Virus record (IMG/VR): IMGVR_UViG_3300021475_000011
Coordinates: 1 to 64,000 of that record
Direction: 5' to 3' (one strand)
Length of the DNA: 64,000 nt
Source of the DNA: a virus
Shown here: positions 1 through 64,000 of the stretch, one piece after another
How the letters are laid out: the number at the start of each line of letters is the position of its first letter
How positions within the stretch are numbered: the first letter of the stretch is position 1
Position numbers and translations under genes: made by a program
The notes under the pieces: model-generated
Database searches by the model: none
What the model was told of the DNA's origin: nothing
What the model saw: the letters and a program-made list of their open reading frames with translations, nothing else

Positions 1-11
1 CCCCCCCCCCC
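1..11. repeat. terminal C11 homopolymer
   Basis: Eleven C at the very first bases, inside an open reading frame. It probably marks an assembly break at a G/C homopolymer rather than a physical genome end. Confidence 0.6.
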
Positions 12-259
12 TCGACCTTCGTATCTTCGAGAGTTTCCAAGTTACGCAACTCGGAAACAGGCGCAGGTACAAGCACGCTTGTATCGGGCTCCGCGCCTTC
101 TTCGAGCGGCGTGTCGCACCATCCACACGACCCGTTGCGCATCGGCACGACCCGCTCAAGGCACGTCGGGCACCACTCCGTTATCTCGTTCGTGCGCGGC
201 TGCGGACGCTCGCCAAGCGGCAGAATCTCGATCGGTGGCTTGTCGAGCAGCGCGTCCAC
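1..259 (-). CDS. partial small zinc-ribbon protein
   Basis: The 3' end is cut off by the start of the sequence, so only about 86 residues are seen. Translation from a GTG at 259 gives VDALLDKPPIEILPLGERPQ, then a W-C-P-T-C pair and a C-G-W-C pair 14 residues later: a four-cysteine zinc knuckle. The start is chosen because operator copy O1 (260-276) directly abuts this GTG, as at other genes here. The frame runs into the terminal poly-C tract as a glycine run. Function unknown. Confidence 0.6.
   Translation of the reverse strand, partial: MDALLDKPPIEILPLGERPQPRTNEITEWCPTCLERVVPMRNGSCGWCDTPLEEGAEPDTSVLVPAPVSELRNLETLEDTKVEGGG
33..58. repeat. GTTTCC...GGAAAC inverted repeat
   Basis: GTTTCCAAGTT and AACTCGGAAAC, 26 bases in all, inside the partial zinc-ribbon gene. 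It closely resembles the dyad at 1920-1947 after terL. Confidence 0.5.
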
Positions 260-276
260 TGTCAAGCGACATTACA
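260..276. promoter_or_regulatory. palindromic operator O1
   Basis: TGTCA-AGCGACA-TTACA; one mismatch to the consensus TGTCA-N7-TGACA. It directly abuts the GTG at 259 of the downstream minus-strand zinc-ribbon gene. Confidence 0.6.
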
Positions 277-338
277 AGGCCGTCCGGCGGCTGCACTCAT
301 TATGTATGCAATGCGTATACGGCTCGTATACGAGCAGA

Positions 339-668
339 CTACGGGAGCGTCGTCAGCGGGTCGCTCGCCGGCCGCTTCGGCACCGGCGGCCTCACACGAT
401 CGCCACCGTTCTCGATCGCATACTGAAGCCCATCGCGCGCTTCACGCCACGCCCGGCAGTCCTGCTCAAGCCGACGATCGGCGTAGCCCTGGTTGAAGCC
501 CACGCCCTGCTGTCGCTCGCCGGCGGTCGCAGGGTCCGTCATGCTCAGCGACCATTCGAGGTCAGCCGTCCTCGCCTTGAATGTGGCCGCCGCGTCGGCG
601 ATCCGCAAGCCGGGCGCGCGCGCAGCCTCGAACTCGTCCACGAGCTGCTGCCGCTCGTCGTCGGTCAT
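339..668 (-). CDS. small charged protein, unknown function
   Basis: 109 residues, mostly helical and charged, with no recognised domain. The ATG at 668 overlaps the stop of the preceding gene (ATGA), indicating translational coupling inside a run of small genes. Nothing links it to virion structure. Confidence 0.7.
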   Translation of the reverse strand: MTDDERQQLVDEFEAARAPGLRIADAAATFKARTADLEWSLSMTDPATAGERQQGVGFNQGYADRRLEQDCRAWREARDGLQYAIENGGDRVRPPVPKRPASDPLTTLP

Positions 669-967
669 GCCACCGCCGCCAGCTCGTCAGGCGTCAGCTC
701 GTCGTGCTCGGCGTCGTAGGCAGTCCAGAACGCCTCGTGCCGGGCTTCAGCATCGTTGAGCATCTGATTCCACGCCTTCATCACGCGCACGGCTGTCCTG
801 CCGGGCTTCGCGTGGCGGCGCTCGAGCTTGACCATCGCGCCACCACCACGGGTCACAGCGAGCACACAGAGCGCCGTCTGCCGGTGGATCGCGCGCACAG
901 CGCCGTCGTGGTCGCGGTGCTTGCGCATGACCGTCCGAGCGGTCGCGTGCGGTATCTCAGCGGCCAT
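665..967 (-). CDS. small basic helical protein, unknown function
   Basis: 100 residues; basic N-terminal half and acidic C-terminal tail (DELTPDELAAVA). The stop overlaps the next start (ATGA), and the start overlaps the preceding gene by 11 nt. No family recognised. Confidence 0.65.
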   Translation of the reverse strand: MAAEIPHATARTVMRKHRDHDGAVRAIHRQTALCVLAVTRGGGAMVKLERRHAKPGRTAVRVMKAWNQMLNDAEARHEAFWTAYDAEHDELTPDELAAVA

Positions 968-1259
968 CGGTCAGCAGCGTCATCGTGCGCGTGTTGATCC
1001 ACGGCCACAGGCCCGCCGGCAGCATCCCGCCGACGTAGCTGCGCAGCTCCGCGACGAGCAGCCGATCGTCGCCCTCGCACACGGTCTGCAAGCGTGTCGT
1101 CCAGTCGTTGATGCCCTCGCTCGTCTCGACGAGCCATGCGCCGGTCATCACGCGCTCGGATCGCCGAGCGAAGCGCGCGATCAACTCGGCGGCATCCTCG
1201 AGGCGAGCAGGTCGGCCCTCGACGCCGGTCTTCCGGTCCATGACGATCGTCAACAGCAT
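957..1259 (-). CDS. small protein, unknown function
   Basis: 100 residues, starting MLLTIVMDRK, with a tryptophan-containing C-terminal half. It overlaps its downstream neighbour by 11 nt and meets the upstream gene at 1259. No family recognised. Confidence 0.65.
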   Translation of the reverse strand: MLLTIVMDRKTGVEGRPARLEDAAELIARFARRSERVMTGAWLVETSEGINDWTTRLQTVCEGDDRLLVAELRSYVGGMLPAGLWPWINTRTMTLLTDGR

Positions 1260-1633
1260 CAGCGATATGGCCGCTCGAACTCGGCGCGCAGATGTGCGAG
1301 CTCGGCATCAGAGAGCGGCCGAGCCGACGGCCAGCCAGCGATGCGGTTCCGCTCGATCAGCGGCGACACCGGGTCGTCGTAGTAGTGCGTCCCACCGATC
1401 TGATGCTGCGACATCGGGCCGAGGCCCTTGTCGGTCGGCCACACGATCAGCTCCCACGTCGGCACGTCGATCAGCGGCTCGTTGTTGCGGACGCTCACCG
1501 TGTAGCCGTTGTCGAGGATGTAGTGCGTCAGCCCTCGTTGAAAGCGCGCGCCGAACGCGGTCAGGCTCCCGTCAGCGTGCCGGTGGTGCTCGCACTCGAA
1601 CGGCGGTTCGACGAACGGGTAGCGGAGCTTCAC
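1259..1633 (-). CDS. small protein, unknown function
   Basis: 124 residues from the GTG at 1633, chosen because it overlaps the preceding stop (GTGA). A longer frame exists to 1705 but would run into the upstream gene. The sequence alternates short strands and Trp/Tyr-rich loops (TWELIVWPTDKG, GGTHYYDDP). No family recognised. Confidence 0.65.
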   Translation of the reverse strand: MKLRYPFVEPPFECEHHRHADGSLTAFGARFQRGLTHYILDNGYTVSVRNNEPLIDVPTWELIVWPTDKGLGPMSQHQIGGTHYYDDPVSPLIERNRIAGWPSARPLSDAELAHLRAEFERPYR

Positions 1634-1890
1634 GCCACGGCCAGCACGCCGATGATGAACCCGAGCAGCAGCCCGAGCGCCAGCACAGCGAAGCCACAGA
1701 GCCACAGCGCGGCCTTGTCGATGTTCAGCCGCGACGTGCCGGTCTGAGCTTCACGCCACTGGCCGGGCAGGTTCCACCACTCGCACCTGCACGCGCACGG
1801 CCCATCGTGACCACGCGGCCTCGAGCACCACAGGCCACGCGGCGCGCGATCGTGGTTGCAGGTGACGGCGATGTCCCTCAGCTTCACCAT
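1630..1890 (-). CDS. small Cys-containing membrane protein
   Basis: 86 residues. The N-terminal half has five cysteines (positions about 11, 22, 33, 35 and 44). The C-terminal 23 residues form one hydrophobic helix ending GFIIGVLAVA, so this is a tail-anchored membrane protein. The ATG at 1890 overlaps operator O2 by one base, so this is the first gene of a regulated unit reading toward the left edge. Confidence 0.65.
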   Translation of the reverse strand: MVKLRDIAVTCNHDRAPRGLWCSRPRGHDGPCACRCEWWNLPGQWREAQTGTSRLNIDKAALWLCGFAVLALGLLLGFIIGVLAVA

Positions 1891-1906
1891 GTCAGGCGAG
1901 TTTACA
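1890..1906. promoter_or_regulatory. palindromic operator O2
   Basis: TGTCA-GGCGAGT-TTACA; one mismatch. It shares 16 of 17 bases with O13 (63302-63318). It overlaps the ATG at 1890 by one base. Read on the minus strand it contains TAAACT, a possible minus-10 box eight bases before the ATG. Confidence 0.6.
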
Positions 1907-1919
1907 GGCCCGCTCGACA

Positions 1920-1947
1920 GTTTCCTAGTTCCTAGAAACTCGGAAAC
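1920..1947 (-). terminator. inverted repeat after the large terminase gene
   Basis: Arms GTTTCCTAGTT and AACTCGGAAAC pair over 11 positions with one mismatch, five bases beyond the terminase stop. There is no U-tract. It could be a terminator or a protein-binding dyad; a similar GTTTCC/GGAAAC pair occurs at 33-58. Confidence 0.4.
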
Positions 1948-1952
1948 AGCGC

Positions 1953-3596
1953 CTACCCGAGCACGCGCACGCGCGGGACGCTGCCGATCAGCTTGGCGTA
2001 GGCGTGAACAGCAGCATCGACCTGATCGTCGTGGACGGTCGGGTCGGGGAACGCTTCAAGCTCGGCCTCGAAGCCCATCAGCCACTTCGCGGGGCGCCCG
2101 TGAACATCGGTGTCGGCGTGGATCACACGGCGCGCACGGTAGGCGTTGCTCAGCGGGATCGCCCGGAACTCCTTGTCGCCCTCCGGTGTCTCCAAGTGCA
2201 GCGGCAGGCGCGTGGTCTGTTCAAGGTGCTGCACGACGGCCGTGCCCTCGTTCGCGTCCTCCACGTTGATGAGGTCCGGCGTGCGGCCGGCGTCCTTGAA
2301 CATCTCGTACAGCTCGACGATCTTGGCCTGCTGCTGCGGCGCCGCGATCCGGTCGCGGTAGACGTGCAGCACCCACTCGTCGGCGCCCTTGACGCCCATC
2401 GTGACGTGCGCGAAGTAGTCGCCGGCGAGCCTGTTCTTCCCGCTCGCGGTGTCCACGCCCTGCACCACCATGTCGAACGACGCCAGGTCCGGCATCGGCG
2501 CGCGCTGGAAGTAGTCGCCGCTGAACGTGTCCCCGGCCAGCACCTTCGGGTTGCCCTGCTTGACGAGCTCGAAGATCAGTTCGTCGTCGCGGCGCTGAGC
2601 TTCAAGGTTCTCGCGGCTCTCGACCGCCGGCCACAGCGGCTCGGTCCCGTACTGCAAGATCGGCTGCTGCACGCCACCACACGCCGGGCACGGCGGCGCA
2701 TCGTGGCCGGCGCGCGCGTCGGGCCGTGGCTCGTAGCAGTCGCCGCACACCACGCTCCGGTCCCAATAGCCCAGCGCGGGCATCGTCACGATCTTGAACC
2801 CGAGGTCTTGGAACAGCGGCACGAGGTCGTTCTGACTCCACCGCGTCCCGATGACCACGATGCGACCGAAGCCTTCCGGTGGCTGCCCCGCCGGCGGGAG
2901 CCGCTTGACGAGCGTCGTCTTCACCCAATGCCGGATGCCGCGCATGACCGTCTCGCTGCGCGCGTCCTTCCACGTCAACGGGTCATCGACCACGATCTCG
3001 TCGAAGCGCTTGCCCACGATCGGGCCGCCGATGCCGCTGGCGAGCACAGACGGGTTCGGGCCTGCTGGCGCGCCCGTCACGTAGAACTGATCCCGAGCAG
3101 CGCCGCGCTTGAAGTCGAGGCGCACGTCGGGGTAGATCGCTTGGAACTCGGGCGACTGGATCGTGTCCCACACCGCGCCGCTGAAGCCGCTGGCGAGCGT
3201 GTACGTGTTGCCGATCAGCCCCAGCCGGACTTTGCCGTGCGAGCTCCCCAGCCGCCACGTCGGATAGACCCACGACCCCCAGCTCGACTTCGCGTAGCCA
3301 GGCGGCGCCACGATGTAGACGAACGGGTACGCCGTGCTGTCCTGCAAGATGCGCGCCCACTCACGATGATGACGCTGCGCGACCATCGGCACGCCTGCGT
3401 CTGTGCGGTGGACGGCGGCTGCGTGCGCGATCAGGTTGGTTGGCGCCTTGCGTCGTAGTTCTGCGAGCGCGAGGCCGGTGGCGCGGCGTAGGCGGTGGTC
3501 CCCGAGCTGGTCCGCGATGTCTTTGGCCTGTAGCGCGGCCACGCGGTTCGCTTCGGCTGTGACGAGCTGGCGGGTGTTGTCTGACCCTTCGCTCAT
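1953..3596 (-). CDS. terL: terminase large subunit
   Basis: 547-residue packaging motor: ATPase plus nuclease that cuts and translocates DNA into the prohead. Walker A-like APPGYAKSSWG is at about 97-106 and Walker B FDEIVVDD at about 198-205, followed by a coupling motif IGTRWSQND at about 249. The nuclease half has GVDTASG (about 381), VEDAN (about 445) and HDDQVDAA (about 522). Two cysteine pairs (about C284/C287 and C303/C306) between the domains suggest a zinc knuckle. The ATG at 3596 overlaps the DUF1643 stop (ATGA). It lies far from the portal in this window. Confidence 0.93.
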   Translation of the reverse strand: MSEGSDNTRQLVTAEANRVAALQAKDIADQLGDHRLRRATGLALAELRRKAPTNLIAHAAAVHRTDAGVPMVAQRHHREWARILQDSTAYPFVYIVAPPGYAKSSWGSWVYPTWRLGSSHGKVRLGLIGNTYTLASGFSGAVWDTIQSPEFQAIYPDVRLDFKRGAARDQFYVTGAPAGPNPSVLASGIGGPIVGKRFDEIVVDDPLTWKDARSETVMRGIRHWVKTTLVKRLPPAGQPPEGFGRIVVIGTRWSQNDLVPLFQDLGFKIVTMPALGYWDRSVVCGDCYEPRPDARAGHDAPPCPACGGVQQPILQYGTEPLWPAVESRENLEAQRRDDELIFELVKQGNPKVLAGDTFSGDYFQRAPMPDLASFDMVVQGVDTASGKNRLAGDYFAHVTMGVKGADEWVLHVYRDRIAAPQQQAKIVELYEMFKDAGRTPDLINVEDANEGTAVVQHLEQTTRLPLHLETPEGDKEFRAIPLSNAYRARRVIHADTDVHGRPAKWLMGFEAELEAFPDPTVHDDQVDAAVHAYAKLIGSVPRVRVLG

Positions 3597-4105
3597 TCTG
3601 GCGTCCACGGTTGCGGTGTGAGGCGCGCGGGCTGGTAGAGCGGGTGTAGGGGTGCGCCGTGCTTGCTCAGGCCGAGGACGTGCAGGGCCCGCGGTGGGTC
3701 GCCCTGCAAAATTGCGGCGGCGCGCTCCGCGCGGTAGTTGTCCGCGTTCGTGCCCCACGCGCACACGACGATGCCGGCTTCTGCGGCCAGGCGGGCGAGC
3801 CACACGTCGGCGTCCGGGCCAATCGGGTCCTCGACCTTGCGGAGCTGGCCGGGGTCAGTGGAGCGCCAGGCGTACAGGTTCGCCATGACGAGGCCGGGAT
3901 AGCCCCAATCGCGGGCGAACCTGATGCAGCGGCGGATCGTCGGGTCGTCCTGTGTCTCGTCGGCTGTGGAGGGGTTCAGGCCGACGAACACCACGGGCTT
4001 GCCGTCGCCCCATGTGCGGCGCAGCGCGTAGCGGTAGCGGCGGCAAGGGCTGAAGTCGGCGCGCGGCAGCTCGTGGCCGGCGTCGAGCGAGAGCTGCCCG
4101 GTCAC
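3593..4105 (-). CDS. DUF1643 family protein
   Basis: 170 residues from a GTG overlapping the MmcB-like gene stop. It carries the DUF1643 signature: VFVGLNPSTADETQDDPTI, a Cys/Arg helix, NLYAWRSTDP, and a late G-L-S-K-H-G-P-x-H-P segment. The family is widespread in phages and bacteria and its biochemical role is unsettled. It is translationally coupled to both the MmcB-like gene and terL. Confidence 0.85.
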   Translation of the reverse strand: MTGQLSLDAGHELPRADFSPCRRYRYALRRTWGDGKPVVFVGLNPSTADETQDDPTIRRCIRFARDWGYPGLVMANLYAWRSTDPGQLRKVEDPIGPDADVWLARLAAEAGIVVCAWGTNADNYRAERAAAILQGDPPRALHVLGLSKHGAPLHPLYQPARLTPQPWTPE

Positions 4106-4833
4106 GTCCGCTCGCGTAGCTTGCGCATGACTGCGTGCGCGATGGCACCGCTCTCCTGTTCGCCGTGGCCGCGGTCGCGCATCGTGGCGTCCACCGCTGC
4201 GACGACGGCCATGTAGGCGAAGTTGCTCTGTTCGACGTGGCCGAGCTGCGCGCGTAGCTGCCGCTCCTTGGACGGGTCGATCGCGTGGCGGATCAGCTCC
4301 GCCGATTGGTGGGCCGTGAACGGTGTCGGGTGGTGGCGTGGCTCCGCTTCGACCCTGATCTTGCAGCCGCCGCCATCGACCTCGAGTAGCCCGCACTCGG
4401 GCGGGACGTACAGGCGGCGGTCGTCGGTCGGCTCGCGGCGGTCGAGCTCGTCGGGCTTGAGCAGCCCCGCGGGGACGGCGAACAGGAAGTAGTGGCTGTG
4501 CGCGAGCGCCCACAGCGCCTTGCCCGGCCACTTCGGGACGGGTCGGCTGCGGTAGCTTGCGCCCTCGCCGGGCTGGTAGCCATACAGCTCGCGGCGCAGG
4601 TCTGAGCGGCTGACCTTGACCTCATACGCCACGATCGCGTTGCGCACGACACGGCCAGCGCCCGAGAGGCCAGGTGCTTTCGCTGTGCGCCACACGCCGA
4701 TCGCCAGCGTGTCGATCCCGCCGGTGGCGGCGCTGTAGCCGCTGAACGCCTCGTCCACGCAAACCCACTGGCCGGACGAGCTGTCGCAGCCGTGGCGGCG
4801 GTGGATAGCGGCCTTGACCTCACTGGCCTGCAT
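4102..4833 (-). CDS. MmcB-like putative DNA-repair nuclease
   Basis: 243 residues from ATG 4833. An aspartate in GIDTLAIGVWR followed by AYEVKVSRSDLRREL gives the D...E-x-K core of a PD-(D/E)XK fold. The downstream pattern (YFLFAVPAGLL, then a GLLEVDGGG segment) matches MmcB-type proteins. Such proteins are thought to act in DNA repair; the phage role is unknown. Its start overlaps the upstream gene by 14 nt. Confidence 0.65.
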   Translation of the reverse strand: MQASEVKAAIHRRHGCDSSSGQWVCVDEAFSGYSAATGGIDTLAIGVWRTAKAPGLSGAGRVVRNAIVAYEVKVSRSDLRRELYGYQPGEGASYRSRPVPKWPGKALWALAHSHYFLFAVPAGLLKPDELDRREPTDDRRLYVPPECGLLEVDGGGCKIRVEAEPRHHPTPFTAHQSAELIRHAIDPSKERQLRAQLGHVEQSNFAYMAVVAAVDATMRDRGHGEQESGAIAHAVMRKLRERT

Positions 4834-5944
4834 CGAGCCGGTCACGGACTGCCTGCTCGACAGGGCCGACGCCGCGCACATGCAGCACGCGCTCTAGCCG
4901 ATCGAACAGGTGAGGGTGCTCCGGGTTGTCCTCCGCGAGCTTGAACAGCAGGTCCACGTAGCGGTCGCGGTCCTGCTCGTCGAGCGCGTCGTCGGTCAGG
5001 GGGGGGGGCGCAGCTTGGCGAGCGGCGCGCGCGGCGTCGCTGTCGTCCAGCTCCACGCCGGCAGGTGTCAGCGACGCCAAGCCCTCCGGGGTGAAGATCG
5101 GCTTGCCGTTCAGGGCCTCGGACACCGCGCCCGTGCAGTCGGGTTGTGAGGACGCTTCCTCATTTGCGCCCTCATCTGAGGCGCCAGAATCGGAAGTGTC
5201 GTCGATCGGGACGGCCTGCGTCGGTGTGGCGCCGGTGTCTAGCCCGTACTCCACGGCCACGGGGATGCGGTAGAGCTTGGACGCCTTCGCGCTGCGGTTC
5301 GCGCCCGGCCAGTCGTGCGCGCTGCGCTCCGTAGGCTCAACCTTACCTTCACCCTTCAGGACTTGGAGGTCGTGCGCGACCTGATGCGGCGCGCAGCCAA
5401 GCTCATGCTCGAGCAGCTTCACGCTGCGCGGCTTCTCGCTCAGCAGCTCCACGATCCGGCGGCGCCGGTCGGCGCTCGCGGTGTTCGCGCCGTGGCGGCG
5501 AGTGCTCGGCTCGAAGCGCTTGAACCCTGCCGGTGGTGAATCGTCCGCAGGTTGCGGGTCCGGGTCAGCGGGCCGTGCAGGTGCGGGCAGCGCCGGCGGC
5601 GAAGATGGCGAAGGTGCTGCCGCGCCGGTGACGGGAGGAGTCGAGGCCGGCGCAGCAGCGCCGCTCATTCTCCCGAGGCCCGCCGACAACACCTGCGAGA
5701 CGGGCATCCCCGTCATATCGGCGAGCACGTCCGCAAGATCACGCTCCCCGATGTCGGCCGTCGGACGGTTCCGTGCGATGGCGACCTTCTCAGCCATCCT
5801 GCGCACAGCGTTTTCGAGCGACCCCCGGTCCTTGTACTGGCGGTAGAGGCTGAGCGTCGAGTCCACGCCGCGCCGGCGCAGATGGCGCAGCACCGTCCGC
5901 TCGTGCTCGCTCAAGACCTGCTCTGCGACCTCCGCGTCGCTCAC
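4820..5944 (-). CDS. putative DNA-binding protein with winged-helix segment
   Basis: 374 residues from a GTG overlapping the preceding stop (GTGA). The N-terminal third has a helical region (SEHERTVLRHLRRRGVDSTL), then a Pro/Ala linker. A central helix-turn-helix-like stretch (RRRIVELLSEKPRSVKLLEH, with a QVAHDLQVLKGEGKVEP wing) follows. The C-terminal part is acidic. A G10 tract (4999-5008) encodes three prolines in frame. The position, in the terminase operon, is consistent with DNA processing, but no family was recognised. Confidence 0.7.
   Translation of the reverse strand: MSDAEVAEQVLSEHERTVLRHLRRRGVDSTLSLYRQYKDRGSLENAVRRMAEKVAIARNRPTADIGERDLADVLADMTGMPVSQVLSAGLGRMSGAAAPASTPPVTGAAAPSPSSPPALPAPARPADPDPQPADDSPPAGFKRFEPSTRRHGANTASADRRRRIVELLSEKPRSVKLLEHELGCAPHQVAHDLQVLKGEGKVEPTERSAHDWPGANRSAKASKLYRIPVAVEYGLDTGATPTQAVPIDDTSDSGASDEGANEEASSQPDCTGAVSEALNGKPIFTPEGLASLTPAGVELDDSDAARAARQAAPPPLTDDALDEQDRDRYVDLLFKLAEDNPEHPHLFDRLERVLHVRGVGPVEQAVRDRLDAGQ
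4999..5008. repeat. G10 homopolymer tract inside a gene
   Basis: Ten consecutive G on the plus strand, reading as Ala-Pro-Pro-Pro-Leu on the minus strand. The frame is open on both sides at this length, so the tract is neutral here, but any indel would truncate the protein. Confidence 0.8.
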
Positions 5945-6099
5945 TTCCGGCGTTCCTGCGCGCCAGGTGGCGGCGTGCCCGGCAGCGGGCGCTTCTCGTT
6001 CGGGCGCGTGCCGCGCTGAACCTCTACAGCGGGCGGACTGCTCGGCGCCGGCGCGTCCTTGCCCTGCTGCCCATCGCCATCGTCCGCCACTCTGACCAT
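5941..6099 (-). CDS. short leader-position protein, 52 residues
   Basis: MVRVADDGDGQQGKDAPAPS start; polar and proline-rich, ending PGAQERRK. It is too short to have been predicted by length cut-offs. The stop overlaps the GTG of the next gene (GTGA), and its own ATG sits six bases after a minus-10-like GATAAT, giving a probable leaderless transcript. First gene of the terminase unit. Function unknown. Confidence 0.6.
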   Translation of the reverse strand: MVRVADDGDGQQGKDAPAPSSPPAVEVQRGTRPNEKRPLPGTPPPGAQERRK

Positions 6100-6105
6100 G
6101 CAAGC

Positions 6106-6133
6106 ATTATCCCACGCTGGCCGGATGACGCAA
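6106..6133 (-). promoter_or_regulatory. probable leaderless promoter of the terminase unit
   Basis: On the minus strand TTGCGT (6128-6133), a 16-bp spacer, GATAAT (6106-6111), then six bases to the ATG at 6099. The spacing places the transcription start at or next to the ATG. Operator O3 lies just upstream. Confidence 0.6.
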
Positions 6134-6136
6134 CCG

Positions 6137-6153
6137 TGTCAACCTCGCTTACA
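6137..6153. promoter_or_regulatory. palindromic operator O3
   Basis: TGTCA-ACCTCGC-TTACA; one mismatch. It lies between the methyltransferase hairpin and the terminase-unit promoter, immediately upstream of the minus-35 element. Confidence 0.6.
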
Positions 6154-6172
6154 GGGAGGATTTTATCCTCCC
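6154..6172 (-). terminator. hairpin after the N4/N6-methyltransferase gene
   Basis: Perfect 8-bp stem GGGAGGAT/ATCCTCCC with a three-base loop, starting one base past the stop codon at 6174. No clear U-tract, so attenuation rather than strong termination is possible. Confidence 0.5.
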
Positions 6173-6173
6173 C

Positions 6174-7487
6174 CTACAGGCCGGCGAACAGCGGCGCGGT
6201 GACACCCGACATGCGCCTGCGCACGAGCTCGACGTACTCCGGGTTCAGCTCCACGCCGAGCGCATCGCGGCCGTGAGCGACGGCAACGCCGAGCGTCGTC
6301 CCGCTGCCCGCGAAGGGGTCTATCACCAACGAGCGCCCCCCCCCGTCAGCATGTGAGCAGGTCGGCTTCCAGCCCGTCGTCTCGGCCTGCGCGGTGCCGG
6401 TCCCGTTGGAGCTGCCGAGCGTCGAGCGCTCCGTGCCGCCCGTCTGCACGCCGCCGTTGCTCTCGACCTTCCGCTTGCCGTAGCGCGAGCCGTTCCAGCC
6501 TTCGTCCTTGCGCTCGACGACGCGCGTCCACGGCGCGCCACAGCTCGAGCACGCCTGCGGGGCGCTGCCCGCCAGCACCATCGGCACGATCAGCTCCTCG
6601 GGGAACGTCGCAAAGTGCGCGTCCGGGTAGGGCCTCGTCGCCACGGTCCACACGTCGCGCTTGTTCCGCCGGCGGCTGGCAGGCGCGCTCTCGCCGCGCT
6701 CAGCGCGTTCGGTGAAGCCCTGACCATAGGGCGACTTGATCGACTGCGGGCTGTTCGGCTCGCCGTAGGTCGCCTCCTCGCTGATCGCCTCCGCGTCGTA
6801 GTAGTAGCGGTCGCTCTTGGCGAGCAGGAAAACGTGCTCGTGCGCGCTGGTCGGCCGGTCGATCACGCTCTCGGGCATCGGGTTCGGCTTGTGCCAGATG
6901 ATGTCCTTGCGGAGATACCAACCGTCTTCACGCAGCGCGAACGCGACAAGCCACGGGATGCCGAGCAAGTCCTTCGGCTTCAAGCTGCCCACGCGCAGGC
7001 CGTGGCCGGTGGCGAGCGCCGGGCGCTGCGTGTTCCGCGCGCGGCCAGGCCCGTCGATGCCGCTGCCCGGCCCGCTGTTGCCGTTGTAGGCGTTGTAGCT
7101 GTCGCCAAGGTTCAGCCACACCACGCCGTCGTCGCGCAGCACGCGCCTGACCTGCTGGAAGACGGCGACCATCTTCTCGGCGTACAGGTCAGGGGTGCGC
7201 TCGAGGCCGATCTGCTCGTCGATCCTGATGGCGCCGCACAGGCCGCAGGTGCTCGAATCCTTCATCGGCCTGACGCCCGTGATGCGGTGCCGGCGCGGCG
7301 CCTTCTGATCTTCCACGGCGCCGCCGACGCGGTGCGAGCACGCGGGGTCGCCGCCCTCCCACTCAGCGGTGCCGTAGTCGCGCAGCCCGAAGTAGGGCGG
7401 GCTCGTGATGCAGCATTGCGCGATCCCGTCGTCCAGTTCAGCCAGGCGCGCGAAGACGCTGCCCTGAAGAATCTCCCACTCGCTCAC
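6174..7487 (-). CDS. DNA N4/N6 methyltransferase (beta class order)
   Basis: 437 residues; transfers a methyl group from AdoMet to an exocyclic amine of C or A in DNA. The catalytic TSPPYFGLRDYG is at about 28-39 and the AdoMet-binding VIDPFAGSGTT at about 395, giving the motif IV-before-I order of the beta class. Two CxxC pairs (CGLC, CSSC) suggest zinc binding in the variable region. The GTG start overlaps the ASCH stop. A C9 tract (6336-6344) encodes Gly-Gly-Gly just before motif I. Confidence 0.9.
   Translation of the reverse strand: MSEWEILQGSVFARLAELDDGIAQCCITSPPYFGLRDYGTAEWEGGDPACSHRVGGAVEDQKAPRRHRITGVRPMKDSSTCGLCGAIRIDEQIGLERTPDLYAEKMVAVFQQVRRVLRDDGVVWLNLGDSYNAYNGNSGPGSGIDGPGRARNTQRPALATGHGLRVGSLKPKDLLGIPWLVAFALREDGWYLRKDIIWHKPNPMPESVIDRPTSAHEHVFLLAKSDRYYYDAEAISEEATYGEPNSPQSIKSPYGQGFTERAERGESAPASRRRNKRDVWTVATRPYPDAHFATFPEELIVPMVLAGSAPQACSSCGAPWTRVVERKDEGWNGSRYGKRKVESNGGVQTGGTERSTLGSSNGTGTAQAETTGWKPTCSHADGGGRSLVIDPFAGSGTTLGVAVAHGRDALGVELNPEYVELVRRRMSGVTAPLFAGL
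6336..6344. repeat. C9 homopolymer tract inside the methyltransferase gene
   Basis: Nine C on the plus strand, three glycine codons on the minus strand, a few residues before the AdoMet motif DPFAGSGTT. The frame is intact at this length; slippage would delete the AdoMet-binding end of the enzyme. Confidence 0.8.
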
Positions 7488-7822
7488 AGCGCGACGAACT
7501 CTACGCGCCACACCATCAGCTCGGGGTCGTACTCGCCGTTGATCCCAGCGAACGCGGCCATGAACTGACGAGGGTCGGAGAAGCCCTCCTTGCGGGCCTC
7601 GGAGAACGACAGGCGTCCGAGCGGCATCCGGCGGCACGAGGTCACGCGCGCTTCACCTATTCGCGTCACGCCGCGGCCAGGATTCACAGTGAAGACCTTG
7701 CCGGGCTGATAGGTGCAGCGCTCCCGCCACCACGGCGACCGGGGGTTGTCGCTGCACAGGCGGCGGGTGACGGTCTTCTCGCCGGCGACGACGAGCGCGG
7801 CGAGCTCGGGCTTGAAGATCAT
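7484..7822 (-). CDS. ASCH/PUA-like domain protein
   Basis: 112 residues. It opens MIFKPELAALVVAGEKTVTR, the family pattern of a strand followed by G-x-K-T-x-T-R-R, and ends in an E-x-M-V-W-R-V-E-F strand. ASCH proteins bind nucleic acids or modified bases. The ATG overlaps the C5-methyltransferase stop and the stop overlaps the N4/N6-methyltransferase start, so it is co-translated between two DNA methylases. Reading or processing a modified base is a reasonable inference. Confidence 0.85.
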   Translation of the reverse strand: MIFKPELAALVVAGEKTVTRRLCSDNPRSPWWRERCTYQPGKVFTVNPGRGVTRIGEARVTSCRRMPLGRLSFSEARKEGFSDPRQFMAAFAGINGEYDPELMVWRVEFVAL

Positions 7823-9693
7823 CGCTCGTCGAGGATCGGCAGCAGGCGCTCCACGATCGCGGCCATGACCGGCGGCGTCACGGCGTTGCCGTACTGCGCC
7901 ATCCGTTCGCGCTTGTTGCCGAGCACCTGATACTCGGACCCGTCGGTGTGGTCGGCCATGACCATCGCGCCGGCTATCTCGTGCAGCGCGAACATGCGAA
8001 AGCCGCAGTCGTCGATCGCTGCCTCCGTCCAGACGACGGCAGCGCGGTCGCGGGTCGTCAACGTCTGCACGGGTTCGCGGTCGGCGATCCCCGCGACGCC
8101 TGTGCGGTCGTAGGGCACGATCAGCGCGTGGCCGTCCTTCGTGGTGACGCTGCCCATCGCCTCGTCGTCGGCGCGGCGCGCCCAGCCGGGCGAGTAGTTG
8201 GCGAGCACGACGGCGTGGTGATAGCCGCCGGCGCGCATCGTGTGAACGGGGTCCTCGGGGTGCCGGGCGCCGCCGTTGTTCTGAAGCTCGACGACGGCCA
8301 ACGTCTCGCCCGTGCAAGCGGTCTGCGATGGCTCGTCGTGAGCGGAGCGCGGGACGCCGTGCATCCGGTTCCCCATGACGAGCGCGGGGTCCTCGTACAT
8401 CGAGCAATGAGGACTGTGCCACGGGCCAGGCGCCGCGCCGCGCGGATCGTAGGTCGCGCACTCCGAGCAGTAGGTCATCGCCGGCGCGCCCGTGACGATC
8501 GCGGCGCGCGTGGTCGTCGTCTGAGTCGGCGCCGGCGCCGTGGCGGCCGGGCGGAGCTCGACGGCGCCCATCGGCGGGACGACCATCGCTCGATCGAGCG
8601 TGCCGTGAATCGTGTCGAGCGGCTGCCGGCGGGAGTCTCGCGCGCGGTTCCCCGGCGTGCGCTCGTAGGTGTTGCCCGCCACCGGCATCACCATCGCCAT
8701 GTCGTGCCGCTGCGTGAGCGTGACGATCGGCAGCGTCAGCGGCTTCGGCTGGCCGCCCTGCAAGAGCCGGATGGCGAACGGCTCCGATTCCAGCCTCGTC
8801 AGGCCGCGCCCGATCCGGTCGCGCGTGTTGCAGGCGAGCGGGTGATGCTGCCCGCACTTGCGGCACTTCGTCGGCTTGCGGTCGCCGATCCGTTCGATGG
8901 GCAGCGTCCGGTCGATGATGCTGGCCGCCGGCGCTGCGCCCGGCAGCACCGTCCCCTTGCACGTCGGGCAGGCGTAGAGGTACTGCACGCCGTAGCGTCC
9001 CCAGCGCGGGCGGTCCACGCGCTTCCACCGCTGGCGGCCGTGGACGACCGTCTCGCAGCTCGGGCACCACGCGATCGGCTCGAAGTCGAGGTTCGGCGCG
9101 CGCAGCGTGCGCAGCCAGAACACCACGTACATGCGGTCACGCGACTGCGGCGTCGGCGGGCAGAACATCGAGTTGAGCCACACGATTTCGTGGGTGTAGC
9201 CGAGCGCGAGCATCGCCTGAAGCCACGCCTGGAACAGCCCGCCGTCGTCGCCATAGCCCCACTTGTAGGCGTCCACGACGTTCTCCACGACGATCGCCTT
9301 GTAGGGCCTGCCCTTCAACCGCTTCTGCTCAGCGAAGCGCACCACGTCCCACATCGTCGCGCGCGAGCGTTCCTGCTCGTCGTCGCCCGCGGGCCCGTCG
9401 TCGAACAGCGACGACCGCTGCGGCTTCTGGCGGCGCGCGCCCTTCGCCAAGCTGTGATTCGTACACTCGGGCGAGGCGAGCAGGATGTCGCTGTCGGGGT
9501 AGCGCCTGATGCGGTTCGTGGTCAGGCTGGCGATGTCCTCGCACTCGTGGTCGGCGTGCTGGAAGTTCTCGCTGTGCGTTTCGATCGCGCGCTGCCAGTG
9601 GTTCAGGCCAAGGCGCAGCGTGCCGCCCGCCAGCTCGAAGCCCAAGCTCGAGCCGCCGGCGCCGCAGAACAGGTCGGTCGCGGTGACGCTCAT
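7819..9693 (-). CDS. dcm-like: DNA cytosine C5-methyltransferase
   Basis: 624 residues, long for the family. Motif I is DLFCGAGGSSLGFE near the N-terminus. The catalytic loop reads SPECTNHS rather than the usual PCQ, still with a cysteine. Motif VI is VVENVVDAYKWG and motif VIII QSRDRMYVVF. The C-terminal VLGNKRERMAQYGNAVTPPV is the family end motif. A central insert of about 300 residues holds several C-x2-C pairs (CPSC, CPTC, CRKC). Start and stop are coupled to the HTH and ASCH genes. It probably modifies phage DNA against restriction. Confidence 0.88.
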   Translation of the reverse strand: MSVTATDLFCGAGGSSLGFELAGGTLRLGLNHWQRAIETHSENFQHADHECEDIASLTTNRIRRYPDSDILLASPECTNHSLAKGARRQKPQRSSLFDDGPAGDDEQERSRATMWDVVRFAEQKRLKGRPYKAIVVENVVDAYKWGYGDDGGLFQAWLQAMLALGYTHEIVWLNSMFCPPTPQSRDRMYVVFWLRTLRAPNLDFEPIAWCPSCETVVHGRQRWKRVDRPRWGRYGVQYLYACPTCKGTVLPGAAPAASIIDRTLPIERIGDRKPTKCRKCGQHHPLACNTRDRIGRGLTRLESEPFAIRLLQGGQPKPLTLPIVTLTQRHDMAMVMPVAGNTYERTPGNRARDSRRQPLDTIHGTLDRAMVVPPMGAVELRPAATAPAPTQTTTTRAAIVTGAPAMTYCSECATYDPRGAAPGPWHSPHCSMYEDPALVMGNRMHGVPRSAHDEPSQTACTGETLAVVELQNNGGARHPEDPVHTMRAGGYHHAVVLANYSPGWARRADDEAMGSVTTKDGHALIVPYDRTGVAGIADREPVQTLTTRDRAAVVWTEAAIDDCGFRMFALHEIAGAMVMADHTDGSEYQVLGNKRERMAQYGNAVTPPVMAAIVERLLPILDER

Positions 9694-10145
9694 GCGATCG
9701 GCCCATGCTCGACGCACTCGTTCAGCGCATCGAGGCGCGAGCCGAAGTCGCGGGCGGCCAAGTCGATCATGCTCTTGCCCTCCCACAGCATCACGTCGCC
9801 GCCCTCCAAGTGCGTGATCCGGCGGCGGCCGTCAGCGTCGATCGCGCGCACGAGCACGATCACGCCCTGCGGCTGCCAGCCGTCCGGCAGGGCCTCGGAC
9901 AGTTCGACGCCCAGCACGAGGGGATGGCGCTGCTCCTGCACGGTCATCGGAAGCAGGTCGGCCAAGTCGCACCGCACGCGCCGCGCGACGCCGATCAGCG
10001 CCTCGACGGTGATGGCCTGCTTGCCAGCCTCGATGTTCGTAACGGCTGTGCGACTGAGGCCCAGCGCTTCCCCGAGCTCGGCCTGCGTCAGCCCGGCGCG
10101 CCGGCGCTGCTCACGGACGCGCTCGCCGATGACCTTGCTCATCAT
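9690..10145 (-). CDS. Xre-family HTH regulator with C-terminal domain
   Basis: 151 residues. A Cro/C1-type helix-turn-helix (RRRAGLTQAELGEALGLSRT, then AVTNIEAGKQ) fills residues about 5-60. A C-terminal segment of about 85 residues lacks a recognised fold. The start overlaps the upstream stop (ATGATGA). It precedes the methylase cluster directly, so it may regulate methylase expression or the operator network in this window; both are inference. Confidence 0.8.
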   Translation of the reverse strand: MMSKVIGERVREQRRRAGLTQAELGEALGLSRTAVTNIEAGKQAITVEALIGVARRVRCDLADLLPMTVQEQRHPLVLGVELSEALPDGWQPQGVIVLVRAIDADGRRRITHLEGGDVMLWEGKSMIDLAARDFGSRLDALNECVEHGPIA

Positions 10146-11068
10146 CGCGCGCGCACCGCAAGGTCGTCCTCGGCGTAGATGCGGACGCCGGGAATCTCGC
10201 GCTCGCCGTCGCTCACGGCGGCGCGCAGCAGCCGGTCGTCCACCATCAGGTATTGCCGGGGGACCTGCATCGCGTCCGTGACCTCGAACTTCCAGCGCTT
10301 GCGGGTGTGCGCGCTGCCGCTCTCCGTGCGCGTGACGCTCGGGCGCGCAGCGGGCAGGTCCAGCGGCGCGGGCACGGGCGGTGGCGTGGCGGCCTCGGCC
10401 TGCGCGATGTGCTCGAGGCCGGCGTCGGTCACATCCTCGGGCGCCACCGCCTCAGCGGCGCCCACGTCGAGCTGTGCCTGCCCGTCAGCGACGCTCGCGG
10501 CGCGGCGCTCGGCGAGCACGCGCGCGGCGACGGGCCGTTCGTCCTCGCGCCCGCCGGTCACGATCTGCTGAAGCTCGTCGTCGCTCAGCCCGACCATGAT
10601 GCCGTGCAGCTCTGCCGCCTCGGCGGCCAGCCGCACGCGCTCGGCCTCAGCGGCAGCTTCACGATCGCGCTGCTCCTGTTCCTCGCGCTCGCGCTGCTCG
10701 GCGAGCTGGCGCTGAATCTCCTCCTGCCGTTCCCGCTCGACCTGCCGCCGGTACGCCAGGATGCGGTCCTTCAGGACGCCCTCGGCCTCTTCGAGCGGTC
10801 CCTTCGTGGCCTTGAACTCCTCGTCGATCATTTTGGCGTGGTCCTTGATCGGCTTCACGAGCCGGACCCGCGCGCGCTCGGCGGCCGAGAGCTGCGACTT
10901 GATCTGCACAAGCAGCTCCGTCGCGGCGCGCTCGTCGTCGTCGTCCTTCACGGCCATGACCTTCACGGCGGCGAGGATCGGCGACGCCGACTCGTTGACC
11001 TCGACGACCGCCGGGAGGGCCCGCGGATCGGCGTCGAGGTCGATCACGTTCTGCTGCTCGTCGGTCAT
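10142..11068 (-). CDS. coiled-coil protein with conserved phage C-terminus
   Basis: 308 residues from the ATG at 11068 (ATGA overlap). Residues about 55-170 form a long Glu/Arg/Gln-rich coiled coil. The C-terminal 55 residues (RKRWKFEV, VPRQYLMVDDRLLRAAV, IPGVRIYAEDDLAVRAR) resemble a domain common in phage early operons near recombination genes. Function unproven. Confidence 0.7.
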   Translation of the reverse strand: MTDEQQNVIDLDADPRALPAVVEVNESASPILAAVKVMAVKDDDDERAATELLVQIKSQLSAAERARVRLVKPIKDHAKMIDEEFKATKGPLEEAEGVLKDRILAYRRQVERERQEEIQRQLAEQREREEQEQRDREAAAEAERVRLAAEAAELHGIMVGLSDDELQQIVTGGREDERPVAARVLAERRAASVADGQAQLDVGAAEAVAPEDVTDAGLEHIAQAEAATPPPVPAPLDLPAARPSVTRTESGSAHTRKRWKFEVTDAMQVPRQYLMVDDRLLRAAVSDGEREIPGVRIYAEDDLAVRAR

Positions 11069-11346
11069 GTGATGCCCCTTCTGACCGCCGTGCGGCCGAG
11101 TCGTAGCCCAGCGCCAAGGCCGATCGTGAAGCACACCGCCATTTCGCGGTGCCAGCGCTCAGTGTCAAAGTAGCCGCCCTGGTCGATCCGTGTGCGGGCG
11201 AACCTCGCACCTTCCGACATCACATGGTCGAGCTCGATCCCGAACTCGTCGAACGGGCGGAGCGGCGTCTCGCCGTGGCCGTGCCCCTGGTAGGTCTGCG
11301 CGAACTCGATCAGCTCGCGCTCTATCTCCTCGCGGCCGATCCTCAT
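11065..11346 (-). CDS. small protein, unknown function
   Basis: 93 residues from the ATG at 11346, overlapping the stop of the secreted Ig-like gene. It has a helical N-terminus, a central GHGHGETPLRPFDEFGI loop, and a weakly hydrophobic segment AVCFTIGLGAGLRLG near the end. No family recognised. Confidence 0.65.
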   Translation of the reverse strand: MRIGREEIERELIEFAQTYQGHGHGETPLRPFDEFGIELDHVMSEGARFARTRIDQGGYFDTERWHREMAVCFTIGLGAGLRLGRTAVRRGIT

Positions 11347-12344
11347 TGCCACGCGGGGATGCTGAACGCGATCGGTGTGGTGGCGCTCGACGGTGCGTAG
11401 CCAGCGCCGCCGGCGTAGCTGGCCGTCAGGGTCGTGGTGCCAGCTTCGACGGTGGCGATCGGCAGGTCCAGCGTGTTGCCCGTCGCGGGCGCGATGTTCA
11501 CCGACTGCGGGTAGTAGGCGAACTCGCCGAGCTGCCCGTCGTAGTTGCCGCGCGTGGCGATGACCGTCACCTTCAGGCTGCCTTCGAGCTGCACGCCGCC
11601 GGCGGTCACGACCGGCGCGCCGGGCGCCTGGTGGCCGTTGACGGTGGTGTGCGCGGTCACGGTCAGCGTGCCCGCGAGCGCCCATGTGTGGCCGTCGCCG
11701 TCGTAGCCTTCGATGCTCGGAGCAGGCAGCGCCGTGTAGGTCGCTTCGACGGTCGTGGTGGTGGTGAACGGTTCGATCTGCTCGACGCTCGTTTCGGTGA
11801 CGGTCGTTTCACCTGACGAGTAGGTGACGACGACGGTGTGCGCGCCGGTCGCCTGGTAGGTGACAGGGCAGGTGCCGCCTTCGACGCCGTTGCCGACGTT
11901 GATGCTGCACTCCAACGTGCCGTCGCTGTAGAGCGTCAGCACGCCTTCGGGGAGCGGCTGCGCGCCGTGTTCGTCGAACGCGCCGGCGTCGTAGCTGTAG
12001 GTCACGGCCAGCGGGTTCGAGGGGTCCTGCGTGAACGACGGGTCGAGCTTCGCGCGGAGCTTGTGAGCGGGCGCGGCCGGTGCGGCGGCGGCAGGCGTGG
12101 CGCCCGCCGGCGTCGTGCCGATGCAGTCGAAGTGCTTGACGTGGGTCACGACCATGACCGGGACGCGGTGGCCGTGGACGCGGTGGTAGACCGTCCTCAG
12201 CTTGCCGTGGACGCGGTGCGTCTTCGGGCGCTTGACGGTGACGGTCGTGATCTTGCAGCCGGCTGCCGGTGCTACACCGTAGTTTGTAGCACCTGCGAGT
12301 GTGGCGAGAGCGGCGAGTGAGAGTGTCTTTATGGAAGTGGTCAT
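11343..12344 (-). CDS. secreted Ig-like/Big-repeat protein
   Basis: 333 residues. An N-terminal signal-peptide-like segment (MTTSIKTLSLAALATLAGA) is followed by a His/Arg/Val-rich stretch (KTHRVHGKLRTVYHRVHGHR) and an Ala/Pro linker. Two or more beta-sandwich repeats follow (VTYSYDAGAF..., LAGTLTVTAHTTVNGHQAPG, TTTLTASYAGGAGY) of bacterial Ig-like type. It looks exported and surface- or wall-associated rather than a standard phage gene. It is driven by promoter A and operator O4 and starts with the shared MTTS codons. Confidence 0.75.
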   Translation of the reverse strand: MTTSIKTLSLAALATLAGATNYGVAPAAGCKITTVTVKRPKTHRVHGKLRTVYHRVHGHRVPVMVVTHVKHFDCIGTTPAGATPAAAAPAAPAHKLRAKLDPSFTQDPSNPLAVTYSYDAGAFDEHGAQPLPEGVLTLYSDGTLECSINVGNGVEGGTCPVTYQATGAHTVVVTYSSGETTVTETSVEQIEPFTTTTTVEATYTALPAPSIEGYDGDGHTWALAGTLTVTAHTTVNGHQAPGAPVVTAGGVQLEGSLKVTVIATRGNYDGQLGEFAYYPQSVNIAPATGNTLDLPIATVEAGTTTLTASYAGGAGYAPSSATTPIAFSIPAWQ

Positions 12345-12350
12345 GGGTAC

Positions 12351-12402
12351 AGCATCGCAACCTCGCGGGGGATTGTCAAGGCGGGTGACACCCTACTGGA
12401 CG
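12351..12402 (-). promoter_or_regulatory. promoter A with upstream CGTCCAG box
   Basis: Minus strand: CGTCCAG (12396-12402), 16 bases, TTGACA (12374-12379), 17-bp spacer, GATGCT (12351-12356), six bases to the ATG at 12344. The transcript is probably leaderless. Operator O4 includes the minus-35 hexamer. Confidence 0.7.
12374..12390. promoter_or_regulatory. palindromic operator O4
   Basis: TGTCA-AGGCGGG-TGACA, a perfect match to the consensus. It covers the minus-35 hexamer of promoter A, so a bound protein would block RNA polymerase. Confidence 0.7.
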
Positions 12403-12442
12403 GATGATCTACCGGGCGCCCGACACGCTGGCCGGGCGCCCC

Positions 12443-12467
12443 GGTCAAATCTGACCGGCGCCGGTCA
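12443..12467 (-). terminator. dyad cluster at the 3' end of the 3D-domain gene
   Basis: A perfect 16-base palindrome TGACCGGCGCCGGTCA (12452-12467) overlaps the stop codon. A second dyad GGTCA/TGACC (12443-12456) is nested beside it, with two GGGCGCC direct copies further on. Probable termination zone before promoter A; no U-tract. Confidence 0.4.
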
Positions 12468-12854
12468 GCGGCGCATCACCGTGAAGCCCCTGCGCTGCCT
12501 GCCGTACTCGTCGCAGGCGGCTTCGCTCGGGTTGTAGATGTCCAGTTCGGACCCTGACCCGATGTGATCCTCGACCTGATAGACCGACCGCCCGAACGCC
12601 GGACGATCGAGCCTGATCCACGCGCCGAGCGGCAGGAACCCCGGCAGCACAGCCACGATGCCGGGCCTCGTCTGCTCGCCGCTCGCCGTGGTCCCCGACT
12701 GCGCATAGCAGGTGGATTCCACGGTGTAGTGCTGAGCTGCCTGGTGATGATGGTGATGGTGCGCGCCGGCAGCGTGCGCAGGGGTGAAGGCCGCGATCAG
12801 CGCGGCGAATAGAAGTCGGACGGTGCCGCTCCTTTCCTCGGTTCGCCGCACCAC
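12465..12854 (-). CDS. secreted 3D-domain (double-psi barrel) protein
   Basis: 129 residues if it starts at GTG 12854; the exact start is uncertain because the best ribosome site (AAAGGAG) lies just downstream. A signal-like segment RLLFAALIAAFTPAHAAGA is followed by six histidines, then a 3D-type barrel (YAQSGTTASGEQTRPGIVAV, PLGAWIRLD, YQVEDHIGSGSELDIY). 3D domains occur in peptidoglycan-active lytic enzymes. The two Asp/Glu positions EDH and LDIY are retained. Probably exported and wall-acting. Confidence 0.75.
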   Translation of the reverse strand: MVRRTEERSGTVRLLFAALIAAFTPAHAAGAHHHHHHQAAQHYTVESTCYAQSGTTASGEQTRPGIVAVLPGFLPLGAWIRLDRPAFGRSVYQVEDHIGSGSELDIYNPSEAACDEYGRQRRGFTVMRR

Positions 12855-12872
12855 GAGGGCGCGGCCTGACTA

Positions 12873-12897
12873 CCCGCCCGGCGTGCTCACGGGCGGG
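12873..12897 (-). terminator. GC-rich hairpin downstream of the 12.9-13.7 kb gene
   Basis: Perfect 8-bp arms CCCGCCCG/CGGGCGGG with a nine-base loop, 36 bases beyond the stop at 12933. No U-tract follows. Confidence 0.45.
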
Positions 12898-12932
12898 CGC
12901 GTGCAGGGAATACGGCCCTGCTCACGATTTGG

Positions 12933-13694
12933 TCAGGCGACGATGGCAGCCTCGCCGGACGCGCTCAGCTCGTAGTCGTTGTGCTCGGTCAGCACAGCGA
13001 GGCCACGACGGATGAGCAGGTCCACGATCGCTTTCGCTTCCGTCGCGTCGTAGCTCGTGCCGTTCAGGCCGCTAAGCGCCTTCTGGAACTGATCGAGGTC
13101 GCAGCCAGGCTCCGCGCCGATGATCCGCAACGCGCCCTGCTGAAGCTCCGTCAGCGGCTCCGGGTCGTCATCCCCACCACCTGCCGCCGCTGGCGCTGCC
13201 GCGGCCGGCTGCGTGGCTGCTGGTGGCTCAGCGGGCGGCGTCTCGCCCTTCGCCGCTTTGGGTGCGCGCGTGCGCCGCGCGCGAGTGCCGGTGCTCGTCT
13301 CGACCTCCACGCTGTCGATCCCCTCGACGCCAGCGAGCGCGGCGTCGGCCAGCGCGTCCACGGTGCTCTGCTCCGAGAGCACGGCGTCGAGCGAGTCGGG
13401 GTGCGGCACGTCATGGAAGACGCTCGTGTCCTTCGCCGCGCGCCTGATCCGGCCGCCCGCTTCGAGCTTCGAGCCGCGCATGATGGTGTTGATCGCCAAG
13501 CCCTGCACTTCCTTCTCCTTGAAGCCAGCGCTGTCGATCACAGCCACGACCGTTATCTCGATCCGGTCGCCGAGGTTGAACTGCGAGAGCATGTCGGGGT
13601 GCATCCCGAGCGCGCCGCCTAGCTTCAGCTCCGCGTCGTTGGACTCCCAATCGTCAGGGACCGGGAGTAGGGACATCTGCTGCTGCCGCGCCAT
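12933..13694 (-). CDS. phage protein with C-terminal winged-helix-like region
   Basis: 253 residues from ATG 13694, which is preceded by an AAGGAGG ribosome site. The N-terminal half has strands (DRIEITVVAVIDSAGFKEKE). An Ala/Pro linker and a C-terminal helical domain follow (ELQQGALRIIGAEPGCDLDQ, then AIVDLLIRRGLAVLTEHN) that looks like a winged helix. No family assigned. It overlaps the upstream gene by 41 nt. Confidence 0.65.
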   Translation of the reverse strand: MARQQQMSLLPVPDDWESNDAELKLGGALGMHPDMLSQFNLGDRIEITVVAVIDSAGFKEKEVQGLAINTIMRGSKLEAGGRIRRAAKDTSVFHDVPHPDSLDAVLSEQSTVDALADAALAGVEGIDSVEVETSTGTRARRTRAPKAAKGETPPAEPPAATQPAAAAPAAAGGGDDDPEPLTELQQGALRIIGAEPGCDLDQFQKALSGLNGTSYDATEAKAIVDLLIRRGLAVLTEHNDYELSASGEAAIVA

Positions 13695-13992
13695 CACTTC
13701 CTCCTTGCTCGTCGTCGTCGGCTTCGGCGTAACCGATGCCCTGGAAAGTCCAGCCATCCTCGAAGTGCATGGCGCTGATGGCTGGCACTACGTCGCCCGC
13801 GTCGGGCGATGCTGCGGGTGCAGGCACGAGGATCGTCCCCCAGCGCGGGTCGCTGTCAGCGGCGCCGCCTTGGAAGTCGCCGAGCGGGCGCACCGCGCCG
13901 ACGACGGGCAGCGTGTACTTCCGGCGCTCGTCGCCGTCGCCCTTCGTGTAGAGCGCGACAAACCCGATCGGGAAGGGGAACGCCCAGCTCAC
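13654..13992 (-). CDS. small protein, unknown function
   Basis: 112 residues from a GTG overlapping the preceding stop (GTGA). Beta-rich N-terminus (VALYTKGDGDERRKYTLPVV), acidic Gly/Asp-rich tail. Its last 41 nt lie inside the next gene's 5' end. No family recognised. Confidence 0.6.
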   Translation of the reverse strand: MSWAFPFPIGFVALYTKGDGDERRKYTLPVVGAVRPLGDFQGGAADSDPRWGTILVPAPAASPDAGDVVPAISAMHFEDGWTFQGIGYAEADDDEQGGSDGAAAADVPTPGP

Positions 13993-14579
13993 GAGCTGGC
14001 GCCCTCCGCTGCTGCACGCTCGGCGCGGCGGCGGGCGGCTGCCTGCTGGCGCGTCTCGGTCTGTGCGACATCGGGCGGCACGCTGGCCGCGGGCGCGCTG
14101 CCGGAATCGTCGGTGCCGCCGTCAGCATCCCCGGCAGGATCACCGGCAGGCGCCTCGCCGGCGGCTGCCGCGATGGCGTCACGGCTGGCCTGCTCCTGAT
14201 CGGCCGCGCGCTGCTCCTCAGCGAGCCGGCGCGTCTCGCGCTCGGCCTGCTCGCGCTCGCCCGCCTCGATGCGCTCTTGCCGCCGGCGCTCGGCGTCGGC
14301 CGCACGCGCGTCGGCCGGGTTCTCGTTCTCGCCCACCGGCTTCGTCGTGCCAGGCGGACGGCCAGCGTCGCGCCCGCGCGCGCCGTGAACGCGCTCCTGC
14401 GCGATGTTGCCAGCGTCGTCGGGCTCAGGCTCCCACTTCCCGAGGCCCGGCACGAACACGACCATGCCGCCCGCGCGCACGCTCAGGAACCCCCGCACGA
14501 TCGCGCCCTGCTCGTTGCGCATCAGCCAGTCGCCCGTCTCCGGGTCGAGGCCCGTCAGCTCACCCATCTTGCTCGGCAT
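13989..14579 (-). CDS. coiled-coil protein, unknown function
   Basis: 196 residues from ATG 14579 (GGAAGG ribosome site). An N-terminal small beta domain (GELTGLDPETGDWLMRNEQG) is followed by an Arg/Glu/Ala coiled coil and an Ala/Gly/Pro tail. An alternative ATG at 14567 overlaps the preceding stop by 8 nt. It sits beside the probable small terminase gene. Confidence 0.6.
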   Translation of the reverse strand: MPSKMGELTGLDPETGDWLMRNEQGAIVRGFLSVRAGGMVVFVPGLGKWEPEPDDAGNIAQERVHGARGRDAGRPPGTTKPVGENENPADARAADAERRRQERIEAGEREQAERETRRLAEEQRAADQEQASRDAIAAAAGEAPAGDPAGDADGGTDDSGSAPAASVPPDVAQTETRQQAAARRRAERAAAEGASS

Positions 14580-15120
14580 CGCTACCGCCTTCCGTCGTCG
14601 TAGGTTCGGGATCGCCGCTCTGATCGTCGGATGCTGCAAGCCCAGCTAGATAGCCCTGGAACTCCGAAGCCAAGTCCTCGCCGTGCGCCTCGTCGAACAT
14701 CGGGTCGCCGTCGCTCGTGGCGACATGCTCCGTCGGCGCGCCCCTGCTCAGCCGCTCCGTCTTCACGCCCAGCTCGAGCAGCCGCACCACGTCGCCCGGC
14801 TTCAAGCTCGCCGGGTCGATCCGGCGCAGCGCATCGTGCGCGAGCGCGACGACCTCCTGCCCGAGCCGCGCGTGCCGCAGGATCATCTCCACCTGCGCTT
14901 CCGCGTTGGCCGCCAACCGGATGCGATCGACCTCCCGGTCGTAGGCACGAGCTCGCAGCGTCCACTCGTTCGAGGACGCCATGCGCTCGGTCCACGACCG
15001 CGACCTGCCGATGACGTTGGCGACCTTCTTCAGCGAGCGGGAAAGGCCCATTTCCCGGTACACAAGGAACGCCTCGAAGGCGCGGCCGTTCTCGTTGTCG
15101 AGCTGCTCCCAAACCTCCAC
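14560..15120 (-). CDS. putative terminase small subunit
   Basis: 186 residues. A helical DNA-binding N-terminus (AFLVYREMGLSRSLKKVANV, then GRSRSWTERMASSNEWTLRA) matches a common phage pattern of a helix-turn-helix followed by W-x-x-R-A-x-A-Y-D, usually annotated as small terminase. A coiled-coil middle and acidic C-terminus follow. It is 11 kb from terL, so the assignment rests on sequence pattern alone. It could instead be another HTH packaging or regulatory protein. Confidence 0.55.
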   Translation of the reverse strand: MEVWEQLDNENGRAFEAFLVYREMGLSRSLKKVANVIGRSRSWTERMASSNEWTLRARAYDREVDRIRLAANAEAQVEMILRHARLGQEVVALAHDALRRIDPASLKPGDVVRLLELGVKTERLSRGAPTEHVATSDGDPMFDEAHGEDLASEFQGYLAGLAASDDQSGDPEPTTTEGGSDAEQDG

Positions 15121-15123
15121 CGC

Positions 15124-15423
15124 TCACGCCGCCGCCCACGCCTTGTCCACGTAGAACCACTCGCCGGCGCCACCTTCGGACGAGCTGATCGGGCCGACGG
15201 GGAACTCGCCCATCTTCTCTTCGGTGACGGGGTTGGAGAGCTCGACCCACAGCTCGCCGTTGCGGCGCAGCGTGTCGTCCACGCGCAGGACGTGGCGGTG
15301 GCCGCCGTCGTGGATGCGGACGCCCGGCTTCAGCCTCGACAGGTCATCGAGGACACGGACAGGGCGCGGGTTGCGGTGGCGATCCTGAACGCGGGACGTG
15401 CGCGGCGGTGGTCGGCGAGGCAT
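15124..15423 (-). CDS. small beta-rich protein, unknown function
   Basis: 99 residues with a basic N-terminus. The strands LKPGVRIHDGGHRHVLRVDD and LWVELSNPVTEEKMGEF suggest a small barrel, possibly nucleic-acid binding. It ends three bases before the GTG of the probable small terminase gene. Confidence 0.6.
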   Translation of the reverse strand: MPRRPPPRTSRVQDRHRNPRPVRVLDDLSRLKPGVRIHDGGHRHVLRVDDTLRRNGELWVELSNPVTEEKMGEFPVGPISSSEGGAGEWFYVDKAWAAA

Positions 15424-15441
15424 CCGGGCCAGCGTACAAGA

Positions 15442-15960
15442 CTATGCAGACGCAGCAGCGGCTCGCGGGTATTCTCCCGGCCGCAAAGTGCGAAGACCTG
15501 CTGCTGAGAGCGCGAGGTTCCATGTGATGTGCGCGCGCTGCACCGTCGAGGTCACAGGCCATTCGCTCGGGTCCTTCACGAGCTTCAGCGCGGCGAGCGT
15601 CTTGCGGGTCCGCCACTGACTCGCGCGCGGCGGCTCGCCCTGTTCAGCCGTCCAGCGGATCAGCGCGTTGAGGATCGCGTCGGGGGTCCACACTCGCCCG
15701 GCCTGCGCGAACAGACAAGCGCAGTTGGCACAGCGAAGCGGTGAACGTCCACGCCCGAGGTTGCCATCCGTCGGGCTGCCACAGTCCACGCACGAACCCG
15801 CGTAGCTGGCCTTCCGGGCTCGGAGCTTGTCGAGCGTCGGGTCGCTGAAGTAGCTCGACACGGTGCCCGGCCTGACGCGCAGAATGGCCGCAATCTCACC
15901 GTTCGTCTTCCCCTTGGCGCGGAGCGCGCGCGCCAGCTCCACTCGATCGGCCCTCGGCAT
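15442..15960 (-). CDS. HTH, zinc and HARE-repeat protein
   Basis: 172 residues from ATG 15960. N-terminal helix-turn-helix (KTNGEIAAILRVRPGTVSSY), then a zinc ribbon (CVDCGSPTDG, CANCACLF). The C-terminal segment WTPDAILNALIRWTAEQGEP to WNLALSAAGL follows the homing-endonuclease-associated repeat pattern. No HNH or GIY nuclease core is visible, so it may be a regulator or the DNA-binding part of a lost endonuclease. A minus-10-like TACGCT lies six bases before the ATG, suggesting leaderless expression. Confidence 0.7.
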   Translation of the reverse strand: MPRADRVELARALRAKGKTNGEIAAILRVRPGTVSSYFSDPTLDKLRARKASYAGSCVDCGSPTDGNLGRGRSPLRCANCACLFAQAGRVWTPDAILNALIRWTAEQGEPPRASQWRTRKTLAALKLVKDPSEWPVTSTVQRAHITWNLALSAAGLRTLRPGEYPRAAAASA

Positions 15961-16228
15961 CGGCCGAGCGTACACGCGGACGCCGACGGCGACGCCGCGC
16001 GCCGCGCCTGATCTGCTCCTCCGTGACGACGACAAGTTCGCGCAGGGCCTCGGGCGCATCGGTGCCCATACCCGTGAGCGGGATCGGCAGGCGGTCGGCC
16101 ATGATCTGCGCGACCACGATCCCGTCCTCGCGCACGCTCAGCTCGACGCGCGCCGGCGAGAGGCCGTGCATTTCGCTGAGCAGCTTCACGCAGTACGCCA
16201 GGTCGTCGTTGATCGTCTCGACCGCCAT
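15896..16228 (-). CDS. small protein, unknown function
   Basis: 110 residues from the ATG at 16228 (TGATG coupling). The N-terminal part (DDLAYCVKLLSEMHGLSPAR, then a LSVREDGIVVAQIMAD strand pair) is compact. The C-terminus is very basic. Its 3' end overlaps the HARE gene by 65 nt and contains that gene's putative promoter. Confidence 0.6.
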   Translation of the reverse strand: MAVETINDDLAYCVKLLSEMHGLSPARVELSVREDGIVVAQIMADRLPIPLTGMGTDAPEALRELVVVTEEQIRRGARRRRRRPRVRSADAEGRSSGAGARAPRQGEDER

Positions 16229-16437
16229 CAGCTCGCCTCGTCGGGGTCGTAATCCTCTGGCGGCTCGTCGCGGCCAATCTCCCAGCACGGTTCGCACAGC
16301 TCCCCGAACTCGGCGGTCAGGCGCTTGCAGCGCACGCACAGCAGCGGCGGCTCGGTGGCTGTCCCGCGCTCGTCCTCAAGGCGCGCGAGCAGCCCCCGAT
16401 AGTGCGTGTGCGCGGCGTCCATATCGACGGCGCTCAC
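16228..16437 (-). CDS. small zinc-knuckle protein
   Basis: 69 residues from a GTG overlapping the preceding stop. CVRC and CEPC pairs 13 residues apart form a four-cysteine zinc site; the tail is acidic. Function unknown. Confidence 0.6.
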   Translation of the reverse strand: MSAVDMDAAHTHYRGLLARLEDERGTATEPPLLCVRCKRLTAEFGELCEPCWEIGRDEPPEDYDPDEAS

Positions 16438-17024
16438 GAGCGAACACGAACCGACATCGTGGCGGCCATCTGCGCCTCGCTGCCGTCCTCGAAGACCACG
16501 CGGACCCTGCGGTGGATGCGCTCGGTCGAGGCGATCGTGCGCCACTCGCCGTCGTGGCGAATCGTCAGGCCCGAGTACAGCTCGTTGGCGTCCATCGGCT
16601 TCACGGGCGGCTTCGTCACGACCTCATCCCACGGGTACTGACGGGCGAGCGAGGCGACGTGCAGCGCTTCGCGGTCGTACTCGTCGGCCAGCTCGGCAGG
16701 CGCCGGCGGGATGCAGCCACGGTGGCGAGCATCCACGCGCAGGACTGCCTCCGTGCGGACCTGCTCGTCGGTCGGCTGCTCGCGGCCGGCGCTCAAGAGC
16801 CAGCCCTGCCCGTCGTAGGTGGCGCCACAGCCGGCGCAGGTGTGGGTCTGCTCGCCGCCGAACGGCACGTCCTCGATCGTCGCGCCGCATGTGCAGTCGT
16901 AGCTTCCGTTGGCGCGCTGACCCTGCGGGACGTTGCGGTCGCGGTGCCAGGCGAGCTTCTTCACTTCGATGGTGACGGGAGCGGTGGCGCTCATGGTGTG
17001 GTCCTCTCGGGTGGAAGTGGTCAT
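16434..17024 (-). CDS. zinc-ribbon protein of the MTTS promoter family
   Basis: 196 residues if read from ATG 17024. A second in-frame ATG at 16994 has a GAGAGG ribosome site and may also be used. A four-cysteine zinc ribbon (CTCGATIEDV... CAGCGATYDG) lies near residue 45-75. A C-terminal strand-rich part (LTIRHDGEWRTIASTERIHR) follows. It is controlled by promoter C and operator O5. No family recognised. Confidence 0.65.
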   Translation of the reverse strand: MTTSTREDHTMSATAPVTIEVKKLAWHRDRNVPQGQRANGSYDCTCGATIEDVPFGGEQTHTCAGCGATYDGQGWLLSAGREQPTDEQVRTEAVLRVDARHRGCIPPAPAELADEYDREALHVASLARQYPWDEVVTKPPVKPMDANELYSGLTIRHDGEWRTIASTERIHRRVRVVFEDGSEAQMAATMSVRVRS

Positions 17025-17040
17025 GTCAACTATGGTGACA
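17024..17040. promoter_or_regulatory. palindromic operator O5
   Basis: TGTCA-ACTATGG-TGACA, a perfect match. It overlaps the ATG at 17024 and the minus-10 region of promoter C. Confidence 0.7.
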
Positions 17041-17072
17041 CTCGCGGGGTCAGGCTTCAAGCGCTCTGGACG
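17032..17072 (-). promoter_or_regulatory. promoter C with upstream CGTCCAG box
   Basis: Minus strand: CGTCCAG (17066-17072), five bases, TTGAAG (17055-17060), 17-bp spacer, CACCAT (17032-17037), seven bases to ATG 17024. Same architecture as promoter D. Confidence 0.55.
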
Positions 17073-17089
17073 AACGTATGAGAACAGCA

Positions 17090-17117
17090 GCGGGGCGCCT
17101 GACCTACAGCGCCCCGC
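17090..17117 (-). terminator. hairpin after the 17.1-17.5 kb gene
   Basis: Perfect 9-bp stem GCGGGGCGC/GCGCCCCGC with a ten-base loop between the stop at 17146 and promoter C. The minus strand then reads TGCTGTTCTC, weakly U-rich. Confidence 0.55.
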
Positions 17118-17145
17118 CGTGTTTCCCTCTCCCCCCGTCCCCCGA

Positions 17146-17463
17146 TCAAGCGCGAGCGAACCTGCGGTCAGGAGGCTTCGGGCCGACCTCGCTCTCGATG
17201 TAGGCGATGACGCGGAGCGTGGAGGGCACCGGCTCGGCGGGCGCCTCGATCACGTCCGCTGGCAGGACCCATGTGTCGAACCAACCGGCGACGAGGAACC
17301 GGCGAATGTGGACGCGCTTGCTCACATGGCCGAATCGAATCTCGTCTTCGGTGGGATCGGCGACACGCAGCAGCCGCACCGTCTCCAAGTCGTCGCCACT
17401 GCCGCTCAGGCGCACGCGCACGTAGGCTCCGTCGGGCAGAGCTTCCAGCGTCTTCGATCGCAT
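17146..17463 (-). CDS. small beta-rich protein, unknown function
   Basis: 105 residues, many strands (AYVRVRLSGSGDDLETVRLL). The ATG overlaps the preceding stop (TGATG), so it is coupled to the MTTS gene upstream. The hairpin at 17090-17117 follows. No family recognised. Confidence 0.6.
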   Translation of the reverse strand: MRSKTLEALPDGAYVRVRLSGSGDDLETVRLLRVADPTEDEIRFGHVSKRVHIRRFLVAGWFDTWVLPADVIEAPAEPVPSTLRVIAYIESEVGPKPPDRRFARA

Positions 17464-17765
17464 CAGCGGTTCTCGATCGAGCGGAGCTCGCCGCCGGCGT
17501 CGGTGAAGCGGCCAAGGCGTCGGGCCGACTCGCCGTTGCCGCGTAGCAGGTTGCCGGGGAGCGCGTGCAGGATGGTCGGGTCGTCGCGGTGGCGCATCAG
17601 CAGGAACTCGGCGCCGCGCTTGCCCGTGAGCAGGTAGGGCAGCTCGGCGGCTGTGCTCTCGCCCTCGCGGCTGGTCACGGTGTACTCACGCGGGCTGAGC
17701 GTGTGCGAGTCCTTCACGACGACGATGCTGGTAGCTGCTGTGTGGTGATCCGTGGAAGTAGTCAT
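17463..17765 (-). CDS. small MTTS-family protein, unknown function
   Basis: 100 residues from ATG 17765, starting MTTSTDHHTAATSIVVVKDS. No other suitable start exists, which supports leaderless initiation at this ATG. It has an alternating strand/loop sequence with no known domain. Promoter D and operator O6 lie directly upstream. Confidence 0.6.
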   Translation of the reverse strand: MTTSTDHHTAATSIVVVKDSHTLSPREYTVTSREGESTAAELPYLLTGKRGAEFLLMRHRDDPTILHALPGNLLRGNGESARRLGRFTDAGGELRSIENR

Positions 17766-17781
17766 GTCAAGCATGGTGACA
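17765..17781. promoter_or_regulatory. palindromic operator O6
   Basis: TGTCA-AGCATGG-TGACA, a perfect match. It overlaps the ATG at 17765 and the minus-10 region of promoter D. Confidence 0.7.
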
Positions 17782-17813
17782 CGCTCGACGCCCAACCACA
17801 ACCCCTCTGGACG
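17773..17813 (-). promoter_or_regulatory. promoter D with upstream CGTCCAG box
   Basis: Minus strand: CGTCCAG (17807-17813), five bases, TTGTGG (17796-17801), 17-bp spacer, CACCAT (17773-17778), seven bases to ATG 17765. Confidence 0.55.
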
Positions 17814-17819
17814 GACGTA

Positions 17820-18164
17820 CTACTCGGGCAGCTCGGGGACCTCAACCGCATAGATGTCGTCGATGGGCAGGAACATCAGCGGCTCGCCATCGACCTCGAG
17901 CACCATCCCACCGTGCTCGTACCTGACGATCTGGCCGGGCACCACGTCGAGCGGCAACTGTTCGCCGTGCTTGCCCTTGCGGGAGCCGACGGCCAGCACG
18001 ATCGCGCGGCGTTCCTCTTCGCGGACGGTCGCCGGCAGGTGCAGGCCGCTCGCGCGCTGCGGCGGCGGCACGGGCTTGACGATGATCCGCGGGCCCATGA
18101 CCTCGATCACGGCGCTGCCCGTCGGGCGGTCGGTGCTGGCGACGGCTGTGGTGTGCTCGCTCAT
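17820..18164 (-). CDS. groES-like: GroES-like co-chaperonin
   Basis: 114 residues, close to the usual size of about 97 plus a short N-terminal extension. The fold pattern is clear: IIVKPVPPPQRASGLHLPAT is the first strand plus mobile loop. It is followed by AIVLAVGSRKGK, PLDVVPGQIVRYEHGGMVLE and a C-terminal DDIYAVE. Phage GroES homologues (T4 gp31, RB49 CocO) retarget host GroEL for capsid folding. No GroEL partner is present, so host GroEL would be used. The ATG overlaps the upstream stop (ATGA). Confidence 0.85.
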   Translation of the reverse strand: MSEHTTAVASTDRPTGSAVIEVMGPRIIVKPVPPPQRASGLHLPATVREEERRAIVLAVGSRKGKHGEQLPLDVVPGQIVRYEHGGMVLEVDGEPLMFLPIDDIYAVEVPELPE

Positions 18165-18277
18165 ACGATCGCGCTCCACAGGTGAACACAGCCGGCGATG
18201 GTCGCCGTGACGGCCAGCGCCGCTATGCAGCCCACCACGACGTAGGCGAGCGCGACGCCGGCCTTCTCGCTGGTCAC
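18161..18277 (-). CDS. 38-residue single-span membrane protein
   Basis: Starts at a GTG overlapping the preceding stop (GTGA) and ends on the GroES ATG (ATGA). Almost the whole chain is one hydrophobic helix (VALAYVVVGCIAALAVTATI). It could be a small holin-like or inner-membrane peptide; no family assigned. Confidence 0.55.
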   Translation of the reverse strand: MTSEKAGVALAYVVVGCIAALAVTATIAGCVHLWSAIV

Positions 18278-18627
18278 GAGCGAGCGGCTTCCTCTGCCGC
18301 CTCCTTGGCGTCTTCGTGCGCGCGCTTCGCCGACTTCAGCACCTTCGGGTCCTCCAAGTCGGCGTCCGTCAGGATGCCGTGGCACCGTGCCAGTCCGCGA
18401 GCGACGCGCATCTTTGCGTCCTCGATCGCGGTCTTGGCAAGGGCATACTCGCGGTTGCGAGCCGCGCTCAGGATCGCTCCCGAGTTGGAGAACTCGTCGA
18501 GCTTCAAGCGAAGACCCTGCTGCGTCAGCAGTTCGGTCTTGTCGAAGGCCAGCGTAAGAAGCTGGTGGACGGTGAGCGTGCCCGCCGGGCGCCGCTCGAT
18601 CGGCTGGACCTGCTCGTCGTCGTTCAT
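18274..18627 (-). CDS. helical protein, unknown function
   Basis: 117 residues from ATG 18627, preceded by GGAGGG at good spacing. All-helical, charged C-terminal coiled coil (KSAKRAHEDAKEAAEEAARS). First gene of the GroES unit; the 118-bp gap upstream carries two inverted repeats and a TATGCT box. Confidence 0.65.
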   Translation of the reverse strand: MNDDEQVQPIERRPAGTLTVHQLLTLAFDKTELLTQQGLRLKLDEFSNSGAILSAARNREYALAKTAIEDAKMRVARGLARCHGILTDADLEDPKVLKSAKRAHEDAKEAAEEAARS

Positions 18628-18689
18628 CCTGCCCTCCGTGTGTCGGTGATGGGAACTCGCCCGCGCAGCATACACGCCCGGCCAGTCCA

Positions 18690-18738
18690 TAACCCATCAT
18701 CCGTACTATGGGTTAACGGACTTTCCGCACGTAAAGTC
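18690..18738. promoter_or_regulatory. intergenic region with two inverted repeats
   Basis: Perfect dyad TAACCCAT-N10-ATGGGTTA (18690-18715) and GACTTT-N8-AAAGTC (18719-18738) between the HNH gene stop and the GroES unit. A TATGCT minus-10-like box lies downstream on the minus strand. The first dyad would overlap the minus-35 region; the second could be a weak terminator of the HNH unit. Confidence 0.5.
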
Positions 18739-18745
18739 GGGAAAC

Positions 18746-19177
18746 TCAGAACGGCACGCCGTCGTCTTCGGGCGCAGGCGCCGGCGGCTCGGGATCGGCG
18801 AGCAGCCGGTCGATGGTCTTGCCGCCGCTCAGGCGCTTCACGGCCGCCGCGATCGTGCCCGCGCAGCGCACCGCGGCCACCTGCTCGTCCGTGGTCATCA
18901 GCGGCAGCAGGTCGAGCCGGTGGCCGTCGTAGGCGGCGTGGCAGGTGTCGGTGCTCGTCGCCGGGCCGCACAGCTCGACCACATGGTCAGGGTTCACCCA
19001 CAGGATCGTCTCGCTGACCTCCGGGCGCGGCTCGTCGTGGACGCGGCCGATGGTGTGCGCCGCCTCAAGAGAGCGGCCGAGCTCGGCGAGCTGGAACACG
19101 TCGAGGCCGCACGCGCGACACCGGCCCTTCTCGTCCACCTTCGCGCGTGCCGCTGACCAATCCCGCTGCACGCTCAC
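18746..19177 (-). CDS. HNH-type endonuclease-like protein
   Basis: 143 residues. A zinc pair CRACG, the E-A-A-H-T-I-G-R segment, a VNPDHVVELCGP strand and a final CHAAYD match the beta-beta-alpha metal fold of HNH proteins. The core H-to-C spacing fits. The GTG start overlaps the preceding stop. Phage HNH proteins often assist packaging or act as homing nucleases; next to recombination genes the role is open. Confidence 0.7.
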   Translation of the reverse strand: MSVQRDWSAARAKVDEKGRCRACGLDVFQLAELGRSLEAAHTIGRVHDEPRPEVSETILWVNPDHVVELCGPATSTDTCHAAYDGHRLDLLPLMTTDEQVAAVRCAGTIAAAVKRLSGGKTIDRLLADPEPPAPAPEDDGVPF

Positions 19178-19656
19178 GGCGTCAGTTCAGCCTCGCGCTT
19201 CTGCGCCGAGAGGATCGACTGCCGCAGGCTGGCAGCCCGCTCCTTGCTCTTGATCCACTTCTCAAGCGCTCGAATCTCGGCTTCCAGCTCGACGTACTCA
19301 ACCCACATTTTCGGGTTCTGCTCCTTCGCCCGGATGCGGGCCTCGGCCTCCATGATCCGCGACGGCCTGCCCTTCAGCGACGCGGGCAGCTTGTTCTCGG
19401 GGTCGGCTGCGTGCTCGAGCATTTCCCGCTCGATCGCGCACATGGCCTCGTCCACGACCGCCTCCCATTGCAGCTTCAGCCCGAGCTCGCCGTCGGTGAC
19501 GCCCTCGAACTTCTTGATCGCCTGCCCCAGCCGCGCGGACGCCGAGTCGAGGCCACGCGCGTCGAGCGCCAGGTCCGTCATCAGCGACATCGGGTCGATC
19601 CTGATGTCCACCGTGCGCGCCGGCGGTGGCTGCTGCGAGTCGTCGAGCGTGGTCAT
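19174..19656 (-). CDS. helical recombination-operon protein
   Basis: 160 residues from ATG 19656 (ATGA overlap with the exonuclease). Almost entirely helical with a coiled coil (MWVEYVELEAEIRALEKWIK). Its coupling to the exonuclease suggests an accessory role in recombination; sequence family not recognised. Confidence 0.65.
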   Translation of the reverse strand: MTTLDDSQQPPPARTVDIRIDPMSLMTDLALDARGLDSASARLGQAIKKFEGVTDGELGLKLQWEAVVDEAMCAIEREMLEHAADPENKLPASLKGRPSRIMEAEARIRAKEQNPKMWVEYVELEAEIRALEKWIKSKERAASLRQSILSAQKREAELTP

Positions 19657-20435
19657 ACGAACGACCTGCGCTGCTGCTTGCGGGCGAGCGCCACGCGGTC
19701 GAGCCGTTCGTGCAGCGCGGCGACCGACAGGAAGTCCTCTAGTTCGCCGACGCCGCGCTCGACTTCGCCGGGGGTGCCGTCGGCGTGCAGGTGCAGCAGC
19801 TCCGTGTGGCAGACGGCGAAGCCGGTCAGCTCGAGGTAGGCGGCGGCGTAGGCGGCGACCTGAATGTGGGCGCTGTCGTAGATCGCCTTGCTCGTCTTCG
19901 CGTCGCCGAGCACGAGGCCACCACAGCCACAGGTGCAGCTCCGCAGATAGTCGAACGTGCCGGCGTAGCGGTGCGCCAGGCTGATGATCGGGACCTCCGT
20001 CGAATGGAACACGGGGCGCGTGTCGAGGACCCAACCGGCAAGGCTCTGATGGAAAGGCCGCTCGACCTCGGGCAGCTCGTGGAACGGTGGCGGCCCGTCG
20101 TCGCCGGCGTACATCGTCAGCGCCTCGTGGACGTTCGTGCCGCGCAGCGCGGCTTCGTCGCGCAGGTCGATCGGCCGGACCTTCTTCTCGGCCAGGTACA
20201 TGACCGCCTCCTCGGCGGTGGAGAAGAACACGCCGTCGTTGTTCATGGCGACCATCGCCTCGACGGTGCGCGTGAAGGCCCACCACGTCAGGGCCTCGGA
20301 CTTGTCGATGACGCCCAATATCTTCGTGACGCTCGGCAGCGTGAAGCTCTCGACGCCGGCGGCTGTGTGGACGGTGTAAGCGTGCTTGACGGGCTCGAAG
20401 TCCACCACCACGTCGCCGTAGCGCACAGTCTTCAC
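19653..20435 (-). CDS. PD-(D/E)XK exonuclease, Cas4/RecB-like
   Basis: 260 residues. The nuclease core is visible: RGTNVHEALT (catalytic His), STEVPIISLAHRYAGTFD (Asp), LGDAKTSKAIYDSAHIQVAA (D-x-K and the QxxxY motif). It acts on DNA ends, probably making ssDNA for the Rad52-type annealing protein encoded 2 kb upstream. The GTG start overlaps the stop of the small frameshifted gene. Confidence 0.82.
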   Translation of the reverse strand: MKTVRYGDVVVDFEPVKHAYTVHTAAGVESFTLPSVTKILGVIDKSEALTWWAFTRTVEAMVAMNNDGVFFSTAEEAVMYLAEKKVRPIDLRDEAALRGTNVHEALTMYAGDDGPPPFHELPEVERPFHQSLAGWVLDTRPVFHSTEVPIISLAHRYAGTFDYLRSCTCGCGGLVLGDAKTSKAIYDSAHIQVAAYAAAYLELTGFAVCHTELLHLHADGTPGEVERGVGELEDFLSVAALHERLDRVALARKQQRRSFV

Positions 20436-20682
20436 AGGACGACACCGACCACGCGCAGCACAGTACCGGGCGCGAAGATCGTGGGCTCCGTCACCACTTC
20501 ACCTGACAGTGGCTCGGGCGCGGGCAGGCCGCCGATGCTGTTGCAGCCGCAAGCCTCGACGGCGTGCTCGTCCACGATCATCTTCCAGACCTCCTCGGCC
20601 CACTCGGATCGGCCAGGTGCCCCCCCCCCGACGGAACATGGAAGGTCCCGCAGGTGGTGATGATGCGTGCGTAGACCTTCAC
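20432..20682 (-). pseudogene. small gene broken at a G10 tract
   Basis: A GTG at 20682 overlaps the DUF5131 stop, and a TGA overlaps the exonuclease start. However, the 251-nt span is not divisible by three. The 5' part reads VKVYARIITTCGTFHVPSGG. After the G-run the frame that continues to the expected stop is one base over (PGRSEWAEEVWKMIVDEHAV... to VLRVVGVVL). Restoring an 11-G run gives an intact 83-residue protein. It could be a sequencing error, true phase variation or transcriptional slippage. Confidence 0.65.
20620..20629. repeat. C10 homopolymer tract causing a frame break
   Basis: Ten C on the plus strand. Unlike the other tracts in this window, the coupled small gene is out of frame at this length and in frame at 11 or 8. 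Confidence 0.75.
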
Positions 20683-21641
20683 GACGCCACGCCCGCGCGC
20701 TCGGGCATGTCGCGCACGCGCAGGTCAGGCGGAAGGTCGTCGAGCGCCGTGCCCGCGCGCGCGCCGCCGAGCTGCTTGACGAACAGCGCGGTCGCGCCGT
20801 CCGTGTCCTGCCAGCACTCGTCGCGGCAGTAGTCGCGCAGCGCGCGCACCCACTCCAACTTCATCGGCCTGTGGCCGGCGCCGCTCTCGCCGCCGACGAT
20901 CAGCCAGTCGATCAGCTCGAGGTCCAGCCCGCGCCCCTGGTAGCCGTCCTCCCACGGCCGCCACGCGAAGACCGGCGCGTCACCCACCGGGTACGTCTCG
21001 TGCTCGGCGTCGGTCATGTATTCGGCGTCGGGCAGCAGCGGGCCAAGCAGCGGCTCGGCGCTGATGAACCTGATGTGCGCCGGCGTTTCGCGGAGCAGGT
21101 CGGCGCGGTGGACAAAGCGGCGGTTCTCGATCGACGTGCCGAGCCAGATATTCGTGAGCTGGTCGAAGCCGTCGTTCACCACGTCGGCGATGATGAAAGC
21201 GTTGGGGATGCCGCGCCCGAGCTCGTGGACCTGCTCCATGACCTCCCGTGCGAACGGCCAGCTTTTCAGCAGGTCGCGCATCCTCTCGGGGCGCTTCGTG
21301 AGCACCTGAAACGTGTGCTGGTGAGCGAGCGCCATCACGGCGAAGACCTTGGCTATGTAGTCGTCGGGGATCAGCTCGTGGAACAGGTCGCTCATGCTGT
21401 TGACGAACACCATCCGGGGCGCGTCGAAGGGCTTGGCTTTGCGCAGCGGCTCGGTCAGCTTGTGAGGCTTCAGCAGCACGTTCCGGGCGGCGTTGGCTGG
21501 CGTCCACGGCGCGGGGGTCTGTCCGTAGCGCAGGCTCAGCGTCTCGGCGTAGCAGTTGGCGCAGCCGGGCGACACCTTCGAGCAGCCATGCACGGGGTTC
21601 CAACTGACCTCCGTCCACTCGATCTTCGTCTCGTTCGCCAT
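20679..21641 (-). CDS. DUF5131 (phage Gp37/Gp68-like) protein
   Basis: 320 residues. The N-terminal IEWTEVSWNPVHGCSKVSPG is followed by CANCYAE, a three-cysteine signature of DUF5131. Later segments (VFVNSMSDLFHELIPDDYIA, FQVLTKRPERM, WLIVGGESGAGHRPM) also match. The family resembles radical-SAM folds and is common in phages; its reaction is unknown. Coupled by TGATG to the upstream zinc gene. Confidence 0.88.
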   Translation of the reverse strand: MANETKIEWTEVSWNPVHGCSKVSPGCANCYAETLSLRYGQTPAPWTPANAARNVLLKPHKLTEPLRKAKPFDAPRMVFVNSMSDLFHELIPDDYIAKVFAVMALAHQHTFQVLTKRPERMRDLLKSWPFAREVMEQVHELGRGIPNAFIIADVVNDGFDQLTNIWLGTSIENRRFVHRADLLRETPAHIRFISAEPLLGPLLPDAEYMTDAEHETYPVGDAPVFAWRPWEDGYQGRGLDLELIDWLIVGGESGAGHRPMKLEWVRALRDYCRDECWQDTDGATALFVKQLGGARAGTALDDLPPDLRVRDMPERAGVAS

Positions 21642-21790
21642 CAGCTCACGACCTCGTGACCTTCCTCGTCGGCGCAGCCGGCGTGGACCCACTCGTCGTC
21701 CACGTTCACGATCAGCTCGCCCTCGACGATCTGATCCTCGCAGATGCCGCACCGTGTCGAGCGGGTCGCCTCGATCGCGTGGAGCTTCAC
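21641..21790 (-). CDS. 49-residue zinc-finger protein
   Basis: GTG at 21790 overlaps the preceding stop, and its TGA overlaps the DUF5131 ATG (TGATG). CGIC, then VEGELIVNVDDEWVHAGC, gives a small treble-clef-like or PARP-like finger with Cys/His ligands. Too short for length-filtered prediction. Function unknown. Confidence 0.6.
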   Translation of the reverse strand: MKLHAIEATRSTRCGICEDQIVEGELIVNVDDEWVHAGCADEEGHEVVS

Positions 21791-22245
21791 GAGAACGCCG
21801 TGCCCTCGGTCAGCAGCTTCACGCGCTCGTCAACGGCCTGCTCAGCCTTGCGCTCGCGGATCGCGCTCTGCCGATTCGGGCAGGCGGGCAGACCGTCCGG
21901 CCCGTTCTGGCGCGGCAGCAGCACGCCGCACATCGGGCAGATCGTGGCGTCGATGCAGCGAACCTCGCCCTCGAAGTTGACGGGCACGTAGGCGCCGCAC
22001 AGCGACCACTCGATCGTGAGCTCGACGCCGCGCCGGTGGAGCGCCAACCGCTGCGCCTCCTGCTGCTCGAGCGCGGTCACGCGCAGCCGCTCAAGCTCGG
22101 CGCGATCCTCGGGTGACATCGCGGCGAGCTGGCGGTCGGCCTCAGCCTGCGCGGCCTGCTCCGCCGCGCGCTCGCGGGCGCGCTCTGCGGCTGCCTCGCG
22201 TTCGGCGGCGTTCGGGGCTCGCTGGCGCTTGCGTTTCTTGCCCAT
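21787..22245 (-). CDS. basic coiled-coil zinc protein
   Basis: 152 residues from the ATG at 22245 (TGATG coupling to the Rad52-like gene). The N-terminus is very basic (MGKKRKRQRAPNAAEREAAA), then a coiled coil. A C-terminal ATICPMCGVLLPRQNG...CPNR zinc site follows. Possibly nucleic-acid binding. Confidence 0.65.
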   Translation of the reverse strand: MGKKRKRQRAPNAAEREAAAERARERAAEQAAQAEADRQLAAMSPEDRAELERLRVTALEQQEAQRLALHRRGVELTIEWSLCGAYVPVNFEGEVRCIDATICPMCGVLLPRQNGPDGLPACPNRQSAIRERKAEQAVDERVKLLTEGTAFS

Positions 22246-23234
22246 CAGGTCCGCTCGGCGAAGAACGCGGCCAGCTCGGCGATCTGCTCGCCGGTGGCTT
22301 CTTGGATGTCGGAGAGGCCCATCTGTGTCAGCTTGGCAACACATTCGGCGCGAGTGCAGGACGAGTCGGCGTAGGCGACGCGCAGCGCCACGATCGGGTC
22401 CTGCGCCTCGGCAAGCGCGGCGTCCGCCTCCGCGTCGTCGCCGGCGGGCGCGCCCTGCGCTTCGGCGTCGGCGTGCGCGGCCTCCTGCTCAGCGACCGCG
22501 CCATCGGTGTCGGTGTCGCCGCTCGGCTGCTGCTGCTCGTCCTCGGCGGGATCGGGCGGGACCTCGGGCAGCTCCGCCTCGATGTCGCCCTGCGCCTCCG
22601 TCACGTCGCCGTGGTCGAGCGGCTGACCGAAGCGCTCCACGACGGTCGCCATGCGCAGCCAGCCGCCATAGCGCTGCCTCAGCTTCACTTCGGTCTTCGA
22701 CGGCAGATACCACTTCCCGCCGACGAACTGAAGTTCGGTCGCCTCGACGTACAGGCGCGGCGCGAAGTAGAGAAACGCGCCGATGCCGTACTTGACACAC
22801 GCGCGCTTGAAGGCGTCACTGTGAACACCCTTGAGCGCCATGTCGCCGTTCTTGCCAAGCTCCTCCGTGCCGACGTAGCTCACGTCCGAGCGTTTGCGGT
22901 CGAAGACCTCGAGCACGCAGTTCACGCCGAAGCCCTTGGCGCCGGCGGGATACAGCGGGCCGTAGCCGTCATCCCACGCGCCCGGCGTGACGACGTTCAG
23001 GCGCTCGGCCGCGGTGCGCGCCTCGATGTAGACGACGACGAGGCCCTTCCCGAAGCTCGCCTGCTGACCCTCGCCCTTCTTCTTCGGGTTGACCTGAATC
23101 TTGAAGCTCACGGCCTCCGGTGTGAACGGGCGGCGGAACAGCGGCATCGCCTCGTCGAGCGACTTGGCCGGGTGAATGACCTCGCCCTCGGGCTCTGCCG
23201 GCTCCTGCTCAGCCGGTGGTGCTGCGTCGGCCAT
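22245..23234 (-). CDS. Rad52-family single-strand annealing protein
   Basis: 329 residues. The segment ALKGVHSDAFKRACVKYGIG followed by AFLYFAP is the hallmark of phage Rad52-type recombinases, with the preceding GYGPLYPAGAKGFGVNCVLE and PFTPEAVSFKIQV strands. A long acidic Ala/Glu/Gln linker leads to a small C-terminal helical domain (CVAKLTQMGLSDIQEATGEQ). It should anneal complementary strands during phage recombination with the exonuclease and RusA. Confidence 0.82.
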   Translation of the reverse strand: MADAAPPAEQEPAEPEGEVIHPAKSLDEAMPLFRRPFTPEAVSFKIQVNPKKKGEGQQASFGKGLVVVYIEARTAAERLNVVTPGAWDDGYGPLYPAGAKGFGVNCVLEVFDRKRSDVSYVGTEELGKNGDMALKGVHSDAFKRACVKYGIGAFLYFAPRLYVEATELQFVGGKWYLPSKTEVKLRQRYGGWLRMATVVERFGQPLDHGDVTEAQGDIEAELPEVPPDPAEDEQQQPSGDTDTDGAVAEQEAAHADAEAQGAPAGDDAEADAALAEAQDPIVALRVAYADSSCTRAECVAKLTQMGLSDIQEATGEQIAELAAFFAERT

Positions 23235-23458
23235 CAGTGACGATCGCCGGCGGGGAAGACCTCGAAGCTGCTCCTGCACGTCAGCACGTCGTCGCGGTCC
23301 ATGATCGACTTGTTGATGGCGTCCTCGATCGCGGGCACGTCGCCGATGCTGTCAGCCTGCACGCGGACGGTGAACGTGATCGGGTAGCCGTTGGCCTCCC
23401 AATCCTCCTGCTCGGCGGTGCGCGGGTCCTGCATCGGTGCGGTGCTCGGCTCATCCAT
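23234..23458 (-). CDS. small acidic protein, unknown function
   Basis: 74 residues from ATG 23458, overlapping the preceding stop by 8 nt. One alpha/beta unit (YPITFTVRVQADSIGDVPAI). Coupled by TGATG to the Rad52-like gene. Confidence 0.6.
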   Translation of the reverse strand: MDEPSTAPMQDPRTAEQEDWEANGYPITFTVRVQADSIGDVPAIEDAINKSIMDRDDVLTCRSSFEVFPAGDRH

Positions 23459-23765
23459 CGGGCGCTGCCTCCTGTAGATCGGTGGTGGTCGGGACGGTCC
23501 CGAAGGGGATGTGAAAGAAGCGCTCAAGCATGACGGCGAGCAGGCCGATCGTTTCGAGCAGCGGCAGCTCGCAGCGCGCGATGTGCCGGGCCTCGTCGCG
23601 GCCGTAGTCGAGGCCGCGCTGCCACGCCTTTGCAAAGCGCTCGGGGTCCATGTGCAGCAGCGCGTTCAGCGGATTGGCGCCGCGCTTCTCGCACTCCGCG
23701 CAGCCATCGCGCAAGAGCTGGTCGGGGTGAAAGCCGGGCAGCTCCTCGTGGTAGTCGTGGGCCAC
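23451..23765 (-). CDS. first gene of the recombination unit, unknown function
   Basis: 104 residues from the GTG at 23765, chosen because operator O7 abuts it. Helical with a CAECEKRG pair and a hydrophobic helix (LPLLETIGLLAVMLERFF). No family recognised. Confidence 0.6.
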   Translation of the reverse strand: MAHDYHEELPGFHPDQLLRDGCAECEKRGANPLNALLHMDPERFAKAWQRGLDYGRDEARHIARCELPLLETIGLLAVMLERFFHIPFGTVPTTTDLQEAAPDG

Positions 23766-23781
23766 GTCAAGCAGCCTGACA
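23765..23781. promoter_or_regulatory. palindromic operator O7
   Basis: CGTCA-AGCAGCC-TGACA; one mismatch. It overlaps the GTG at 23765 and lies between a strong terminator and the recombination genes. Confidence 0.6.
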
Positions 23782-23797
23782 GGTCGAAGAAAAGGCT

Positions 23798-23836
23798 GCC
23801 CGCCCGGCGACCACTTCCACGCGATGCCGGGCGGGC
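23798..23836 (-). terminator. rho-independent terminator
   Basis: Perfect 11-bp stem GCCCGCCCGGC/GCCGGGCGGGC with a 17-base loop. On the minus strand it is followed by CAGCCTTTTCTTC. It ends the unit of the gene at 23871-24752. Confidence 0.75.
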
Positions 23837-23870
23837 CTCGGCCCACTCACCGAAGCTGAGCAGGACAAGA

Positions 23871-24752
23871 TCATGGCGCGACCGCCGGGGTGACATCAAC
23901 GGCGACGATCAGCGACTCGGGGCCCGCGGCCAGCGCCGACAGGACCGTCTCTCGCCACTCGCGCTCGCTCGCGCCCTCCTCCAACCACTCGCCGCCGGCG
24001 CACAGCGCGAACGGCAGGCCGACACGGCGGCGTTCGATCAGGTCGCGGTAGAGCGTCGAGGTCATCACGTTGGGATCGCCCGAGATTTCTGCGGGGTCGG
24101 CGTTCAGGTCGCCGTACTCGTCGCGCAGGAAGAACGCCGTGAACTGGCCGCCGATCGTCCAGCTCTCCCACTTCCCGGCCGGGTTGCGCCTGGTCGTGTA
24201 GACGCCCGTCCCGCCGCACAGGCCGCAGTCGTCGCGCAGCTCCGGGCTCACGTCGATGCCGCACTCGGGGTCCGGCTTGCCGTAGGCGTCGTGGGTGCGC
24301 GCCAGCTCGTCGATCGCCTCAGCCTTCGCGGCGTTGAAGTTGTCCCACACGTCGGCGAGCTGGTCGTCAGCAGCACGGATCGCCTCCGCGTCCGGCGGCG
24401 GCCACAGGCCGAGCTCGCGGAGCTGTTCGACGCTGCCCTCGTGCTGAGCGATGCGCTTCACCGTCTGTTCGGCGTGCGTGTTGGTGGGATCGACCGACCA
24501 CGCCAGCAGATGAACAGCGCGCGTCTTCGCGCGGACCTCCTCGGCGACCTCGCGGCTGAACTCGTCGCGGCCGTTCACGATGTCGGTTGCCCACTGGACG
24601 GCGGCGCGGCCAACACACGAGCAAGGCGACTCCCACGGATCGACGAGGCGCGCGTTGTCGAACGGCGCGAGCGCGTCGTCCACCATCCGAGCGATCCCCG
24701 AGTGCTCGATCACGTCGCCGCTGACGACGACCGCTGCAAGAAGGTGACGCAC
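23871..24752 (-). CDS. zinc-containing phage protein, unknown function
   Basis: 293 residues from a GTG three bases after the stop of an 8-codon leader ORF. The N-terminal part is helical. In the middle, DDCGLCGGTGVYTTRRNPAG followed by KWESWTIGGQF gives a DnaJ-like CxxC-GG zinc segment. No enzyme family recognised. Single-gene unit between promoter B and the terminator at 23798-23836. Confidence 0.65.
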   Translation of the reverse strand: MRHLLAAVVVSGDVIEHSGIARMVDDALAPFDNARLVDPWESPCSCVGRAAVQWATDIVNGRDEFSREVAEEVRAKTRAVHLLAWSVDPTNTHAEQTVKRIAQHEGSVEQLRELGLWPPPDAEAIRAADDQLADVWDNFNAAKAEAIDELARTHDAYGKPDPECGIDVSPELRDDCGLCGGTGVYTTRRNPAGKWESWTIGGQFTAFFLRDEYGDLNADPAEISGDPNVMTSTLYRDLIERRRVGLPFALCAGGEWLEEGASEREWRETVLSALAAGPESLIVAVDVTPAVAP

Positions 24753-24755
24753 GGC

Positions 24756-24782
24756 TCAGCGGCGAGTAGTGGAAGTGGTCAT
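24756..24782 (-). CDS. 8-codon MTTSTTRR leader ORF
   Basis: ATG-led ORF reading MTTSTTRR then TGA, seven bases downstream of the promoter B minus-10. The first codons match those of three other genes behind the same promoter type. The next gene's GTG follows the stop after three bases, so translation may be reinitiated. Either a relic of a copied promoter-plus-start cassette or a functional leader. Confidence 0.5.
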   Translation of the reverse strand: MTTSTTRR

Positions 24783-24789
24783 GCCCTGC

Positions 24790-24840
24790 ATCCTGCCAGC
24801 CGATCAGACGGGTGTCAAGGGACTTGTCGCGGACTGGACG
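24790..24840 (-). promoter_or_regulatory. promoter B with upstream CGTCCAG box
   Basis: Minus strand: CGTCCAG (24834-24840), 15 bases, TTGACA (24813-24818), 17-bp spacer, CAGGAT (24790-24795), seven bases to ATG 24782. It is embedded in the 3' end of the upstream replication gene. Confidence 0.65.
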
Positions 24841-25502
24841 GATGACGTATCGAGCTGGCGCAGGCCACCGCTGCGAAGCTGCGCGCGGCGCGGGCGCGGC
24901 GCCTCCAACTCCGCGCGATCAACGCCGGCGAGCGCGAGCTGCTGATCCTCGATCGAGCGCCGGCGCAGCGCCAGATAGCTTTCGCGCTCCTGCGCCCGGA
25001 ACGTGGCGATCCCCCCGCCGCCACGCAGCGCATCGCGCCACGCTGCCCGCCTGGTCCTCGTCATCCACTCGTCGATCAGCGGGTGCGACCATGCGCTCGG
25101 CTTACGGATACGACTCGGCCGACACTCACAATCCGCCGTGGTCGTCGCCGCCGTGGTGGTCGTGACCTCCACGAACCCGCTGCCGTCGCAGCGCTTCAGC
25201 GGACAGTCACCCTCGAACGCCGCCGGCATCGGCAGCAGCACACGGCCTTCGACCTCGACAAGCACCTGATCCCACTCCGGGGTCGGAGACGCCAGCTCGA
25301 GCGCACGGGCCGCGATCATGCCGCCCGTCGGCGGGTGCTCACGGCCAGCGGTGGCGAAGCTCAGCACGACCGCCGTAGCGGTGTCAGCGGCGACACCCTC
25401 GACGAGCGGGAACTGCACCGCTGCCGCCTCGACCGGGATTGGTGCGTGCGGCCACAGGCCACGCATCCGGGCGACGAGCTCGGTCCACTCGCTCGGCTTC
25501 AT
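24804..25502 (-). CDS. putative replication accessory protein
   Basis: 232 residues. The N-terminal half (PSEWTELVARMRGLWPHAPI, then ARALELASPTPEWDQVLVEV) resembles helicase-loader or inhibitor proteins that follow replisome organisers in phages. A zinc-like CPLKRCDGSGF...CECRPS site and a charged helical tail follow. It is coupled to the replisome organiser by ATGA. Helicase loading is inference from position and pattern. Confidence 0.6.
   Translation of the reverse strand: MKPSEWTELVARMRGLWPHAPIPVEAAAVQFPLVEGVAADTATAVVLSFATAGREHPPTGGMIAARALELASPTPEWDQVLVEVEGRVLLPMPAAFEGDCPLKRCDGSGFVEVTTTTAATTTADCECRPSRIRKPSAWSHPLIDEWMTRTRRAAWRDALRGGGGIATFRAQERESYLALRRRSIEDQQLALAGVDRAELEAPRPRRAQLRSGGLRQLDTSSVQSATSPLTPV
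24813..24829. promoter_or_regulatory. palindromic operator O8 (degenerate)
   Basis: TGTCA-AGGGACT-TGTCG; two mismatches. It covers the minus-35 of promoter B, as O4 does in promoter A. Confidence 0.5.
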
Positions 25503-26365
25503 TCGCCGCGCGCCCGCTGCTCGTCGGCGATCCGCTGCAAGGCGTCCATGTCAGACCCCGCTCGCTCCCGCGCCGAGCCACCGGCGCGCTTGCCTTCGAC
25601 CTCCTGCCTGATCTGCAAGACGAGAGGCGCCCACTTTTCGCGGAGCTTCGGCATCGACCGGATGTTCGCTGCCCAAAAGTGGTGAGAGGTCGCCCATGTG
25701 ATGACGTATTCAACCTGCCGGACAGAAGCGCCGTCAAGGTCAAGCAGCCGCCTTGCCGCATCGTGCCACTTTTTCGTGTGTGGATTCGGCCGAGGCCCAC
25801 CGGCGCCCTGCGCCTCCAAGGCGTCAGCGAGCAGGTCGCAGAGCTTGGCGACCTCCGGGCGATCGACGGCGAGCTCGTCTTGATCGTGGTCGTCTTCGCC
25901 CTGGTCGCCGTCGGGCGGCACGACCGACGAAACCCCCGCAGGGGGTAGTTCCTCTTCCCTTCCCTTCCCTTCCCTTCCCCCCTGTAGTGCTACAGGAGGA
26001 CTACTGTAGTCGTCTCGTATCGACCCCTCAGCGCCGGGCGGCGGCAGCTTCGATTTGGTCGGCTTCTGGATCGCCTGGTGCTTGTTGAAGTTGGTCACAT
26101 GCAGGTACTTTTGACCGCCGTGGACGTAGCGCGTGATGGCGCCCGTCGAGGCGATCAGCGAGAGCCACAGGTCCACTTCGTCGGCGGTCACGTCGTCGTC
26201 GTAGGGGAACACGTTGGACTTGACGACGTGCGGTCGGCCGCGCTGGCGGCCCTCGTCGTCCGAGTGTTGGATCAGGCCAATGAACAGCAGCCGGCAGTCG
26301 CGTGGGAGAGCGCCGATCGCCTCGTCTTCCCACAACTCCGGCTTGATAGTCCTGATCCTCGCCAC
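25499..26365 (-). CDS. replisome organiser-like replication protein
   Basis: 288 residues from GTG 26365 (GAGGGAG ribosome site). The N-terminus ARIRTIKPELWEDEAIGALP, then RLLFIGLIQHSDDEGRQRGR, is typical of phage replisome-organiser winged-helix domains. The longer open frame to 26527 lacks homology-like sequence. A low-complexity linker contains five tandem TTCCC units (25955-25979). The C-terminal helical part fits a DnaD-like or initiator role. It should recognise the origin and recruit host helicase. Confidence 0.75.
   Translation of the reverse strand: MARIRTIKPELWEDEAIGALPRDCRLLFIGLIQHSDDEGRQRGRPHVVKSNVFPYDDDVTADEVDLWLSLIASTGAITRYVHGGQKYLHVTNFNKHQAIQKPTKSKLPPPGAEGSIRDDYSSPPVALQGGREGKGREEELPPAGVSSVVPPDGDQGEDDHDQDELAVDRPEVAKLCDLLADALEAQGAGGPRPNPHTKKWHDAARRLLDLDGASVRQVEYVITWATSHHFWAANIRSMPKLREKWAPLVLQIRQEVEGKRAGGSARERAGSDMDALQRIADEQRARGE
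25955..25979. repeat. (TTCCC)x5 microsatellite
   Basis: Five tandem TTCCC copies inside the linker of the replisome-organiser gene, reading Gly-Arg-Glu-Gly-Lys on the minus strand. A 14-base dyad (CTGTAG-TG-CTACAG) follows at 25982-25995. Iteron-like clusters near replication initiators can mark origins; here the period of five and coding location make slippage more likely. Confidence 0.6.
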
Positions 26366-26504
26366 CGCTGCTCCCTCGTCCTGCGAGGCGATGGCGTCCG
26401 TCTCACCGGATAGCTTCTCGTGCTCGCAACTCTGATCGGTGGCGAAACCTAGCGCGCGGCGTGGACACGTTCCCGTCGCGCGCTGCTTGTTCCGGGGTTT
26501 TTCT

Positions 26505-26747
26505 TCAGGCGGCCACGCGCTCGTCAAGCAGCTCGTAGAGCGCCTGACGGCTGATCCCGAGGCGACGTGCAGCCTCAGTGATCGTGACGGCCTCCTTGTC
26601 GTGCGGGTCGGCCTGCGCCTTCACCTGCTTGACCACTTCGCGGGTAAGCTCCTGCAACGCCGCGTCGTTCTCGTCTCGCAGTTCACGGCGGACCCCGATC
26701 CGGTCGAGCTGCTGTCGTAGGTCTACTGCGGCCACGGTGCTCTCCAC
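26505..26747 (-). CDS. small HTH protein, candidate regulator
   Basis: 80 residues from the GTG at 26747. The C-terminal third, AVTITEAARRLGISRQALYE, is a compact Fis/resolvase-type helix-turn-helix; the N-terminal half is helical and may dimerise. The start codon directly abuts O9, a degenerate operator copy, suggesting autoregulation. It is transcribed away from the plus-strand RusA pair and ahead of the replication genes. Proposed, not shown, to bind the repeated palindrome. Confidence 0.7.
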   Translation of the reverse strand: MESTVAAVDLRQQLDRIGVRRELRDENDAALQELTREVVKQVKAQADPHDKEAVTITEAARRLGISRQALYELLDERVAA

Positions 26748-26764
26748 TGTCGGGTTACTTGTCG
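26748..26764. promoter_or_regulatory. palindromic operator O9 (degenerate)
   Basis: TGTCG-GGTTACT-TGTCG, with three mismatches, but it shares most positions with O8 and directly abuts the HTH gene GTG. Two further TGTCAA half-sites lie nearby on the minus strand (about 26774-26780 and 26804-26810). Confidence 0.4.
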
Positions 26765-26803
26765 TCCTCCATCTTGACAGGTCCAGCGGCGGCGTCGCCC
26801 TGG

Positions 26804-26832
26804 TTGACAGTCCATCCGGCGCGCAGGCTACC
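26804..26832 (+). promoter_or_regulatory. possible plus-strand promoter of the RusA pair
   Basis: TTGACA (26804-26809), 17-bp spacer, GCTACC. It is the only plus-strand consensus minus-35 ahead of the GTG at 26845; the minus-10 is poor. Confidence 0.4.
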
Positions 26833-26844
26833 GTCGGGATACCA

Positions 26845-27096
26845 GTGTCCGACTCGATCTACGACGCACCGAATCCTGACGCGCCCGAGCAGCAGCCGGC
26901 CTTCGTCCTACAGCGCCCGCCCGGCCAGCGCTCGAACCTCGCGCATCTGCTGTGGGCCACGCTCGTCGCCGTGCTGCTGTTCTTCGCGCTGTGCTCGGCC
27001 GTCGCCGGCGGCGCGCTGCTCGGCGGTGTCGGCGGCGCGCTGCTCGCGCTCGCGGTGAGCCTCGCCTACGTTGCGCACCTGATCGACTCAGCCTGA
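26845..27096 (+). CDS. small two-span membrane protein
   Basis: 83 residues from GTG 26845. Polar N-terminus (VSDSIYDAPNPDAPEQQPAF), then two adjoining hydrophobic helices (LLWATLVAVLLFFALCSAV and GGVGGALLALAVSLAYVAHL). Possibly a holin, antiholin or superinfection protein. It precedes RusA by two bases on the strand opposite to nearly everything else. Confidence 0.6.
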   Translation: MSDSIYDAPNPDAPEQQPAFVLQRPPGQRSNLAHLLWATLVAVLLFFALCSAVAGGALLGGVGGALLALAVSLAYVAHLIDSA

Positions 27097-27098
27097 CC

Positions 27099-27518
27099 GT
27101 GCTCGAGCTGGTCCTGCCGTTCAAGCCCGTGCCCTGCGAGCGCGCGCGATCGAACCGTGGGATCGTCCACGACACGCCACGCAACCGCGCTGTGAAGGCC
27201 CACATCGCGCGGCTGTGGCAGATCACCCACCACGGCGTCTCGCCGATCCCAGCGGGCCGCCCTGTGATGCTGACCCTCGACTTCAGGTTCGAGCGCCCGG
27301 CAAAGCATTGGGTCGCCGGGCGCAAGGGCGGCGAGCTCCGCGCCGACGCGCCGCGCTGGCACACGAACAAGCCCGACGCGGACAACCTCGAAAAGCTCGT
27401 GAAGGACGGCCTGAACAAGATCGCGTGGGCCGACGACGCGCAGGTCGCGGTCGTGCGCAAGCAGAAGACGTGGACCGCCGGCGAGAGCTGCACCATCCTG
27501 ACGGTGCGCGAGCTGTAG
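27099..27518 (+). CDS. rusA: RusA-type Holliday junction resolvase
   Basis: 139 residues from GTG 27099, near the family norm of about 120. The signature NKPDADNLEKLVKDGLNKIA followed by WADDAQVAVVRKQKTW carries the conserved Asp residues that bind metal at the active site. It resolves four-way junctions left by recombination and so pairs logically with the Rad52-like and exonuclease genes, although it reads in the opposite direction. The terminator at 27521-27563 follows. Confidence 0.88.
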   Translation: MLELVLPFKPVPCERARSNRGIVHDTPRNRAVKAHIARLWQITHHGVSPIPAGRPVMLTLDFRFERPAKHWVAGRKGGELRADAPRWHTNKPDADNLEKLVKDGLNKIAWADDAQVAVVRKQKTWTAGESCTILTVREL

Positions 27519-27520
27519 GT

Positions 27521-27563
27521 GCGCGGCGGGCGGTCAGGGGATGAGGGAGAACGCCCGCCGCGC
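27521..27563. terminator. bidirectional hairpin between convergent units
   Basis: Perfect 12-bp stem GCGCGGCGGGCG/CGCCCGCCGCGC with a 19-base loop just past the RusA stop. It separates the plus-strand RusA unit from the converging lysis operon. The remainder of the gap to 27707 is GC-rich with a smaller CGGCC dyad and no ORF. Confidence 0.6.
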
Positions 27564-27707
27564 GGCTCACCGTGGGGATGAGCGCCGCCGAAGGTAGCAC
27601 CACGAACGAGCGCGGCCGACGCCTCGATCGAGAAGCGCCGGCCGCAAGGGAGGAGGGGAGGGGTGCTGCTTGCGAGTCCCCGCCGGTGATCGTACTCGCT
27701 CGGGCGG

Positions 27708-28367
27708 CTACCCCGTGAGCGCCTTCAGCGCGTCGAACCGCGCCTGCCTGTTGAGGATGTGCCAGCCGTTGCGCTGCGACTTCGCTACCTTCTCGATCGC
27801 TTCGGCGCGCGCGATCATCGTCCGCTTCAGCACCACGCGCCGGCGGTGAGCAGCGAGCGAACGGTGCCCGCGCAATGTCTCCCACTCCCGGCGCCAGCGC
27901 TGCTCGTCAGCGGGCACGTAGGGCGGCTTGGCGACCGCCGACAGGAAGACCCTGCGCTCGGCCTCGCGCCTGATCTTCAGCCCTTCCACGACCTCGCCGC
28001 CAGCGTGGTCGTAGGCGAGCATCGAGTTGGCCGCGGCCAGCCAGTTCCGGGCGCGCAGCTCGGCGCCGATCGTCGTGCCCTGGAAGATGCCAGCGCCGAG
28101 GTTCCATGTGAACGAGCACAGCGCGTCCCACTGATCCTGATTCAGCTCGACGCCGAGCGCCCGGATCGACGGCTCGTAGTAGCGCTCGATGCGGGCCTTC
28201 AGGTTGGTGCTGCCCTGCGTCACGGTGATCGCCGGCGAGCCGCTGTGGATGCCTTCCGTTTCGCCGAAGCCGCGCGTCCACACGCCGCCGAGCGAGTCCC
28301 AATAGGGCTTCGACGAGAACCCCTCGAAGCGCTCGATCAGGAGTAGTCCTGCGGGGCTGATGTGCAT
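27708..28367 (-). CDS. endolysin, GH24 phage lysozyme
   Basis: 219 residues. Muramidase core near the N-terminus: LLLIERFEGFSSKPYWDSLG followed by GVWTRGFGET supplies Glu15, Asp24 and Thr31, the T4-lysozyme-like triad. The later segment DALCSFTWNLGAGIFQGTTI is also typical. About 60 residues of basic helix (HRRRVVLKRTMIARAEAIEK) follow as a possible wall- or membrane-binding tail. No signal peptide; it needs a holin. Last gene of the late operon. Confidence 0.9.
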   Translation of the reverse strand: MHISPAGLLLIERFEGFSSKPYWDSLGGVWTRGFGETEGIHSGSPAITVTQGSTNLKARIERYYEPSIRALGVELNQDQWDALCSFTWNLGAGIFQGTTIGAELRARNWLAAANSMLAYDHAGGEVVEGLKIRREAERRVFLSAVAKPPYVPADEQRWRREWETLRGHRSLAAHRRRVVLKRTMIARAEAIEKVAKSQRNGWHILNRQARFDALKALTG

Positions 28368-28372
28368 GGGCC

Positions 28373-28831
28373 TCAGCTCCCCTCAGCGACGGTGCCCGCT
28401 GGCGTGGCGCCCGGCCCGAACATGGGGCCCGCGGCTGCCTCCGCCTGTGCGGGCGCGAGCGGCTGCGCACCGTCCGGTGTGATCGCCGTCGCGGGCTTCT
28501 GCGAGAGCGTGCCCGCGAGCTGCACGCCGTCAGCGATCGTCTGCTCGACCTCGCCGGCGGCAGCGGCGGGCAGAGGGTTGAACGGGATCGGCGCTTCGAT
28601 GCCGGCGCCCTGCTGCAACGCCGTGACCTTCAGCACCGTGCGGCTGGCGATGTGCGCCGCCGACAGAGCACCGGCGACGATCGCGGCCTCCTTCGGCGGG
28701 AGCTTCGACGGATCGACGAGCGCGCCGGCGGCGAGCGCGAGGTTCGACACCCACACGAGGATGCCCTCGCTCGTGCGGATCGCCTTCGCCAGAGGCGCGC
28801 TCACTTTGGGGATGTTCAAGAAGCTAGGCAT
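28373..28831 (-). CDS. holin-like membrane protein
   Basis: 152 residues from ATG 28831, overlapping the preceding stop by 8 nt. Two weakly hydrophobic helices (ILVWVSNLALAAGALV and EAAIVAGALSAAHIASRTVL) separated by a charged turn occupy residues about 24-70. A long Ala/Pro-rich tail follows. The position between two lysis genes and the size suggest a holin or holin-associated protein; the family is not recognised. Confidence 0.55.
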   Translation of the reverse strand: MPSFLNIPKVSAPLAKAIRTSEGILVWVSNLALAAGALVDPSKLPPKEAAIVAGALSAAHIASRTVLKVTALQQGAGIEAPIPFNPLPAAAAGEVEQTIADGVQLAGTLSQKPATAITPDGAQPLAPAQAEAAAGPMFGPGATPAGTVAEGS

Positions 28832-29531
28832 GTGCGTGTGCCCTCCAATACGCGAGGCTGACCCGAATCTGCTGCCAGGTGTGCGCGGCCACCACGCCGT
28901 CGGGGTGCTGGTGGTGGTCCTTCTGGAACTGCGCAACGACCCGCACCACGTCGTCGCTGTAAACGACGTGGTGGTGTGACAGGTAAGGCTTGTGCGTGAC
29001 GGGCGAGTGAATCGTCATCAGCGCGCCCGTCAGGTGAATGACGCCCTCACCCTTCGCGCCGGCGTGCAGCACCGGGTAGGGGTTCTCGTCGGCGTGCGGG
29101 TAGGTGTGAAAGTTCACATGCTGCGCCTCGCCGCTCTCGCCGGGGTACGTCAGCGTCACGATGTAGCCGAGCTTGCGGGCCTCGGCGTTGAAGGCCGGGC
29201 TGTTCTGCGTGTCGATGCCGCGCTGCCACGGCAGCAGCTCGCCGCCGACCGGGACGTGCGGGTAGGCCACGCCGTCGTTGCGCCGGCAATGCGTCGTGCG
29301 ATCGACGGGGTTGGCCGGGCCGTAGCCGGGCACGCCGCGCGCGTGCAGGTCGATGACCTCCTGCTGCGTGTGCAGCCCGAGCTCGTGCAGCAGCCCGGCG
29401 GCCTCCTCGTCCCGCGCGTGGCTGTTGATGCCGACGCCCGACATGCGGCTGATGTGCGCGACGATCGGCCCAAACTCGGGCTCGCCGACGAACCGCGTGC
29501 CGTTGGCTCCTTCGCAGATGATGAACTTCAT
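28824..29531 (-). CDS. putative second wall-acting protein with PG-binding-like end
   Basis: 235 residues. The C-terminal stretch (DDVVRVVAQFQKDHHQHPDG, then VVAAHTWQQI) resembles a peptidoglycan-binding repeat. The central part is His/Asp-rich (THCRRNDGVAYPHVPVGGEL, HVNFHTYPHADENPY) and could hold a metal site of a peptidase or amidase. No exact family recognised. First gene of the lysis group, starting 60 bases after the tail fibre gene. Confidence 0.5.
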   Translation of the reverse strand: MKFIICEGANGTRFVGEPEFGPIVAHISRMSGVGINSHARDEEAAGLLHELGLHTQQEVIDLHARGVPGYGPANPVDRTTHCRRNDGVAYPHVPVGGELLPWQRGIDTQNSPAFNAEARKLGYIVTLTYPGESGEAQHVNFHTYPHADENPYPVLHAGAKGEGVIHLTGALMTIHSPVTHKPYLSHHHVVYSDDVVRVVAQFQKDHHQHPDGVVAAHTWQQIRVSLAYWRAHAHA

Positions 29532-29591
29532 GGGGGCTTCTCCCTTGCTCGTTGACCGGCCGAGTGTACGCCCGCCGGCGGTCGCTCGCGC

Positions 29592-32500
29592 CTAGATGAT
29601 GAGCTGCGTTTCCAGCTTGATCGTGTACGTGCCGCTGCCCGTCCCCGTGCCGACGAGCCGGGCATACATGCGCGCCGTCGTTTCGCCGTTCCGTGCGACG
29701 TAGGGCAGCACGTTGATCGGGCCAGCGCTCGTCACGACGATGCCCGTGCTGACGCTGTTGATCTCAAGCGTCCATGTGATCGGCGCGGTGCGGGTGAGCA
29801 CCTGCACGCTGACCGTGGCAGCCTTGATCTTCGACACGTTCGGCGGGATCGTGATGCGGCTGTACTGATCGCCAGAGCCGTCGGCGGCCGTCAGCGTGCC
29901 GTTGCTGTAGGCGATGGAGCCGGTCGTGCCGTCCTGAATCGCAAACTGCCCCTGGTAGTTGCGGGTCTTCGAGCGCAGCGCCGTGATGACGTGGCGGATC
30001 GCTTCCTTCACGCTGCGCGGGCGCTGCTTGAACACGGGCGACGGCGCGCCGATCCCGTCGGGGTAGATCGGCCACTTCATCCCCCATAGCTGGCGGGTGC
30101 TCTCGTCTTCGACGCCGATCAACGGGAGCTGCGCACGGATGCCTTCTCCGGGCAGCCACGGGAACTCGGCGAGGATGCCCGAGAGCGGCCAGGTGTCCGT
30201 CAGCGTGCGCTTCCCACGCGCCTGCGCTTCGAGCTGCGTCCACGGGCTGCTGCGCAGCTCGAGCAGCGAGTTGGCGCGCACGATGAGCTGCTGCAAGACC
30301 TGGATGTCGCCGGGGCTGTCGTATTCGGTGTTCGTCAGCGCGTGCGCGGCTATCTCGAAGAAGTTGAAGACCTCCGCTTGGAGCTGGCCGGCGCCCGTCT
30401 GATCGGCGAGGCCCTGCGCATCGACGAGCAGCGTGTCGGCGGTGTCGTCCGCGAGGATCGTCACCTGCGGGCTGATGACGTTGCTGTGGTCGATCACGTA
30501 GTCGGTCTGCCTGCCCTCCATCAGACGCGGGCACATGCGGCCGGGGAACTCGCCGCTCTCCAAGCTCATCGGCCGGACGGTCCACTGAAGTCCCCATTCT
30601 TCGGCGAAGCCACGGATCAGCTCATAGTGGGATTCACTCCTGACCTGCTGTGCGAAGAAGCCCTGCGGTGAGAGCGGGACCATGCTCGACGCCTGCACGG
30701 TGCCACCGTTCAGCAGCGCCGACGCGGTGGACGCTTCGGCGTGCGCGAGCAGCCTTTCCGCTGTGAGGACCCTGTTCTTGTAGACGGCGAAGTGGCCGAC
30801 GCCGCCGGCGAGCTGTGACTTTTCGTGCGCGCCGGCGCCGCCGCCGGGCCAGTACCCAATGCCGCCCTGCGTGGCCTGCACACCGAACTGTGAGGCGACG
30901 GCACCCGAGGTCGCCTTGAGCACGCCGTTGACGTAGAGCCGCAGGTTGGTCCCGTCGTAGGTCATGGCGACGTGCGTCCACGCGCCCGAGGGGATCGCTT
31001 CGGCTGAGCTGATGCTTGTGCCCCAGCTCGTGCCGTTGCCCACGAACGCTTCGGGCTTGCCGGTCGTGGAGATTGAAAGCTGGAACACGAATGGCACGTT
31101 GACGATGACCTGCTGAAAGCCGTTGGCTGCGGTCGTCGGGTTCACCCACGCCTCGACCGTCTCAGAGGTCCAGCCAGTCGTGCTCATCGCGCCTTCGCCG
31201 ATGTGCGCGTATTGCACGACGGTCGTTGTTTCGCCGGGCACACTGAACGCCAGGTCGTTCGACACCGGCCCGGTCTGGAACTGCGGAACCTTCGTGTTGC
31301 CCGAGATTAGAGAGAACTGCCCGATTTCTGCGCTGTCGAAGAAGAAGATCGAGCCGTTGTAACCCGAGTGGTCGAGCGGGAAGTACCACCACGGGATGTC
31401 CGGTGCGATCAGGTGCGCGTAGGGACCGGCGTTCATAGGAATGACCATCGCCAAGTCGCTGCGTTCGTAGAAGAGGACGATGTTCGGCGTGGTCGCTTCG
31501 AGGTCTTTGGGGTTCCCCATTGCGAACTCCACCATGATCGGATACCAACCGCTCGTCTGCCCGTACAGCGGGCCGGGCGACAGAGCCGTCCCCTTCAAGT
31601 GCGGTATCTGCGATTCCTCGAAGATCAGCCAGTTTTTGCCTTCACCACCAACAGGCCAGCAGTCCATGATCTGCTCATCCCACCGCGTCCTGCCGATCCA
31701 CACCCGCGCGCCGGCGTAACACTGGACCTGTAGGAGATAGTCATAGTGTGAAAGGTCGAGGTACACCGCGCCCGTCCATCGCACCGTGAAGTTGCCTTCT
31801 TCCACGACGCCTTCCGGCCACCACTTCGTACCGGGCGAGTAGTTGATCGACCCATCGACGCGCGTGGCGAACGGCTGGCGCAGCGGCGCGAGTATCTTGT
31901 GCCCCTGCTGTTTGTCGGACGCGAGGTCGGTGTCGCTGAAGTATTCACCCTTGAGGCCCGAGCCTGACGGCGAGCCGGGGAGCTGGTAGTCGCCCTTGTC
32001 GGTCTTGCTCCGCATCAGGCACGGCACGGCCTCGCGCAGCAGCATGTAGTCCACGTCGATGTAGTTGGCGCCATAGCTGCCCACCGTCGTCGCCGCGTTG
32101 CTCGTGCCCAAGAAGAAGAATTGCGGGTAAAGTTCCTGCGCCGGCTGTGGCGTGGGCAGCACGCCGAGCAGCACGCCGTCGAGGTAGAAGAACACCCACC
32201 TGCCGCGCCCCTCGATCGCCGCCGTGTGCTGACCCGAGCCGAAGAAGGCCGCGTTCGCTGCGGTCTTCTGGACGGTCTGCGTCGCGCTTCCGCTGCTCAG
32301 GATGCCTTCGGTCGGGTTCAGGTCGAGGTAGACCGCTGCCGCGCTGCCAGGCCAGCCCGACGGGACGAGCTCAAGCGCGAAGTTCGGAGCCATGCCGGAC
32401 GGCACCGTGAAACTGCTCTCCAACCGCCACCGGCGCTGCTTGATTTCGTGCGCTTCTTCGGAGTGTTCCCACGGCGCGCCGCCTTCTTCGGTGGTCCCTA

Positions 32501-33431
32501 TCTTGATCGGCGTGGTGTATCTGATGAACGACTGCGTGCCCGACCCGAGCGGCAGCAGCCGCACGTTCGAGTCCACCGGCGACGCGATGGCGTTGCTCAT
32601 CTTCCACCGCTTGTCCGTCGATTCACCCGCAGTCGATGGTGTCTGCGGGTAGTTGGCGGGCGCGTCGAAGCCGTCCGCCATGAACACCTGCATCTGCTTT
32701 GTGTACTCCTCGAACACATCGCGTGGCCCGTTGTTCCAGAAGCCCGCGTTGCTCTCGCGTTGCTTCTTCATCAGGTAAAGACCGTCAACCAACCCGAGCT
32801 TGATTTCCGTCTCGCTCACCTGCGCTTCGTTCGGCGATCCCACGAACAGCAGATCGCCGGCGGCGTGGCTCGTGCTCATGCTCCATATCTCGACCCACTC
32901 GTCGCCCACGCGGTAGTTGTCCAGCGTCGTGATTAGGAAACGGTCGAAGTGCTTGACGCCATCGCTGCCCGCCGCGTTGGGGAGCACGATCGAGCCGGTG
33001 CCCTCTTCGATCATCTGCCGCAGGTATTCACCCTCAAGCCATCCGGCCTGTCCGCGCGTGCCGTTCAGGCCAGCCCACGACGCATAGAACCACTTGCCGA
33101 ACACCGTTTCCTGCGAGGTCATCGTCGGCATCAACGGGACCTGTTCTGTGCCGGGTTTGTGGGCTTTCGTCGTGGCCGCGGCAAGCGTCACTTCGTTGGT
33201 CGCGGGGTTGACTTCCTTCACGACGACGACCTCCGCGTGTGCGCCCACGTCGAGGGTCCAGAGCTGCGACGGGCCGATGCCGGGCGGCAGGAACGTGAGC
33301 GTCAGAACCGTGGCGCCGATGCCGACTTCGTTGGAGGGGATCATCGCCGGCGCGAGCTGCACGAGCCGCAGGCGCACCTTGCGCGGCTGAAGCGCGACCT
33401 GATTCTTCCGCGACTGGCGAGGGAGCGCCAC
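29592..33431 (-). CDS. giant tail fibre protein with PA14 and LamG-like domains
   Basis: 1,279 residues. About 480-620 reads as a PA14 domain (GLKGEYFSDTDL, EGNFTVRWTGAVYLDL, YLLQVQCYAGARVWIG). About 745-895 is a concanavalin-like/LamG sandwich (TSETVEAWVNPTT, GAWTHVAMTYDGTNLRLYVN). A second jelly-roll-like stretch precedes PA14. These domains bind carbohydrate, so this is the probable host-recognition or minor tail protein. Last of the tail genes, directly after the distal tail protein. Confidence 0.8.
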   Translation of the reverse strand: MALPRQSRKNQVALQPRKVRLRLVQLAPAMIPSNEVGIGATVLTLTFLPPGIGPSQLWTLDVGAHAEVVVVKEVNPATNEVTLAAATTKAHKPGTEQVPLMPTMTSQETVFGKWFYASWAGLNGTRGQAGWLEGEYLRQMIEEGTGSIVLPNAAGSDGVKHFDRFLITTLDNYRVGDEWVEIWSMSTSHAAGDLLFVGSPNEAQVSETEIKLGLVDGLYLMKKQRESNAGFWNNGPRDVFEEYTKQMQVFMADGFDAPANYPQTPSTAGESTDKRWKMSNAIASPVDSNVRLLPLGSGTQSFIRYTTPIKIGTTEEGGAPWEHSEEAHEIKQRRWRLESSFTVPSGMAPNFALELVPSGWPGSAAAVYLDLNPTEGILSSGSATQTVQKTAANAAFFGSGQHTAAIEGRGRWVFFYLDGVLLGVLPTPQPAQELYPQFFFLGTSNAATTVGSYGANYIDVDYMLLREAVPCLMRSKTDKGDYQLPGSPSGSGLKGEYFSDTDLASDKQQGHKILAPLRQPFATRVDGSINYSPGTKWWPEGVVEEGNFTVRWTGAVYLDLSHYDYLLQVQCYAGARVWIGRTRWDEQIMDCWPVGGEGKNWLIFEESQIPHLKGTALSPGPLYGQTSGWYPIMVEFAMGNPKDLEATTPNIVLFYERSDLAMVIPMNAGPYAHLIAPDIPWWYFPLDHSGYNGSIFFFDSAEIGQFSLISGNTKVPQFQTGPVSNDLAFSVPGETTTVVQYAHIGEGAMSTTGWTSETVEAWVNPTTAANGFQQVIVNVPFVFQLSISTTGKPEAFVGNGTSWGTSISSAEAIPSGAWTHVAMTYDGTNLRLYVNGVLKATSGAVASQFGVQATQGGIGYWPGGGAGAHEKSQLAGGVGHFAVYKNRVLTAERLLAHAEASTASALLNGGTVQASSMVPLSPQGFFAQQVRSESHYELIRGFAEEWGLQWTVRPMSLESGEFPGRMCPRLMEGRQTDYVIDHSNVISPQVTILADDTADTLLVDAQGLADQTGAGQLQAEVFNFFEIAAHALTNTEYDSPGDIQVLQQLIVRANSLLELRSSPWTQLEAQARGKRTLTDTWPLSGILAEFPWLPGEGIRAQLPLIGVEDESTRQLWGMKWPIYPDGIGAPSPVFKQRPRSVKEAIRHVITALRSKTRNYQGQFAIQDGTTGSIAYSNGTLTAADGSGDQYSRITIPPNVSKIKAATVSVQVLTRTAPITWTLEINSVSTGIVVTSAGPINVLPYVARNGETTARMYARLVGTGTGSGTYTIKLETQLII

Positions 33432-33434
33432 GGC

Positions 33435-36400
33435 CTAGCGCTCCACGAGGTCAGGCGTGACCTGCGAGTCGTACAGGTGGATGACCGCCAGGTCGCGGCC
33501 ACCGTCAAAGGTCGGGTTGCCCGCCTGCCTGTATTCGCTCGGGAGCGCGACCACGCGATCGAGGCGCGTCCCCGTCAACCCGCTGCCGGCGCTCTGATAG
33601 ATGCTCATGGAGTATTCCTGCGAGGTCGTTTCGCGCAGCGATTCGCCGAGGTACAGCCACACGTAGGTCAGGCTCGTGCTCGTCTTGACGGCTGTCTGAT
33701 TGGCTGCGAAGCCGCCGGTGATCGAGAGCGTGTCGCCCGAGGTTGTGGTCCGCACGCGCGCCCAAATCCCATACCGGCCGACGGGCATCCCCTTAGCGTT
33801 CAGTTCGGCCGCGCTGATGAGCAGCGACGCGGCGGTCGTCACGGTCGCGGTGTTCGCGCCGGGAGGCGAACCGCTGACGAATGTCGTGCCAGCCGTCGGG
33901 GCTGTCGCTTCTCCGAATGAGAAGTTGTCGTAGAACGGGTTGGAGCCGGACCCAACGATGCCCGTGTACCCCGTGGTGTAAGTCGAGTCGGCCGCTTCAC
34001 CGATGAGCGACCATGTGCTGCCGACCTTCTTCCATGCAGCCACCTTGCCACCACGCACGCTGATCCCGAGCGTGTTGCCGGTGGTGAAGCTGACATTCGT
34101 GATCGTCGCCAACGTCGTCAGCGCCGCGGCCACGTACTTTTCGATGGTGCAGGTGAAGATGCCCGACGAGACTTCCGTCATTCGCACCTCATAGCCAGAG
34201 GTCGCCGCTGCCGCCCAGCAGGCGACGACTGAGAACCATCGTTCGGCCGCAGGCGTGCCCGAGTGCAGCGTGAGCGTCACGGCCGGGTTGGCTTGTTCGA
34301 CGGGTGTCCACCGCGCGCCCGAGACGGTCCCGAAGGCTGACGCCTCCCAGCCGTTCGTGGCGTTCGCCGTGCCGGCGTTGGCGGCGCCGTTCAGCGTTGC
34401 CCATTTGCCGCCGTTACTCAGCGGCGATTCTGTGCGCAGGAGGGTGTCGGCCACGGCCAGCGATTCGGGGAACGTCGGCACAGACGCGCCCATGTCTTCG
34501 AGGCTGACCGTGCTGCCGCCTGTGACTTCGTGCTTGACGTTCTCCGCGTTGGTGGCGGTCCCCCGGTACACGACATAGGCGGTGGCGCCCGGCACTTCTG
34601 CCCACGAGACGGTGATCCGCGACGAGCTGCCGGTGACGGTGATCGACTTCTCGTTCGAGGCGATCGTCTCGCCGGCGCCGTTCTTCGCAGTCACCTTGTA
34701 GAAGTAGGTGGCTGCTGCCAGTCCGCCGCCGGTGGCGACGCTTGAGAGATTGGCCTGCACGGGCGGCTGCAAGACGCTGACCTGCGTGTCATTGATCGCG
34801 TGGCCTGCGCTCGCCGCGGCGTCTGCGACTTCCGTGCAGCCCGATCGCGCGAGGCGCCATGTCTCGGCCTCGAACACGCCGAGGTTGAGCTGCCGGGCGG
34901 TGAAGCCGACGTGCGCGCTGACGTAGCCATAGGTCGAGGTCGTGGCCGTGTTGTTCTGATTCTCACCGAATCGCGCACACACGCTCGCGCTCTGCCGGTT
35001 GGTGCTGCCGTAGGCGGCGTTGTCTTCGTAGTTCGGGCCTCGAGCGCCGCGCTGGATGCTCGTCAGCGTGACCATCTGGCCGCCCGCGGCCGGGATCAGA
35101 TCGACCCACGGCTCGCCGACTTCCTGATACGTCGGGCCGGGCGAGCTCGTCCACGGGAACAGCGCGTCGCCGCCGGCGAAGATCGGCGTGGTGCTCGTCA
35201 GGTTCGCCTCGACGTAGTTGCCCGTGCTGTTGGGGGTCCATCTGACCTGACATCCCGGCGTGCCGACCCCGGCGATATTGCAGTACGTCTCGATCCGCGG
35301 GCCCGTCCAACCGCGCTGCAACGTGATGTAGGTGTCGAGCCGCGCCGTGGTGTCGGCGGTCGAGCGGTTCGAGCTGAGCCTGACGATCGCGCGCTCGGGT
35401 GTCCACTCCATCACCGTCGAGAGGCTGCCGTCGCTGCGGGGGATCAGCCGCGTGTGCTGCGTGTAGGTGTCGAGCGCGCCGCTGTCCCACAGCGTCACGC
35501 GGCCCTGCTCCGTCCACGCGCCTTCGACGCTCGTGTCGATCGCAATGCTCGTCGTCGCGGAGACGTAGCGCAGCCGGCAGAGCTGATTCTGCATGACCAC
35601 CACGTCGCCCGAGCTGAGCTTTTGATCGGGTCCGTAGACCTCCTCCCATCCGAAGCTCTGCGGGTCGATCGTGCTCTGCGACTGGCCGAAGCCTGCCTGC
35701 CAGAAGTAGCCGTAGCTGTCGCCCGTGATCGTGGTGGCGGGCAGCGCGCCCGCGACGACCATCACCGAATCGACGAACCACGTCTGCACGATTCCGCCGA
35801 AGCCGCTGGCGCCGCGCACCGCCAGGCCGTGCGTCGCGCCCGAGCGGTTCGAGCTCGGCGTCCACGCGACCGTGACCTGCTGCCACGAGGTCGTGAGCGT
35901 GACCGGCACCACGGCGTCGTCGTCGGCGGTCGAGCCAAGGATCACTTCGATGTGCTCGCCGCCGGCGTTCCCCTTCAGCCACACGCTCGCGCGGTAGGTC
36001 GTGCCTGACAGGAACATCGGGATGCCCGGACACGCGATGCAGGCACCCTCAGCGGCGGCGCTGTTGGTCGTGACCACTTGCATCGACTGCTTGCCTTCCT
36101 GCGCCTGCGCAGCGGTCGCCGTGAGCGTGGCGCCGGCGTTCAGGCTGAAGGCCGACGAGGACCACAGCGCGGGCGCGTTGCCAGCGGTGTCGTACTCGAA
36201 GTTCGGGTTCTCGACGTAGTTGGTGCGGTTGCCCGCCTCCGGTGTTTCAGCGGTCACGCCGCGCCGGTCGTAGATCACCACGTCGCCGAGGTTCTGACTC
36301 GACGCTTCCTGCTCGAAGCCGATCACCTGCCCGTGCTGCATCCCCTGAAGGACGTAGCCGGTGCCGTCGAAGCCAGCTCGAGCGTAGGCGACGACGGGCT

Positions 36401-36971
36401 GCCCGAGATAGCCGATCGGGTTGCTCGCGCCGACGGGCAAGCTGCTGAGCGCCAGCGGAGTGATGTTCGAGAAGTCGGTCCCGAACAAGATGCCCTTGAA
36501 GTCGCGCGGCGTCGAGGACAGGCGCCGGTCGTACAGTTCGATGCGACGCGCTGGCATGTGGGTCCGCAGGCCGCCCACGCGGTAGCTGCTGTCGAGCTCG
36601 ATGGCGTAGCTGGCGAACGTCAGCCCATATTGGTCGTACTTCAGCAGCCCGGACCCCGCGACGATCCAGCCGTCTATCTCGTGGTCCTGCGCGAAGCTCA
36701 TGTAGAGGCCCTGCAAGCGGAGCGTGGTGTTCTCCATCATCGCCCTGATCTGGCGGCGCATCCGGTCGCCCGAGCTGTAAGGGTTGGCGTCCGCGCTCGC
36801 GCCACGGATCGGGAAGGTGAAGGTGAACTGCCGTGGCCGGCGGCGCGCGACCGCGACCCCGGACTCGTCAGCGTTCAGCGCGTCGCCGACGGCTTCGGCC
36901 ACTTCGTCCTCCAACGTCACCATGTAGAAGCGCCCGAGGCGCAGATCACGATTCGCTACGGCTACGCCCAT
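33435..36971 (-). CDS. large distal tail protein with CBM and FN3-like domains
   Basis: 1,178 residues. The N-terminal 150 residues look like a distal-tail (Dit-type) domain. About 250-400 fits a CBM4/9-like jelly roll (NYVENPNFEYDTAGNAPALW, FLSGTTYRASVWLKGNAGGE). About 735-820 is an FN3-like module (GGGLAAATYFYKVTAKNGAG, VSWAEVPGATAYVVYRG) also found in the tail tube and a neighbouring protein. A C-terminal beta-rich part follows. Encoded between tape measure and fibre, so it is probably at the tail tip. Confidence 0.8.
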   Translation of the reverse strand: MGVAVANRDLRLGRFYMVTLEDEVAEAVGDALNADESGVAVARRRPRQFTFTFPIRGASADANPYSSGDRMRRQIRAMMENTTLRLQGLYMSFAQDHEIDGWIVAGSGLLKYDQYGLTFASYAIELDSSYRVGGLRTHMPARRIELYDRRLSSTPRDFKGILFGTDFSNITPLALSSLPVGASNPIGYLGQPVVAYARAGFDGTGYVLQGMQHGQVIGFEQEASSQNLGDVVIYDRRGVTAETPEAGNRTNYVENPNFEYDTAGNAPALWSSSAFSLNAGATLTATAAQAQEGKQSMQVVTTNSAAAEGACIACPGIPMFLSGTTYRASVWLKGNAGGEHIEVILGSTADDDAVVPVTLTTSWQQVTVAWTPSSNRSGATHGLAVRGASGFGGIVQTWFVDSVMVVAGALPATTITGDSYGYFWQAGFGQSQSTIDPQSFGWEEVYGPDQKLSSGDVVVMQNQLCRLRYVSATTSIAIDTSVEGAWTEQGRVTLWDSGALDTYTQHTRLIPRSDGSLSTVMEWTPERAIVRLSSNRSTADTTARLDTYITLQRGWTGPRIETYCNIAGVGTPGCQVRWTPNSTGNYVEANLTSTTPIFAGGDALFPWTSSPGPTYQEVGEPWVDLIPAAGGQMVTLTSIQRGARGPNYEDNAAYGSTNRQSASVCARFGENQNNTATTSTYGYVSAHVGFTARQLNLGVFEAETWRLARSGCTEVADAAASAGHAINDTQVSVLQPPVQANLSSVATGGGLAAATYFYKVTAKNGAGETIASNEKSITVTGSSSRITVSWAEVPGATAYVVYRGTATNAENVKHEVTGGSTVSLEDMGASVPTFPESLAVADTLLRTESPLSNGGKWATLNGAANAGTANATNGWEASAFGTVSGARWTPVEQANPAVTLTLHSGTPAAERWFSVVACWAAAATSGYEVRMTEVSSGIFTCTIEKYVAAALTTLATITNVSFTTGNTLGISVRGGKVAAWKKVGSTWSLIGEAADSTYTTGYTGIVGSGSNPFYDNFSFGEATAPTAGTTFVSGSPPGANTATVTTAASLLISAAELNAKGMPVGRYGIWARVRTTTSGDTLSITGGFAANQTAVKTSTSLTYVWLYLGESLRETTSQEYSMSIYQSAGSGLTGTRLDRVVALPSEYRQAGNPTFDGGRDLAVIHLYDSQVTPDLVER

Positions 36972-36972
36972 A

Positions 36973-39900
36973 TCACATTCCCACTCCCACGCCGATTAGG
37001 TCGGTGAACTCCTGTTGATTGAACTGGAACCCGAGCGACCCGCCGGCGTTCGTCATGGCGTTTGCCATTGCCTGCGTCGCGCTCTTTGTCTCTTCCTGCA
37101 CCTGCAACTGCGCTTCGAGTATCTTGTTCTGCTGGCCGGCGATGGCTTCCGCGATCTGTTCAGCGAGCTTGGAGTCGCCCTGTTCTTCGGCCGTTTTCTT
37201 TTCGTTGACGAGGGCCGTCAGTTCCTTTTGCAGCGCGGGGAGAATCTGCTTGTTGATGTATTCGGCGCGCTGTTCCCCGCCCGTTTCGTAGGTGCCCGCG
37301 AGCTTCTGATGCAGTTCGAGTGACTGCAAGCCGCTCTCGGCCATGTTGGTCTGATGCTCCGCAATTTCGGTGAGAAGGTGAGCCTGCGTCTCCGCTGCCT
37401 GCCGTGTGAGGTTGGCGATTTCCGCGCTCGTGTTGGCGATGTCGGTCTGCTCGCTCAGTATCTTCTCTTGGATTTCTTCCGCGCCCTTCGTGTCGCCGAC
37501 GCTCATGTCGGCGTTGTACTGACCGCCGAGGCCCGCGAGAACCTGCTGCATCGCGGGGAGCTGCGCCTGCTGCATTTCTGCCGCGCGCTGGCGCATTTCC
37601 GAGGGTGATTCTTCGCCGTGGTTGGTGATCGACCGCACAGCCTGGTTAAGCGCCATCTGCCCCTGCACCATCGACAAGGACCGTTCGGCGTGTTCGGTCA
37701 CTTCGGCGGCCTGCCGCTCGACAAGTTCGCGCGCCTTCTTGGCGATGTCCACGGCGGCGGCCTGCACGCTCGCGGCGATCCCCTCGAGCTGCGCCTTGAT
37801 CTGTTCGGCGTCCTGCGTGTCGCCGGCGGCTTCCGCCTGCTGCAACGCCGCCTGAAGCTGCCCCTGCTGCTGCTGGCCGACGCTGACCGCGAGCTGGTCC
37901 TGCGCCATTTCCGAGCTGATCGCGCCCGAGCTCCCAGCTTCCACGCCGGCGACTTCGTTGGCCTGCTGCCGCGCGACGCCGGCGCGTTCGAGCGCGGACT
38001 GCTCATCGTTCACCTGCTTGACCATCGCGCCGACGCGCTGCCCGACCGCCGCCTCGACGAGTCCGAGCGAGCTTTCCAGCCGACGGATGCTGACCTTCGA
38101 CCCGTGGTGGGCCTTCAGCTTGGCGACCTGCGCCTTGATGCTCGACGCCATCTGATCGAGCTGGCCGAGCGTGATGGTGCCGCTGTCCGCGACCGCCTGA
38201 TTCATCTCGTCGATCTTGCCTTCGAGGCCCTTGATCTGAGCGGGCTTCGCGTGGTGCGCCTTCAGCTTGGCGAGCTGCTTCTTTAGGCCCGCGGCCATCT
38301 TCTTCAACTCGTTCTGGACGGCCTTGCTCGTCCCGTCGAGGATGCCCGACAGTTCGCCGAGCGCGTTGTTGGCTTCGGGTCCTGTGTTGCTCGCGCCTTC
38401 GGCTTCGCTGATCGCGCCGCCGGCCGCGCGCGCGACGCCCTGCGACATGAACTTGCCGACGGCGCCGCCGGGTAGCGCGCCTTCGAGCGGAGCGGACACG
38501 GCCGCGAGCTGCTGCATGGCTTCGCCGAGCGTCGAGGCGACGCCGGACAGGCCGCCGCTCATGCCCTTCTTGCCTTTGCTCGCGTGGTGGGCAGCGGTGT
38601 GGTGCGCGGTGACTTTGTGGATCGCCGAGTGATGCACCGCTTTGGGATGCAGGTGGTTGGCGACGTGGACGCTGTGGTGGCTCGTCGCGCTGTGCGCAGC
38701 GGGCCGTTTCACATGGCCGCCACGGCGCAGGCCGAACCCGACGAACCGTGGGCTGTCGGGGTCCAGCATGGATTCGCTGACGCCGCCGGGAGACATGCGC
38801 AGGCTGCTCGCCACGGCGCTGCGTGCGTTCGGACCCATGCCCACCATCCCGCCACGGTTGAAGCGCCGTGGAGCGCGCCCTGTGCGCCTCACACGGCCGC
38901 CACGGCGAAGGCCGGGCGGGTGCCGGTGGATCGGGAACACACCGTCCCAGCCCTGGTCGATGTGGACTTCAGGCTTGCCCTGCGACCCGCCTCCACCACT
39001 CTCTACGCCGGCGCTGCCCATGCGGATCATCGTGTGCGCGTTTTCGCCGGTGGTGCCACGCACGCCGACGGTCACGAGCTTGCCGTCGCCGGCGAGTCCC
39101 CAATTCTTCAGGCCGGTGGTCGTCATCGGCGTGTTCGTCAGGCCGCCCGCGTGCAGCACGTAGGACACCGCGCCCGAGCAGTCATAGCCCGAGCTCGACC
39201 ACGACCCATGACCGCCGCCGTAGACGTAGGGCTTGCCGACGATCGACTCGGCCGCCGACGCCATCGACAGGTACTCGCTCCACGCCTTCGCGCCTATGCC
39301 CTTCGGCCGCGTGCGCGCGATCGACCCGCCGCCTTCAGCGCCGCCGCCGGCGGGCGCCACTTCGCCTTCCTGAAGCGCGCGCATCGTCACCTTCGCTGAC
39401 GCCTTGGCCGCGGCCAGGATGCCCGTCGTGGAGAGCGGCTGCCCCTTCAACCCGGCCTGGTAGCCGGTCTGGAACGCCGACACGGGGTTCAGCGGCGAGC
39501 TCGACAGTTCGGGGAGCTTGATGCTGGCGTTGCTCGTCGCCTTCGCCGCGCCGCCCGTGACCTCCGTGAACTTCCCGATCGCGTCGGTGGGGAACTTCGT
39601 CGGGTCGAAGCCCATCAGCTTCGCGGCAGCGCCGGTGATGTCGCCGACGCGCCAGCCCTTCGGGCCTTTGGCGTCAGGTCCCTTGTCGATCACCTTGAAG
39701 TTGCCGCTGTGCCCGGCGACTTCGACGTGGAACAGCTTGCCCGCGAGCGCGCGTGCTTTCGCGTCGTTCCAGTTCGAGCCGCCGTCGGGGTTCAGCGCCA
39801 GCCCTGCGCTGCTCGAGCTGCCGCCGTAGGCGGTGGTGCCAGCCGCCTCGCCGGGAGGACCGAACGTCGAGACGGGACCGCTGAAGCTGACGCCGTGCAG

Positions 39901-42708
39901 CTTTTCCTTGTAGGCAGCTTCGGCCTGGTGGCGGGTGTATTCGCTGTGCTCCTTCGCTGTCATGTGCAGCGTTTCACCCGTCTTGCTGTTGAAGTACGTG
40001 TTCACCGATTCGGGTTTCTTGCCCTTCTTCGTCTTCGGTTCCGGCGCGACCCAACCGCCGGTAGCGAAGTGCGGCGCCTGGTTGGACGCCAGGTGGTCGA
40101 GCAAGCCGGGCGCGTGCTGTTCCATCATCGCCTGCCCCGGCCCTGTGACCACGAACTCGTTGCCCGAGAGCAGCGCGAGCGTGCCGTCGCGGTGGGGATC
40201 GCCGGGCACCCATCCACCGCCCGCCAAGCCGAGGATGTTGCCGACCCCTTCGACGCCGCCCTTCAGCGCGCCGAGAGCTTTTTGCGCCAGCCCGAAGCCG
40301 GGGATTTTCTTCAGGGCCTTCATTATCAGCGGACCCGCCTGCTCGACGCCGGACACAAGCCCTTCGATGATCTGCTTGCCGATCGACAGGAACCGGCCGG
40401 GCAGGCTCCCGAGGAACCCGATCACGCTGTTGAACGCGCCTTCGATCGCCTTCAATATCTGAGGCCCGAAGTTCAGGGCGACCGCGACGACCGGCGCGAA
40501 GGGTCCGGTCAGCAGCGGCACGAGCAGCTTCCAGTGGTCGCCTATGAACCCGATCACGGCTGAGACTGCCCCGCGGATCGTGTCGAAGACGGTGGTGAAA
40601 ACGCTCTTGATGATGTTCCAGCCAACGGTGACGACGGTCTTCACCACGTCAAAGCCGGTCGTCCAGATCGCCTTCTGCACAGCCCACCACGTCTTGACCA
40701 CAGTTTCGACGGCGCCGAGCGCGGTGGAGAACACCGTTTCGATCACCTTCCACGCGGTCGTCACGAGCGTTTCGAGTATCTGCAACTCGGTCGTGAAGAT
40801 GGTCGTGATGACCGTCCAGTAGGTCTTCACCACAACTTCGATCGCCTTCAGCGCCGTGGAGAACGCCTGCTTGATGATCTTCCACGAGCTGACGACCACG
40901 CCGACGACGACGCCCATTGCCACCTTCACGAGATTGCCCATCGGCGAGAAGACCTTGCTCAGAATCCCACCGAAGCCGCGCACCATGTCGATCACCGGCG
41001 CGAACACCTTGCCGAGAAACGGGACGGCCTCAGTGATCTTGCCGAGCGACGCGACCGCGCCAAGAATCTCGCCCGAGAAGACAACGCCCAACACCTTCCC
41101 GATCGTTTCGATGGTCTTCTTGAACGGGGCGAGCAGCGTGCCGACGGCACCGAAGGCGGGCGCCAGCAGCTTCACGGCGCCGGCGAGCAGCTTGATCCCG
41201 CCGATGATGGCGATGCCAACCCCCTCGGCGACGCCCTTCAGCAGCGGCAGCAGCACGTTCTTGAAGAACGGCATCGCCGGCGCGAACGCGCTGAGCAGTT
41301 CCTTCCCGGCCTTCAGGGCTTCCTTGCCGAACGTCGCCAGAGCAGCGCCGACCGGACCCTTCAGCACCTTGCCAACCTCAGTGATCGCGCCGAGGATCAC
41401 CACCTGCAACAGCGCGCCGAGCGGCTTGATAAGCGGTGTGACGGCGCTCAGCAGTTTGACAAGCGTCGGCCCGAACGCCTGCGCAAAGCTCAGCTCTATG
41501 CCGGTGCTCGCGGCCTTCAGCGCCACAAAGCTCTCCTGCATGTGCTTGAGCGTGTCGGGGTTGATCGACGGCATGTCCGCGCCGACGGTGGCGAGCCGGC
41601 CGTGCTTGCCCGAGAGCGGGCCGCTCGCCTCGAGGACGCCGGCCATCTGCGCGCCACGGCCGAGCATCGTCCGCATGACGCTCGCGCCTTCGGCGGCCGG
41701 CAGCTTCAAGCTGCGCTGCGTGATGAGGTCGTACAGCGCGGGGAGGTTGTTCTGCTGGCGCTTCAGTTCGGCGGGGCTGATGTTGAGCTTGGCGAACGCT
41801 TCGGTGCTCGTGTTGGCTTTGCCTTCAGCCTGCCCCTTCAGCGCTTTGGTGGCCTGCCCGCCGGCGGTAGCGAAGCTCATGCCGAGCGTGCGCGGCTGGA
41901 CGCCGGTGGCTTCCGCGATCACGGCCAGCGCCATCGCTTCGCGGGATTTCAGGTGCGTGGCGCGTTCGAGCTGCAAGGTGTTCTCGGTGATCGTGCGCGA
42001 CTTCTTCAGGCCCTCGTACACAGCGCCGGCGCCGAGCGCGCCCACGCCGACGAGGCCAGCGCCCACACCGGACGCGACGTGGCCGCCGAAGCTGGCGACG
42101 CCGGCGGCTGCTCCCTTCAGGCCAGAGCGCACGCGCGCGCCCCGTGACGGCGCGCCGGCGGCCGACTTGATCGCCTCAGCTTCGCGGCGCGCTGCGGCCT
42201 CCACAGCGGCGGCAGCCTCGTCGGCGCTCTTGCCGCGCAGCGCCGCCGAGTCTTGCGCCATCTTCGCAATCTCCTGATAGGTCTTGCCCACGTCGCGGAG
42301 CGCAGCGATTTCCTGCTGAGACGCCTTGTCCGTGGCCGCTGCCGCCTCAGCCCGACTCTTCGTAATCAGGTCGTCAGCGGACACCGCTGCGCTGCTGAGG
42401 GCCTTCCACTCGTCGGCGCTGGCCTTCACGCTGTCCGCGACCTTCTTCTGCGAGGCGACCATCGCGTCGCTGCTCGACTTCACAGCGGCCGTCTGCTTGG
42501 CGACCGCGCCAGCGATCGAGGTTGTGGCCTTGACCGCCTGCGCGCCCGTCTTGCCGTACTCGGCGCCCGAGAGCTTCAGGATCGTGTTCGTCTCCGCGAT
42601 CGAGTCGCGGACGGTCTTCTGCGCGCCGGTGATCTTCGCGGTGCCGTCGTCCTGCGCGGTGAGCACATAGCGAATAGCGACCTCCTCGACCTCGCTACTC
42701 ATCGCCAT
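36973..42708 (-). CDS. tape measure protein with two wall-hydrolase-like domains
   Basis: 1,911 residues. Helical/coiled-coil N-terminus and C-terminus; a hydrophobic Trp-rich repeat region near 640-750 (TAWKVIETVFSTALGAVETV and similar). About 930-1050 resembles a double-psi barrel (SFSGPVSTFGPPGEAAGTTA, GKLFHVEVAGHSGNFKVIDK). About 1155-1260 is NlpC/P60-like (YVYGGGHGSWSSSGYDCSGA, with a later AHTMIRMG His). It sets tail length and probably helps cross the wall. Its ATG follows GAAAGG. Confidence 0.9.
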   Translation of the reverse strand: MAMSSEVEEVAIRYVLTAQDDGTAKITGAQKTVRDSIAETNTILKLSGAEYGKTGAQAVKATTSIAGAVAKQTAAVKSSSDAMVASQKKVADSVKASADEWKALSSAAVSADDLITKSRAEAAAATDKASQQEIAALRDVGKTYQEIAKMAQDSAALRGKSADEAAAAVEAAARREAEAIKSAAGAPSRGARVRSGLKGAAAGVASFGGHVASGVGAGLVGVGALGAGAVYEGLKKSRTITENTLQLERATHLKSREAMALAVIAEATGVQPRTLGMSFATAGGQATKALKGQAEGKANTSTEAFAKLNISPAELKRQQNNLPALYDLITQRSLKLPAAEGASVMRTMLGRGAQMAGVLEASGPLSGKHGRLATVGADMPSINPDTLKHMQESFVALKAASTGIELSFAQAFGPTLVKLLSAVTPLIKPLGALLQVVILGAITEVGKVLKGPVGAALATFGKEALKAGKELLSAFAPAMPFFKNVLLPLLKGVAEGVGIAIIGGIKLLAGAVKLLAPAFGAVGTLLAPFKKTIETIGKVLGVVFSGEILGAVASLGKITEAVPFLGKVFAPVIDMVRGFGGILSKVFSPMGNLVKVAMGVVVGVVVSSWKIIKQAFSTALKAIEVVVKTYWTVITTIFTTELQILETLVTTAWKVIETVFSTALGAVETVVKTWWAVQKAIWTTGFDVVKTVVTVGWNIIKSVFTTVFDTIRGAVSAVIGFIGDHWKLLVPLLTGPFAPVVAVALNFGPQILKAIEGAFNSVIGFLGSLPGRFLSIGKQIIEGLVSGVEQAGPLIMKALKKIPGFGLAQKALGALKGGVEGVGNILGLAGGGWVPGDPHRDGTLALLSGNEFVVTGPGQAMMEQHAPGLLDHLASNQAPHFATGGWVAPEPKTKKGKKPESVNTYFNSKTGETLHMTAKEHSEYTRHQAEAAYKEKLHGVSFSGPVSTFGPPGEAAGTTAYGGSSSSAGLALNPDGGSNWNDAKARALAGKLFHVEVAGHSGNFKVIDKGPDAKGPKGWRVGDITGAAAKLMGFDPTKFPTDAIGKFTEVTGGAAKATSNASIKLPELSSSPLNPVSAFQTGYQAGLKGQPLSTTGILAAAKASAKVTMRALQEGEVAPAGGGAEGGGSIARTRPKGIGAKAWSEYLSMASAAESIVGKPYVYGGGHGSWSSSGYDCSGAVSYVLHAGGLTNTPMTTTGLKNWGLAGDGKLVTVGVRGTTGENAHTMIRMGSAGVESGGGGSQGKPEVHIDQGWDGVFPIHRHPPGLRRGGRVRRTGRAPRRFNRGGMVGMGPNARSAVASSLRMSPGGVSESMLDPDSPRFVGFGLRRGGHVKRPAAHSATSHHSVHVANHLHPKAVHHSAIHKVTAHHTAAHHASKGKKGMSGGLSGVASTLGEAMQQLAAVSAPLEGALPGGAVGKFMSQGVARAAGGAISEAEGASNTGPEANNALGELSGILDGTSKAVQNELKKMAAGLKKQLAKLKAHHAKPAQIKGLEGKIDEMNQAVADSGTITLGQLDQMASSIKAQVAKLKAHHGSKVSIRRLESSLGLVEAAVGQRVGAMVKQVNDEQSALERAGVARQQANEVAGVEAGSSGAISSEMAQDQLAVSVGQQQQGQLQAALQQAEAAGDTQDAEQIKAQLEGIAASVQAAAVDIAKKARELVERQAAEVTEHAERSLSMVQGQMALNQAVRSITNHGEESPSEMRQRAAEMQQAQLPAMQQVLAGLGGQYNADMSVGDTKGAEEIQEKILSEQTDIANTSAEIANLTRQAAETQAHLLTEIAEHQTNMAESGLQSLELHQKLAGTYETGGEQRAEYINKQILPALQKELTALVNEKKTAEEQGDSKLAEQIAEAIAGQQNKILEAQLQVQEETKSATQAMANAMTNAGGSLGFQFNQQEFTDLIGVGVGM

Positions 42709-42726
42709 TCACCACCTTTCACCGAT

Positions 42727-42900
42727 TCACAGGAGACGGGCACCGTTGGACTTCATAATTCCCTTCACGTACTCCAACCTGATCGCGCGCTCGTCGTCGC
42801 GCAGTTTCATCACTTGCTTGGCGAGAGCCGTTGTCTCCTCGGGTTCCATGTCCTCGTATTCGCGCGGTGACGTGGAGCCGTAGAAACACAGCTCGGCCAT
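42727..42900 (-). CDS. second tail-assembly chaperone segment
   Basis: 57 residues from an ATG two bases after the stop of the first chaperone (MAELCFYGSTSPREYEDMEP... to SNGARLL). The same frame continues upstream open for at least 25 codons in the minus-1 frame relative to the chaperone, so a G-GT-type ribosomal frameshift product is likely. No canonical slippery heptamer is visible. Position immediately before the tape measure gene is diagnostic. Confidence 0.65.
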   Translation of the reverse strand: MAELCFYGSTSPREYEDMEPEETTALAKQVMKLRDDERAIRLEYVKGIMKSNGARLL

Positions 42901-42902
42901 CC

Positions 42903-43526
42903 TCAGCCAGTAGGCGTCCGTGTAGCGGGTGCCGTTGCCTCCTCGACCTCCGCCGGTCCCGGCCAGTCCTCCTCGGCGCTTCCATCGGGCGCGGGCCTCG
43001 GCTCGCCGGAATCGTCGCTCGACTCGCTCGAAGGCGCTGATGCCGGGCTCGTCGGGGTCGGGGAGCTGGTCGGGGTGGACAAAGGGGGTCCGCCCTCGCC
43101 GGACTCGTCGTCCACGTCCTCGCCCTGCAACGGCTGGTCGGGGTCGTTGCCCATCAGGAACCGCAGGACCGGCGTGGCGTCCCTGATGTCAAGGTGCTGT
43201 TCGAGGAATCCTTCCTCGGTCACGTCGCCGTGCTCGTCGCGCGTGGGGCCCGCGGGCGGCTTGCCATCGCCGTCGCGGATCAAGAGCGCGATCTGCTCAT
43301 AGAGCAGCGTGTTGAACTCGGCCGTGACCTCCTTCGGGATCGGTTCGTTGGCCTCCTCGGCGGCAGCCGCGCGCTTTGTCAGCTCCTCCGTGTGCGTGGC
43401 GATGGCCTGCACTTCGCCCGTCACCTTGTTGGTGCGCCTGACGGGCTTCCACACCACGTCGCCGATCGTCAACTCGTCCTGCTCGCGCTGCCCTGCCCTG
43501 TCGTCTACGTTGAACTGGCGTCCCAT
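42903..43526 (-). CDS. tail-assembly chaperone (G-like)
   Basis: 207 residues. The first 120 residues are compact and helical (EVTAEFNTLLYEQIALLIRD, FLEQHLDIRDATPVLRFLMG). An acidic Ser/Pro-rich tail leads to the frameshift region. Size and location between tail tube and tape measure match phage tail chaperones that coat the tape measure before assembly. Confidence 0.75.
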   Translation of the reverse strand: MGRQFNVDDRAGQREQDELTIGDVVWKPVRRTNKVTGEVQAIATHTEELTKRAAAAEEANEPIPKEVTAEFNTLLYEQIALLIRDGDGKPPAGPTRDEHGDVTEEGFLEQHLDIRDATPVLRFLMGNDPDQPLQGEDVDDESGEGGPPLSTPTSSPTPTSPASAPSSESSDDSGEPRPAPDGSAEEDWPGPAEVEEATAPATRTPTG

Positions 43527-43822
43527 GTGCTCGTATCTCCTTCGTGGTCTGTGCCCTGACGGGCTATGACAGTTATCTCGAGCTGCTGCCCTGCGTGGTC
43601 TGCACCTGCGAGCGCAAGGAACTCGTCGAGCTCCTTGCGCCCCTCAGCATCCCCGGCGGTCCAGACGTAGGTCCCGAACACATCGCCGTCGAACTCGCGT
43701 TCCAGCTCGGTCAGCGCGGCCACGGCCCGGCGACATGCCTGCATCGCCGAGCGCGCGGCCTTCTTGCCGTTCGTGAGCTTCGCCCGATCCGCGGGGGGAG
43801 CCGTGTGATCCTCTGAGGCCAT
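43505..43822 (-). CDS. small tail-region protein, unknown function
   Basis: 105 residues; helical middle (MQACRRAVAALTELEREFDG) with a polar tail overlapping the chaperone start by 22 nt. Between a tail protein and the chaperones, so probably a minor tail assembly factor. Confidence 0.6.
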   Translation of the reverse strand: MASEDHTAPPADRAKLTNGKKAARSAMQACRRAVAALTELEREFDGDVFGTYVWTAGDAEGRKELDEFLALAGADHAGQQLEITVIARQGTDHEGDTSTWDASST

Positions 43823-43831
43823 GACGCCCCT

Positions 43832-44587
43832 CTACTCGTTGTTGATGCCTCCCGGCTTGCGGTCGCGCACGGTCTGGACGTTGATGCCGAGAACGGCGTC
43901 TGCGCCCGACGTGCCCGCTGCGGGCGGTGTGCCAGCGGTGCCGGCTGCGCCCGAGTCCACGAACGACACCACCGTCGCTTCGGCGGCCGTGGCCTGGTAG
44001 ACGTTCTCCGAGTGCGCCGCGCCGCCCACAGGCGAGCGGTACACGCGGTAGCCGCCAGTCGCGCCGGCGACTTCCGCCCACGCCACTTTCACTTTCTGGC
44101 CGGCGGTCACGGTGGCCGTGACCTCGTTCGAGGCGACCGTCTGTCCTGCCGCGTCGAGCGCGGTCACGACATAACGGTAGGTCCCCGGCGCGAGCGTGCC
44201 GCCCGCGCCTTCCGGCGTCGCGCCCGACACCACCGGCGTCGCCAGAGCGGTGCCGCCGGCGACGACCGCACGGAACCGCAGGTAGCGGCCCGCGTCGGTG
44301 TTGTGCGCGACGTTCGTGGTGCCCGTCGCTTCGAGCTTCGACCCGCCGACCCGATACCAATTCACCTGATCGAGCGAGATTTCCGCCACGACTTCGACGC
44401 TGGTGGCCGTGAGGGTCGCCAGTTCGATCGAGGCGAGAACGGACATGGCGCCCTGAAGGTCGAGCACCGATCCGATGAGGTTGGAGCCTGACTCCGTGAC
44501 GGTGCCCGTCGGAACGACGGACGCCATCGGCTCCTGATGAGCGTACTTTTCGCGGAACCATCCGGTCCCGAATGACTGCCGTGGCAT
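43832..44587 (-). CDS. virion protein with FN3-like domain
   Basis: 251 residues. The N-terminal 120 residues contain a structural beta region (LATLTATSVEVVAEISLDQV). Residues about 120-205 are an FN3-like module (GGTLAPGTYRYVVTALDAAG, KVAWAEVAGATGGYRVYRSP) closely related to those at 44.6-46.0 and 33.4-37.0 kb. Probably a decorating tail or tail-tube-associated protein. Confidence 0.7.
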   Translation of the reverse strand: MPRQSFGTGWFREKYAHQEPMASVVPTGTVTESGSNLIGSVLDLQGAMSVLASIELATLTATSVEVVAEISLDQVNWYRVGGSKLEATGTTNVAHNTDAGRYLRFRAVVAGGTALATPVVSGATPEGAGGTLAPGTYRYVVTALDAAGQTVASNEVTATVTAGQKVKVAWAEVAGATGGYRVYRSPVGGAAHSENVYQATAAEATVVSFVDSGAAGTAGTPPAAGTSGADAVLGINVQTVRDRKPGGINNE

Positions 44588-44602
44588 TGTCCGATCGTCT
44601 CC

Positions 44603-46027
44603 TTACGTCAGGGGTGTCGGCGAAGCGTTGACCACTTCGACCTTGATGTCTGTGCCGTCGGCCGAGCTGTAGAAGCCCGTCCCGTCGAGCTCGGTCACGA
44701 TGTCGTCCCGAGCGCTCAGCGCCCCGGCACCTGCGCCGGGGTTGTGGACCGCGTTGTAGATCGTGAAACGCACGAGCTCCGTGGCGGCCGGCGTGACACC
44801 TTCGAGCGGTGGTCCGACGCACTCGAAGATGAGCTTCTGAATCTGGCCGAACTCCTGGGCGACCTCCTGGGCCGTCTCGACGTTCCCGAAGTTCAGCCGG
44901 TAGCTCACGTCCTGCGCGGCGTTCAGCTTGTTTTCGGTCGGGTGCCAGAGCTTCTTCGTCAGCGGCGGGTTGCCGATGACGTTGGTCACGACGTTGCGCT
45001 TCGCGTACCACTTCTTCATCACGTTGTTGGTGAATGAGAACTCGAAGCCCGTCAGGTCGGGAATCTGAATCCCCTGCGACGTGTCTTCGGTGGGCAGCAC
45101 CTTCGAGGTCGTCGCCGTCCCCGTGTCGGTGTATTCGTGGCCGCTGACGTTCGCCAAGAAGTGCTCCGTCCCAGCGGCGCCGCCCGCGGCCGTGCGGTAC
45201 ACGTTGTAGCTCCCCGCACCCGACACGGCAGCCCACGACAGTTTCACCTTGCCCGACGCTTCGGCAGCGATCGACGCCTCCGGTGAAGGCAGCGACTCGC
45301 CGCTGCCGGTCGCGTTGACGCTCGTCACCTTGTACTTGTAGGTGGCGGCCGTCAGCGTGCCCCCGCCAGGTTCGGCGGTCGGCGTGACCGTGCCCGGCGC
45401 CGCGATCGCCGTGCCCGTCCCGTCGAGCACCACGCGGCCGTCACGCAGGATCAGCGGGTCCGAGGACAGGCCAGTGAACGACGCCGACGGCGGGGTCGTT
45501 TCGTAGTTCGAGAAGTAGAGCGAGTGCAGCTCCGTCTCGATCGTGCCGTCACCGTCGAGGCTGAACGTCGCGGTCAGCCGGTTGAAGACGCAGCCCGACG
45601 CCTTGAGGTTGTAGTTGTCCCTCACGAGCTGCATGTGAACGCACGGCAGCGGGCCTTCGGCGAAGCCGAGGACCGCCAGGGTGTGCGTCTGCGCCGCGCC
45701 GCCGCTGCCGGTCACGGTGTCCACGCCGCCGAGCGTCTTGCGCAGCGCCTTCTCGAGCACGCTCCGGTACGCGGCGACGGGGATGGTGGCGACACCGGCC
45801 GCACGGAACGGCAGGCGCGGGCTGATCGCTCGCCGACCCCTGACCTCCGCCGAGCGGTCGATCTGCTCCAAGCCCTTGTCGAAGGTCCCGCCGGTGGCGG
45901 GCCAGAAGTAGTTGGCGTCGGGGATCGGGGCGGGCACTTCCCCCGTCGGCGCCAGCACGTCATACGTCGATCCGCCTGAGACTTCATCGTCCTTCAGGCC
46001 GAACAGACGACGGATGGTTAGTGACAT
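44603..46027 (-). CDS. major tail tube protein with FN3-like insertion
   Basis: 474 residues. The flanking parts are typical of siphovirus tail tubes (RAAGVATIPVAAYRSVLEKA, TGFEFSFTNNVMKKWYAKRN). An FN3-like module (GGTLTAATYKYKVTSVNATG, VKLSWAAVSGAGSYNVYRTA) is inserted at about 215-310. It should polymerise to form the tube with the Ig-like domain displayed outside. Larger than usual (about 200-300 residues) because of that insertion. Confidence 0.8.
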   Translation of the reverse strand: MSLTIRRLFGLKDDEVSGGSTYDVLAPTGEVPAPIPDANYFWPATGGTFDKGLEQIDRSAEVRGRRAISPRLPFRAAGVATIPVAAYRSVLEKALRKTLGGVDTVTGSGGAAQTHTLAVLGFAEGPLPCVHMQLVRDNYNLKASGCVFNRLTATFSLDGDGTIETELHSLYFSNYETTPPSASFTGLSSDPLILRDGRVVLDGTGTAIAAPGTVTPTAEPGGGTLTAATYKYKVTSVNATGSGESLPSPEASIAAEASGKVKLSWAAVSGAGSYNVYRTAAGGAAGTEHFLANVSGHEYTDTGTATTSKVLPTEDTSQGIQIPDLTGFEFSFTNNVMKKWYAKRNVVTNVIGNPPLTKKLWHPTENKLNAAQDVSYRLNFGNVETAQEVAQEFGQIQKLIFECVGPPLEGVTPAATELVRFTIYNAVHNPGAGAGALSARDDIVTELDGTGFYSSADGTDIKVEVVNASPTPLT

Positions 46028-46048
46028 CGTGGATCAGCTCCGTTTCCT

Positions 46049-46636
46049 TTAGGGGGTTGTCGTGGCCGCGGCGCTCGACGCCCCGCTGCTGCTTGCGCTG
46101 CTGGCGCCCGCTGCCGACGATGCGGGCGGTGACGCCGCCGGCGAACTCGCCGGCGTGCTGCTCGCCGGCGACGCCGGCGGTGAAACGGGAGGGGTCGCGG
46201 GCGCGCTGACGGGCGCACCCTCACCCGTGACTGCGGGCTCCGTCGCCCACGCCCCCGAGTCCTGACCATCTTCCGGCGGCGCGCTGTCGCCGTAGATGCG
46301 GCGAGCTTCGCCCTCCGCCACGTCGATCGCGGGGGTGAACTCGCCGAGCGAGCCGATCGCCGTGTTCAGGTCGCCGAGCTCGTCGTCGGGCACATCCACG
46401 ACTTCGAGGTCGCGGTCCTCGGCGAACTTCTCGGCCGCCGCCTTCAGCGCGTCGCCTTCCAGCGGCGTGCCGCGCGGGTGATCGACCGTGGGCAGCTCGG
46501 TGTCCATCAACTCCTGCAACTGATTGGCGGCGAGACTCACGAGCTTGCCGCCCTGACCGTCCGCGCCGAGAAGGCCGACGCCGGCGATTTCCACTCGGTC
46601 GGTGCTGCCCGGCTTCGTCTTGAACACAAGTGACAC
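46049..46636 (-). CDS. structural-region protein with Ser/Pro/Ala tail
   Basis: 195 residues. The N-terminal 110 residues are folded-looking (PGSTDRVEIAGVGLLGADGQ). The last 70 are a Pro/Ala/Ser repeat ending in ATTTP. Between tail terminator and tube genes; possibly a minor tail or completion protein. Confidence 0.6.
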   Translation of the reverse strand: MSLVFKTKPGSTDRVEIAGVGLLGADGQGGKLVSLAANQLQELMDTELPTVDHPRGTPLEGDALKAAAEKFAEDRDLEVVDVPDDELGDLNTAIGSLGEFTPAIDVAEGEARRIYGDSAPPEDGQDSGAWATEPAVTGEGAPVSAPATPPVSPPASPASSTPASSPAASPPASSAAGASSASSSGASSAAATTTP

Positions 46637-46652
46637 TGTTCGTCTCCTTCGC

Positions 46653-47141
46653 TTAGCGGATTACGCGCCGTAGCTGACACACGATCGGAAGTTCGATCGC
46701 AAGGGCGCTGATGTCGTTGAACGCCTCCGACACGGTGAAGATGCCGGACCTCCATGCACGAGTCGCAGCGCCGCCCAACGGCCGGATGCCTTCGGTCGTG
46801 GTGGCGTTGTGGAGCTTCGGATCGACGAGCGCACGGAAGATGTCGGCGTACTGCTCCAAGGTCGCCATCTCGTCCTGCGGCGTGCTGTAGGGGATCGCCA
46901 GCCGCGCCGCGATCGTCACCGTGTCGCGGACCTCAGCGACGCTCGGTTCGTCCATCGGCGCTGACGGCGCCAGCCAGTTGTAGAGCGCCGGCAGCTCTAT
47001 CTCCGAGCCACGCGGACGCCAGCGGTAGCCATGCACCTGATCCCCCGTTTCCGCGAGGATCGCCGCGATGACTTCGTTCTCGACCACCACGAGGCCGTCC
47101 ATCAGCGCCTTCAGGCTGCCGGGCACAGCGATCGGGGTCAT
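46653..47141 (-). CDS. probable tail terminator/completion protein
   Basis: 162 residues. Size, position directly after the HK97 gp10-like gene and before the tube gene, and a mixed alpha/beta pattern (ARLAIPYSTPQDEMATLEQY, ISALAIELPIVCQLRR) fit a tail terminator. Sequence identity to a family was not recognised. The ATG overlaps the preceding stop (ATGA). Confidence 0.6.
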   Translation of the reverse strand: MTPIAVPGSLKALMDGLVVVENEVIAAILAETGDQVHGYRWRPRGSEIELPALYNWLAPSAPMDEPSVAEVRDTVTIAARLAIPYSTPQDEMATLEQYADIFRALVDPKLHNATTTEGIRPLGGAATRAWRSGIFTVSEAFNDISALAIELPIVCQLRRVIR

Positions 47142-47713
47142 GGCCGACCCCCCGCCGCGGCCAGCCGCCGCGCGATGACGACGCCCGCCTTGCGGAACTG
47201 CGCGATCTGCGCCTCGCGGCTCTCCACGCTCGCGCGCTTCATCAGCGCCAGCGGCTTGATGCCCTTCGAGCTGCGCGCGAAGACCATCTGTGACCCCGCT
47301 GCCGCGCCCGCACGGCCGCTGCGCTGCCTGCCGCTGAGGGTGAACGCCGTGCCAGGCCCAACAGCGCCAGGGAACGCCAGCACGCCGCCCGGCTTCTTCG
47401 GCACGATCTTCTGCCCGCGCGGCCCGTACAGGCCGGTCCCGTACTCAAGGAACGCGGCGTAGTTCAGCCGCGAGCCGAACGTCGCGGTGATCCTGCCCGT
47501 GGACCGATCGACGCGCTGCACATGGTTCGGGTCGCCCGCCGCGAAGCTCCGCAGGTAGTGGCCGGTGCGGCGGTGCTGCGCAGCCACGCGCGAGAGCTGC
47601 GCCTGAACCTCGAAGTAGGCGAGCTGCATCCCCTTCTCGGCCTCCTCCATGACGATCTTCGCCACGTCGGCGGCGCCATGCAGGACCGGGCCTTGGATGG
47701 TGACGTGGCTCAT
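47138..47713 (-). CDS. HK97 gp10-like head-tail joining protein
   Basis: 191 residues from the ATG at 47713 (ATGA overlap). The central GHYLRSFAAG and RITATFGSRLNYAAFLEYGT motif, followed by GLYGPRG, is typical of the gp10 neck family. It helps join head and tail. Confidence 0.78.
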   Translation of the reverse strand: MSHVTIQGPVLHGAADVAKIVMEEAEKGMQLAYFEVQAQLSRVAAQHRRTGHYLRSFAAGDPNHVQRVDRSTGRITATFGSRLNYAAFLEYGTGLYGPRGQKIVPKKPGGVLAFPGAVGPGTAFTLSGRQRSGRAGAAAGSQMVFARSSKGIKPLALMKRASVESREAQIAQFRKAGVVIARRLAAAGGRP

Positions 47714-48360
47714 ACGAGGGCGAACTTCGGGATTCGGTACTTGCTGATGACGTTTTCCACGAACGGCGGCATCTGCCTGAAGTAGCTCACGCCGCCGCCC
47801 TCGGGCAGAGCGATGGCGTCCGACCACAGCGCGTCCTTCTCCTTCGCGCGCCGCGCGCTCAGCGCAAGCACGCACTCCTTGATGTCGGGCGGACACGTCA
47901 CGAACCCCCAGCGGCCGTTGATCGTGAGGTCCCGCAGACCGTCCGTCCAGTAGCCCGCGAGCGCGAGCGACCATGCGTAGATGCGAACCGCGTTGAACGG
48001 CGTCAGGTTGCCGGGGACCGCGCTCGCCTCGGGCGGTCCCTCCAAGATGTAGCCGAGCAGCGCGTTCTGCGAGCGCGGCGCGAGCGGGTAGCCGTTGATC
48101 TGCAACCCGCCGGTGGCGACCTCCCGCAGATCGGGCAGACGGATGTAGGTCTTCATCTTCGTGCTGAACGTCTTTGTGACCGTCGGTTCGGTGTCTTTGC
48201 CTTCGCCGTTCAGCGCCGGCGACGGCTGGAAGGTGCGAGCACATTCCTTTTCCATGAACGCGACCGCGCTGTCGAGGATGAGCTGCAAGCGCACATCGGA
48301 GAGGTCCGAAGTCTTCTCCATGTATTCCCGCAGTTCCGCGACAGACGCGATCGTGTTCAC
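47710..48360 (-). CDS. head-tail connector (gp6-like)
   Basis: 216 residues. The N-terminal helices (VAELREYMEKTSDLSDVRLQ, LILDSAVAFMEKECARTF) match adaptor proteins that bind the portal ring. A long central insertion and a C-terminal helix follow. Position after the capsid gene fits. Confidence 0.75.
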   Translation of the reverse strand: MNTIASVAELREYMEKTSDLSDVRLQLILDSAVAFMEKECARTFQPSPALNGEGKDTEPTVTKTFSTKMKTYIRLPDLREVATGGLQINGYPLAPRSQNALLGYILEGPPEASAVPGNLTPFNAVRIYAWSLALAGYWTDGLRDLTINGRWGFVTCPPDIKECVLALSARRAKEKDALWSDAIALPEGGGVSYFRQMPPFVENVISKYRIPKFALV

Positions 48361-48376
48361 AGCTCACAGCTCCTCG

Positions 48377-48979
48377 TCAGGCGTTGACGTGCGCGACCTT
48401 CGCGTCGCCGGCGGCGTCGAGGTCGGCCTGCGCAAGCGCCTCGATCACGTCCTCGCGGGTCAGCGCGCCACGGTCGCCCGTGCCGCTGATCTGCGATTCC
48501 TCGATGCCGTGCTCCTCGAGCGCCGCCTTCAGGCCCTCGACGCTCATCTCGGCGTACTTGGCCGCTGCTCCCGCCAAGTGCTGAGTGTTCGTGTCCTGCT
48601 GCACGTCGGGGCGATCGACCCCGCCGGACTGCTCGTGCGGGAGCTGCGCCAGGCCGCTCGCCGGCGCAACGCCGACGGCCGGGTTCGGCGCGCCCGCGCC
48701 ACCATGCGAAGCGACGACCTCGTGCGGGTCGAGGCCCTGTGCGTCGAAGCGCGCAAGCGCCTCACGGTCCAGCGGAGCGGACAGGTCGTCGCCACGGATG
48801 ATCGCCTGCGCGATCTCGTAGTCCGACTTGGCCGCCGGGTTCACGCTCTCCTCGCCCTGCGGCAACACGCACTTGCCGGTGGCGAGCAGGCCGTTGTACG
48901 TCGGGCCGTCCTCGGGGGTGTCAACGACGTGCCCCTTCGGATAGCTCGGGTCGATTCCGGTTCCTACCAACTGCGCCAT
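48377..48979 (-). CDS. head-region protein, unknown function
   Basis: 200 residues. Mostly low-complexity Gly/Ala/Pro/Asp. A helical SAP/LEM-like end (MSVEGLKAALEEHGIEESQI, then LTREDVIEALAQADL) may contact DNA or protein. Between major capsid protein and connector. Confidence 0.6.
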   Translation of the reverse strand: MAQLVGTGIDPSYPKGHVVDTPEDGPTYNGLLATGKCVLPQGEESVNPAAKSDYEIAQAIIRGDDLSAPLDREALARFDAQGLDPHEVVASHGGAGAPNPAVGVAPASGLAQLPHEQSGGVDRPDVQQDTNTQHLAGAAAKYAEMSVEGLKAALEEHGIEESQISGTGDRGALTREDVIEALAQADLDAAGDAKVAHVNA

Positions 48980-49077
48980 CTAAACCAACTCCTTCCGGTC
49001 GTTTCCGATTCAGCGGTGCCCGGCCGCCTGTGAGAGCGCGACCGGGCTACGGCTGTGCTTTCCGTGTGGGCCTCGAC

Positions 49078-50736
49078 CTATTCGGTCTTGATCCCCCTGC
49101 ACACGACGATGCCCGCGCCCGGACGGCGGTGGGCGATGTCGCCGATCAACTCAGCCCTGAAGAGGGTCTGACGGTTCTGGAAGGCGTTGATCCACGTCGT
49201 CCCCGCGTCGGGGGTGTAGGACGCCTCGCTTGAGCTGTCGAGGGTGAGCTCGCGGCTCTCGCCCACGTACAGGTTGTTCATGTCCACCAACGCGACGTAG
49301 GTGGCCGCCGAGCTCGTGCCCCTGGTGAGGTTCGACGGAATCTGCGTGGTCGTGTAGAAGGGAATCTTCCACAACGTCCCTGTGCGCTGGTCGGGGTTGA
49401 CGGTCAACTGCCCGCTCTCCAACAGGTAGCGACCCTCGTTGTCCTTCAAGCCCTCGAGCTGATTGATGAGGATGGGGTTGAAGAACCACGCGAGGCGCGG
49501 CTGCTGAAGGTTGAACGTGCGGTACGTGGCGACGATGTTGCGGGCAATGTCGTCGTCGAAGAACGAACCGTTCGTTGCGATCCCCAGCCGGGTCGTCACA
49601 TCGACGAGCGACCCGTTGTTCAGGATGCCGAGAGGCTGACCACCTTCGCCGGACCCCTGCAAGAAGCCGAGGTCCATACCCAGCGCCATGATGAGCACGA
49701 GGTCTTCACGGATGATCCGCTCTGCGTCCTCGAGGCCCACGCGCGATGTGTCACGCAAGAGCTGGTTGGACGCCGGCACCAACGCGGTGAGGCTGTGCGG
49801 CGAGAGCAGCGGCGTGTCGATGAAGCTCTCCTGCGAGGGCGGAGTCGCCGCGTTCTCCGTGCCCCAGTACACCGTGCCTGCGGCCGACAGGGCGACGCTG
49901 TGCAGCGACTTCCCGATCGGGATTGTGCGCGGGCCCGCGGCCATGACCACGGTCGCCGGGCGGAGCAGCGACAGAACGTCGCTCATCCACTCGGGCGGCA
50001 CGAGGAACCCACCGCTCGCGTCGGTGCTCTCGGCGAGCGCCTTCAGCTCGAAGTCGCGGGCCATCCCGCGCTTCATGCGGTCGATCGCGCCCATGAACAG
50101 CGCGAAGCTCTTGCTCTCCATGAACTCCTTGACGCCCTTGTCCACGCCACCGCGCAGCGTCTCGCGGTTCTGGACGGTCAGGCCCTTGCCCTGCTCGAGC
50201 TGCGCGGCGAAGTCCTCCGACGCGCCGGGGAAGACGAGCCGCGACGGTGAGCGCACGTCCTTCAGGACGGCGGCCACAGCCTCGGACATCGGCTGACCCT
50301 GCATCGCCTTCTCGACCTCCTGCCGCATCATCGTCGCCATCGCCTCCTGCTGAGCGACCTGCGCGGCCTTCGTCTGCTCGACGACGCCGGCAGCGACCAC
50401 GGCCATCGACTCACGCATCGAGTGGTCGGCCAGGGTCTTGCGGAGACGCTGAAGCTCCTGCTCCGGTGTCTCGTTCTCGGGGATCGCCGGCGCGGACTTC
50501 GCCGCCTCGGCGGCTGCGACGGCGGGGTCGGTGGCGCCCGGCGCGGCGGCCTGCCCGACGGCTGCCGCTGCTGCGGCGGCGTCGGCGCTCATCTGAGCGA
50601 CTGCCTCGGGGGTCGTCCCCGACTTGGCGAGCTGGTCCCTGATCTGCTCGAGGACCGCCGTGGCGTCCTCGCCCATCGTCGGGAGGCCGCCGTGGAGCCG
50701 AATGTGCTCCGAGTACGTCATCGGTCGGCGCTTCAT
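49078..50736 (-). CDS. HK97-fold major capsid protein
   Basis: 552 residues. The N-terminal 210 residues are helical, Ala/Gln-rich (delta-domain or scaffold). The mature shell part begins near FLVPPEWMSDVLSLLRPATV and includes SFIDTPLLSPHSLTALVPAS, the E-loop/P-domain pattern, and WINAFQNRQTLFRAELIGDI near the C-terminus. The delta domain is expected to be cut off by the prohead protease encoded upstream at 52.0-53.3 kb. Confidence 0.9.
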   Translation of the reverse strand: MKRRPMTYSEHIRLHGGLPTMGEDATAVLEQIRDQLAKSGTTPEAVAQMSADAAAAAAAVGQAAAPGATDPAVAAAEAAKSAPAIPENETPEQELQRLRKTLADHSMRESMAVVAAGVVEQTKAAQVAQQEAMATMMRQEVEKAMQGQPMSEAVAAVLKDVRSPSRLVFPGASEDFAAQLEQGKGLTVQNRETLRGGVDKGVKEFMESKSFALFMGAIDRMKRGMARDFELKALAESTDASGGFLVPPEWMSDVLSLLRPATVVMAAGPRTIPIGKSLHSVALSAAGTVYWGTENAATPPSQESFIDTPLLSPHSLTALVPASNQLLRDTSRVGLEDAERIIREDLVLIMALGMDLGFLQGSGEGGQPLGILNNGSLVDVTTRLGIATNGSFFDDDIARNIVATYRTFNLQQPRLAWFFNPILINQLEGLKDNEGRYLLESGQLTVNPDQRTGTLWKIPFYTTTQIPSNLTRGTSSAATYVALVDMNNLYVGESRELTLDSSSEASYTPDAGTTWINAFQNRQTLFRAELIGDIAHRRPGAGIVVCRGIKTE

Positions 50737-51052
50737 TGAGTCCTCCAGTTATCGGCATGGGTGAACAGCCGACCCCTGGATGACCTCAATGGGAGCTTGC
50801 CGTGCGCAGTACGGTGGCCGCGCGCAGTAGCTCAGGCCGAGTCGCTTCTTGTGCGTCGCAGATTACCACCGGCCCGGACGGAACCGACGAGTCGTTTCAC
50901 CGTCGCGTAAAACGTGAAACATCGCCGGCGGCGACCGGGGCGGCTGTTAGCTTGCGCGCGTCAAGCGGCGGGCGCCGTGCTCGCCTCGAAGTGCAGCCGC
51001 AGGTCGAAGCTCGAAGGGCATCCTCCGCGCGCCGCACAGAATGGAGGAAGTC
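50737..51052. other. 316-bp gap upstream of the capsid and cold-shock genes
   Basis: No minus-strand gene. It carries the inverted repeat at 50894-50920 and, on the plus strand, the leader and probable promoter of the cold-shock gene. For the minus strand it is the spacer before the capsid gene; no strong promoter pair seen. Confidence 0.6.
50894..50920. promoter_or_regulatory. inverted repeat upstream of the cold-shock gene
   Basis: Perfect GTTTCAC-N13-GTGAAAC dyad about 130 bp upstream of the csp ATG. It could be an operator or a leader hairpin. It resembles GTTTCC/GGAAAC dyads elsewhere in this window. Confidence 0.45.
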
Positions 51053-51256
51053 ATGCCCACGGGCAAGGTCAAGTGGTTCAGCGACGAGAAGGGCTTTGGG
51101 TTCATCACGCCCGACGACGGCGGGAAGGACTTGTTCGTCCACCACAGCGGCATCAACGCCGAGGGCCACCGCACGCTGAACGAGGGCGCGGCCGTCAGCT
51201 TCGACTCGGAGCAGGGCGCGAAGGGTCCGAAGGCCGTCAACGTGGTGGCGCTCTAG
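51053..51256 (+). CDS. csp: cold-shock domain protein
   Basis: 67 residues from ATG 51053 (GGAGG ribosome site). Near-canonical CspA fold: [20 protein letters not shown] contains RNP1 (KGFGFI), and [10 protein letters not shown] contains RNP2. It binds single-stranded RNA/DNA and melts secondary structure. It is the only plus-strand gene inside the structural region, so it is an independently expressed moron-like insertion. It ends near a shared hairpin. Confidence 0.95.
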
Positions 51257-51273
51257 CCACCTGCTCCACGGCG

Positions 51274-51306
51274 CCTCACACGCTCGTCCAGCGCCCGCGT
51301 GTGAGG
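51274..51306. terminator. hairpin between convergent csp and DUF6527-like gene
   Basis: Perfect 10-bp stem CCTCACACGC/GCGTGTGAGG with a 13-base loop. It lies after the csp stop and overlaps the 3' end of the minus-strand gene, so it could serve the csp transcript. Confidence 0.5.
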
Positions 51307-51530
51307 TAGCCGTGGTAGCCGCCCGGCGATGTGTCGTGGATCGACGGGCTGACGGTCAGGCTGCCGTCCCACTCCTCCACGAACGTCCAGCGCTCATCGA
51401 GGCGCCCGAACACGCCGGTCGGCAGCGCGACCCACAGCGCCTTCCCGCCGGCGGCGAGCATGTAGTCGCCCGGCTCGAACGCGCCGAAGTGATCTGAGAG
51501 CTTGCCGTCGGGTAGCCGACGGCCCTGCAC
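51276..51530 (-). CDS. DUF6527-like small protein
   Basis: 84 residues. The C-terminal half (EEWDGSLTVSPSIHDTSPGG, YHGYLTRGRW) resembles DUF6527-type phage proteins with an S-P-S-I and terminal G-x-W pattern. The usual cysteine pair is missing. Function unknown. Confidence 0.55.
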   Translation of the reverse strand: MQGRRLPDGKLSDHFGAFEPGDYMLAAGGKALWVALPTGVFGRLDERWTFVEEWDGSLTVSPSIHDTSPGGYHGYLTRGRWTSV

Positions 51531-51536
51531 AGCCCG

Positions 51537-51737
51537 CTAGGAGACGCAGACGTGGACTGTGCGGTGCGCGAACGTGCGCCCGCGCCATTGCCACCACTTG
51601 CCGCGCACGATGTCCGTGTGGTCGTCTGAGCGGAAGTGGTTGCCGTGACCGCCGGCGGCGATGTCGGACTCCTTCACGCTCTGGCCGTGCGTCGAGGTCA
51701 TGGGCACGGGGATGATGAGGCTCAGCAGGTAGCGCAT
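51537..51737 (-). CDS. small protein with hydrophobic N-terminus
   Basis: 66 residues from ATG 51737, preceded by AAGGAG. MRYLLSLIIPVPMTSTHGQS may be a short membrane or signal segment. The rest is His/Trp-rich. Six bases upstream of the DUF6527-like gene. Confidence 0.55.
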   Translation of the reverse strand: MRYLLSLIIPVPMTSTHGQSVKESDIAAGGHGNHFRSDDHTDIVRGKWWQWRGRTFAHRTVHVCVS

Positions 51738-51750
51738 GGCGATGGCTCCT

Positions 51751-52041
51751 TCAGGTTCGCAGGATGTCAACGGTGGATGTGTCGGTGCCGCCAGTGATGG
51801 CGAACAGACGGGCCCGCGGTGACACGACGATCGTCAGCGGCGGGTCTTCGGGCTTCAGCAGGAACCCCGTCGAGCTCGTCACGGACCCGTTGCCGATGTA
51901 GACGTTCTTGGACCCCGTGTTGCGGAGCACCGCGCGGCTGCCGCCCATCGGGCCGTCTTCGACGACGAGCTCCGTGGCAGCGTTCGTGACGGCGATCTGC
52001 GCCGAGCCGATGAGCGGGAGAACGGTGGGAGCTTCAGGCAT
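51751..52041 (-). CDS. probable virion decoration protein
   Basis: 96 residues, all-beta (LVVEDGPMGGSRAVLRNTGS, KNVYIGNGSV, PPLTIVVSPRARLFAITGGT). Such compact beta proteins encoded next to the prohead protease are often capsid stabilisers or minor structural proteins. Family not recognised. Confidence 0.6.
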   Translation of the reverse strand: MPEAPTVLPLIGSAQIAVTNAATELVVEDGPMGGSRAVLRNTGSKNVYIGNGSVTSSTGFLLKPEDPPLTIVVSPRARLFAITGGTDTSTVDILRT

Positions 52042-52045
52042 GACC

Positions 52046-53347
52046 TCAGCCTATCGGAGCGGTCGCGGTGGCGGGCGGGAGCGCTGCCTGCTCGATGATC
52101 GTGCTGTGGCTCTCGCCATCGCCGGCGCTCGCGGGCGCATCGGGGAGCTGGTCGAGGATCGACTTCAACGTCGCCTGCGCCTGCGCCACCTGCTCCATCG
52201 CGTCGCGGATCGTCTTCTCGTTCGACTTCGAGAGGACCCGTCCGGCCTTCATCACGACCTGCGCGCCCTTGGCCTTGCTCATGGCCGTGGTCACGGCCTC
52301 CAAGCGCGCGAGCGGCGACTGCACAGCCTTCGCGCGCTCGAACTCGTCGAAGTCCGGGGCTTCCGCGCCAGCGGCCTTGTAGACGGCGGCCAGCATCCGG
52401 TAGCGCTCCTCGAGGTCGGGCTTCTTCATCCCGACGAGCTCGGGGTCGCTCAGCTCGGCGATCCCCGTCACCTGCTCCATCTGCTCGATGACCGAAGGCG
52501 TCAGGTGGGCCTTCACCACGTCGAGGCCCTTGATCGCCTTCACGGCCACGGTGAAGATGCTCGTCTCGTTCGCGGGGATCGACACGACGCTTATCTCGCA
52601 CAGTTCGACCTTGACGATGACGGGCGACTCAAGGTCCGAGTCCCACATCAGCGTCATGTAGCCGCCGATCGAGAACGTGCGGACGATGCCCTGCGCCATC
52701 TTGTTGTACGCCAGGTGCAGCCACGCCGGCTCGTTTTCAGCGGGCTTCGGGATGACCGCTTCGATGTAGAGGCCGGTGTCGTCCGTCTCCGCCTTCGTGA
52801 CGCTGCCGAACGGGCAGTCCTGATCGTGCTGCCACAGCATGATCGGGTTGTTCTTCAGGTACGCTTCGAGCGACCCGTCGAAGGCTTCGGGATGGATGCA
52901 CTCCCCGTCGCGGTCGATGCCCCACGTCGAGGCATAGCCGCTGATTACGAGGTCGCCCTTGCTCGGGCTGAGCTGCTTTGTGAACGGCACATCGACGCGG
53001 AACTCCTTGCGTTCCGTGCGCTTGCCGTCCGGCACCGGCGCCGTCTTCACGCTGTCCGGCGGGTCGGTCCCGATGTCGTGGTAGGCCGAGCGGAGCTTGC
53101 CCTTCGCCGCGTTGATCGCGGTGTCGCAGGCATCCGTCACGCTCGACAGGCGCCCGGCCGCGGCGGCGACGCCTTTGCTGTTGATGTCGCCGTTCGGTTC
53201 CTTGAACGGCAGCGAGCAGCGCTCCTTCGGCGGCTTGTCCTCCCACTCGGTCGAGCAATTCTTACGATCGAGGGCGCACGCTGCCTCCCACTCTGCGTCG
53301 GTGTAACGGCTGGCCGAGCCGTCCCACGCTGTATCGACGACAGTCAC
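52046..53347 (-). CDS. prohead protease (HK97 type) with scaffold-like tail
   Basis: 433 residues. The N-terminal 100 residues carry an extra domain (ASRYTDAEWEAACALDRKNC, NSKGVAAAAGRLSSVTDACD) seen in some prophage proteases. The protease core is LVISGYASTWGIDRDGECIH, then NNPIMLWQHDQDCPFG (catalytic His about 170) and IVRTFSIGGYM (Ser about 227). The C-terminal 150 residues are helical, scaffold-like. It cleaves the capsid delta domain during maturation. Confidence 0.88.
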   Translation of the reverse strand: MTVVDTAWDGSASRYTDAEWEAACALDRKNCSTEWEDKPPKERCSLPFKEPNGDINSKGVAAAAGRLSSVTDACDTAINAAKGKLRSAYHDIGTDPPDSVKTAPVPDGKRTERKEFRVDVPFTKQLSPSKGDLVISGYASTWGIDRDGECIHPEAFDGSLEAYLKNNPIMLWQHDQDCPFGSVTKAETDDTGLYIEAVIPKPAENEPAWLHLAYNKMAQGIVRTFSIGGYMTLMWDSDLESPVIVKVELCEISVVSIPANETSIFTVAVKAIKGLDVVKAHLTPSVIEQMEQVTGIAELSDPELVGMKKPDLEERYRMLAAVYKAAGAEAPDFDEFERAKAVQSPLARLEAVTTAMSKAKGAQVVMKAGRVLSKSNEKTIRDAMEQVAQAQATLKSILDQLPDAPASAGDGESHSTIIEQAALPPATATAPIG

Positions 53348-53384
53348 GGCCGCGACCTTACACCCTCGGCGCGACGGATGGCGC

Positions 53385-54137
53385 TCAGCACAGCACTTCC
53401 AGTCCGAGCGCTTCTATGCAGACGCCGAGCGGGCCGTGTTTCTTCGGGGGTTCCGCTGGCGGCGCTGGCGTCGTCGTCGTCGGCGTGGTGCTGGTCACGG
53501 TCGGCGGTTCCACGAGCGGGGGCGCCGAGCTCGTGGTCGCCGGTGGCGGCGCGGCTGGCGTGATGCTCGCCGGCGTCGTAGTGGTGACGGTCGTGGCCGG
53601 CGTCGTCGTCGTGGACGGTGCGGTTTTTCCCGCAGGGCCTCGGCTGCCTGCCGGGCCTCGCGCGCCACGATGCCCTGCCGTCGGCGGCGTCGCTTCGCGT
53701 TCGATGCGCGGCGTGGCGTTCGGCGGCTCAGACTGGCCGCCGTGTTCGAGCTGATGCAGCAGCGTCTTCGGCGACGGTCCACGGTCAGCCTTCGGGATCG
53801 TGGGCTCGGGGATCGCCAGGCACGTTTCGCTCGACGGGATGCTGAGCACGAGCAGAAGGGCACGTTCGAGGATCACCGCGCGCTGCGGGTCGTGTTCAGC
53901 GCCGGCTTCCCTGCGCGCCTTCAGCGCCGGCAGCCCGGTCGTCAGGTCGTACTTCTTCAGCTTGCACAGGATGTCGAGGCCGACCTTCACACCCGACGCC
54001 TGTTCGCTGAGCCGCGTCTTGTTCGATTCGGCCAGCCCTTCGGTGCGGATCACGGTCAGGATCAGCACGACGATCACGACCGCGCCGACGCCCGCCATCA
54101 GGCCGAGCACAGCAGCGAACAGGCGAGCGTGCTTCAT
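53385..54137 (-). CDS. membrane protein with collagen-like and Thr/Pro-rich stalk
   Basis: 250 residues. N-terminal transmembrane helix (FAAVLGLMAGVGAVVIVVLI), then a helical ectodomain. A short collagen-like run of Gly-x-x triplets (GARGPAGSRGPAGK) follows, then about 60 residues of Thr/Pro/Ala. It ends in a small Cys-containing segment. Probably membrane- or virion-surface exposed. The ATG overlaps the preceding stop (TGATG). Function unknown. Confidence 0.65.
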   Translation of the reverse strand: MKHARLFAAVLGLMAGVGAVVIVVLILTVIRTEGLAESNKTRLSEQASGVKVGLDILCKLKKYDLTTGLPALKARREAGAEHDPQRAVILERALLLVLSIPSSETCLAIPEPTIPKADRGPSPKTLLHQLEHGGQSEPPNATPRIEREATPPTAGHRGARGPAGSRGPAGKTAPSTTTTPATTVTTTTPASITPAAPPPATTSSAPPLVEPPTVTSTTPTTTTPAPPAEPPKKHGPLGVCIEALGLEVLC

Positions 54138-54451
54138 CAGTGGCCGCCCGTCACGATGGCCGTCACGATCGCCGTCACGATGCCGCCCGTCACAGCGCTG
54201 ATGATGCCCACCTTGATCGCGGCGGCGCGCGCCTGCGCTTCTTCGATGGGCTTGCCGACGGCCTTGGCGATGTCCTTGCGCAGCCCCTCGACGCTGCGGC
54301 CGTGGGTAGCCAGATCACCGCTCAGCGACTCCATGCGCTCGCCGAGCACGCCGACCTGATCGACGACAGGGATCATGCGCTCGACCTGACGCTGCAAGTC
54401 GTCGAGCCGGTCGTCGTTCCACCGCGCGCGGTCACGATCAACGACCGCCAT
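54137..54451 (-). CDS. coiled-coil membrane-anchored protein
   Basis: 104 residues from ATG 54451. A helical coiled coil (DDRLDDLQRQVERMIPVVDQ) is followed by a C-terminal hydrophobic anchor (IISAVTGGIVTAIVTAIVTG). Built like small haemolysin-XhlA or holin-associated proteins, but encoded between portal and protease. Confidence 0.65.
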   Translation of the reverse strand: MAVVDRDRARWNDDRLDDLQRQVERMIPVVDQVGVLGERMESLSGDLATHGRSVEGLRKDIAKAVGKPIEEAQARAAAIKVGIISAVTGGIVTAIVTAIVTGGH

Positions 54452-54474
54452 AGGACACACCCATGTCCATGCTC

Positions 54475-57093
54475 TTACCCGCCACCTTCGACGGCTTCAC
54501 CCATGCTGCCGTCGCTCGTGACCGGCGCGAACGACCTCACACAGTTGGGGTGCGCCACGGGTTCTAGTTCGGCCTGCTCCATGCTCCACGTCGAGCCGTT
54601 GGCCGCTGCACACTCCTCGTCCGTCTCACCGTCGAGCACGTAGACCTGACTCAGCCCGGCTTCGCGGTACGCCGCCGTGGTGGCGCCGTTGAAGATGAAA
54701 GCGCTCTCTGTCCGCGCGATCGTCTCAGCTCGAGCATCGCTCGCGCCGAAGACGCCCTGCACACCGGGGAAGTTCTCCTTCGGGACTCCCTGCGCGATCT
54801 GCCGCACGCTGTAGCCACGTTCAGCGGCCACGCTCAGGATTTCGCCGAGCGCCGAGCGCGTGGTGTCGTTGATGCGCGTCACCTTCGCCGCGATCTGCTG
54901 GCGCTGGCGCTGCACGTAGGGGTTCGCCTCTTCCCACTTCGAGTCGGTCCCGACGATGCCGGCGGGCACGCTGATCGCCTGCTGGCCGAACGTGTCGATC
55001 GCGGGCAGGTACAGGTCGTGGAGAAGCTGATCCTCTTGTTCGGTGGGGAACAGCGATTCGTCGCTGATGTCCTTCCGGCTGAGCAGCCCGGTCGGTGTGC
55101 CGTGCGCGGTCTTCGTCGGCCCGTAAGCGCCGAGCCGCGCGAGGATGCGCGCCTGCTGCCCGTCGAGGTACGCCTTGAACAGCGGCTTCAGGAGGTCAAC
55201 GCCCTTCTGGATCGTCGCGGGGTGAGCGTCGAAAAGCTGCTGCACATGACGGTGCTCGACGTTCGGCGGCAAGCTGCTGGCCGCGGGCATCGTCAGGTTC
55301 TCCATCGGGCCAGAGCCAGCACCCACAACGCCCTTCATCACCGCGTCGTCGCTGGCCTTCAGCACGGACATGACGCCGGCCGCGAGCTTCACGGGCGGCA
55401 GCGTCGCGCCAGGTGGCGGCGGGAGCTCGCCCACGATGCGGCGGAGCTGCGCGACCTCGGCGTTCACGCGCTCCTCCTGCGCCGCCTTGACGTAGGGCTG
55501 CCAAACCTCGGGCAGCGCGGCGGCCTTGTCGGCATCGGGCGAGCCAAGCAGCTCCGCGATCGTCTCGCGCATCACGAGCTCGGCCGACTTCTTGCCGCCC
55601 GTTTCTTCGCCGGCGGGCTCGCTCGGCGCGCCGTTCGGCGGCTCGTCGTCGCTCGCACCGCGGGGCTGATCCTCGTCGCCCGGTTCGTCCTCGTTGCCCT
55701 CGCTGCCTTCCTCGTCGTCGCCGCTGCCAATCGTGGTGATCGTGTCGTCCTCGTCGTCTTCCTCGCCTTCGGGGTCTTCGAGCGTGGTGTCCGGCCCGAG
55801 CTGCACGGTTTTCGCCTCCCACAGCTTGCGGGCGAAGATGACCTTGTTCAAGATCAGCGGCTCGTTCGCCCACTCCTCGTCAACTTCCGGTAGGCCCTGC
55901 ATGTCGAGCATCTGATTGATCGTCGTGCCGGTGCCGGCGCTCTTGGCAGCCCGTTCGATCTTGACGCTGTGAGGCTCGGCGTAGGCCACGTCCACGTCGA
56001 ACGCGATGTCGCCCCACCGCGAGGTCAGTTCGAGCGTCATCATCTGCTCGAAGTCCTTGACGCGGGGGTCCATCGTCTTGTCCGCGAACGTGAATTGCGC
56101 CTCTTCCATCTTGTAGTTCGCGTTTTCCATCGTGCCGCCCAGCAGCGGGTCAGGCACGCCGAAGCCCTTGAGGATGCGGTCCTTGCTCAGCCCGGCCAGC
56201 TCCACGACGCCGGCGGCGGCGGGCGCCTGTGTGATCGGCTTGTAGTCCATCGCCTTCTCCGCGAGCAGCACCTTGAAGGCGTTGGCCGCGCCGCCGTACT
56301 CGCTGTTGAACTGATCTTGCAGCCGCTCGAAAACGTGGTCCGGCATGTTCGAGTCGATCGTGAGCACGCCGCCGATCCGCGCGCCGTTCTGGAAGAAGCC
56401 GATCACATGGTCCTGCACGCCAATCTCCAAATCCATCTCTCGGATCAGCGCCTCAACGGTCCCCATCCCGTAGATCGGGTCGAGCGGGTTGTCAGTTCGG
56501 AAGTGGATTATTTCGTCGAGCGTGTAGGGGATTCGCTTGCCCTGAATCTCGTACACGTAGCCCTTCTTCACGCCGCTGTTGTCGGTCACGATCCGCACGC
56601 GCTCGGGCTGCAAGCGGTAGAGCCGCTGCGGCTGGCCGAGCAGGTTCATCCCGTCCTCGTACCAATAGCTATTGCCGACGAGCTCAAGGTCGGTCTGCAT
56701 CGCCCGCGCCATGCGCGCGTAGGTCTGCGACTCGTTCGGGAACCTGACCACTTGCAGCAGGTCCGCCGGGACCTTCTTCTCGTCGATCGGCTCGTCGGTC
56801 AGGCTGTTGACGAACTGATGCGGGTAGCGGCTCAGGCTGTTGGCTATCAGCTTCGTGCAGGCGTACACCCACGTCACGCTGTTGCCCTGCCCGCCGTAGG
56901 TCTGCTCGGCGCGCAGCGACCGTTGCAGCCGGTTATACATCGAGCCGAACAGGCCGCTCGGGTTCGACCATCCGATCTGCGAGTAAGGCGCGCCCTGGTA
57001 AGGCGTCACCTGCTTGGACAGTTCCTCGTTCGTCAGAGCACCGATGCCGGCCTTCGGGTTATCGCCCGTCGAAAGTCGGACAAGTCCCCTCAT
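54475..57093 (-). CDS. portal protein fused to MuF-like head morphogenesis domain
   Basis: 872 residues, about twice a usual HK97 portal. About 35-415 is the portal (SVTWVYACTKLIANSLSRYP, VGNSYWYEDGMNLLGQPQRL, RTDNPLDPIYGMGTVEALIR). About 430-495 is an extremely acidic linker. About 660-860 is a Mu F/SPP1 gp7-like domain (SVRQIAQGV, ASDARAETIARTESAFIFNG, then VLDGETDEECAAANGSTWSM and HPNCVR). In most phages these are separate genes. The single ORF has no frame break. Confidence 0.9.
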   Translation of the reverse strand: MRGLVRLSTGDNPKAGIGALTNEELSKQVTPYQGAPYSQIGWSNPSGLFGSMYNRLQRSLRAEQTYGGQGNSVTWVYACTKLIANSLSRYPHQFVNSLTDEPIDEKKVPADLLQVVRFPNESQTYARMARAMQTDLELVGNSYWYEDGMNLLGQPQRLYRLQPERVRIVTDNSGVKKGYVYEIQGKRIPYTLDEIIHFRTDNPLDPIYGMGTVEALIREMDLEIGVQDHVIGFFQNGARIGGVLTIDSNMPDHVFERLQDQFNSEYGGAANAFKVLLAEKAMDYKPITQAPAAAGVVELAGLSKDRILKGFGVPDPLLGGTMENANYKMEEAQFTFADKTMDPRVKDFEQMMTLELTSRWGDIAFDVDVAYAEPHSVKIERAAKSAGTGTTINQMLDMQGLPEVDEEWANEPLILNKVIFARKLWEAKTVQLGPDTTLEDPEGEEDDEDDTITTIGSGDDEEGSEGNEDEPGDEDQPRGASDDEPPNGAPSEPAGEETGGKKSAELVMRETIAELLGSPDADKAAALPEVWQPYVKAAQEERVNAEVAQLRRIVGELPPPPGATLPPVKLAAGVMSVLKASDDAVMKGVVGAGSGPMENLTMPAASSLPPNVEHRHVQQLFDAHPATIQKGVDLLKPLFKAYLDGQQARILARLGAYGPTKTAHGTPTGLLSRKDISDESLFPTEQEDQLLHDLYLPAIDTFGQQAISVPAGIVGTDSKWEEANPYVQRQRQQIAAKVTRINDTTRSALGEILSVAAERGYSVRQIAQGVPKENFPGVQGVFGASDARAETIARTESAFIFNGATTAAYREAGLSQVYVLDGETDEECAAANGSTWSMEQAELEPVAHPNCVRSFAPVTSDGSMGEAVEGGG

Positions 57094-57125
57094 CAGCCCT
57101 GCCAGCTCCGCGCGCGCACGCCTGC

Positions 57126-57154
57126 ATCGTAGGGTGTCGAGCGGCCATTTTCAC
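57126..57154 (-). promoter_or_regulatory. probable late promoter of the head operon
   Basis: Minus strand: GTGAAA (57149-57154), 17-bp spacer, TACGAT (57126-57131), about 32 bases ahead of the portal ATG. No copy of the palindromic operator is present, unlike the small-gene promoters. Confidence 0.5.
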
Positions 57155-57195
57155 CGCGCCGACACAGGGCCTTGCGACTTGTCCGGCGTGTACGC

Positions 57196-57456
57196 TCAGC
57201 CCGTCGTGGGCGGCTTGCCGAGCTGCACGTCCGTCGTCCTGATTGACACCGGCGGGTGCGAGCCGCCCCACACGATCAGCTCGACGTTCTCGCCGGCGGC
57301 TATCGCCGCGCGCTCCTCGTCGCTCGGCTCCCATGTCGAGCAGATCACAGGCTGCCCGCCCTCCGCTTCCTTCACCGCGAACCACAGGTCGTTGTCCTCG
57401 TTGCCGCCCGGCAGGCGTAGGACGTTCTGCGACTCGTGCGTGCGGCGCGGCTTCAC
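57196..57456 (-). CDS. small protein, unknown function
   Basis: 86 residues from a GTG overlapping the preceding stop (GTGA). Compact alpha/beta pattern (DLWFAVKEAEGGQPVICSTW). Last of the right-hand small-gene group before the portal. Confidence 0.6.
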   Translation of the reverse strand: MKPRRTHESQNVLRLPGGNEDNDLWFAVKEAEGGQPVICSTWEPSDEERAAIAAGENVELIVWGGSHPPVSIRTTDVQLGKPPTTG

Positions 57457-57887
57457 TCAGGCGTCCAGATCGAGCGCCGCGGGCCCTGACCGCTCACATC
57501 GCGCGTCACACCGAACTCGAAGCTGCTGGCATCGAGGAACGAATCGCCGTTGCCGCACAGCTCGCACGGCATCGTCGGACACGGCTTGCCCGTCCGTGAC
57601 CGGCAGGCCACGCCATCGGCCCACGCCTCGCCGCCATCGACCTCTTCTACGCCCTCCGGTAGATCGTCGGGGGGGGGCACGAACAGCAGCGTGCCCGCGT
57701 GCAGGTGGACCGTCACGCCGAGGTCGCGCACGCCCTCCACGATCGCGGTCAGGTTCAGCACGTCGGCCGGCGGCACGATGATCGACCACTCGCTCGGGCC
57801 AACCTCCTGCGTCGTGACGCCCATCGCCGCGTTGATCTTCAGGCCCTCAAGCACCCGCAGGATTTCGAGACAGAGCTGTTCGCTCAC
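57453..57887 (-). CDS. Cys-containing small protein, unknown function
   Basis: 144 residues. Helical N-terminus, VGPSEWSIIVPPADVLNLTA strand-helix, and a CPTMPCELCGNGDS zinc-like loop. A G9 tract (57669-57677) encodes VPPPD in frame. GTG start overlaps the next stop. Confidence 0.6.
   Translation of the reverse strand: MSEQLCLEILRVLEGLKINAAMGVTTQEVGPSEWSIIVPPADVLNLTAIVEGVRDLGVTVHLHAGTLLFVPPPDDLPEGVEEVDGGEAWADGVACRSRTGKPCPTMPCELCGNGDSFLDASSFEFGVTRDVSGQGPRRSIWTPE
57669..57677. repeat. G9 homopolymer tract inside a gene
   Basis: Nine G on the plus strand, reading Val-Pro-Pro-Pro-Asp on the minus strand. In frame at this length. Confidence 0.8.
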
Positions 57888-58081
57888 GAGCTGCGCTCAG
57901 CCGCTTCTTCGGCCGCGCGCAGCCACAGGCAGACGCACACCACGACGACGAGCAAGAACGTCCACCAACAGATCGGGCCGACGAGCATCCACGCCACGTC
58001 CGGGTACTGCCACGCAGCGATGCCGGCAGGCACGCCGTACATCACGATCAACGTCCACAGCAGGATCGTTCCCAAGCTCAT
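57884..58081 (-). CDS. 65-residue two-span membrane protein
   Basis: Two hydrophobic helices (GTILLWTLIVMYGVPAGIAA and WMLVGPICWWTFLLVVVVCV) and a charged C-terminus. ATG overlaps the next stop (ATGA). Possibly membrane-modifying in early infection. Confidence 0.6.
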   Translation of the reverse strand: MSLGTILLWTLIVMYGVPAGIAAWQYPDVAWMLVGPICWWTFLLVVVVCVCLWLRAAEEAAERSS

Positions 58082-58374
58082 GCCGCCGCGCGCAGCTCGG
58101 CCAGCTCGAGGTCCGCGCGAGCGCGGCGCCGGCGGATTTCGTCGGTCAGCAGCTCAGGCGGCGACAGGCTCGGGTCCAGCGCCGTCGGGTTCATGGGGAT
58201 GTCCACCACGACCGGGCCACCGCTCGCCTTGCGCACGACCTTGACCTCGATCGCTCCGTCATACGACGCGGCGCTGAACGTGAAGTCGGCAGGGTCGCCC
58301 CACGCCTCGACGACGCGCGCGAGCGCGAGCGAAGCCAGCTCGGAATCCGGGCGGTCGATCACAGCGCTACTCAC
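58078..58374 (-). CDS. small protein, unknown function
   Basis: 98 residues from GTG 58374, overlapping the preceding stop by 8 nt. Alpha/beta N-terminus (DFTFSAASYDGAIEVKVVRK) and a charged helix at the end. Confidence 0.6.
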   Translation of the reverse strand: MSSAVIDRPDSELASLALARVVEAWGDPADFTFSAASYDGAIEVKVVRKASGGPVVVDIPMNPTALDPSLSPPELLTDEIRRRRARADLELAELRAAA

Positions 58375-58735
58375 TGAGGAACGCCCCCTTCGCGGCAGCG
58401 TGAGCCGCCTTCGCTGCGGCCGGGTCGATCCGGCCATAGCTCGTCAGGGCAGCCGTGACCGCCTCCGCGACACGATCGGCAAGGTTGCCCTCGACGATCC
58501 GGTCGAACGCAGCGTCGAGCTCGGCGCGGTAGCTCTCGACCGCGCCCTCAGCCACGCCGAGGTCGAACGACGGCGACGCCAGGATCATGCACGGCGTCTC
58601 GGGGAACGTCTCGCGCACGGTGCCAGCGATGCCCTCGATGACGTGCATGGGCGCGTTCTCGGGCACGCTGAGCACGAGCACGTCGCCCTCACTCACTCGC
58701 AGCCGCTTCACGTCGTCCAGCTCAATGCTCGCCAT
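58367..58735 (-). CDS. small protein, unknown function
   Basis: 122 residues. N-terminal strand-rich domain (VKRLRVSEGDVLVLSVPENA), then a predicted helix pair and Ala-rich tail. The N-terminal pattern occurs in phage small proteins of unknown function. Operator O10 lies 24 bases upstream of the ATG. Confidence 0.6.
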   Translation of the reverse strand: MASIELDDVKRLRVSEGDVLVLSVPENAPMHVIEGIAGTVRETFPETPCMILASPSFDLGVAEGAVESYRAELDAAFDRIVEGNLADRVAEAVTAALTSYGRIDPAAAKAAHAAAKGAFLSE

Positions 58736-58758
58736 AGCTCACCAACCCGCGTCGAAGT

Positions 58759-58775
58759 TGTCAGGCAGTTTGACA
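58759..58775. promoter_or_regulatory. palindromic operator O10
   Basis: TGTCA-GGCAGTT-TGACA, a perfect match, 23 bases upstream of the ATG at 58735 and just after a strong terminator. Confidence 0.7.
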
Positions 58776-58804
58776 GAGACGCCGGTCGGATGGAAGGCCA
58801 GAAA

Positions 58805-58837
58805 CGCGAAGGGCGCCCGGTGAGAGCGCCCTTCGCG
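58805..58837 (-). terminator. rho-independent terminator
   Basis: Perfect 12-bp stem CGCGAAGGGCGC/GCGCCCTTCGCG with a nine-base loop, followed on the minus strand by TTTC. It ends the unit of the coiled-coil gene at 58868-59575. Confidence 0.75.
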
Positions 58838-58867
58838 GTGCAGCTATGTCCGGCAGGAGTGTCGGCG

Positions 58868-59575
58868 TCAGGACGCCGGCGTGCCTCCGGTGCCCGGTTC
58901 CTGCGACGCGGGAGCCTCGCCGGCGGCGGGGTCCGCTGCGGGCTGACCGGCCTGCTCCGTCGGCGCGCCATCGGCGGGAGCCGACTGCGTGTCGCCAGCG
59001 GGCCAGTCCTGCGCGCTGCCCGAGCCGGGCTGAGCCGACGGGTCCGGGCCGGGAGGCGAGCCGGCGGCCGGCGCGGCGGGGTCGCTGGCGGGCGCGCTGG
59101 CCTCGCCGGCGGCGGGGTCCGCTGCGGGTGCCGACTGCTCGGCAGCGGGCACGGCGGCGGAGCCACCGGCTTCGGTGCTGGCGGGCGGCGTGCCCTCGGC
59201 CGCCGTCTCGGCGGTCGTCAGCGACGTGGTGGCCGTCGCCAGGTGCGTGCCGACGCCTTCGACGCCGGACTTCAGCGCGTCCACTTCCGCCTGCGTGATC
59301 GTGGCCGTGCCGCCAGCCGCGACCTGCGCCTCGAGCGAAGCGACCTGCAACGCCAGAGCGCCCAGCTCGTTCGCTGCGCCGGTGACGGCCGTCTCCAACG
59401 CCGCGTCCTCCGTGGTGAGCTCCGCGACCGCGGCCTGAAGCCCTGACAAGTCAACTGCCATGCTGTGCAACCTCCTGTGTAGATGGTTCAGGGACCGCTT
59501 GATCTGGCGTAGCCACTCGGGCTCGCCCTCTTGCAGCTCCTCCACGAGAATTACTGTCTCGTCCAATGGGTCCAT
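58868..59575 (-). CDS. coiled-coil protein with Ala/Pro/Gly tail
   Basis: 235 residues from ATG 59575; a second start at 59461 has a GGAGG ribosome site and may be the main one. Residues about 40-110 are a coiled coil (LSGLQAAVAELTTEDAALET). The last 100 residues are Ala/Pro/Gly/Ser repeats. Single-gene unit between O11 and the terminator at 58805-58837. Confidence 0.6.
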   Translation of the reverse strand: MDPLDETVILVEELQEGEPEWLRQIKRSLNHLHRRLHSMAVDLSGLQAAVAELTTEDAALETAVTGAANELGALALQVASLEAQVAAGGTATITQAEVDALKSGVEGVGTHLATATTSLTTAETAAEGTPPASTEAGGSAAVPAAEQSAPAADPAAGEASAPASDPAAPAAGSPPGPDPSAQPGSGSAQDWPAGDTQSAPADGAPTEQAGQPAADPAAGEAPASQEPGTGGTPAS

Positions 59576-59597
59576 TGTCGCTCCGATCGTAGCTGCT

Positions 59598-59614
59598 TGT
59601 CAGGACGCTTGACG
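59598..59614. promoter_or_regulatory. palindromic operator O11
   Basis: TGTCA-GGACGCT-TGACG; one mismatch. On the minus strand a TACGAT minus-10-like box follows, so the operator would lie in the promoter spacer; the ATG is at 59575. Confidence 0.6.
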
Positions 59615-59642
59615 TGGGACTATGCCGCACGTTGCACGCGAA

Positions 59643-59939
59643 TCAGTGACGGGCTTCCCCGTCGATCACGTCGTTGTCCACGACGCCTTCCACCGCGCGG
59701 AGCGTCAGCATCCCCGCGCGGGCACCCGTGCCCCATCCCCACAGCACCGGCAGCATGATCGGCGGGTCGTCGTTGCCGCCGAGCGCGGCGTACACGCGCG
59801 CCGAGAGCGACGGCACATCCTCGGGGTACTGGATGTCGAACCACCGGCCGCCGAGCAGCACGCGCGCCTGCTGCGGGTTCTCGCCAAGGGCCTCGGCCTC
59901 GCCGTCCACCAATGGATGCTCCGAAGCTACAGCGCTCAT
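59643..59939 (-). CDS. small protein, unknown function
   Basis: 98 residues. Central segment GGRWFDIQYPEDVPSLSARV followed by a Gly/Trp-rich loop (VLWGWGTGARAG). No family recognised. Confidence 0.6.
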   Translation of the reverse strand: MSAVASEHPLVDGEAEALGENPQQARVLLGGRWFDIQYPEDVPSLSARVYAALGGNDDPPIMLPVLWGWGTGARAGMLTLRAVEGVVDNDVIDGEARH

Positions 59940-59958
59940 GTCGTCCTCCGTTCGTTGG

Positions 59959-60189
59959 TCACAGGTACATCTTCAGCTCGCGCCACTCGATGCGGTAGAC
60001 CTGCGCCATCGGCAGCGACACAGCCTGCAAGCTCGTCGTCATCGGCTCGGGCTGACCCTCGACGCGCTCGTGCGCGGGACCGATCACATGCACCCAACCA
60101 TACGTCGTCAGCTCGACCTCGCCAGAGAGCGGCGCCGGCGTCACGCCGTCAGCGCTCGCGCGCAAGATGACGCGGCCAGCGCCCTTCAC
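59959..60189 (-). CDS. small beta-rich protein, unknown function
   Basis: 76 residues from a GTG overlapping the preceding stop (GTGA). Strand-rich (EVELTTYGWVHVIGP, AQVYRIEWRELKMYL). No family recognised. Confidence 0.6.
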   Translation of the reverse strand: MKGAGRVILRASADGVTPAPLSGEVELTTYGWVHVIGPAHERVEGQPEPMTTSLQAVSLPMAQVYRIEWRELKMYL

Positions 60190-60458
60190 GACGTTGGCCG
60201 CGGGCGCATCGGGTCGTGGCGCGCGGGCAGCGGATCGTCAGGCACGATCGGGCCAAGGTCCGTGACCTCCACCACGAGCCTGTTCAGCATCGCCACGGCA
60301 GGCTCCCCGCCGACGGTGAAGTCCACGCCCTCCATGTAGAGCTCACGAGCTGCGGCCGTCGCCTTCTCGAAGTTGGTGGCCTCGACGGTGAACTCCTGCG
60401 AGACGCCGCTGCGAGGCTCCGTGACCTTCGTCTTCCACCTGTGCCCGCGCTTCCTCAT
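60186..60458 (-). CDS. small basic protein, unknown function
   Basis: 90 residues from ATG 60458, one base downstream of operator O12. Basic N-terminus (MRKRGHRWKTKVTEPRSGVS), then an alpha/beta core (FEKATAAARELYMEGVDFTV). No family recognised. Confidence 0.6.
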   Translation of the reverse strand: MRKRGHRWKTKVTEPRSGVSQEFTVEATNFEKATAAARELYMEGVDFTVGGEPAVAMLNRLVVEVTDLGPIVPDDPLPARHDPMRPRPTS

Positions 60459-60459
60459 C

Positions 60460-60476
60460 TGTCACCCATGTTGACA
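60460..60476. promoter_or_regulatory. palindromic operator O12
   Basis: TGTCA-CCCATGT-TGACA, a perfect match, one base before the ATG at 60458. Confidence 0.7.
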
Positions 60477-60486
60477 GACCGCCCGG

Positions 60487-60759
60487 CTACGTGTCCAGCT
60501 CGACGCGCCGCGCGGAGACATGCGGCCAGCCCAATCGGCGGTAGGGCTTCCAAGGCGGCACGCCCGCGTCGCTCTGCGCGTTCGACAGGACCGTCTTCTT
60601 GGCGAACACTTCGCTGCCGCCCATCCTGACCGTCTTCTCGGGCACGTCGTAGCGCGGCGGGATGTGGTGCGCCCTGACAGTGACCTCCCACAGCTCGGTC
60701 CTACCCTTGAGCGGGTTGCGTGCCAACGCGCAGCTCGTCAGCCGTAGCGAGCGAGACAT
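60487..60759 (-). CDS. small protein, unknown function
   Basis: Up to 90 residues. It overlaps the upstream gene by 59 nt if the ATG at 60759 is used; a TTG further in would reduce this. Conserved-looking core LWEVTVRAHHIPPRYDVPEK. Start uncertain. Confidence 0.5.
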   Translation of the reverse strand: MSRSLRLTSCALARNPLKGRTELWEVTVRAHHIPPRYDVPEKTVRMGGSEVFAKKTVLSNAQSDAGVPPWKPYRRLGWPHVSARRVELDT

Positions 60760-60994
60760 GCTCGGCGATTTCCAGCGACATGATGATCGACTGCTCGTCG
60801 CCGGTCTGCACAGGCCCGGCGATTATGGTCTGACCATAGGCGCGCCAGCCGTGCGGGTCGTTCACCACGAGCTCGTCGCCGACCTCGACAGGCGGTTCGC
60901 CGTGCAGCTCGATCAGCAGCTTCGCGCCGTTCGCGCCTTCGCGGTGGGTCTGCTCGATCGAGCCAGAGCAGTCGAAGGATCGCCGATCAGGCAC
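60701..60994 (-). CDS. small beta-rich protein, unknown function
   Basis: 97 residues from a GTG overlapping the preceding stop by 8 nt. Core LLIELHGEPPVEVGDELVVN followed by QTIIAGPVQTGDEQSIIMSL, a small-barrel pattern. Confidence 0.6.
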   Translation of the reverse strand: MPDRRSFDCSGSIEQTHREGANGAKLLIELHGEPPVEVGDELVVNDPHGWRAYGQTIIAGPVQTGDEQSIIMSLEIAEHVSLATADELRVGTQPAQG

Positions 60995-61154
60995 CGACGA
61001 ACCTCAGCCGCTCGTCGTCTTCGTTCCAGACGACCGGCAGCAGCATCCCCTCGGGCACCGCGCGGTGGTCGCCGGCGTGTCCCTCGCTCAGCTCGCATTG
61101 CACGCCCGGCGTCGGCGGTTCCATGATCCACTCACGGCACGGCTTATCAGGCAT
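60987..61154 (-). CDS. 55-residue protein, unknown function
   Basis: MPDKPCREWIMEPPTPGVQC... to RLRFVGA; overlaps the preceding stop by 8 nt and the next start by 8 nt. Two cysteines and a GHAGDHRAV motif shared by small actinophage zinc proteins (C-x-H pattern). Too short for length-filtered prediction. Confidence 0.55.
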   Translation of the reverse strand: MPDKPCREWIMEPPTPGVQCELSEGHAGDHRAVPEGMLLPVVWNEDDERLRFVGA

Positions 61155-61344
61155 CGTCGGGCGCCTGGTCGGTCAGGTCGATGAGGCCCTTGCAGTCGCA
61201 CTTCTTCACCTTGCACGCGCCCGTCTTCACGTCGTCGGGCGATTCGTAGGGCGCCGGCAGGTGCGAGCGGACGTGATGCCCACAGCCACACCGTTCGCCG
61301 GCGAGCATCTGCGCGTACTGCTCGGGACTGAGCTCGATCGTCAT
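61147..61344 (-). CDS. Cys-rich 65-residue protein
   Basis: From the ATG at 61344 (ATGA overlap). MTIELSPEQYAQMLAGERCG, then CGHHVRSHL, and CKVKKCDCKG give five cysteines and several histidines, a probable zinc site. Function unknown. Confidence 0.6.
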   Translation of the reverse strand: MTIELSPEQYAQMLAGERCGCGHHVRSHLPAPYESPDDVKTGACKVKKCDCKGLIDLTDQAPDDA

Positions 61345-61805
61345 GGCTTCGGCGGCACGGCGACACCACAGCCGCAGTTGTCGCAGCTCACGACCGGGCC
61401 AGGCGCACCGTCGATCGCGTGCCCCATCGCCTCGATCAAGATGCGCCCGCAATGACACAGCGGGTACGTGTAGTGATCGCCCAGCCAGTCGTACTCGACC
61501 CACCGCGCCACCGGGTCCTGCGGGTGCCCGCACGGCACCGGCAAGAAGAACGACACGTCCTCCTTGTTGACGACGAGGATGCGAGCGTGCGGGCCGTTGG
61601 GATCGGGCATCACGCGGCTGACGAACTTCCCAGCGCAGAGCGGCAGCGGCGGCGGCTGCGCCATCCTGCACTTGCGGCCTATCTCGTCCACGCTCCACGT
61701 CTTGCGGCCACAGCCGTCGCAGACCGCGAGCGGCGGCGCGTTGTCGCGCAGGTGGTACGGCGTGCGCTCGATGTCGTCCAAGTCGATCAGCTCCTCGTCA
61801 GCCAC
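61341..61805 (-). CDS. Cys-rich protein, unknown function
   Basis: 154 residues from GTG 61805, overlapping the preceding stop by 8 nt. Three Cys clusters (CDGCGRKT, YPLCHCGR, SCDNCGCG) indicate at least two zinc sites. A beta core (HARILVVNKEDVSFFLPVPC) lies between them. Confidence 0.6.
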   Translation of the reverse strand: MADEELIDLDDIERTPYHLRDNAPPLAVCDGCGRKTWSVDEIGRKCRMAQPPPLPLCAGKFVSRVMPDPNGPHARILVVNKEDVSFFLPVPCGHPQDPVARWVEYDWLGDHYTYPLCHCGRILIEAMGHAIDGAPGPVVSCDNCGCGVAVPPKP

Positions 61806-62178
61806 GATCGCCTCCGATCCGCGGCCGGCGCGGGCGCGTGCGCAGCGGCCCGAAGAACATGCCGAGCAGCACGCCGACGGCAATCAGCCCGACGCCCGTC
61901 AGGCCCGAGGCAAGCTGCGTCTCAGTCCCACCGACGGCGACGCCGGCGCCGAGCAGGCACAGCAGCTCGGCCATACGGTTCAACCGTACATCGCGCGCGG
62001 TCCAGCGCAGCGCAGCGCGCGCATGGCGCATCTGCACGCTCCACGCGCCGCCGCAGGCCGAGCACAGCAGCGTGGGCCGACTGTGGATGCGTCCCCACTC
62101 AAGATCGGTGTGCTCGCACTCGTGCGCGGGCGCTGTGTCGATCGTCACCGGGACGCGCGCGGGTGCCAGATCATCCAT
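61798..62178 (-). CDS. membrane protein with N-terminal zinc ribbon
   Basis: 126 residues. HECEHTDLEWGRIHSRPTLL then CSACGGAW forms a Cys/His zinc site. Two hydrophobic helices follow (RMAELLCLLGAGVAVGG, GLTGVGLIAVGVLLGMFFG). Basic C-terminus. Start chosen at ATG 62178. Confidence 0.6.
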   Translation of the reverse strand: MDDLAPARVPVTIDTAPAHECEHTDLEWGRIHSRPTLLCSACGGAWSVQMRHARAALRWTARDVRLNRMAELLCLLGAGVAVGGTETQLASGLTGVGLIAVGVLLGMFFGPLRTRPRRPRIGGDRG

Positions 62179-62389
62179 CGCGCACGACTCCGCAGTCGGT
62201 CAGCTCGACCTCGAGCTGCGCGCGGCGCTCGTCAGACGGCGGCGCCAGCAGACCGAAGAAGCCATCGCGCGCCTGCATGTCGGCGTTCTCGCGCGTCAGC
62301 GCCCGCACCTGAAAGCGCCCGCGCGTGCCCGTCTCCGGGTCGTGGTAGTGCGCGATGTACTGGCGCAGCTCGCGCGCCGGCGCGCTCAT
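62171..62389 (-). CDS. 72-residue protein, unknown function
   Basis: N-terminal YIAHYHDPETGTRGRFQVRA strand pair, then a helix. ATG overlaps the preceding stop (ATGA-type). No family recognised. Confidence 0.6.
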   Translation of the reverse strand: MSAPARELRQYIAHYHDPETGTRGRFQVRALTRENADMQARDGFFGLLAPPSDERRAQLEVELTDCGVVRDG

Positions 62390-62739
62390 GGCAGGTGCTC
62401 CAACGTCCAGTGGCCATAGCTCTCCGTCGCGCGGTAGCGGCCGATCGGGTCAGGAGGCCCGTCGAGCGTGCGCAGGTGCGCGTGCAGGCCACAGGTGAAC
62501 AGGTCGCCGTCCAACCGCTCGCGTAGCGGGTGCTGGATGGTGAAACCCTGCTCGTCGAAGACGACGATGTGCTCTATCTCGGGATCGGCGAGCAGTTCGC
62601 CGGCGGCGCGCGGGCGCTTGCAGTCCACGCGCAAGCAGCTCAGCTCGCCGTGATCGACGGACGTGTCGTCGTCGAAGGCAGGCTGGACCTCCAACGCGCC
62701 GCCGCACATCGGGCAGCGCGCGCCCACGAGCTTCAGCAC
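62386..62739 (-). CDS. zinc-ribbon protein, unknown function
   Basis: 117 residues from a GTG just after the preceding stop. CPMCGGALEVQPAFDDD and a later SCLRVDCKRP supply four cysteines. C-terminal half beta-rich (HIVVFDEQGFTIQHPLRE). Confidence 0.6.
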   Translation of the reverse strand: MLKLVGARCPMCGGALEVQPAFDDDTSVDHGELSCLRVDCKRPRAAGELLADPEIEHIVVFDEQGFTIQHPLRERLDGDLFTCGLHAHLRTLDGPPDPIGRYRATESYGHWTLEHLP

Positions 62740-62740
62740 G

Positions 62741-63013
62741 TCAGCCTCCCTCGGCGATCCATGCACGCCCCTCTTCCAAGTTGCTTATCAGCTCGTCGAG
62801 GTCGGGAATCTCGACCTCCACGCAGATCGACTCGTCAGGGTTGGCAAGCACGAGGCCGAGCGACCTGTCCTCGGAGCGGCCTTCGCGCTCGGACGACGCG
62901 AACAGCACGACGATCTTCTCGGGCGAGAGCGACACGGCGACGCCCTGCGGCCGGCGCGGCGAGAGACGGCCGTGCGGGCGCCAGCCGCCGAGCGGTCGAG
63001 TCAGACGGCCCAC
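62741..63013 (-). CDS. small acidic protein, unknown function
   Basis: 90 residues from the GTG that immediately follows the upstream TGA. Core VSLSPEKIVVLFASSEREGR and CVEVEIPDLDELISNLEEGR. No family recognised. Confidence 0.55.
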   Translation of the reverse strand: MGRLTRPLGGWRPHGRLSPRRPQGVAVSLSPEKIVVLFASSEREGRSEDRSLGLVLANPDESICVEVEIPDLDELISNLEEGRAWIAEGG

Positions 63014-63301
63014 TCAGTCGTCCTCGGGCTCGACGCGCTCGCAGGCATAGCGATCGGGCGCGCCCTTGATGACGATGCTGAAGAAGCGGCCGATCGACTC
63101 AGCCGCGAGCAGCTTGTCGAGCGTGGCCTTCTCCACGTTGGCGTAGCGGTACGCACGCCCGGTCTTGAACTCGACCCACAGCGTCCCCAGCTCCGCTTCC
63201 GTGCCCTCCTGCACCCACGCGACACGCCGCAGGTTGCTCGACTCCACGTCCTGCCACGGCAGCGCGTCGTACTCGCTCAGCTTCACGGTCGATCCCTCCA
63301 T
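63014..63301 (-). CDS. KTSC-domain protein
   Basis: 95 residues from ATG 63301. VESSNLRRVAWVQEGTEAEL followed by TLWVEFKTGRAYRYANVEKA matches the KTSC domain (S-S-x-I, then L-x-V-x-F-x-x-G-x-x-Y-x-Y). KTSC proteins are small, phage-associated and of unproven function. Operator O13 abuts its ATG. Confidence 0.78.
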   Translation of the reverse strand: MEGSTVKLSEYDALPWQDVESSNLRRVAWVQEGTEAELGTLWVEFKTGRAYRYANVEKATLDKLLAAESIGRFFSIVIKGAPDRYACERVEPEDD

Positions 63302-63318
63302 TGTCAGGTGAGTTTACA
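63302..63318. promoter_or_regulatory. palindromic operator O13
   Basis: TGTCA-GGTGAGT-TTACA; one mismatch; abuts ATG 63301. The TTACA half includes the stop codon of the upstream gene. It shares 16 of 17 bases with O2. Confidence 0.6.
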
Positions 63319-63550
63319 CAGGCACTTCATCGGCCGCAATCTTCAGGCTGTTCGCCAGCATCGAGCGGTGGTCAGCATCAGCATCCGGCTCCGGTGGCGC
63401 GCTGCTCGCCGCCCAATTCGAGTCGTGCGCCTCGTAGACGACGGTGATGGTGCAGAGCTTCAGGTCGATGCCCTCAGCCTCGAACGCCGCGCGGACGGCC
63501 GGCAGCGCCGCCTCCATCGCGGCCTCAGTCGGAGCGACGCTAAACGCCAT
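63314..63550 (-). CDS. small protein, unknown function
   Basis: 78 residues. Helical N-terminus (EAAMEAALPAVRAAFEAEGI), strand (LKLCTITVVYEAHDSNW), short tail. It overlaps the upstream gene by 11 nt. Confidence 0.6.
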   Translation of the reverse strand: MAFSVAPTEAAMEAALPAVRAAFEAEGIDLKLCTITVVYEAHDSNWAASSAPPEPDADADHRSMLANSLKIAADEVPV

Positions 63551-63713
63551 CGTCTCTGACCTCCTGCGCGACCGCCTCGACCGCGATCATCGGCGCCATG
63601 CACTTCGAGCACATGGGGATGTCGCCGGCGGGAACCTCGCCAGGCCCGATCGACTTCTCGGCCTGACACTGGACGCAGCGCACGACGACGTGGCCGACCA
63701 TGCGGCTACCCAT
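63540..63713 (-). CDS. 57-residue zinc-ribbon protein
   Basis: From ATG 63713, overlapping the preceding stop by 8 nt. CVQCQAEKSI and CSKCMAPM 20 residues apart form a classic zinc ribbon. Function unknown. Confidence 0.6.
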   Translation of the reverse strand: MGSRMVGHVVVRCVQCQAEKSIGPGEVPAGDIPMCSKCMAPMIAVEAVAQEVRDDGV

Positions 63714-63993
63714 CGCGGCCGGGTCCTGGTCCGAGCTCGGCGAGCACGCGCGAGCTGAGCGCCGCGATCCGCTCCTGCGTGGCAATCGACATCGTGGGCA
63801 CGACTGGCACCTTGAAGATGATCGGCTCGAACGTGCAGCGGCAGCGCGGCAGCGGGTCGTCGATGATGACGGGCTTCTCGTAGCGCACGCCCGTCAGCTT
63901 GTCCACGTCGATCCCCGCGCGCTCCAAGCTCTCGCGCCAGGTGGTGAAGGTCTTTGTCAGCGAGCGGCCCGCGATCGACACGGCGCGCTGCAT
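63706..63993 (-). CDS. small protein at the window edge
   Basis: At least 95 residues; the true start may lie beyond base 64000. Helical N-terminus (SLTKTFTTWRESLERAGIDV), strand YEKPVIIDDPLPRCRCTFEP. No family recognised. Confidence 0.5.
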   Translation of the reverse strand: MQRAVSIAGRSLTKTFTTWRESLERAGIDVDKLTGVRYEKPVIIDDPLPRCRCTFEPIIFKVPVVPTMSIATQERIAALSSRVLAELGPGPGRDG

Positions 63994-64000
63994 CCCTTCG

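What the first reader, a model, noticed from the sequence alone, without database searches (positions are those of the whole stretch)
12351..24840. Four copies of a promoter-plus-start cassette beginning MTTS
Genes starting at 12344, 17024, 17765 and the mini-ORF at 24782 share an upstream CGTCCAG box, a 17-bp minus-35/minus-10 spacing, six or seven bases from minus-10 to ATG, and first codons ATG-ACC/T-ACT-TCC. The downstream proteins are unrelated. This implies that a regulatory cassette including the start codon was copied in front of different genes.
Basis: seen in the sequence. Interest (0 to 1): 0.72.

Follow-up and report, generated by a model that had tools for sequence, protein, structure and literature searches.

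The report
Phage leaderless starts with antisense hairpin
Four unrelated phage genes share the same promoter parts and first codons; those codons exactly match, in reverse, the loop of an RNA hairpin at the end of one of the four transcripts, which suggests that the phage tunes these genes with a small antisense RNA.

Summary
The four sites exist as described (minus strand; ATG at 12344, 17024, 17765, 24782). Each has CGTCCAG, a TTG-type -35, 17 bp, a weak -10 and 6-7 nt to ATG-ACY-ACT-TCC-A. No other start in the 67.5 kb contig has this combination. (1) The CGTCCAG box lies at -48 or -58, about one helical turn apart. (2) The sites belong to a larger operator family, TGTCA-N7-TGACA: 5 perfect and 13 one-mismatch copies (shuffles 0.025 and 0.93). 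Eight of these abut start codons, mostly without Shine-Dalgarno sequences. One more copy lies in 5.4 kb of the same phage outside the contig. (3) The conserved codons (+3..+14) are complementary, allowing G-U, to the loop of a terminator-like hairpin at 23798-23836, just behind the gene that follows mini-ORF 24782 (expected chance matches 0.006-0.02). Wholesale copying of a cassette is convincing only for 17024/17765; elsewhere only short elements are shared. The best model is an operator-controlled, probably leaderless regulon whose 5' ends are targets of a transcript-end antisense RNA. Operator family: strong. Leaderless initiation: probable. Antisense RNA: plausible, untested, and without comparative support, because no relative carrying this region was found.

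The parts
12332..12345 (-). Site A conserved start block C-ATGACCACTTCCA; first codons of a 333-aa protein with a signal-peptide-like N-terminus and a weak Ig-like match (11343-12344)
12351..12379 (-). Site A putative promoter TTGACA-17-GATGCT, 6 nt before the ATG
12374..12390 (-). Site A operator dyad TGTCACCCGCCTTGACA (perfect arms; covers the -35)
12396..12402 (-). Site A box CGTCCAG (-58 to -52)
12414..12441 (-). Hairpin just upstream of the A box, probably ends the preceding transcript
17012..17025 (-). Site B conserved start block; gene 16434-17024. An in-frame ATG 30 nt downstream (coordinate 16994) follows a GAGAGGA Shine-Dalgarno-like stretch
17024..17040 (-). Site B operator dyad TGTCACCATAGTTGACA; its last base is the A of the ATG
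17032..17060 (-). Site B putative promoter TTGAAG-17-CACCAT
17066..17072 (-). Site B box CGTCCAG (-48 to -42)
17090..17117 (-). Hairpin just upstream of the B box, probable end of the C operon
17753..17766 (-). Site C conserved start block (codon 2 is ACT); gene 17463-17765
17765..17781 (-). Site C operator dyad TGTCACCATGCTTGACA, overlaps the A of the ATG
17773..17801 (-). Site C putative promoter TTGTGG-17-CACCAT
17807..17813 (-). Site C box CGTCCAG (-48 to -42)
24756..24782 (-). Site D mini-ORF MTTSTTRR-stop with the conserved start block; its stop is 3 nt before the GTG of gene 23871-24752
24790..24818 (-). Site D putative promoter TTGACA-17-CAGGAT
24813..24829 (-). Site D degenerate dyad CGACAAGTCCCTTGACA (2 mismatches)
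24834..24840 (-). Site D box CGTCCAG (-58 to -52)
23871..24752 (-). Gene behind mini-ORF D (293 aa, one weak PHROG match of unknown function)
23798..23836 (-). Terminator-like hairpin, 11-bp perfect outer stem followed by AGCCUUUUCUU, about 35 nt behind the D gene
23809..23820 (-). Loop sequence GUGGAAGUGGUC, complementary to +3..+14 of the four transcripts (A and C with one G-U each)
23765..23781 (-). Operator dyad TGTCAGGCTGCTTGACG abutting the GTG start of gene 23451-23765
1890..1906 (-). Operator dyad abutting a start codon
260..276 (-). Operator dyad abutting a GTG start (86 codons, open to near the contig edge)
6137..6153 (-). Operator dyad TGTAAGCGAGGTTGACA upstream of the 6103/6107 starts
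58759..58775 (-). Perfect operator dyad 23 nt upstream of the 58735 start
59598..59614 (-). Operator dyad 22 nt upstream of the 59575 start
60460..60476 (-). Perfect operator dyad 1 nt before the 60458 start
63302..63318 (-). Operator dyad directly before the 63301 start
9690..10145 (-). XRE/HTH_3 protein, N-terminus resembling P22 C2 repressor; candidate reader of the dyad (binding not shown)

Best explanation
The four sites are the start points of probably leaderless transcripts in an operator-controlled regulon of a high-GC tailed phage. Transcription would begin at or within a base or two of the ATG (inferred from 6-7 nt between -10 and ATG and the lack of a Shine-Dalgarno sequence at B and C and at most of the other dyad-abutting starts). 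A DNA-binding protein, possibly the phage XRE protein at 9690-10145, binds the 17-bp dyad TGTCA-N7-TGACA that covers the -35 (A, D) or the -10 and start (B, C). A second factor reads CGTCCAG at helix-phased distances. The conserved first codons GACYACTTCCAY are an RNA target. The transcript that starts at D ends about 35 nt behind its gene in a hairpin whose loop, GUGGAAGUGGUC, pairs over 12-13 nt with +2/+3..+14 of mRNAs A, B, C and D. This transcript end, free or processed into a small RNA, would cover the start regions and block ribosome entry, so that production of the D transcript damps its own translation and that of A, B and C. Shown: elements, geometry, operator enrichment, complementarity. 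Inferred: leaderless starts, protein binding, termination, RNA pairing, repression.
For: Unique co-occurrence of box, -35, -10 and start block at four sites. Dyad: 5 perfect and 13 one-mismatch copies against 0.025 and 0.93 in 200 dinucleotide shuffles; no other spacer from 2 to 15 gives a perfect copy; it is the top dyad in an unbiased 5-mer arm scan; one further copy before a gene start lies in 5.4 kb of new sequence from a near-identical contig. Eight dyads lie within 3 nt of a start codon. Mean duplex energy with the 16S tail is -1.8 kcal/mol for six dyad-abutting starts and -7.3 for 16 other genes. The loop contains the exact complement of GACCACTTCCAC: expected 0.006-0.02 in the record, none in 300 shuffles. 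Of 162 stem-loop entries tested, only this hairpin pairs 10 nt or more with any of 50 gene starts. The four sites are the best four of 3,871 ATG/GTG for pairing with the loop. Both deviations (C at +6, A at +14) are C to U and keep G-U pairs. The complementarity ends where conservation ends (+13/+14). The block is kept in D, where it encodes only an 8-aa peptide, so a protein-level reason is unlikely.
Against: No transcription data. A and D have SD-like energies of -6.8 and -5.5, so leaderless initiation is not shown for them. The -10 boxes are weak. No relative carrying this region was found, so there is no covariation test; the nearest relative with shared virion genes, G001, lacks both cassette and dyads. 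The U-tract begins 4 nt after the stem, and the standard terminator scan did not list the hairpin. The predicted fold leaves only GUGGAA and one further base single-stranded. With a longer loop including flanking GC-rich bases, the four sites are not the best targets. The GACCACTTCCAC copy also lies near a dyad, which would fit a DNA element. The match was noticed after the fact, not predicted.
Confidence: 0.5

Rival explanations
1. Copied cassette: one promoter-operator-start unit was duplicated in front of different genes, and the shared codons are simply the end of the copied piece.
For: B and C share 49/75 upstream bases ungapped and identical box, dyad and start spacing. B has its own internal ATG with a Shine-Dalgarno-like GAGAGGA, and D a separate GTG behind a mini-ORF, as if the unit had been placed before genes with their own starts.
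Against: A and D share only short elements with the others, and even with each other most spacer bases differ (30/75). The start block stays intact where the spacers have drifted to background, so copying alone does not explain why it is kept, nor the hairpin-loop match.
Confidence: 0.22
2. DNA element: GACCACTTCCAC is a binding site of a transcription factor acting with the dyad and CGTCCAG; the copy at 23809-23820 is another such site.
For: The extra copy lies 27 bp from a dyad at 23765-23781, and in A and D the element lies 31-32 bp from theirs.
Against: In B and C the distance is 1 bp. The fifth copy is in the opposite orientation to the gene and sits in the loop of a strong hairpin. The other dyad sites lack it (best 2 or more mismatches).
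Confidence: 0.15
3. Leaderless translation signal: the first codons ACC-ACT-TCC were selected because they help initiation on a 5'-terminal AUG.
For: Leaderless geometry and the lack of Shine-Dalgarno at B and C.
Against: The other dyad-abutting, probably leaderless starts of this phage (1890, 63301, 60458, 67043, 259, 23765) have unrelated first codons. It does not explain the hairpin-loop match.
Confidence: 0.08
4. Chance resemblance of unrelated sites.
For: CGTCCAG alone is hardly enriched, and TTG/nAnnnT hexamers are short.
Against: Four exact or near-exact 12-mers at starts, with the box at two fixed distances, and the dyad statistics.
Confidence: 0.02

Closest known systems
Start-associated sequences and extended SAS (SAS/ESAS) of cluster K mycobacteriophages (PMC3203893)
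   Same: Short asymmetric element repeated at start codons of unrelated non-structural genes, one orientation, with an additional inverted repeat upstream of many copies; function unknown there.
   Different: SAS is GGGATAGGAGCCC, upstream of the ATG, with a Shine-Dalgarno core. Here the element starts at the ATG, has no Shine-Dalgarno, and the dyad has 5-bp arms and a fixed 7-bp gap. GGGATAGGAGCCC is absent (best 3 mismatches, below chance).
Phage repressor operator sets (Cro/CI-type dyads; cluster A stoperators), from general knowledge
   Same: Many copies of a 13-17 bp operator spread through the genome at promoters; an XRE protein resembling P22 C2 is encoded.
   Different: Different sequence; no exact or one-mismatch L5-type stoperator; binding of the XRE protein not shown; no integrase was noticed.
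P1/P7 c4 antisense RNA and hok mRNA fold-back (fbi) element, from general knowledge
   Same: Antisense segment carried on the same transcript as one of its targets; pairing covers a translation start; 5'-3' complementarity within one mRNA.
   Different: Here the antisense is in a terminator-like loop, the targets are probably leaderless AUGs, and four separate transcripts share the target.
Trans-acting sRNAs that mask translation starts, e.g. sRNA162 of Methanosarcina mazei (PMC3510493); phage sRNA 24B_1 (PMC4426718, abstract only)
   Same: A small RNA, in some cases cut from a longer transcript, acts on phage or cellular gene expression; sRNA162 covers a translation initiation region.
   Different: Those were studied by experiment; this one is predicted only, and its targets begin at the AUG.

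Membership tests
Leaderless mRNA | Transcript 5' end at or within a few nt of the start codon | not testable with these tools
   Only geometry: -10 end 6-7 nt before ATG
Leaderless mRNA | No Shine-Dalgarno sequence | tested here: inconclusive
   B -3.3 and C -2.0, other dyad-abutting starts mean -1.8, but A -6.8 and D -5.5 kcal/mol against -7.3 for ordinary genes
Cluster K SAS/ESAS | GGGATAGGAGCCC 3-7 nt upstream of starts | tested here: not met
   No match within 2 mismatches; 6 matches at 3 mismatches against 17 expected
Cluster A stoperators | Repeated GGTGGMTGTCAAG, asymmetric | tested here: not met
   No match with fewer than 2 mismatches. Matches at 2-3 mismatches exceed shuffles (62 against 28) but are mostly not at the dyads
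Phage dyad operator set | Over-represented inverted repeat with fixed spacing at promoters/starts | tested here: met
Phage dyad operator set | Cognate DNA-binding protein encoded and shown to bind | not testable with these tools
   XRE/HTH_3 candidate at 9690-10145; binding untested
Trans-acting antisense sRNA | Complementarity to several mRNA translation starts beyond chance | tested here: met
Trans-acting antisense sRNA | An RNA species exists and changes target expression | not testable with these tools
   Needs RNA-seq and reporters
Trans-acting antisense sRNA | Conserved or covarying pairing in relatives | not tested
   No relative with this region found; the near-identical contig G007 does not hold the cassette
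Known Rfam family | Match above gathering score | tested here: not met
   No Rfam match in the window

The most novel reading that the evidence does not exclude
A phage-encoded RNA, taken from the terminator hairpin of one transcript, controls a set of leaderless mRNAs in trans by pairing with their 5'-terminal codons, its own transcript included; several genes have acquired identical first codons as the RNA's target site.
Probability: 0.4. Interest if true: 0.8.

Novelty: new variant of a known kind. Interest (0 to 1): 0.56.

Why it matters
Leaderless mRNAs have no 5' untranslated region in which regulatory RNAs could bind. A phage that places an antisense target in the first codons of several genes would show how such mRNAs can be controlled together, and would explain identical protein N-termini by RNA-level selection. 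The dyad family also gives a directly testable regulon in a phage lineage whose early genes mostly match no known family.

Tried and rejected
Exact cassette search gave 9 hits in IMG/VR and 11 in 84,980 genomes. The hits have unrelated sequences around the pattern and no shared promoter geometry, and the genome hits mostly lie inside long open frames, so I treat them as coincidence. The dyad-plus-MTTS pattern has no IMG/VR match. Protein B and the D gene product have no relatives in INPHARED or IMG/VR, and the XRE protein none in IMG/VR. The PHROG 2045 protein brought in 80 distant loci, none with four or more dyads. The nearest relative by virion genes (L092 = G001, 30-48% identity) has neither dyad family nor cassette. 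The consensus promoter scan found nothing in 11-30 kb. Other probably leaderless starts show 10-12 nt complements elsewhere, but not in hairpin loops. One literature search found no paper describing a phage small RNA that acts on leaderless mRNAs; this covers open-licence papers only.
Full report
The window is bases 1-64000 of a 67,533-base virus record, 68% GC. It is a tailed phage with terminase, portal, protease and capsid genes and nearly all coding-like frames on the minus strand. Its host is not known. No close relative was found in INPHARED. In IMG/VR there is one near-identical contig, L109/G007 (99.99% over 22.6 kb), which does not hold the cassette, and a distant relative, L092/G001, sharing virion genes at about 30-48% identity.

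Observation. The four sites are exactly as stated, on the minus strand. ATGACYACTTCC occurs four times in the whole record and only there. A scan that asks for the box, a TTG near -36 and nAnnnT near -12, but not for the codons, returns the same four starts and no others. The box lies at -58 (A, D) or -48 (B, C), a difference of 10 bp or about one helical turn, as expected if a protein bound there must face the polymerase in the same way (inference).

Copying or selection. Upstream identity (75 bases, ungapped) is 49 for B/C, 30 for A/D and 17-27 for the other pairs; about 21 is expected from composition (my own arithmetic). B and C are therefore very likely duplicates. A and D share short elements in otherwise different spacers. 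The start block is intact in all four but for one synonymous change (ACC to ACT in C). In D it encodes only MTTSTTRR, whose stop is 3 nt before the GTG of the 293-aa gene. Selection on the protein is therefore unlikely to be the reason for conservation.

Operator family. The sites overlap a dyad TGTCA-N7-TGACA. The record holds 5 perfect and 13 one-mismatch copies against 0.025 and 0.93 in shuffles; other spacers give no perfect copy, and an unbiased arm scan puts this dyad first. A, B and C are perfect; D is degenerate. Eight copies lie within 3 nt of an ATG/GTG that opens a frame of 86 codons or more (260, 1890, 17024, 17765, 23765, 60460, 63302, 67047); five others lie 22-37 nt before a start. 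G007 adds 5.4 kb beyond the record's end, with one more copy before a gene start, a test on sequence not used to find the motif. Starts with an abutting dyad mostly lack Shine-Dalgarno sequences: mean -1.8 kcal/mol for six of them and -3.3 and -2.0 for B and C, against -7.3 for 16 other genes. A and D are closer to ordinary genes (-6.8, -5.5). The XRE protein at 9690-10145 (HTH_3, E = 1.9e-12; resembles P22 C2, E = 4e-5) is a candidate binder. It lies next to a methyltransferase gene and could instead be a controller protein of that gene.

Antisense lead. Behind the gene that follows mini-ORF D there is a hairpin with an 11-bp perfect stem and a T-rich tail (23798-23836; region fold -41 kcal/mol, z = -3.8). 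It was the only hairpin found with a perfect 8-bp GC-rich stem and at least 5 T in 8 bases, although the standard scan with short loops did not list it. Its loop carries GUGGAAGUGGUC, the exact complement of GACCACUUCCAC, positions +3 to +14 of B and D. A and C differ at one position each, both C to U, and keep a G-U pair. The 12-mer is expected 0.006-0.02 times in the record (0 in 300 shuffles). No other hairpin pairs 10 nt or more with any of 50 gene starts. The frame upstream of GTG 23765 does not show coding-type GC periodicity, so the hairpin is probably non-coding and lies between the D gene and the next operator. The loop has six fully unpaired bases (GUGGAA) that could start pairing. 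Caution: when flanking GC-rich stem bases are included, other starts score as well as or better than the four, so the argument rests on the contiguous 12-nt match and not on total energy.

Mechanism. I take the most likely reading to be an operator-controlled set of probably leaderless transcripts whose first codons are the target of an RNA taken from the end of the D transcript. It would act on D itself (5'-3' within one molecule or between copies) and on A, B and C in trans. The steps from complementarity to repression are inferred. The main rivals are copying without further function, and a DNA element with the same sequence, supported by its nearness to a dyad.

Known systems. Cluster K SAS/ESAS (PMC3203893, read) is the nearest described phenomenon but differs in sequence and position and is absent here. 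Cluster A stoperators are not present as such. P1 c4 and hok fold-back (general knowledge) are the nearest mechanistic analogues. No Rfam family matches, and one literature search gave no report of a phage small RNA acting on leaderless mRNAs.

Noticed in passing
G001 (L093-L097 joined, 87,221 bases), e.g. minus strand 16149, 10703, 2767, 31514: The distant relative carries its own repeated promoter/leader unit: GTTATACT 13 times, all in the direction of transcription, several followed by a shared leader with CCCGAAC and TACGAAAGG before different starts.
   Followed up: partly
1890-1906, 63302-63318, 67047-67063 (record), L112:4332: The TGTAAACTC[GA]CCTGACA version of the dyad contains a good -10 (TAAACT); genes 1630-1890 and 63014-63301 both have VKL near their N-terminus, so this may be a second promoter-plus-start family.
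   Followed up: partly
51041-51256 +: Cold-shock-like protein ([20 protein letters not shown]) on the plus strand, against the direction of nearly all other genes.
   Followed up: no
20679-21752 -: Protein of PHROG 2045 (GCANCYAE motif) with relatives in at least 136 IMG/VR stretches; DNA matches of 80-85% to Gordonia phage Twister6 and Microcystis phages over about 120-140 bases.
   Followed up: partly
12414-12441 and 17090-17117: Strong hairpins directly upstream of the A and B boxes, suggesting that each unit is insulated from the preceding transcript.
   Followed up: partly
25954-25979: Short pentanucleotide repeat (CTTCC; GGAAG on the minus strand) inside the replication-initiator-like gene.
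   Followed up: no
L112 (G007:1-8000): The near-identical contig G007 extends the phage by 5.4 kb beyond the end of the window's record, so the record is incomplete.
   Followed up: yes

Follow-up and report, generated by a model that had tools for sequence, protein, structure and literature searches.

In Cluster A mycobacteriophages such as L5 and TipsytheTRex, many copies of one site are spread over promoters and short intergenic gaps and are served by one small phage regulator, as passages of the published work describe; the L5 sites are given there as asymmetric 13-mers, bound by a 183-residue monomer with two domains (PMC9283540). Cluster K phages offer another arrangement, in which the SAS, non-palindromic 13-mers, lie a few bases before start codons and are confined to the non-structural half of the genome, accompanied by ESAS, which are 17-bp inverted repeats with a variable spacer between their halves (PMC3203893). 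Dispersed repeats that hug start codons are known in actinobacterial phages, and the passages on SAS call their role possibly translational and name no regulator or binder (PMC3203893).

Here we describe a 17-bp palindrome, TGTCA-N7-TGACA, that is dispersed over a phage genome and also occurs, together with a gene for a small helix-turn-helix (HTH) protein, in insertion sequences (IS) of the IS1595 family. The IS comparison points to a single small protein and a single site of 17 bp, which makes binding and repression testable. As in Cluster A, so far as the passages on stoperators allow the comparison, the phage has many dispersed copies in promoters and short gaps; unlike there, the sites are 17-bp palindromes and the candidate regulator, HTH80, is an 80-residue protein with one HTH. 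The core of the L5 site is TGTCAAG, and in stoperator systems the bound repressor halts elongating RNA polymerase. Among the part of the phage gene calls that was scanned, no two-domain repressor of about 183 residues was seen, and in the open-licence PMC literature we found nothing that pairs an HTH80-type protein with the 17-bp site. The system can be seen as a dispersed phage operator network that uses an insertion-sequence-type operator and probably a binder likewise of the IS type.

A 17-bp palindrome family at starts of non-structural genes

The window (the whole stretch of DNA analysed, 64,000 nt) comprises bases 1–64000 of a 67,533-base IMG/VR virus record, at 68% GC. An independent contig of the same phage (G004; L009, L012), 99.995% identical over 21.3 kb, extends the record by 5,409 bases. 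The phage record has 82 gene calls, made by a script of our own and not by a trained gene finder, nearly all of them on the minus strand; recognisable among them are genes for terminase, major head protein, portal, tape measure, head-tail adaptor and lysozyme. The host is probably a member of the Solirubrobacterales, because the phage cold-shock protein is nearest in sequence to proteins of that order: nearly all of the best 80 genome loci for it are titled as Solirubrobacterales or related Thermoleophilia, or as Actinobacteria in general. The cold-shock gene itself (51041–51256, plus strand) lies within the structural block.

Within the window, TGTCA-N7-TGACA is present in 5 exact copies and 6 copies with one mismatch, versus 0.0 and 0.5 expected from 20 Markov-3 simulations, and the enrichment is specific to the 7-bp spacer, as all other spacers from 0 to 19 give at most 2. 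Palindromes with two mismatches are mostly noise (15 observed, 11.5 expected). Beyond the window there are three further copies, at 65020, 67047 and, on the added bases, 68595. A symmetric matrix built from the 14 phage sites and scanned over 72,926 positions (the extended record of about 73 kb) gives them leave-one-out scores of 17.6–22.0; they are followed by 20375 (17.1), 24813 (12.9), 26793 (12.8) and 26763 (12.4). The sites of the window outside the HTH80 region are the following (unstranded):

260–276, operator, 1 mismatch; abuts a minus-strand GTG
1890–1906, operator, 1 mismatch; its final A is the A of ATG
6137–6153, operator, 1 mismatch; after the GGGAGGAT hairpin, with GATAAT-N6-ATG downstream
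12374–12390, operator, exact; TTGACA-N17-GATGCT-N6-ATG on the minus strand
17024–17040, operator, exact; overlaps ATG
17765–17781, operator, exact; overlaps ATG
20375–20391, probable operator, 2 mismatches; in a gene, near its start; rank 15 with the phage matrix, 16 with the IS matrix
23765–23781, operator, 1 mismatch; overlaps GTG
24813–24829, probable operator, 2 mismatches; TTGACA-N17-CAGGAT-N7-ATG; rank 16 with the phage matrix, 15 with the IS matrix
58759–58775, operator, exact; ATG 23 nt further on
59598–59614, operator, 1 mismatch; ATG 22 nt further on
60460–60476, operator, exact; ATG 1 nt further on
63302–63318, operator, 1 mismatch; directly before ATG, contains TAAACT

Most of the sites are at gene starts. 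When start codons that open at least 60 codons are counted and random positions are drawn outside the structural block, a minus-strand start codon lies no more than 3 nt from the site end in 8 of the 14 sites (versus 10% of random positions), and a start codon lies within 40 nt in 12 of them (versus 46%). The structural block, at about 26.8–58.7 kb, contains no site scoring at least 15 bits, and by our own arithmetic the chance of finding none there for 14 randomly placed sites is about 0.0003. In both the nearness to starts (3 nt or less in those eight) and the empty structural block the phage resembles Cluster K as the passages on SAS and ESAS portray it; unlike SAS, the phage site is palindromic and has no non-palindromic 13-bp core. 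Several sites coincide with promoter-like elements as well. The layout at 12374, where an operator arm supplies the TTGACA, is that of a leaderless promoter; the spacing at 24813 and 65020 is similar, with -10 hexamers that are poorer by eye, and a -10-like TAAACT, again by eye, is present in four TGTAAACT sites.

Some features near these sites are worth recording in their own right. Strong hairpins at 6154–6172 and 12441–12468, just upstream on the minus strand of operators 6137 and 12374, are likely terminators ahead of new transcription units. Four minus-strand gene or peptide starts (12332–12344, 17012–17024, 17753–17765 and 24770–24782) have ATGACCACTTCCA or ATGACTACTTCCA in common, encoding MTTS..., and two of the four are preceded by TCATCCGTCCAG (12396, 24834); this start module is thus repeated, and the operator stands at two different distances from it. 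A GroES-like co-chaperonin gene (PF00166, E 5.2e-10) lies at 17820–18179.

Relatives of the phage by terminase (45–47%) are without the palindrome family, with a single one-mismatch site in 87 kb. No exact match turned up for the composite TGTCA-N7-TGACATGACNACTTC, and a search for TGTAAACTCNCCTGACA matched 18 stretches, in which the family was seen only in two from the same phage contig, while the others look like chance. Seven Solirubrobacterales-type genomes hold 0–3 exact palindromes each in 3.2–9.3 Mb versus 5 in the 67.5 kb of the phage, and for these seven genomes a host regulon built on the palindrome is therefore ruled out.

HTH80 and the divergent gap

The preliminary description had reported an 80-residue HTH gene and, divergent from it, a plus-strand pair that includes RusA, and we find both in place, the HTH gene on the minus strand with a GTG start:

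26505–26747, minus strand, HTH80, 80-residue HTH protein, GTG start; proposed operator-binding regulator
25499–26365, minus strand, replication initiation protein, the next gene after HTH80; inferred start; phrog_2149, E 1.7e-37
26845–27096, plus strand, small ORF divergent from HTH80, GTG start at 26845; no family
27099–27518, plus strand, RusA-like Holliday junction resolvase; inferred start; PF05866, E 1.4e-16, and phrog_140, E 1.2e-22
26748–26764, unstranded, degenerate operator copy TGTCGGGTTACTTGTCG; 8.5 bits, rank 23 with the phage matrix, 19 with the IS matrix
26763–26779, unstranded, operator copy with 2 arm mismatches, TTGACA on the plus strand at 26774; 12.4 bits, rank 18 (IS matrix rank 21)
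26793–26809, unstranded, operator copy with 2 arm mismatches, TTGACA on the plus strand at 26804; 12.8 bits, rank 17 (IS matrix rank 29)

The HTH of HTH80 is C-terminal. It matches PF02954 (HTH_8) with 22.0 bits, exactly at the cut-off of 22 and over just 17 residues (E 1.4e-4), and phrog_686 with E 1.2e-4; an alternative start is possible at GTG 26735, preceded by GGAGAG, instead of 26747. A single-sequence structure model (pLDDT 76.9, pTM 0.40) predicts a helical N-terminus followed by the C-terminal HTH. This arrangement is similar to that of the Fis/HTH_8 family, to which the Pfam match is borderline and short, but the low-pTM model gave no Foldseek match among solved (PDB) structures. Close sequence relatives of HTH80 are absent from viral contigs and, at a useful E-value, from named phages. 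The replication initiator has tblastn matches in Streptomyces and Gordonia phages, and in the loci read no HTH80-like gene stands in front of related initiators. Between the HTH80 and initiator genes there is an imperfect inverted repeat at 26451–26484.

The degenerate copy TGTCGGGTTACTTGTCG noticed earlier beside the HTH start does adjoin it: 26748–26764 touches the GTG, abutting a start codon as other operators do, and, counted by eye, it shares 10 of its 17 letters with 58759–58775. Operator-like DNA is thus present in the gap as the preliminary description held, although the copy it singled out is the weakest of the three there. At the scores of 26793, 26763 and 26748, 15 simulations lead one to expect 0.7, 1.1 and 6.1 sites per 73 kb, so that 26748 taken alone is marginal, with equally good sites expected at 0.008 per 98 bp. 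The copies at 26763–26779 and 26793–26809 stand 30 bp apart, and what had been counted as three elements, two TGTCAA half-sites and a plus-strand TTGACA, reduces to two, at 26774 and 26804, read from opposite strands. The gap is a real but weak operator cluster, of which 26748 is the least certain member, and HTH80's own operators are weaker than nearly all other sites in the phage. A sigma-70 scan of the gap found no promoter-like site and no clear -35/-10 pair.

Co-occurrence of the palindrome and a small HTH gene in IS1595 elements

A search with HTH80 of 232 genomes from the likely host order gave 13 weak matches. Six of these are one family of small proteins encoded behind an IS1595-family transposase (PF12762, E 7.7e-37), and all six loci have two palindrome copies, 27–28 bp apart, just before the transposase; the palindrome is absent from the remaining seven, which are TetR-like or unclear. 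A profile search yielded seven further family loci at E < 1e-15 (L114–L120). Four of them (L115, L117, L118, L120) are additional IS1595 elements with the palindrome, and the three without an intact IS1595 transposase (L114, L116, L119) lack it, as do two weaker matches (L121 and L122, the latter also without an intact IS1595 transposase) and all 15 unrelated HTH loci (L123–L137). A wider search for the HTH family gave 3 weak matches, without palindromes, in 396 genomes of the phylum; in the class it matched 12 of 399 genomes, all of them genomes from the earlier order-level profile search.

To separate regulator from transposase we compared 30 IS1595 loci drawn from a search for the transposase, which had matches in 55 of the 232 genomes. 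The palindrome, with at most one mismatch, is found in all 10 loci that have a downstream small-HTH gene, paired in nine of them, and in 0 of 20 related loci that have no such gene. This pattern does not simply follow transposase closeness, because the six HTH-less transposases of L143–L148 resemble the query more closely (63–68% identity) than do five HTH-bearing ones (56–59%). A tree of these 30 transposases shows three switches of the HTH trait, all on well-supported branches, and in each of the three independent pairs the palindrome switches with it, although three contrasts give a sign-test p of 0.25 and leave significance out of reach. In the 14 of the 20 HTH-less elements examined for it, there is no second conserved small gene downstream. 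Some HTH-less elements (L143–L148, L159, L160–L162) have different inverted repeats within the 60 bases that precede the transposase (GTGTGAG...GTCACAC; ACGTACGT).

In all 10 HTH-bearing loci a TTGACA-N17/18-TANNNT (TTGGCA in one) ends 6–11 nt short of the transposase start. The first palindrome supplies, with its right arm, the -35 of this IS promoter, and the second palindrome spans the -10. This is the layout of an autorepressor, since a protein sitting on both palindromes would close the promoter and the HTH gene lies behind the transposase in the same orientation. The transposase was considered as the binder and ruled out, the 20 related HTH-less elements being without the palindrome and the phage without a transposase.

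The two operator sets can be compared directly. When a matrix built from 19 distinct IS operators, with zero phage sequence, was scanned over 72,942 bp, its 14 best positions were the 14 phage sites, and the next were 24813 and 20375. The phage record has no IS1595 transposase and the palindromes are rare in host genomes, which leaves the small HTH protein as the partner common to phage and IS. An HMM built on the first six IS proteins, with the phage excluded, was run on 1007 phage ORF fragments; HTH80 came top (E 2.8e-6), followed by a protein encoded at 71894–72325 of the extended record (E 0.047). The latter (L012:621-1052) is a small GPGRPR-type HTH-like protein without a Pfam match. The recognition helix reads SRQALYELL in HTH80 and SRQGVYDLL in most of the IS proteins, and each letter that differs occurs at that position in some member of the IS-type family; in viral contigs the pattern SRQ[GA][VL]Y[DE][LVA]L matched 16 stretches.

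The likeness of HTH80 to the IS proteins lies in the HTH motif alone, at residues 51–80. Any homology can be argued for the HTH at most, because the N-terminal 50 residues add nothing to the score (it is undiminished when they are shuffled, 78 of 200 shuffles being at or above it) and because TetR-type HTHs score similarly (21–34 bits) with a related profile, A1, that includes HTH80. A common architecture, in which a long helix is followed by an HTH that ends the protein, is suggested by the single-sequence model (pTM 0.40). The phage and the IS elements have in common the 17-bp operator and a protein of 65–80 residues whose extreme C-terminal end is an HTH with an SRQ-x-x-Y recognition helix. 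They differ in that the N-terminal halves of the IS proteins have no detectable similarity to HTH80, and in that the IS have two operators 27–28 bp apart on one promoter and an HTH gene that follows the transposase.

Candidate binders and a proposed mode of control

We consider it fairly probable that HTH80 is the regulator of the phage-wide TGTCA-N7-TGACA operators, most likely as a repressor that would also control its own gene. The other candidate within the window is a more familiar type of protein:

9690–10145, minus strand, Xre/Cro-type HTH protein; PF01381, E 1.9e-12; overlaps a C5 methyltransferase gene

If this Xre protein were the operator-binding repressor, HTH80 would be encoded beside weak sites by chance, and we think this distinctly unlikely. 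The Xre protein has a clear lambda/P22-type HTH, with phmmer matches to P22 C2 repressor chains and a structure model that is poor outside the HTH, and this class usually binds 14–18-bp palindromes as dimers. But its gene has no operator nearby, it may serve the methyltransferase module that it overlaps, and the IS elements that share the palindrome encode an HTH80-like protein and no Xre, which is also not among the matches listed for the IS-HTH HMM. The earlier preference for the HTH protein over Xre as the binder thus gains strong, if indirect, support from the pairing in IS1595 elements. The Xre gene belongs to a stretch (6174–10145) in which it is followed, after the overlapping C5 cytosine methyltransferase gene, by an N4/N6 methyltransferase gene, possibly a modification module with its own regulator. 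It is unlikely, too, that the palindromes are read by some other phage or host protein, for example a host IS regulator or the 71894–72325 protein outside the window. The likely host order does have IS HTH proteins, whose operator matrix also suits the sites in the phage, and the 71894–72325 protein is second on the HMM list; however, HTH80 is a far better match than this second candidate, and HTH-bearing IS are found in only some genomes of the order, so that a phage regulon depending on them would be fragile.

Two further readings concern what the sites do. The palindromes might act mainly on RNA or translation, in the manner of Cluster K SAS, as a 5-bp hairpin or a landmark at the start codon. 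The SAS-like placement, with eight sites touching a start codon, would suit this, but other sites fall on -35-like hexamers 22–40 nt upstream, the IS palindromes fall on -35 and -10, and the symmetry suits a dimeric DNA-binding protein; we regard this reading as very improbable. A search for a known RNA at the site found no Rfam match anywhere in the 64-kb window. The preliminary description had also cast the HTH protein as a phage switch regulator. Its role as palindrome binder is now strongly, though indirectly, supported by the sequence comparison with IS1595, and the lysis-lysogeny part of the claim is not supported. With its small HTH gene and three operator copies, the divergent gap does recall a CI- or Cro-like regulator between divergent promoters. 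However, the 67.5-kb record, which may be a fragment, has no tyrosine (PF00589) or serine (PF00239) recombinase, and, unlike in the lambda CI/Cro switch, the divergent partner is a small ORF with RusA and not a second regulator sharing operators, while the sites, at least 14, are dispersed at non-structural genes. We give a classic switch almost no credence.

To return to HTH80 as the regulator, it is predicted to have a long N-terminal helix and a C-terminal HTH and probably binds as a dimer. We favor repression because the operators at non-structural genes sit on the start codon or on core promoter elements, where bound HTH80 would block RNA polymerase. Strong operators stand singly at non-structural genes of the phage, and a weak cluster stands at the regulator gene. 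The three weak gap copies would allow HTH80, once its level is high, to damp the operon that it forms with the replication initiator; plentiful HTH80 would damp the divergent RusA operon through the same copies. That HTH80 is encoded directly ahead of the replication initiator fits control of replication genes.

In its mode of action the HTH80-operator pair probably resembles the autoregulator that a group of Solirubrobacterales IS1595-family elements would have, which suggests that transposon and phage may share one regulatory code and that cross-silencing is possible. It is tempting to speculate further that the phage runs its non-structural genes on an IS repressor-operator code that has passed between IS1595-type elements and phage, and we put this forward as a tentative idea that may well be wrong. 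If a code had been passed in this way, host IS HTH proteins could silence the phage as it enters, and host transposases could in turn be silenced by the phage protein. IS1595 copies with the palindrome code do occur in viral contigs, two of which hold further HTH-bearing elements with palindromes.
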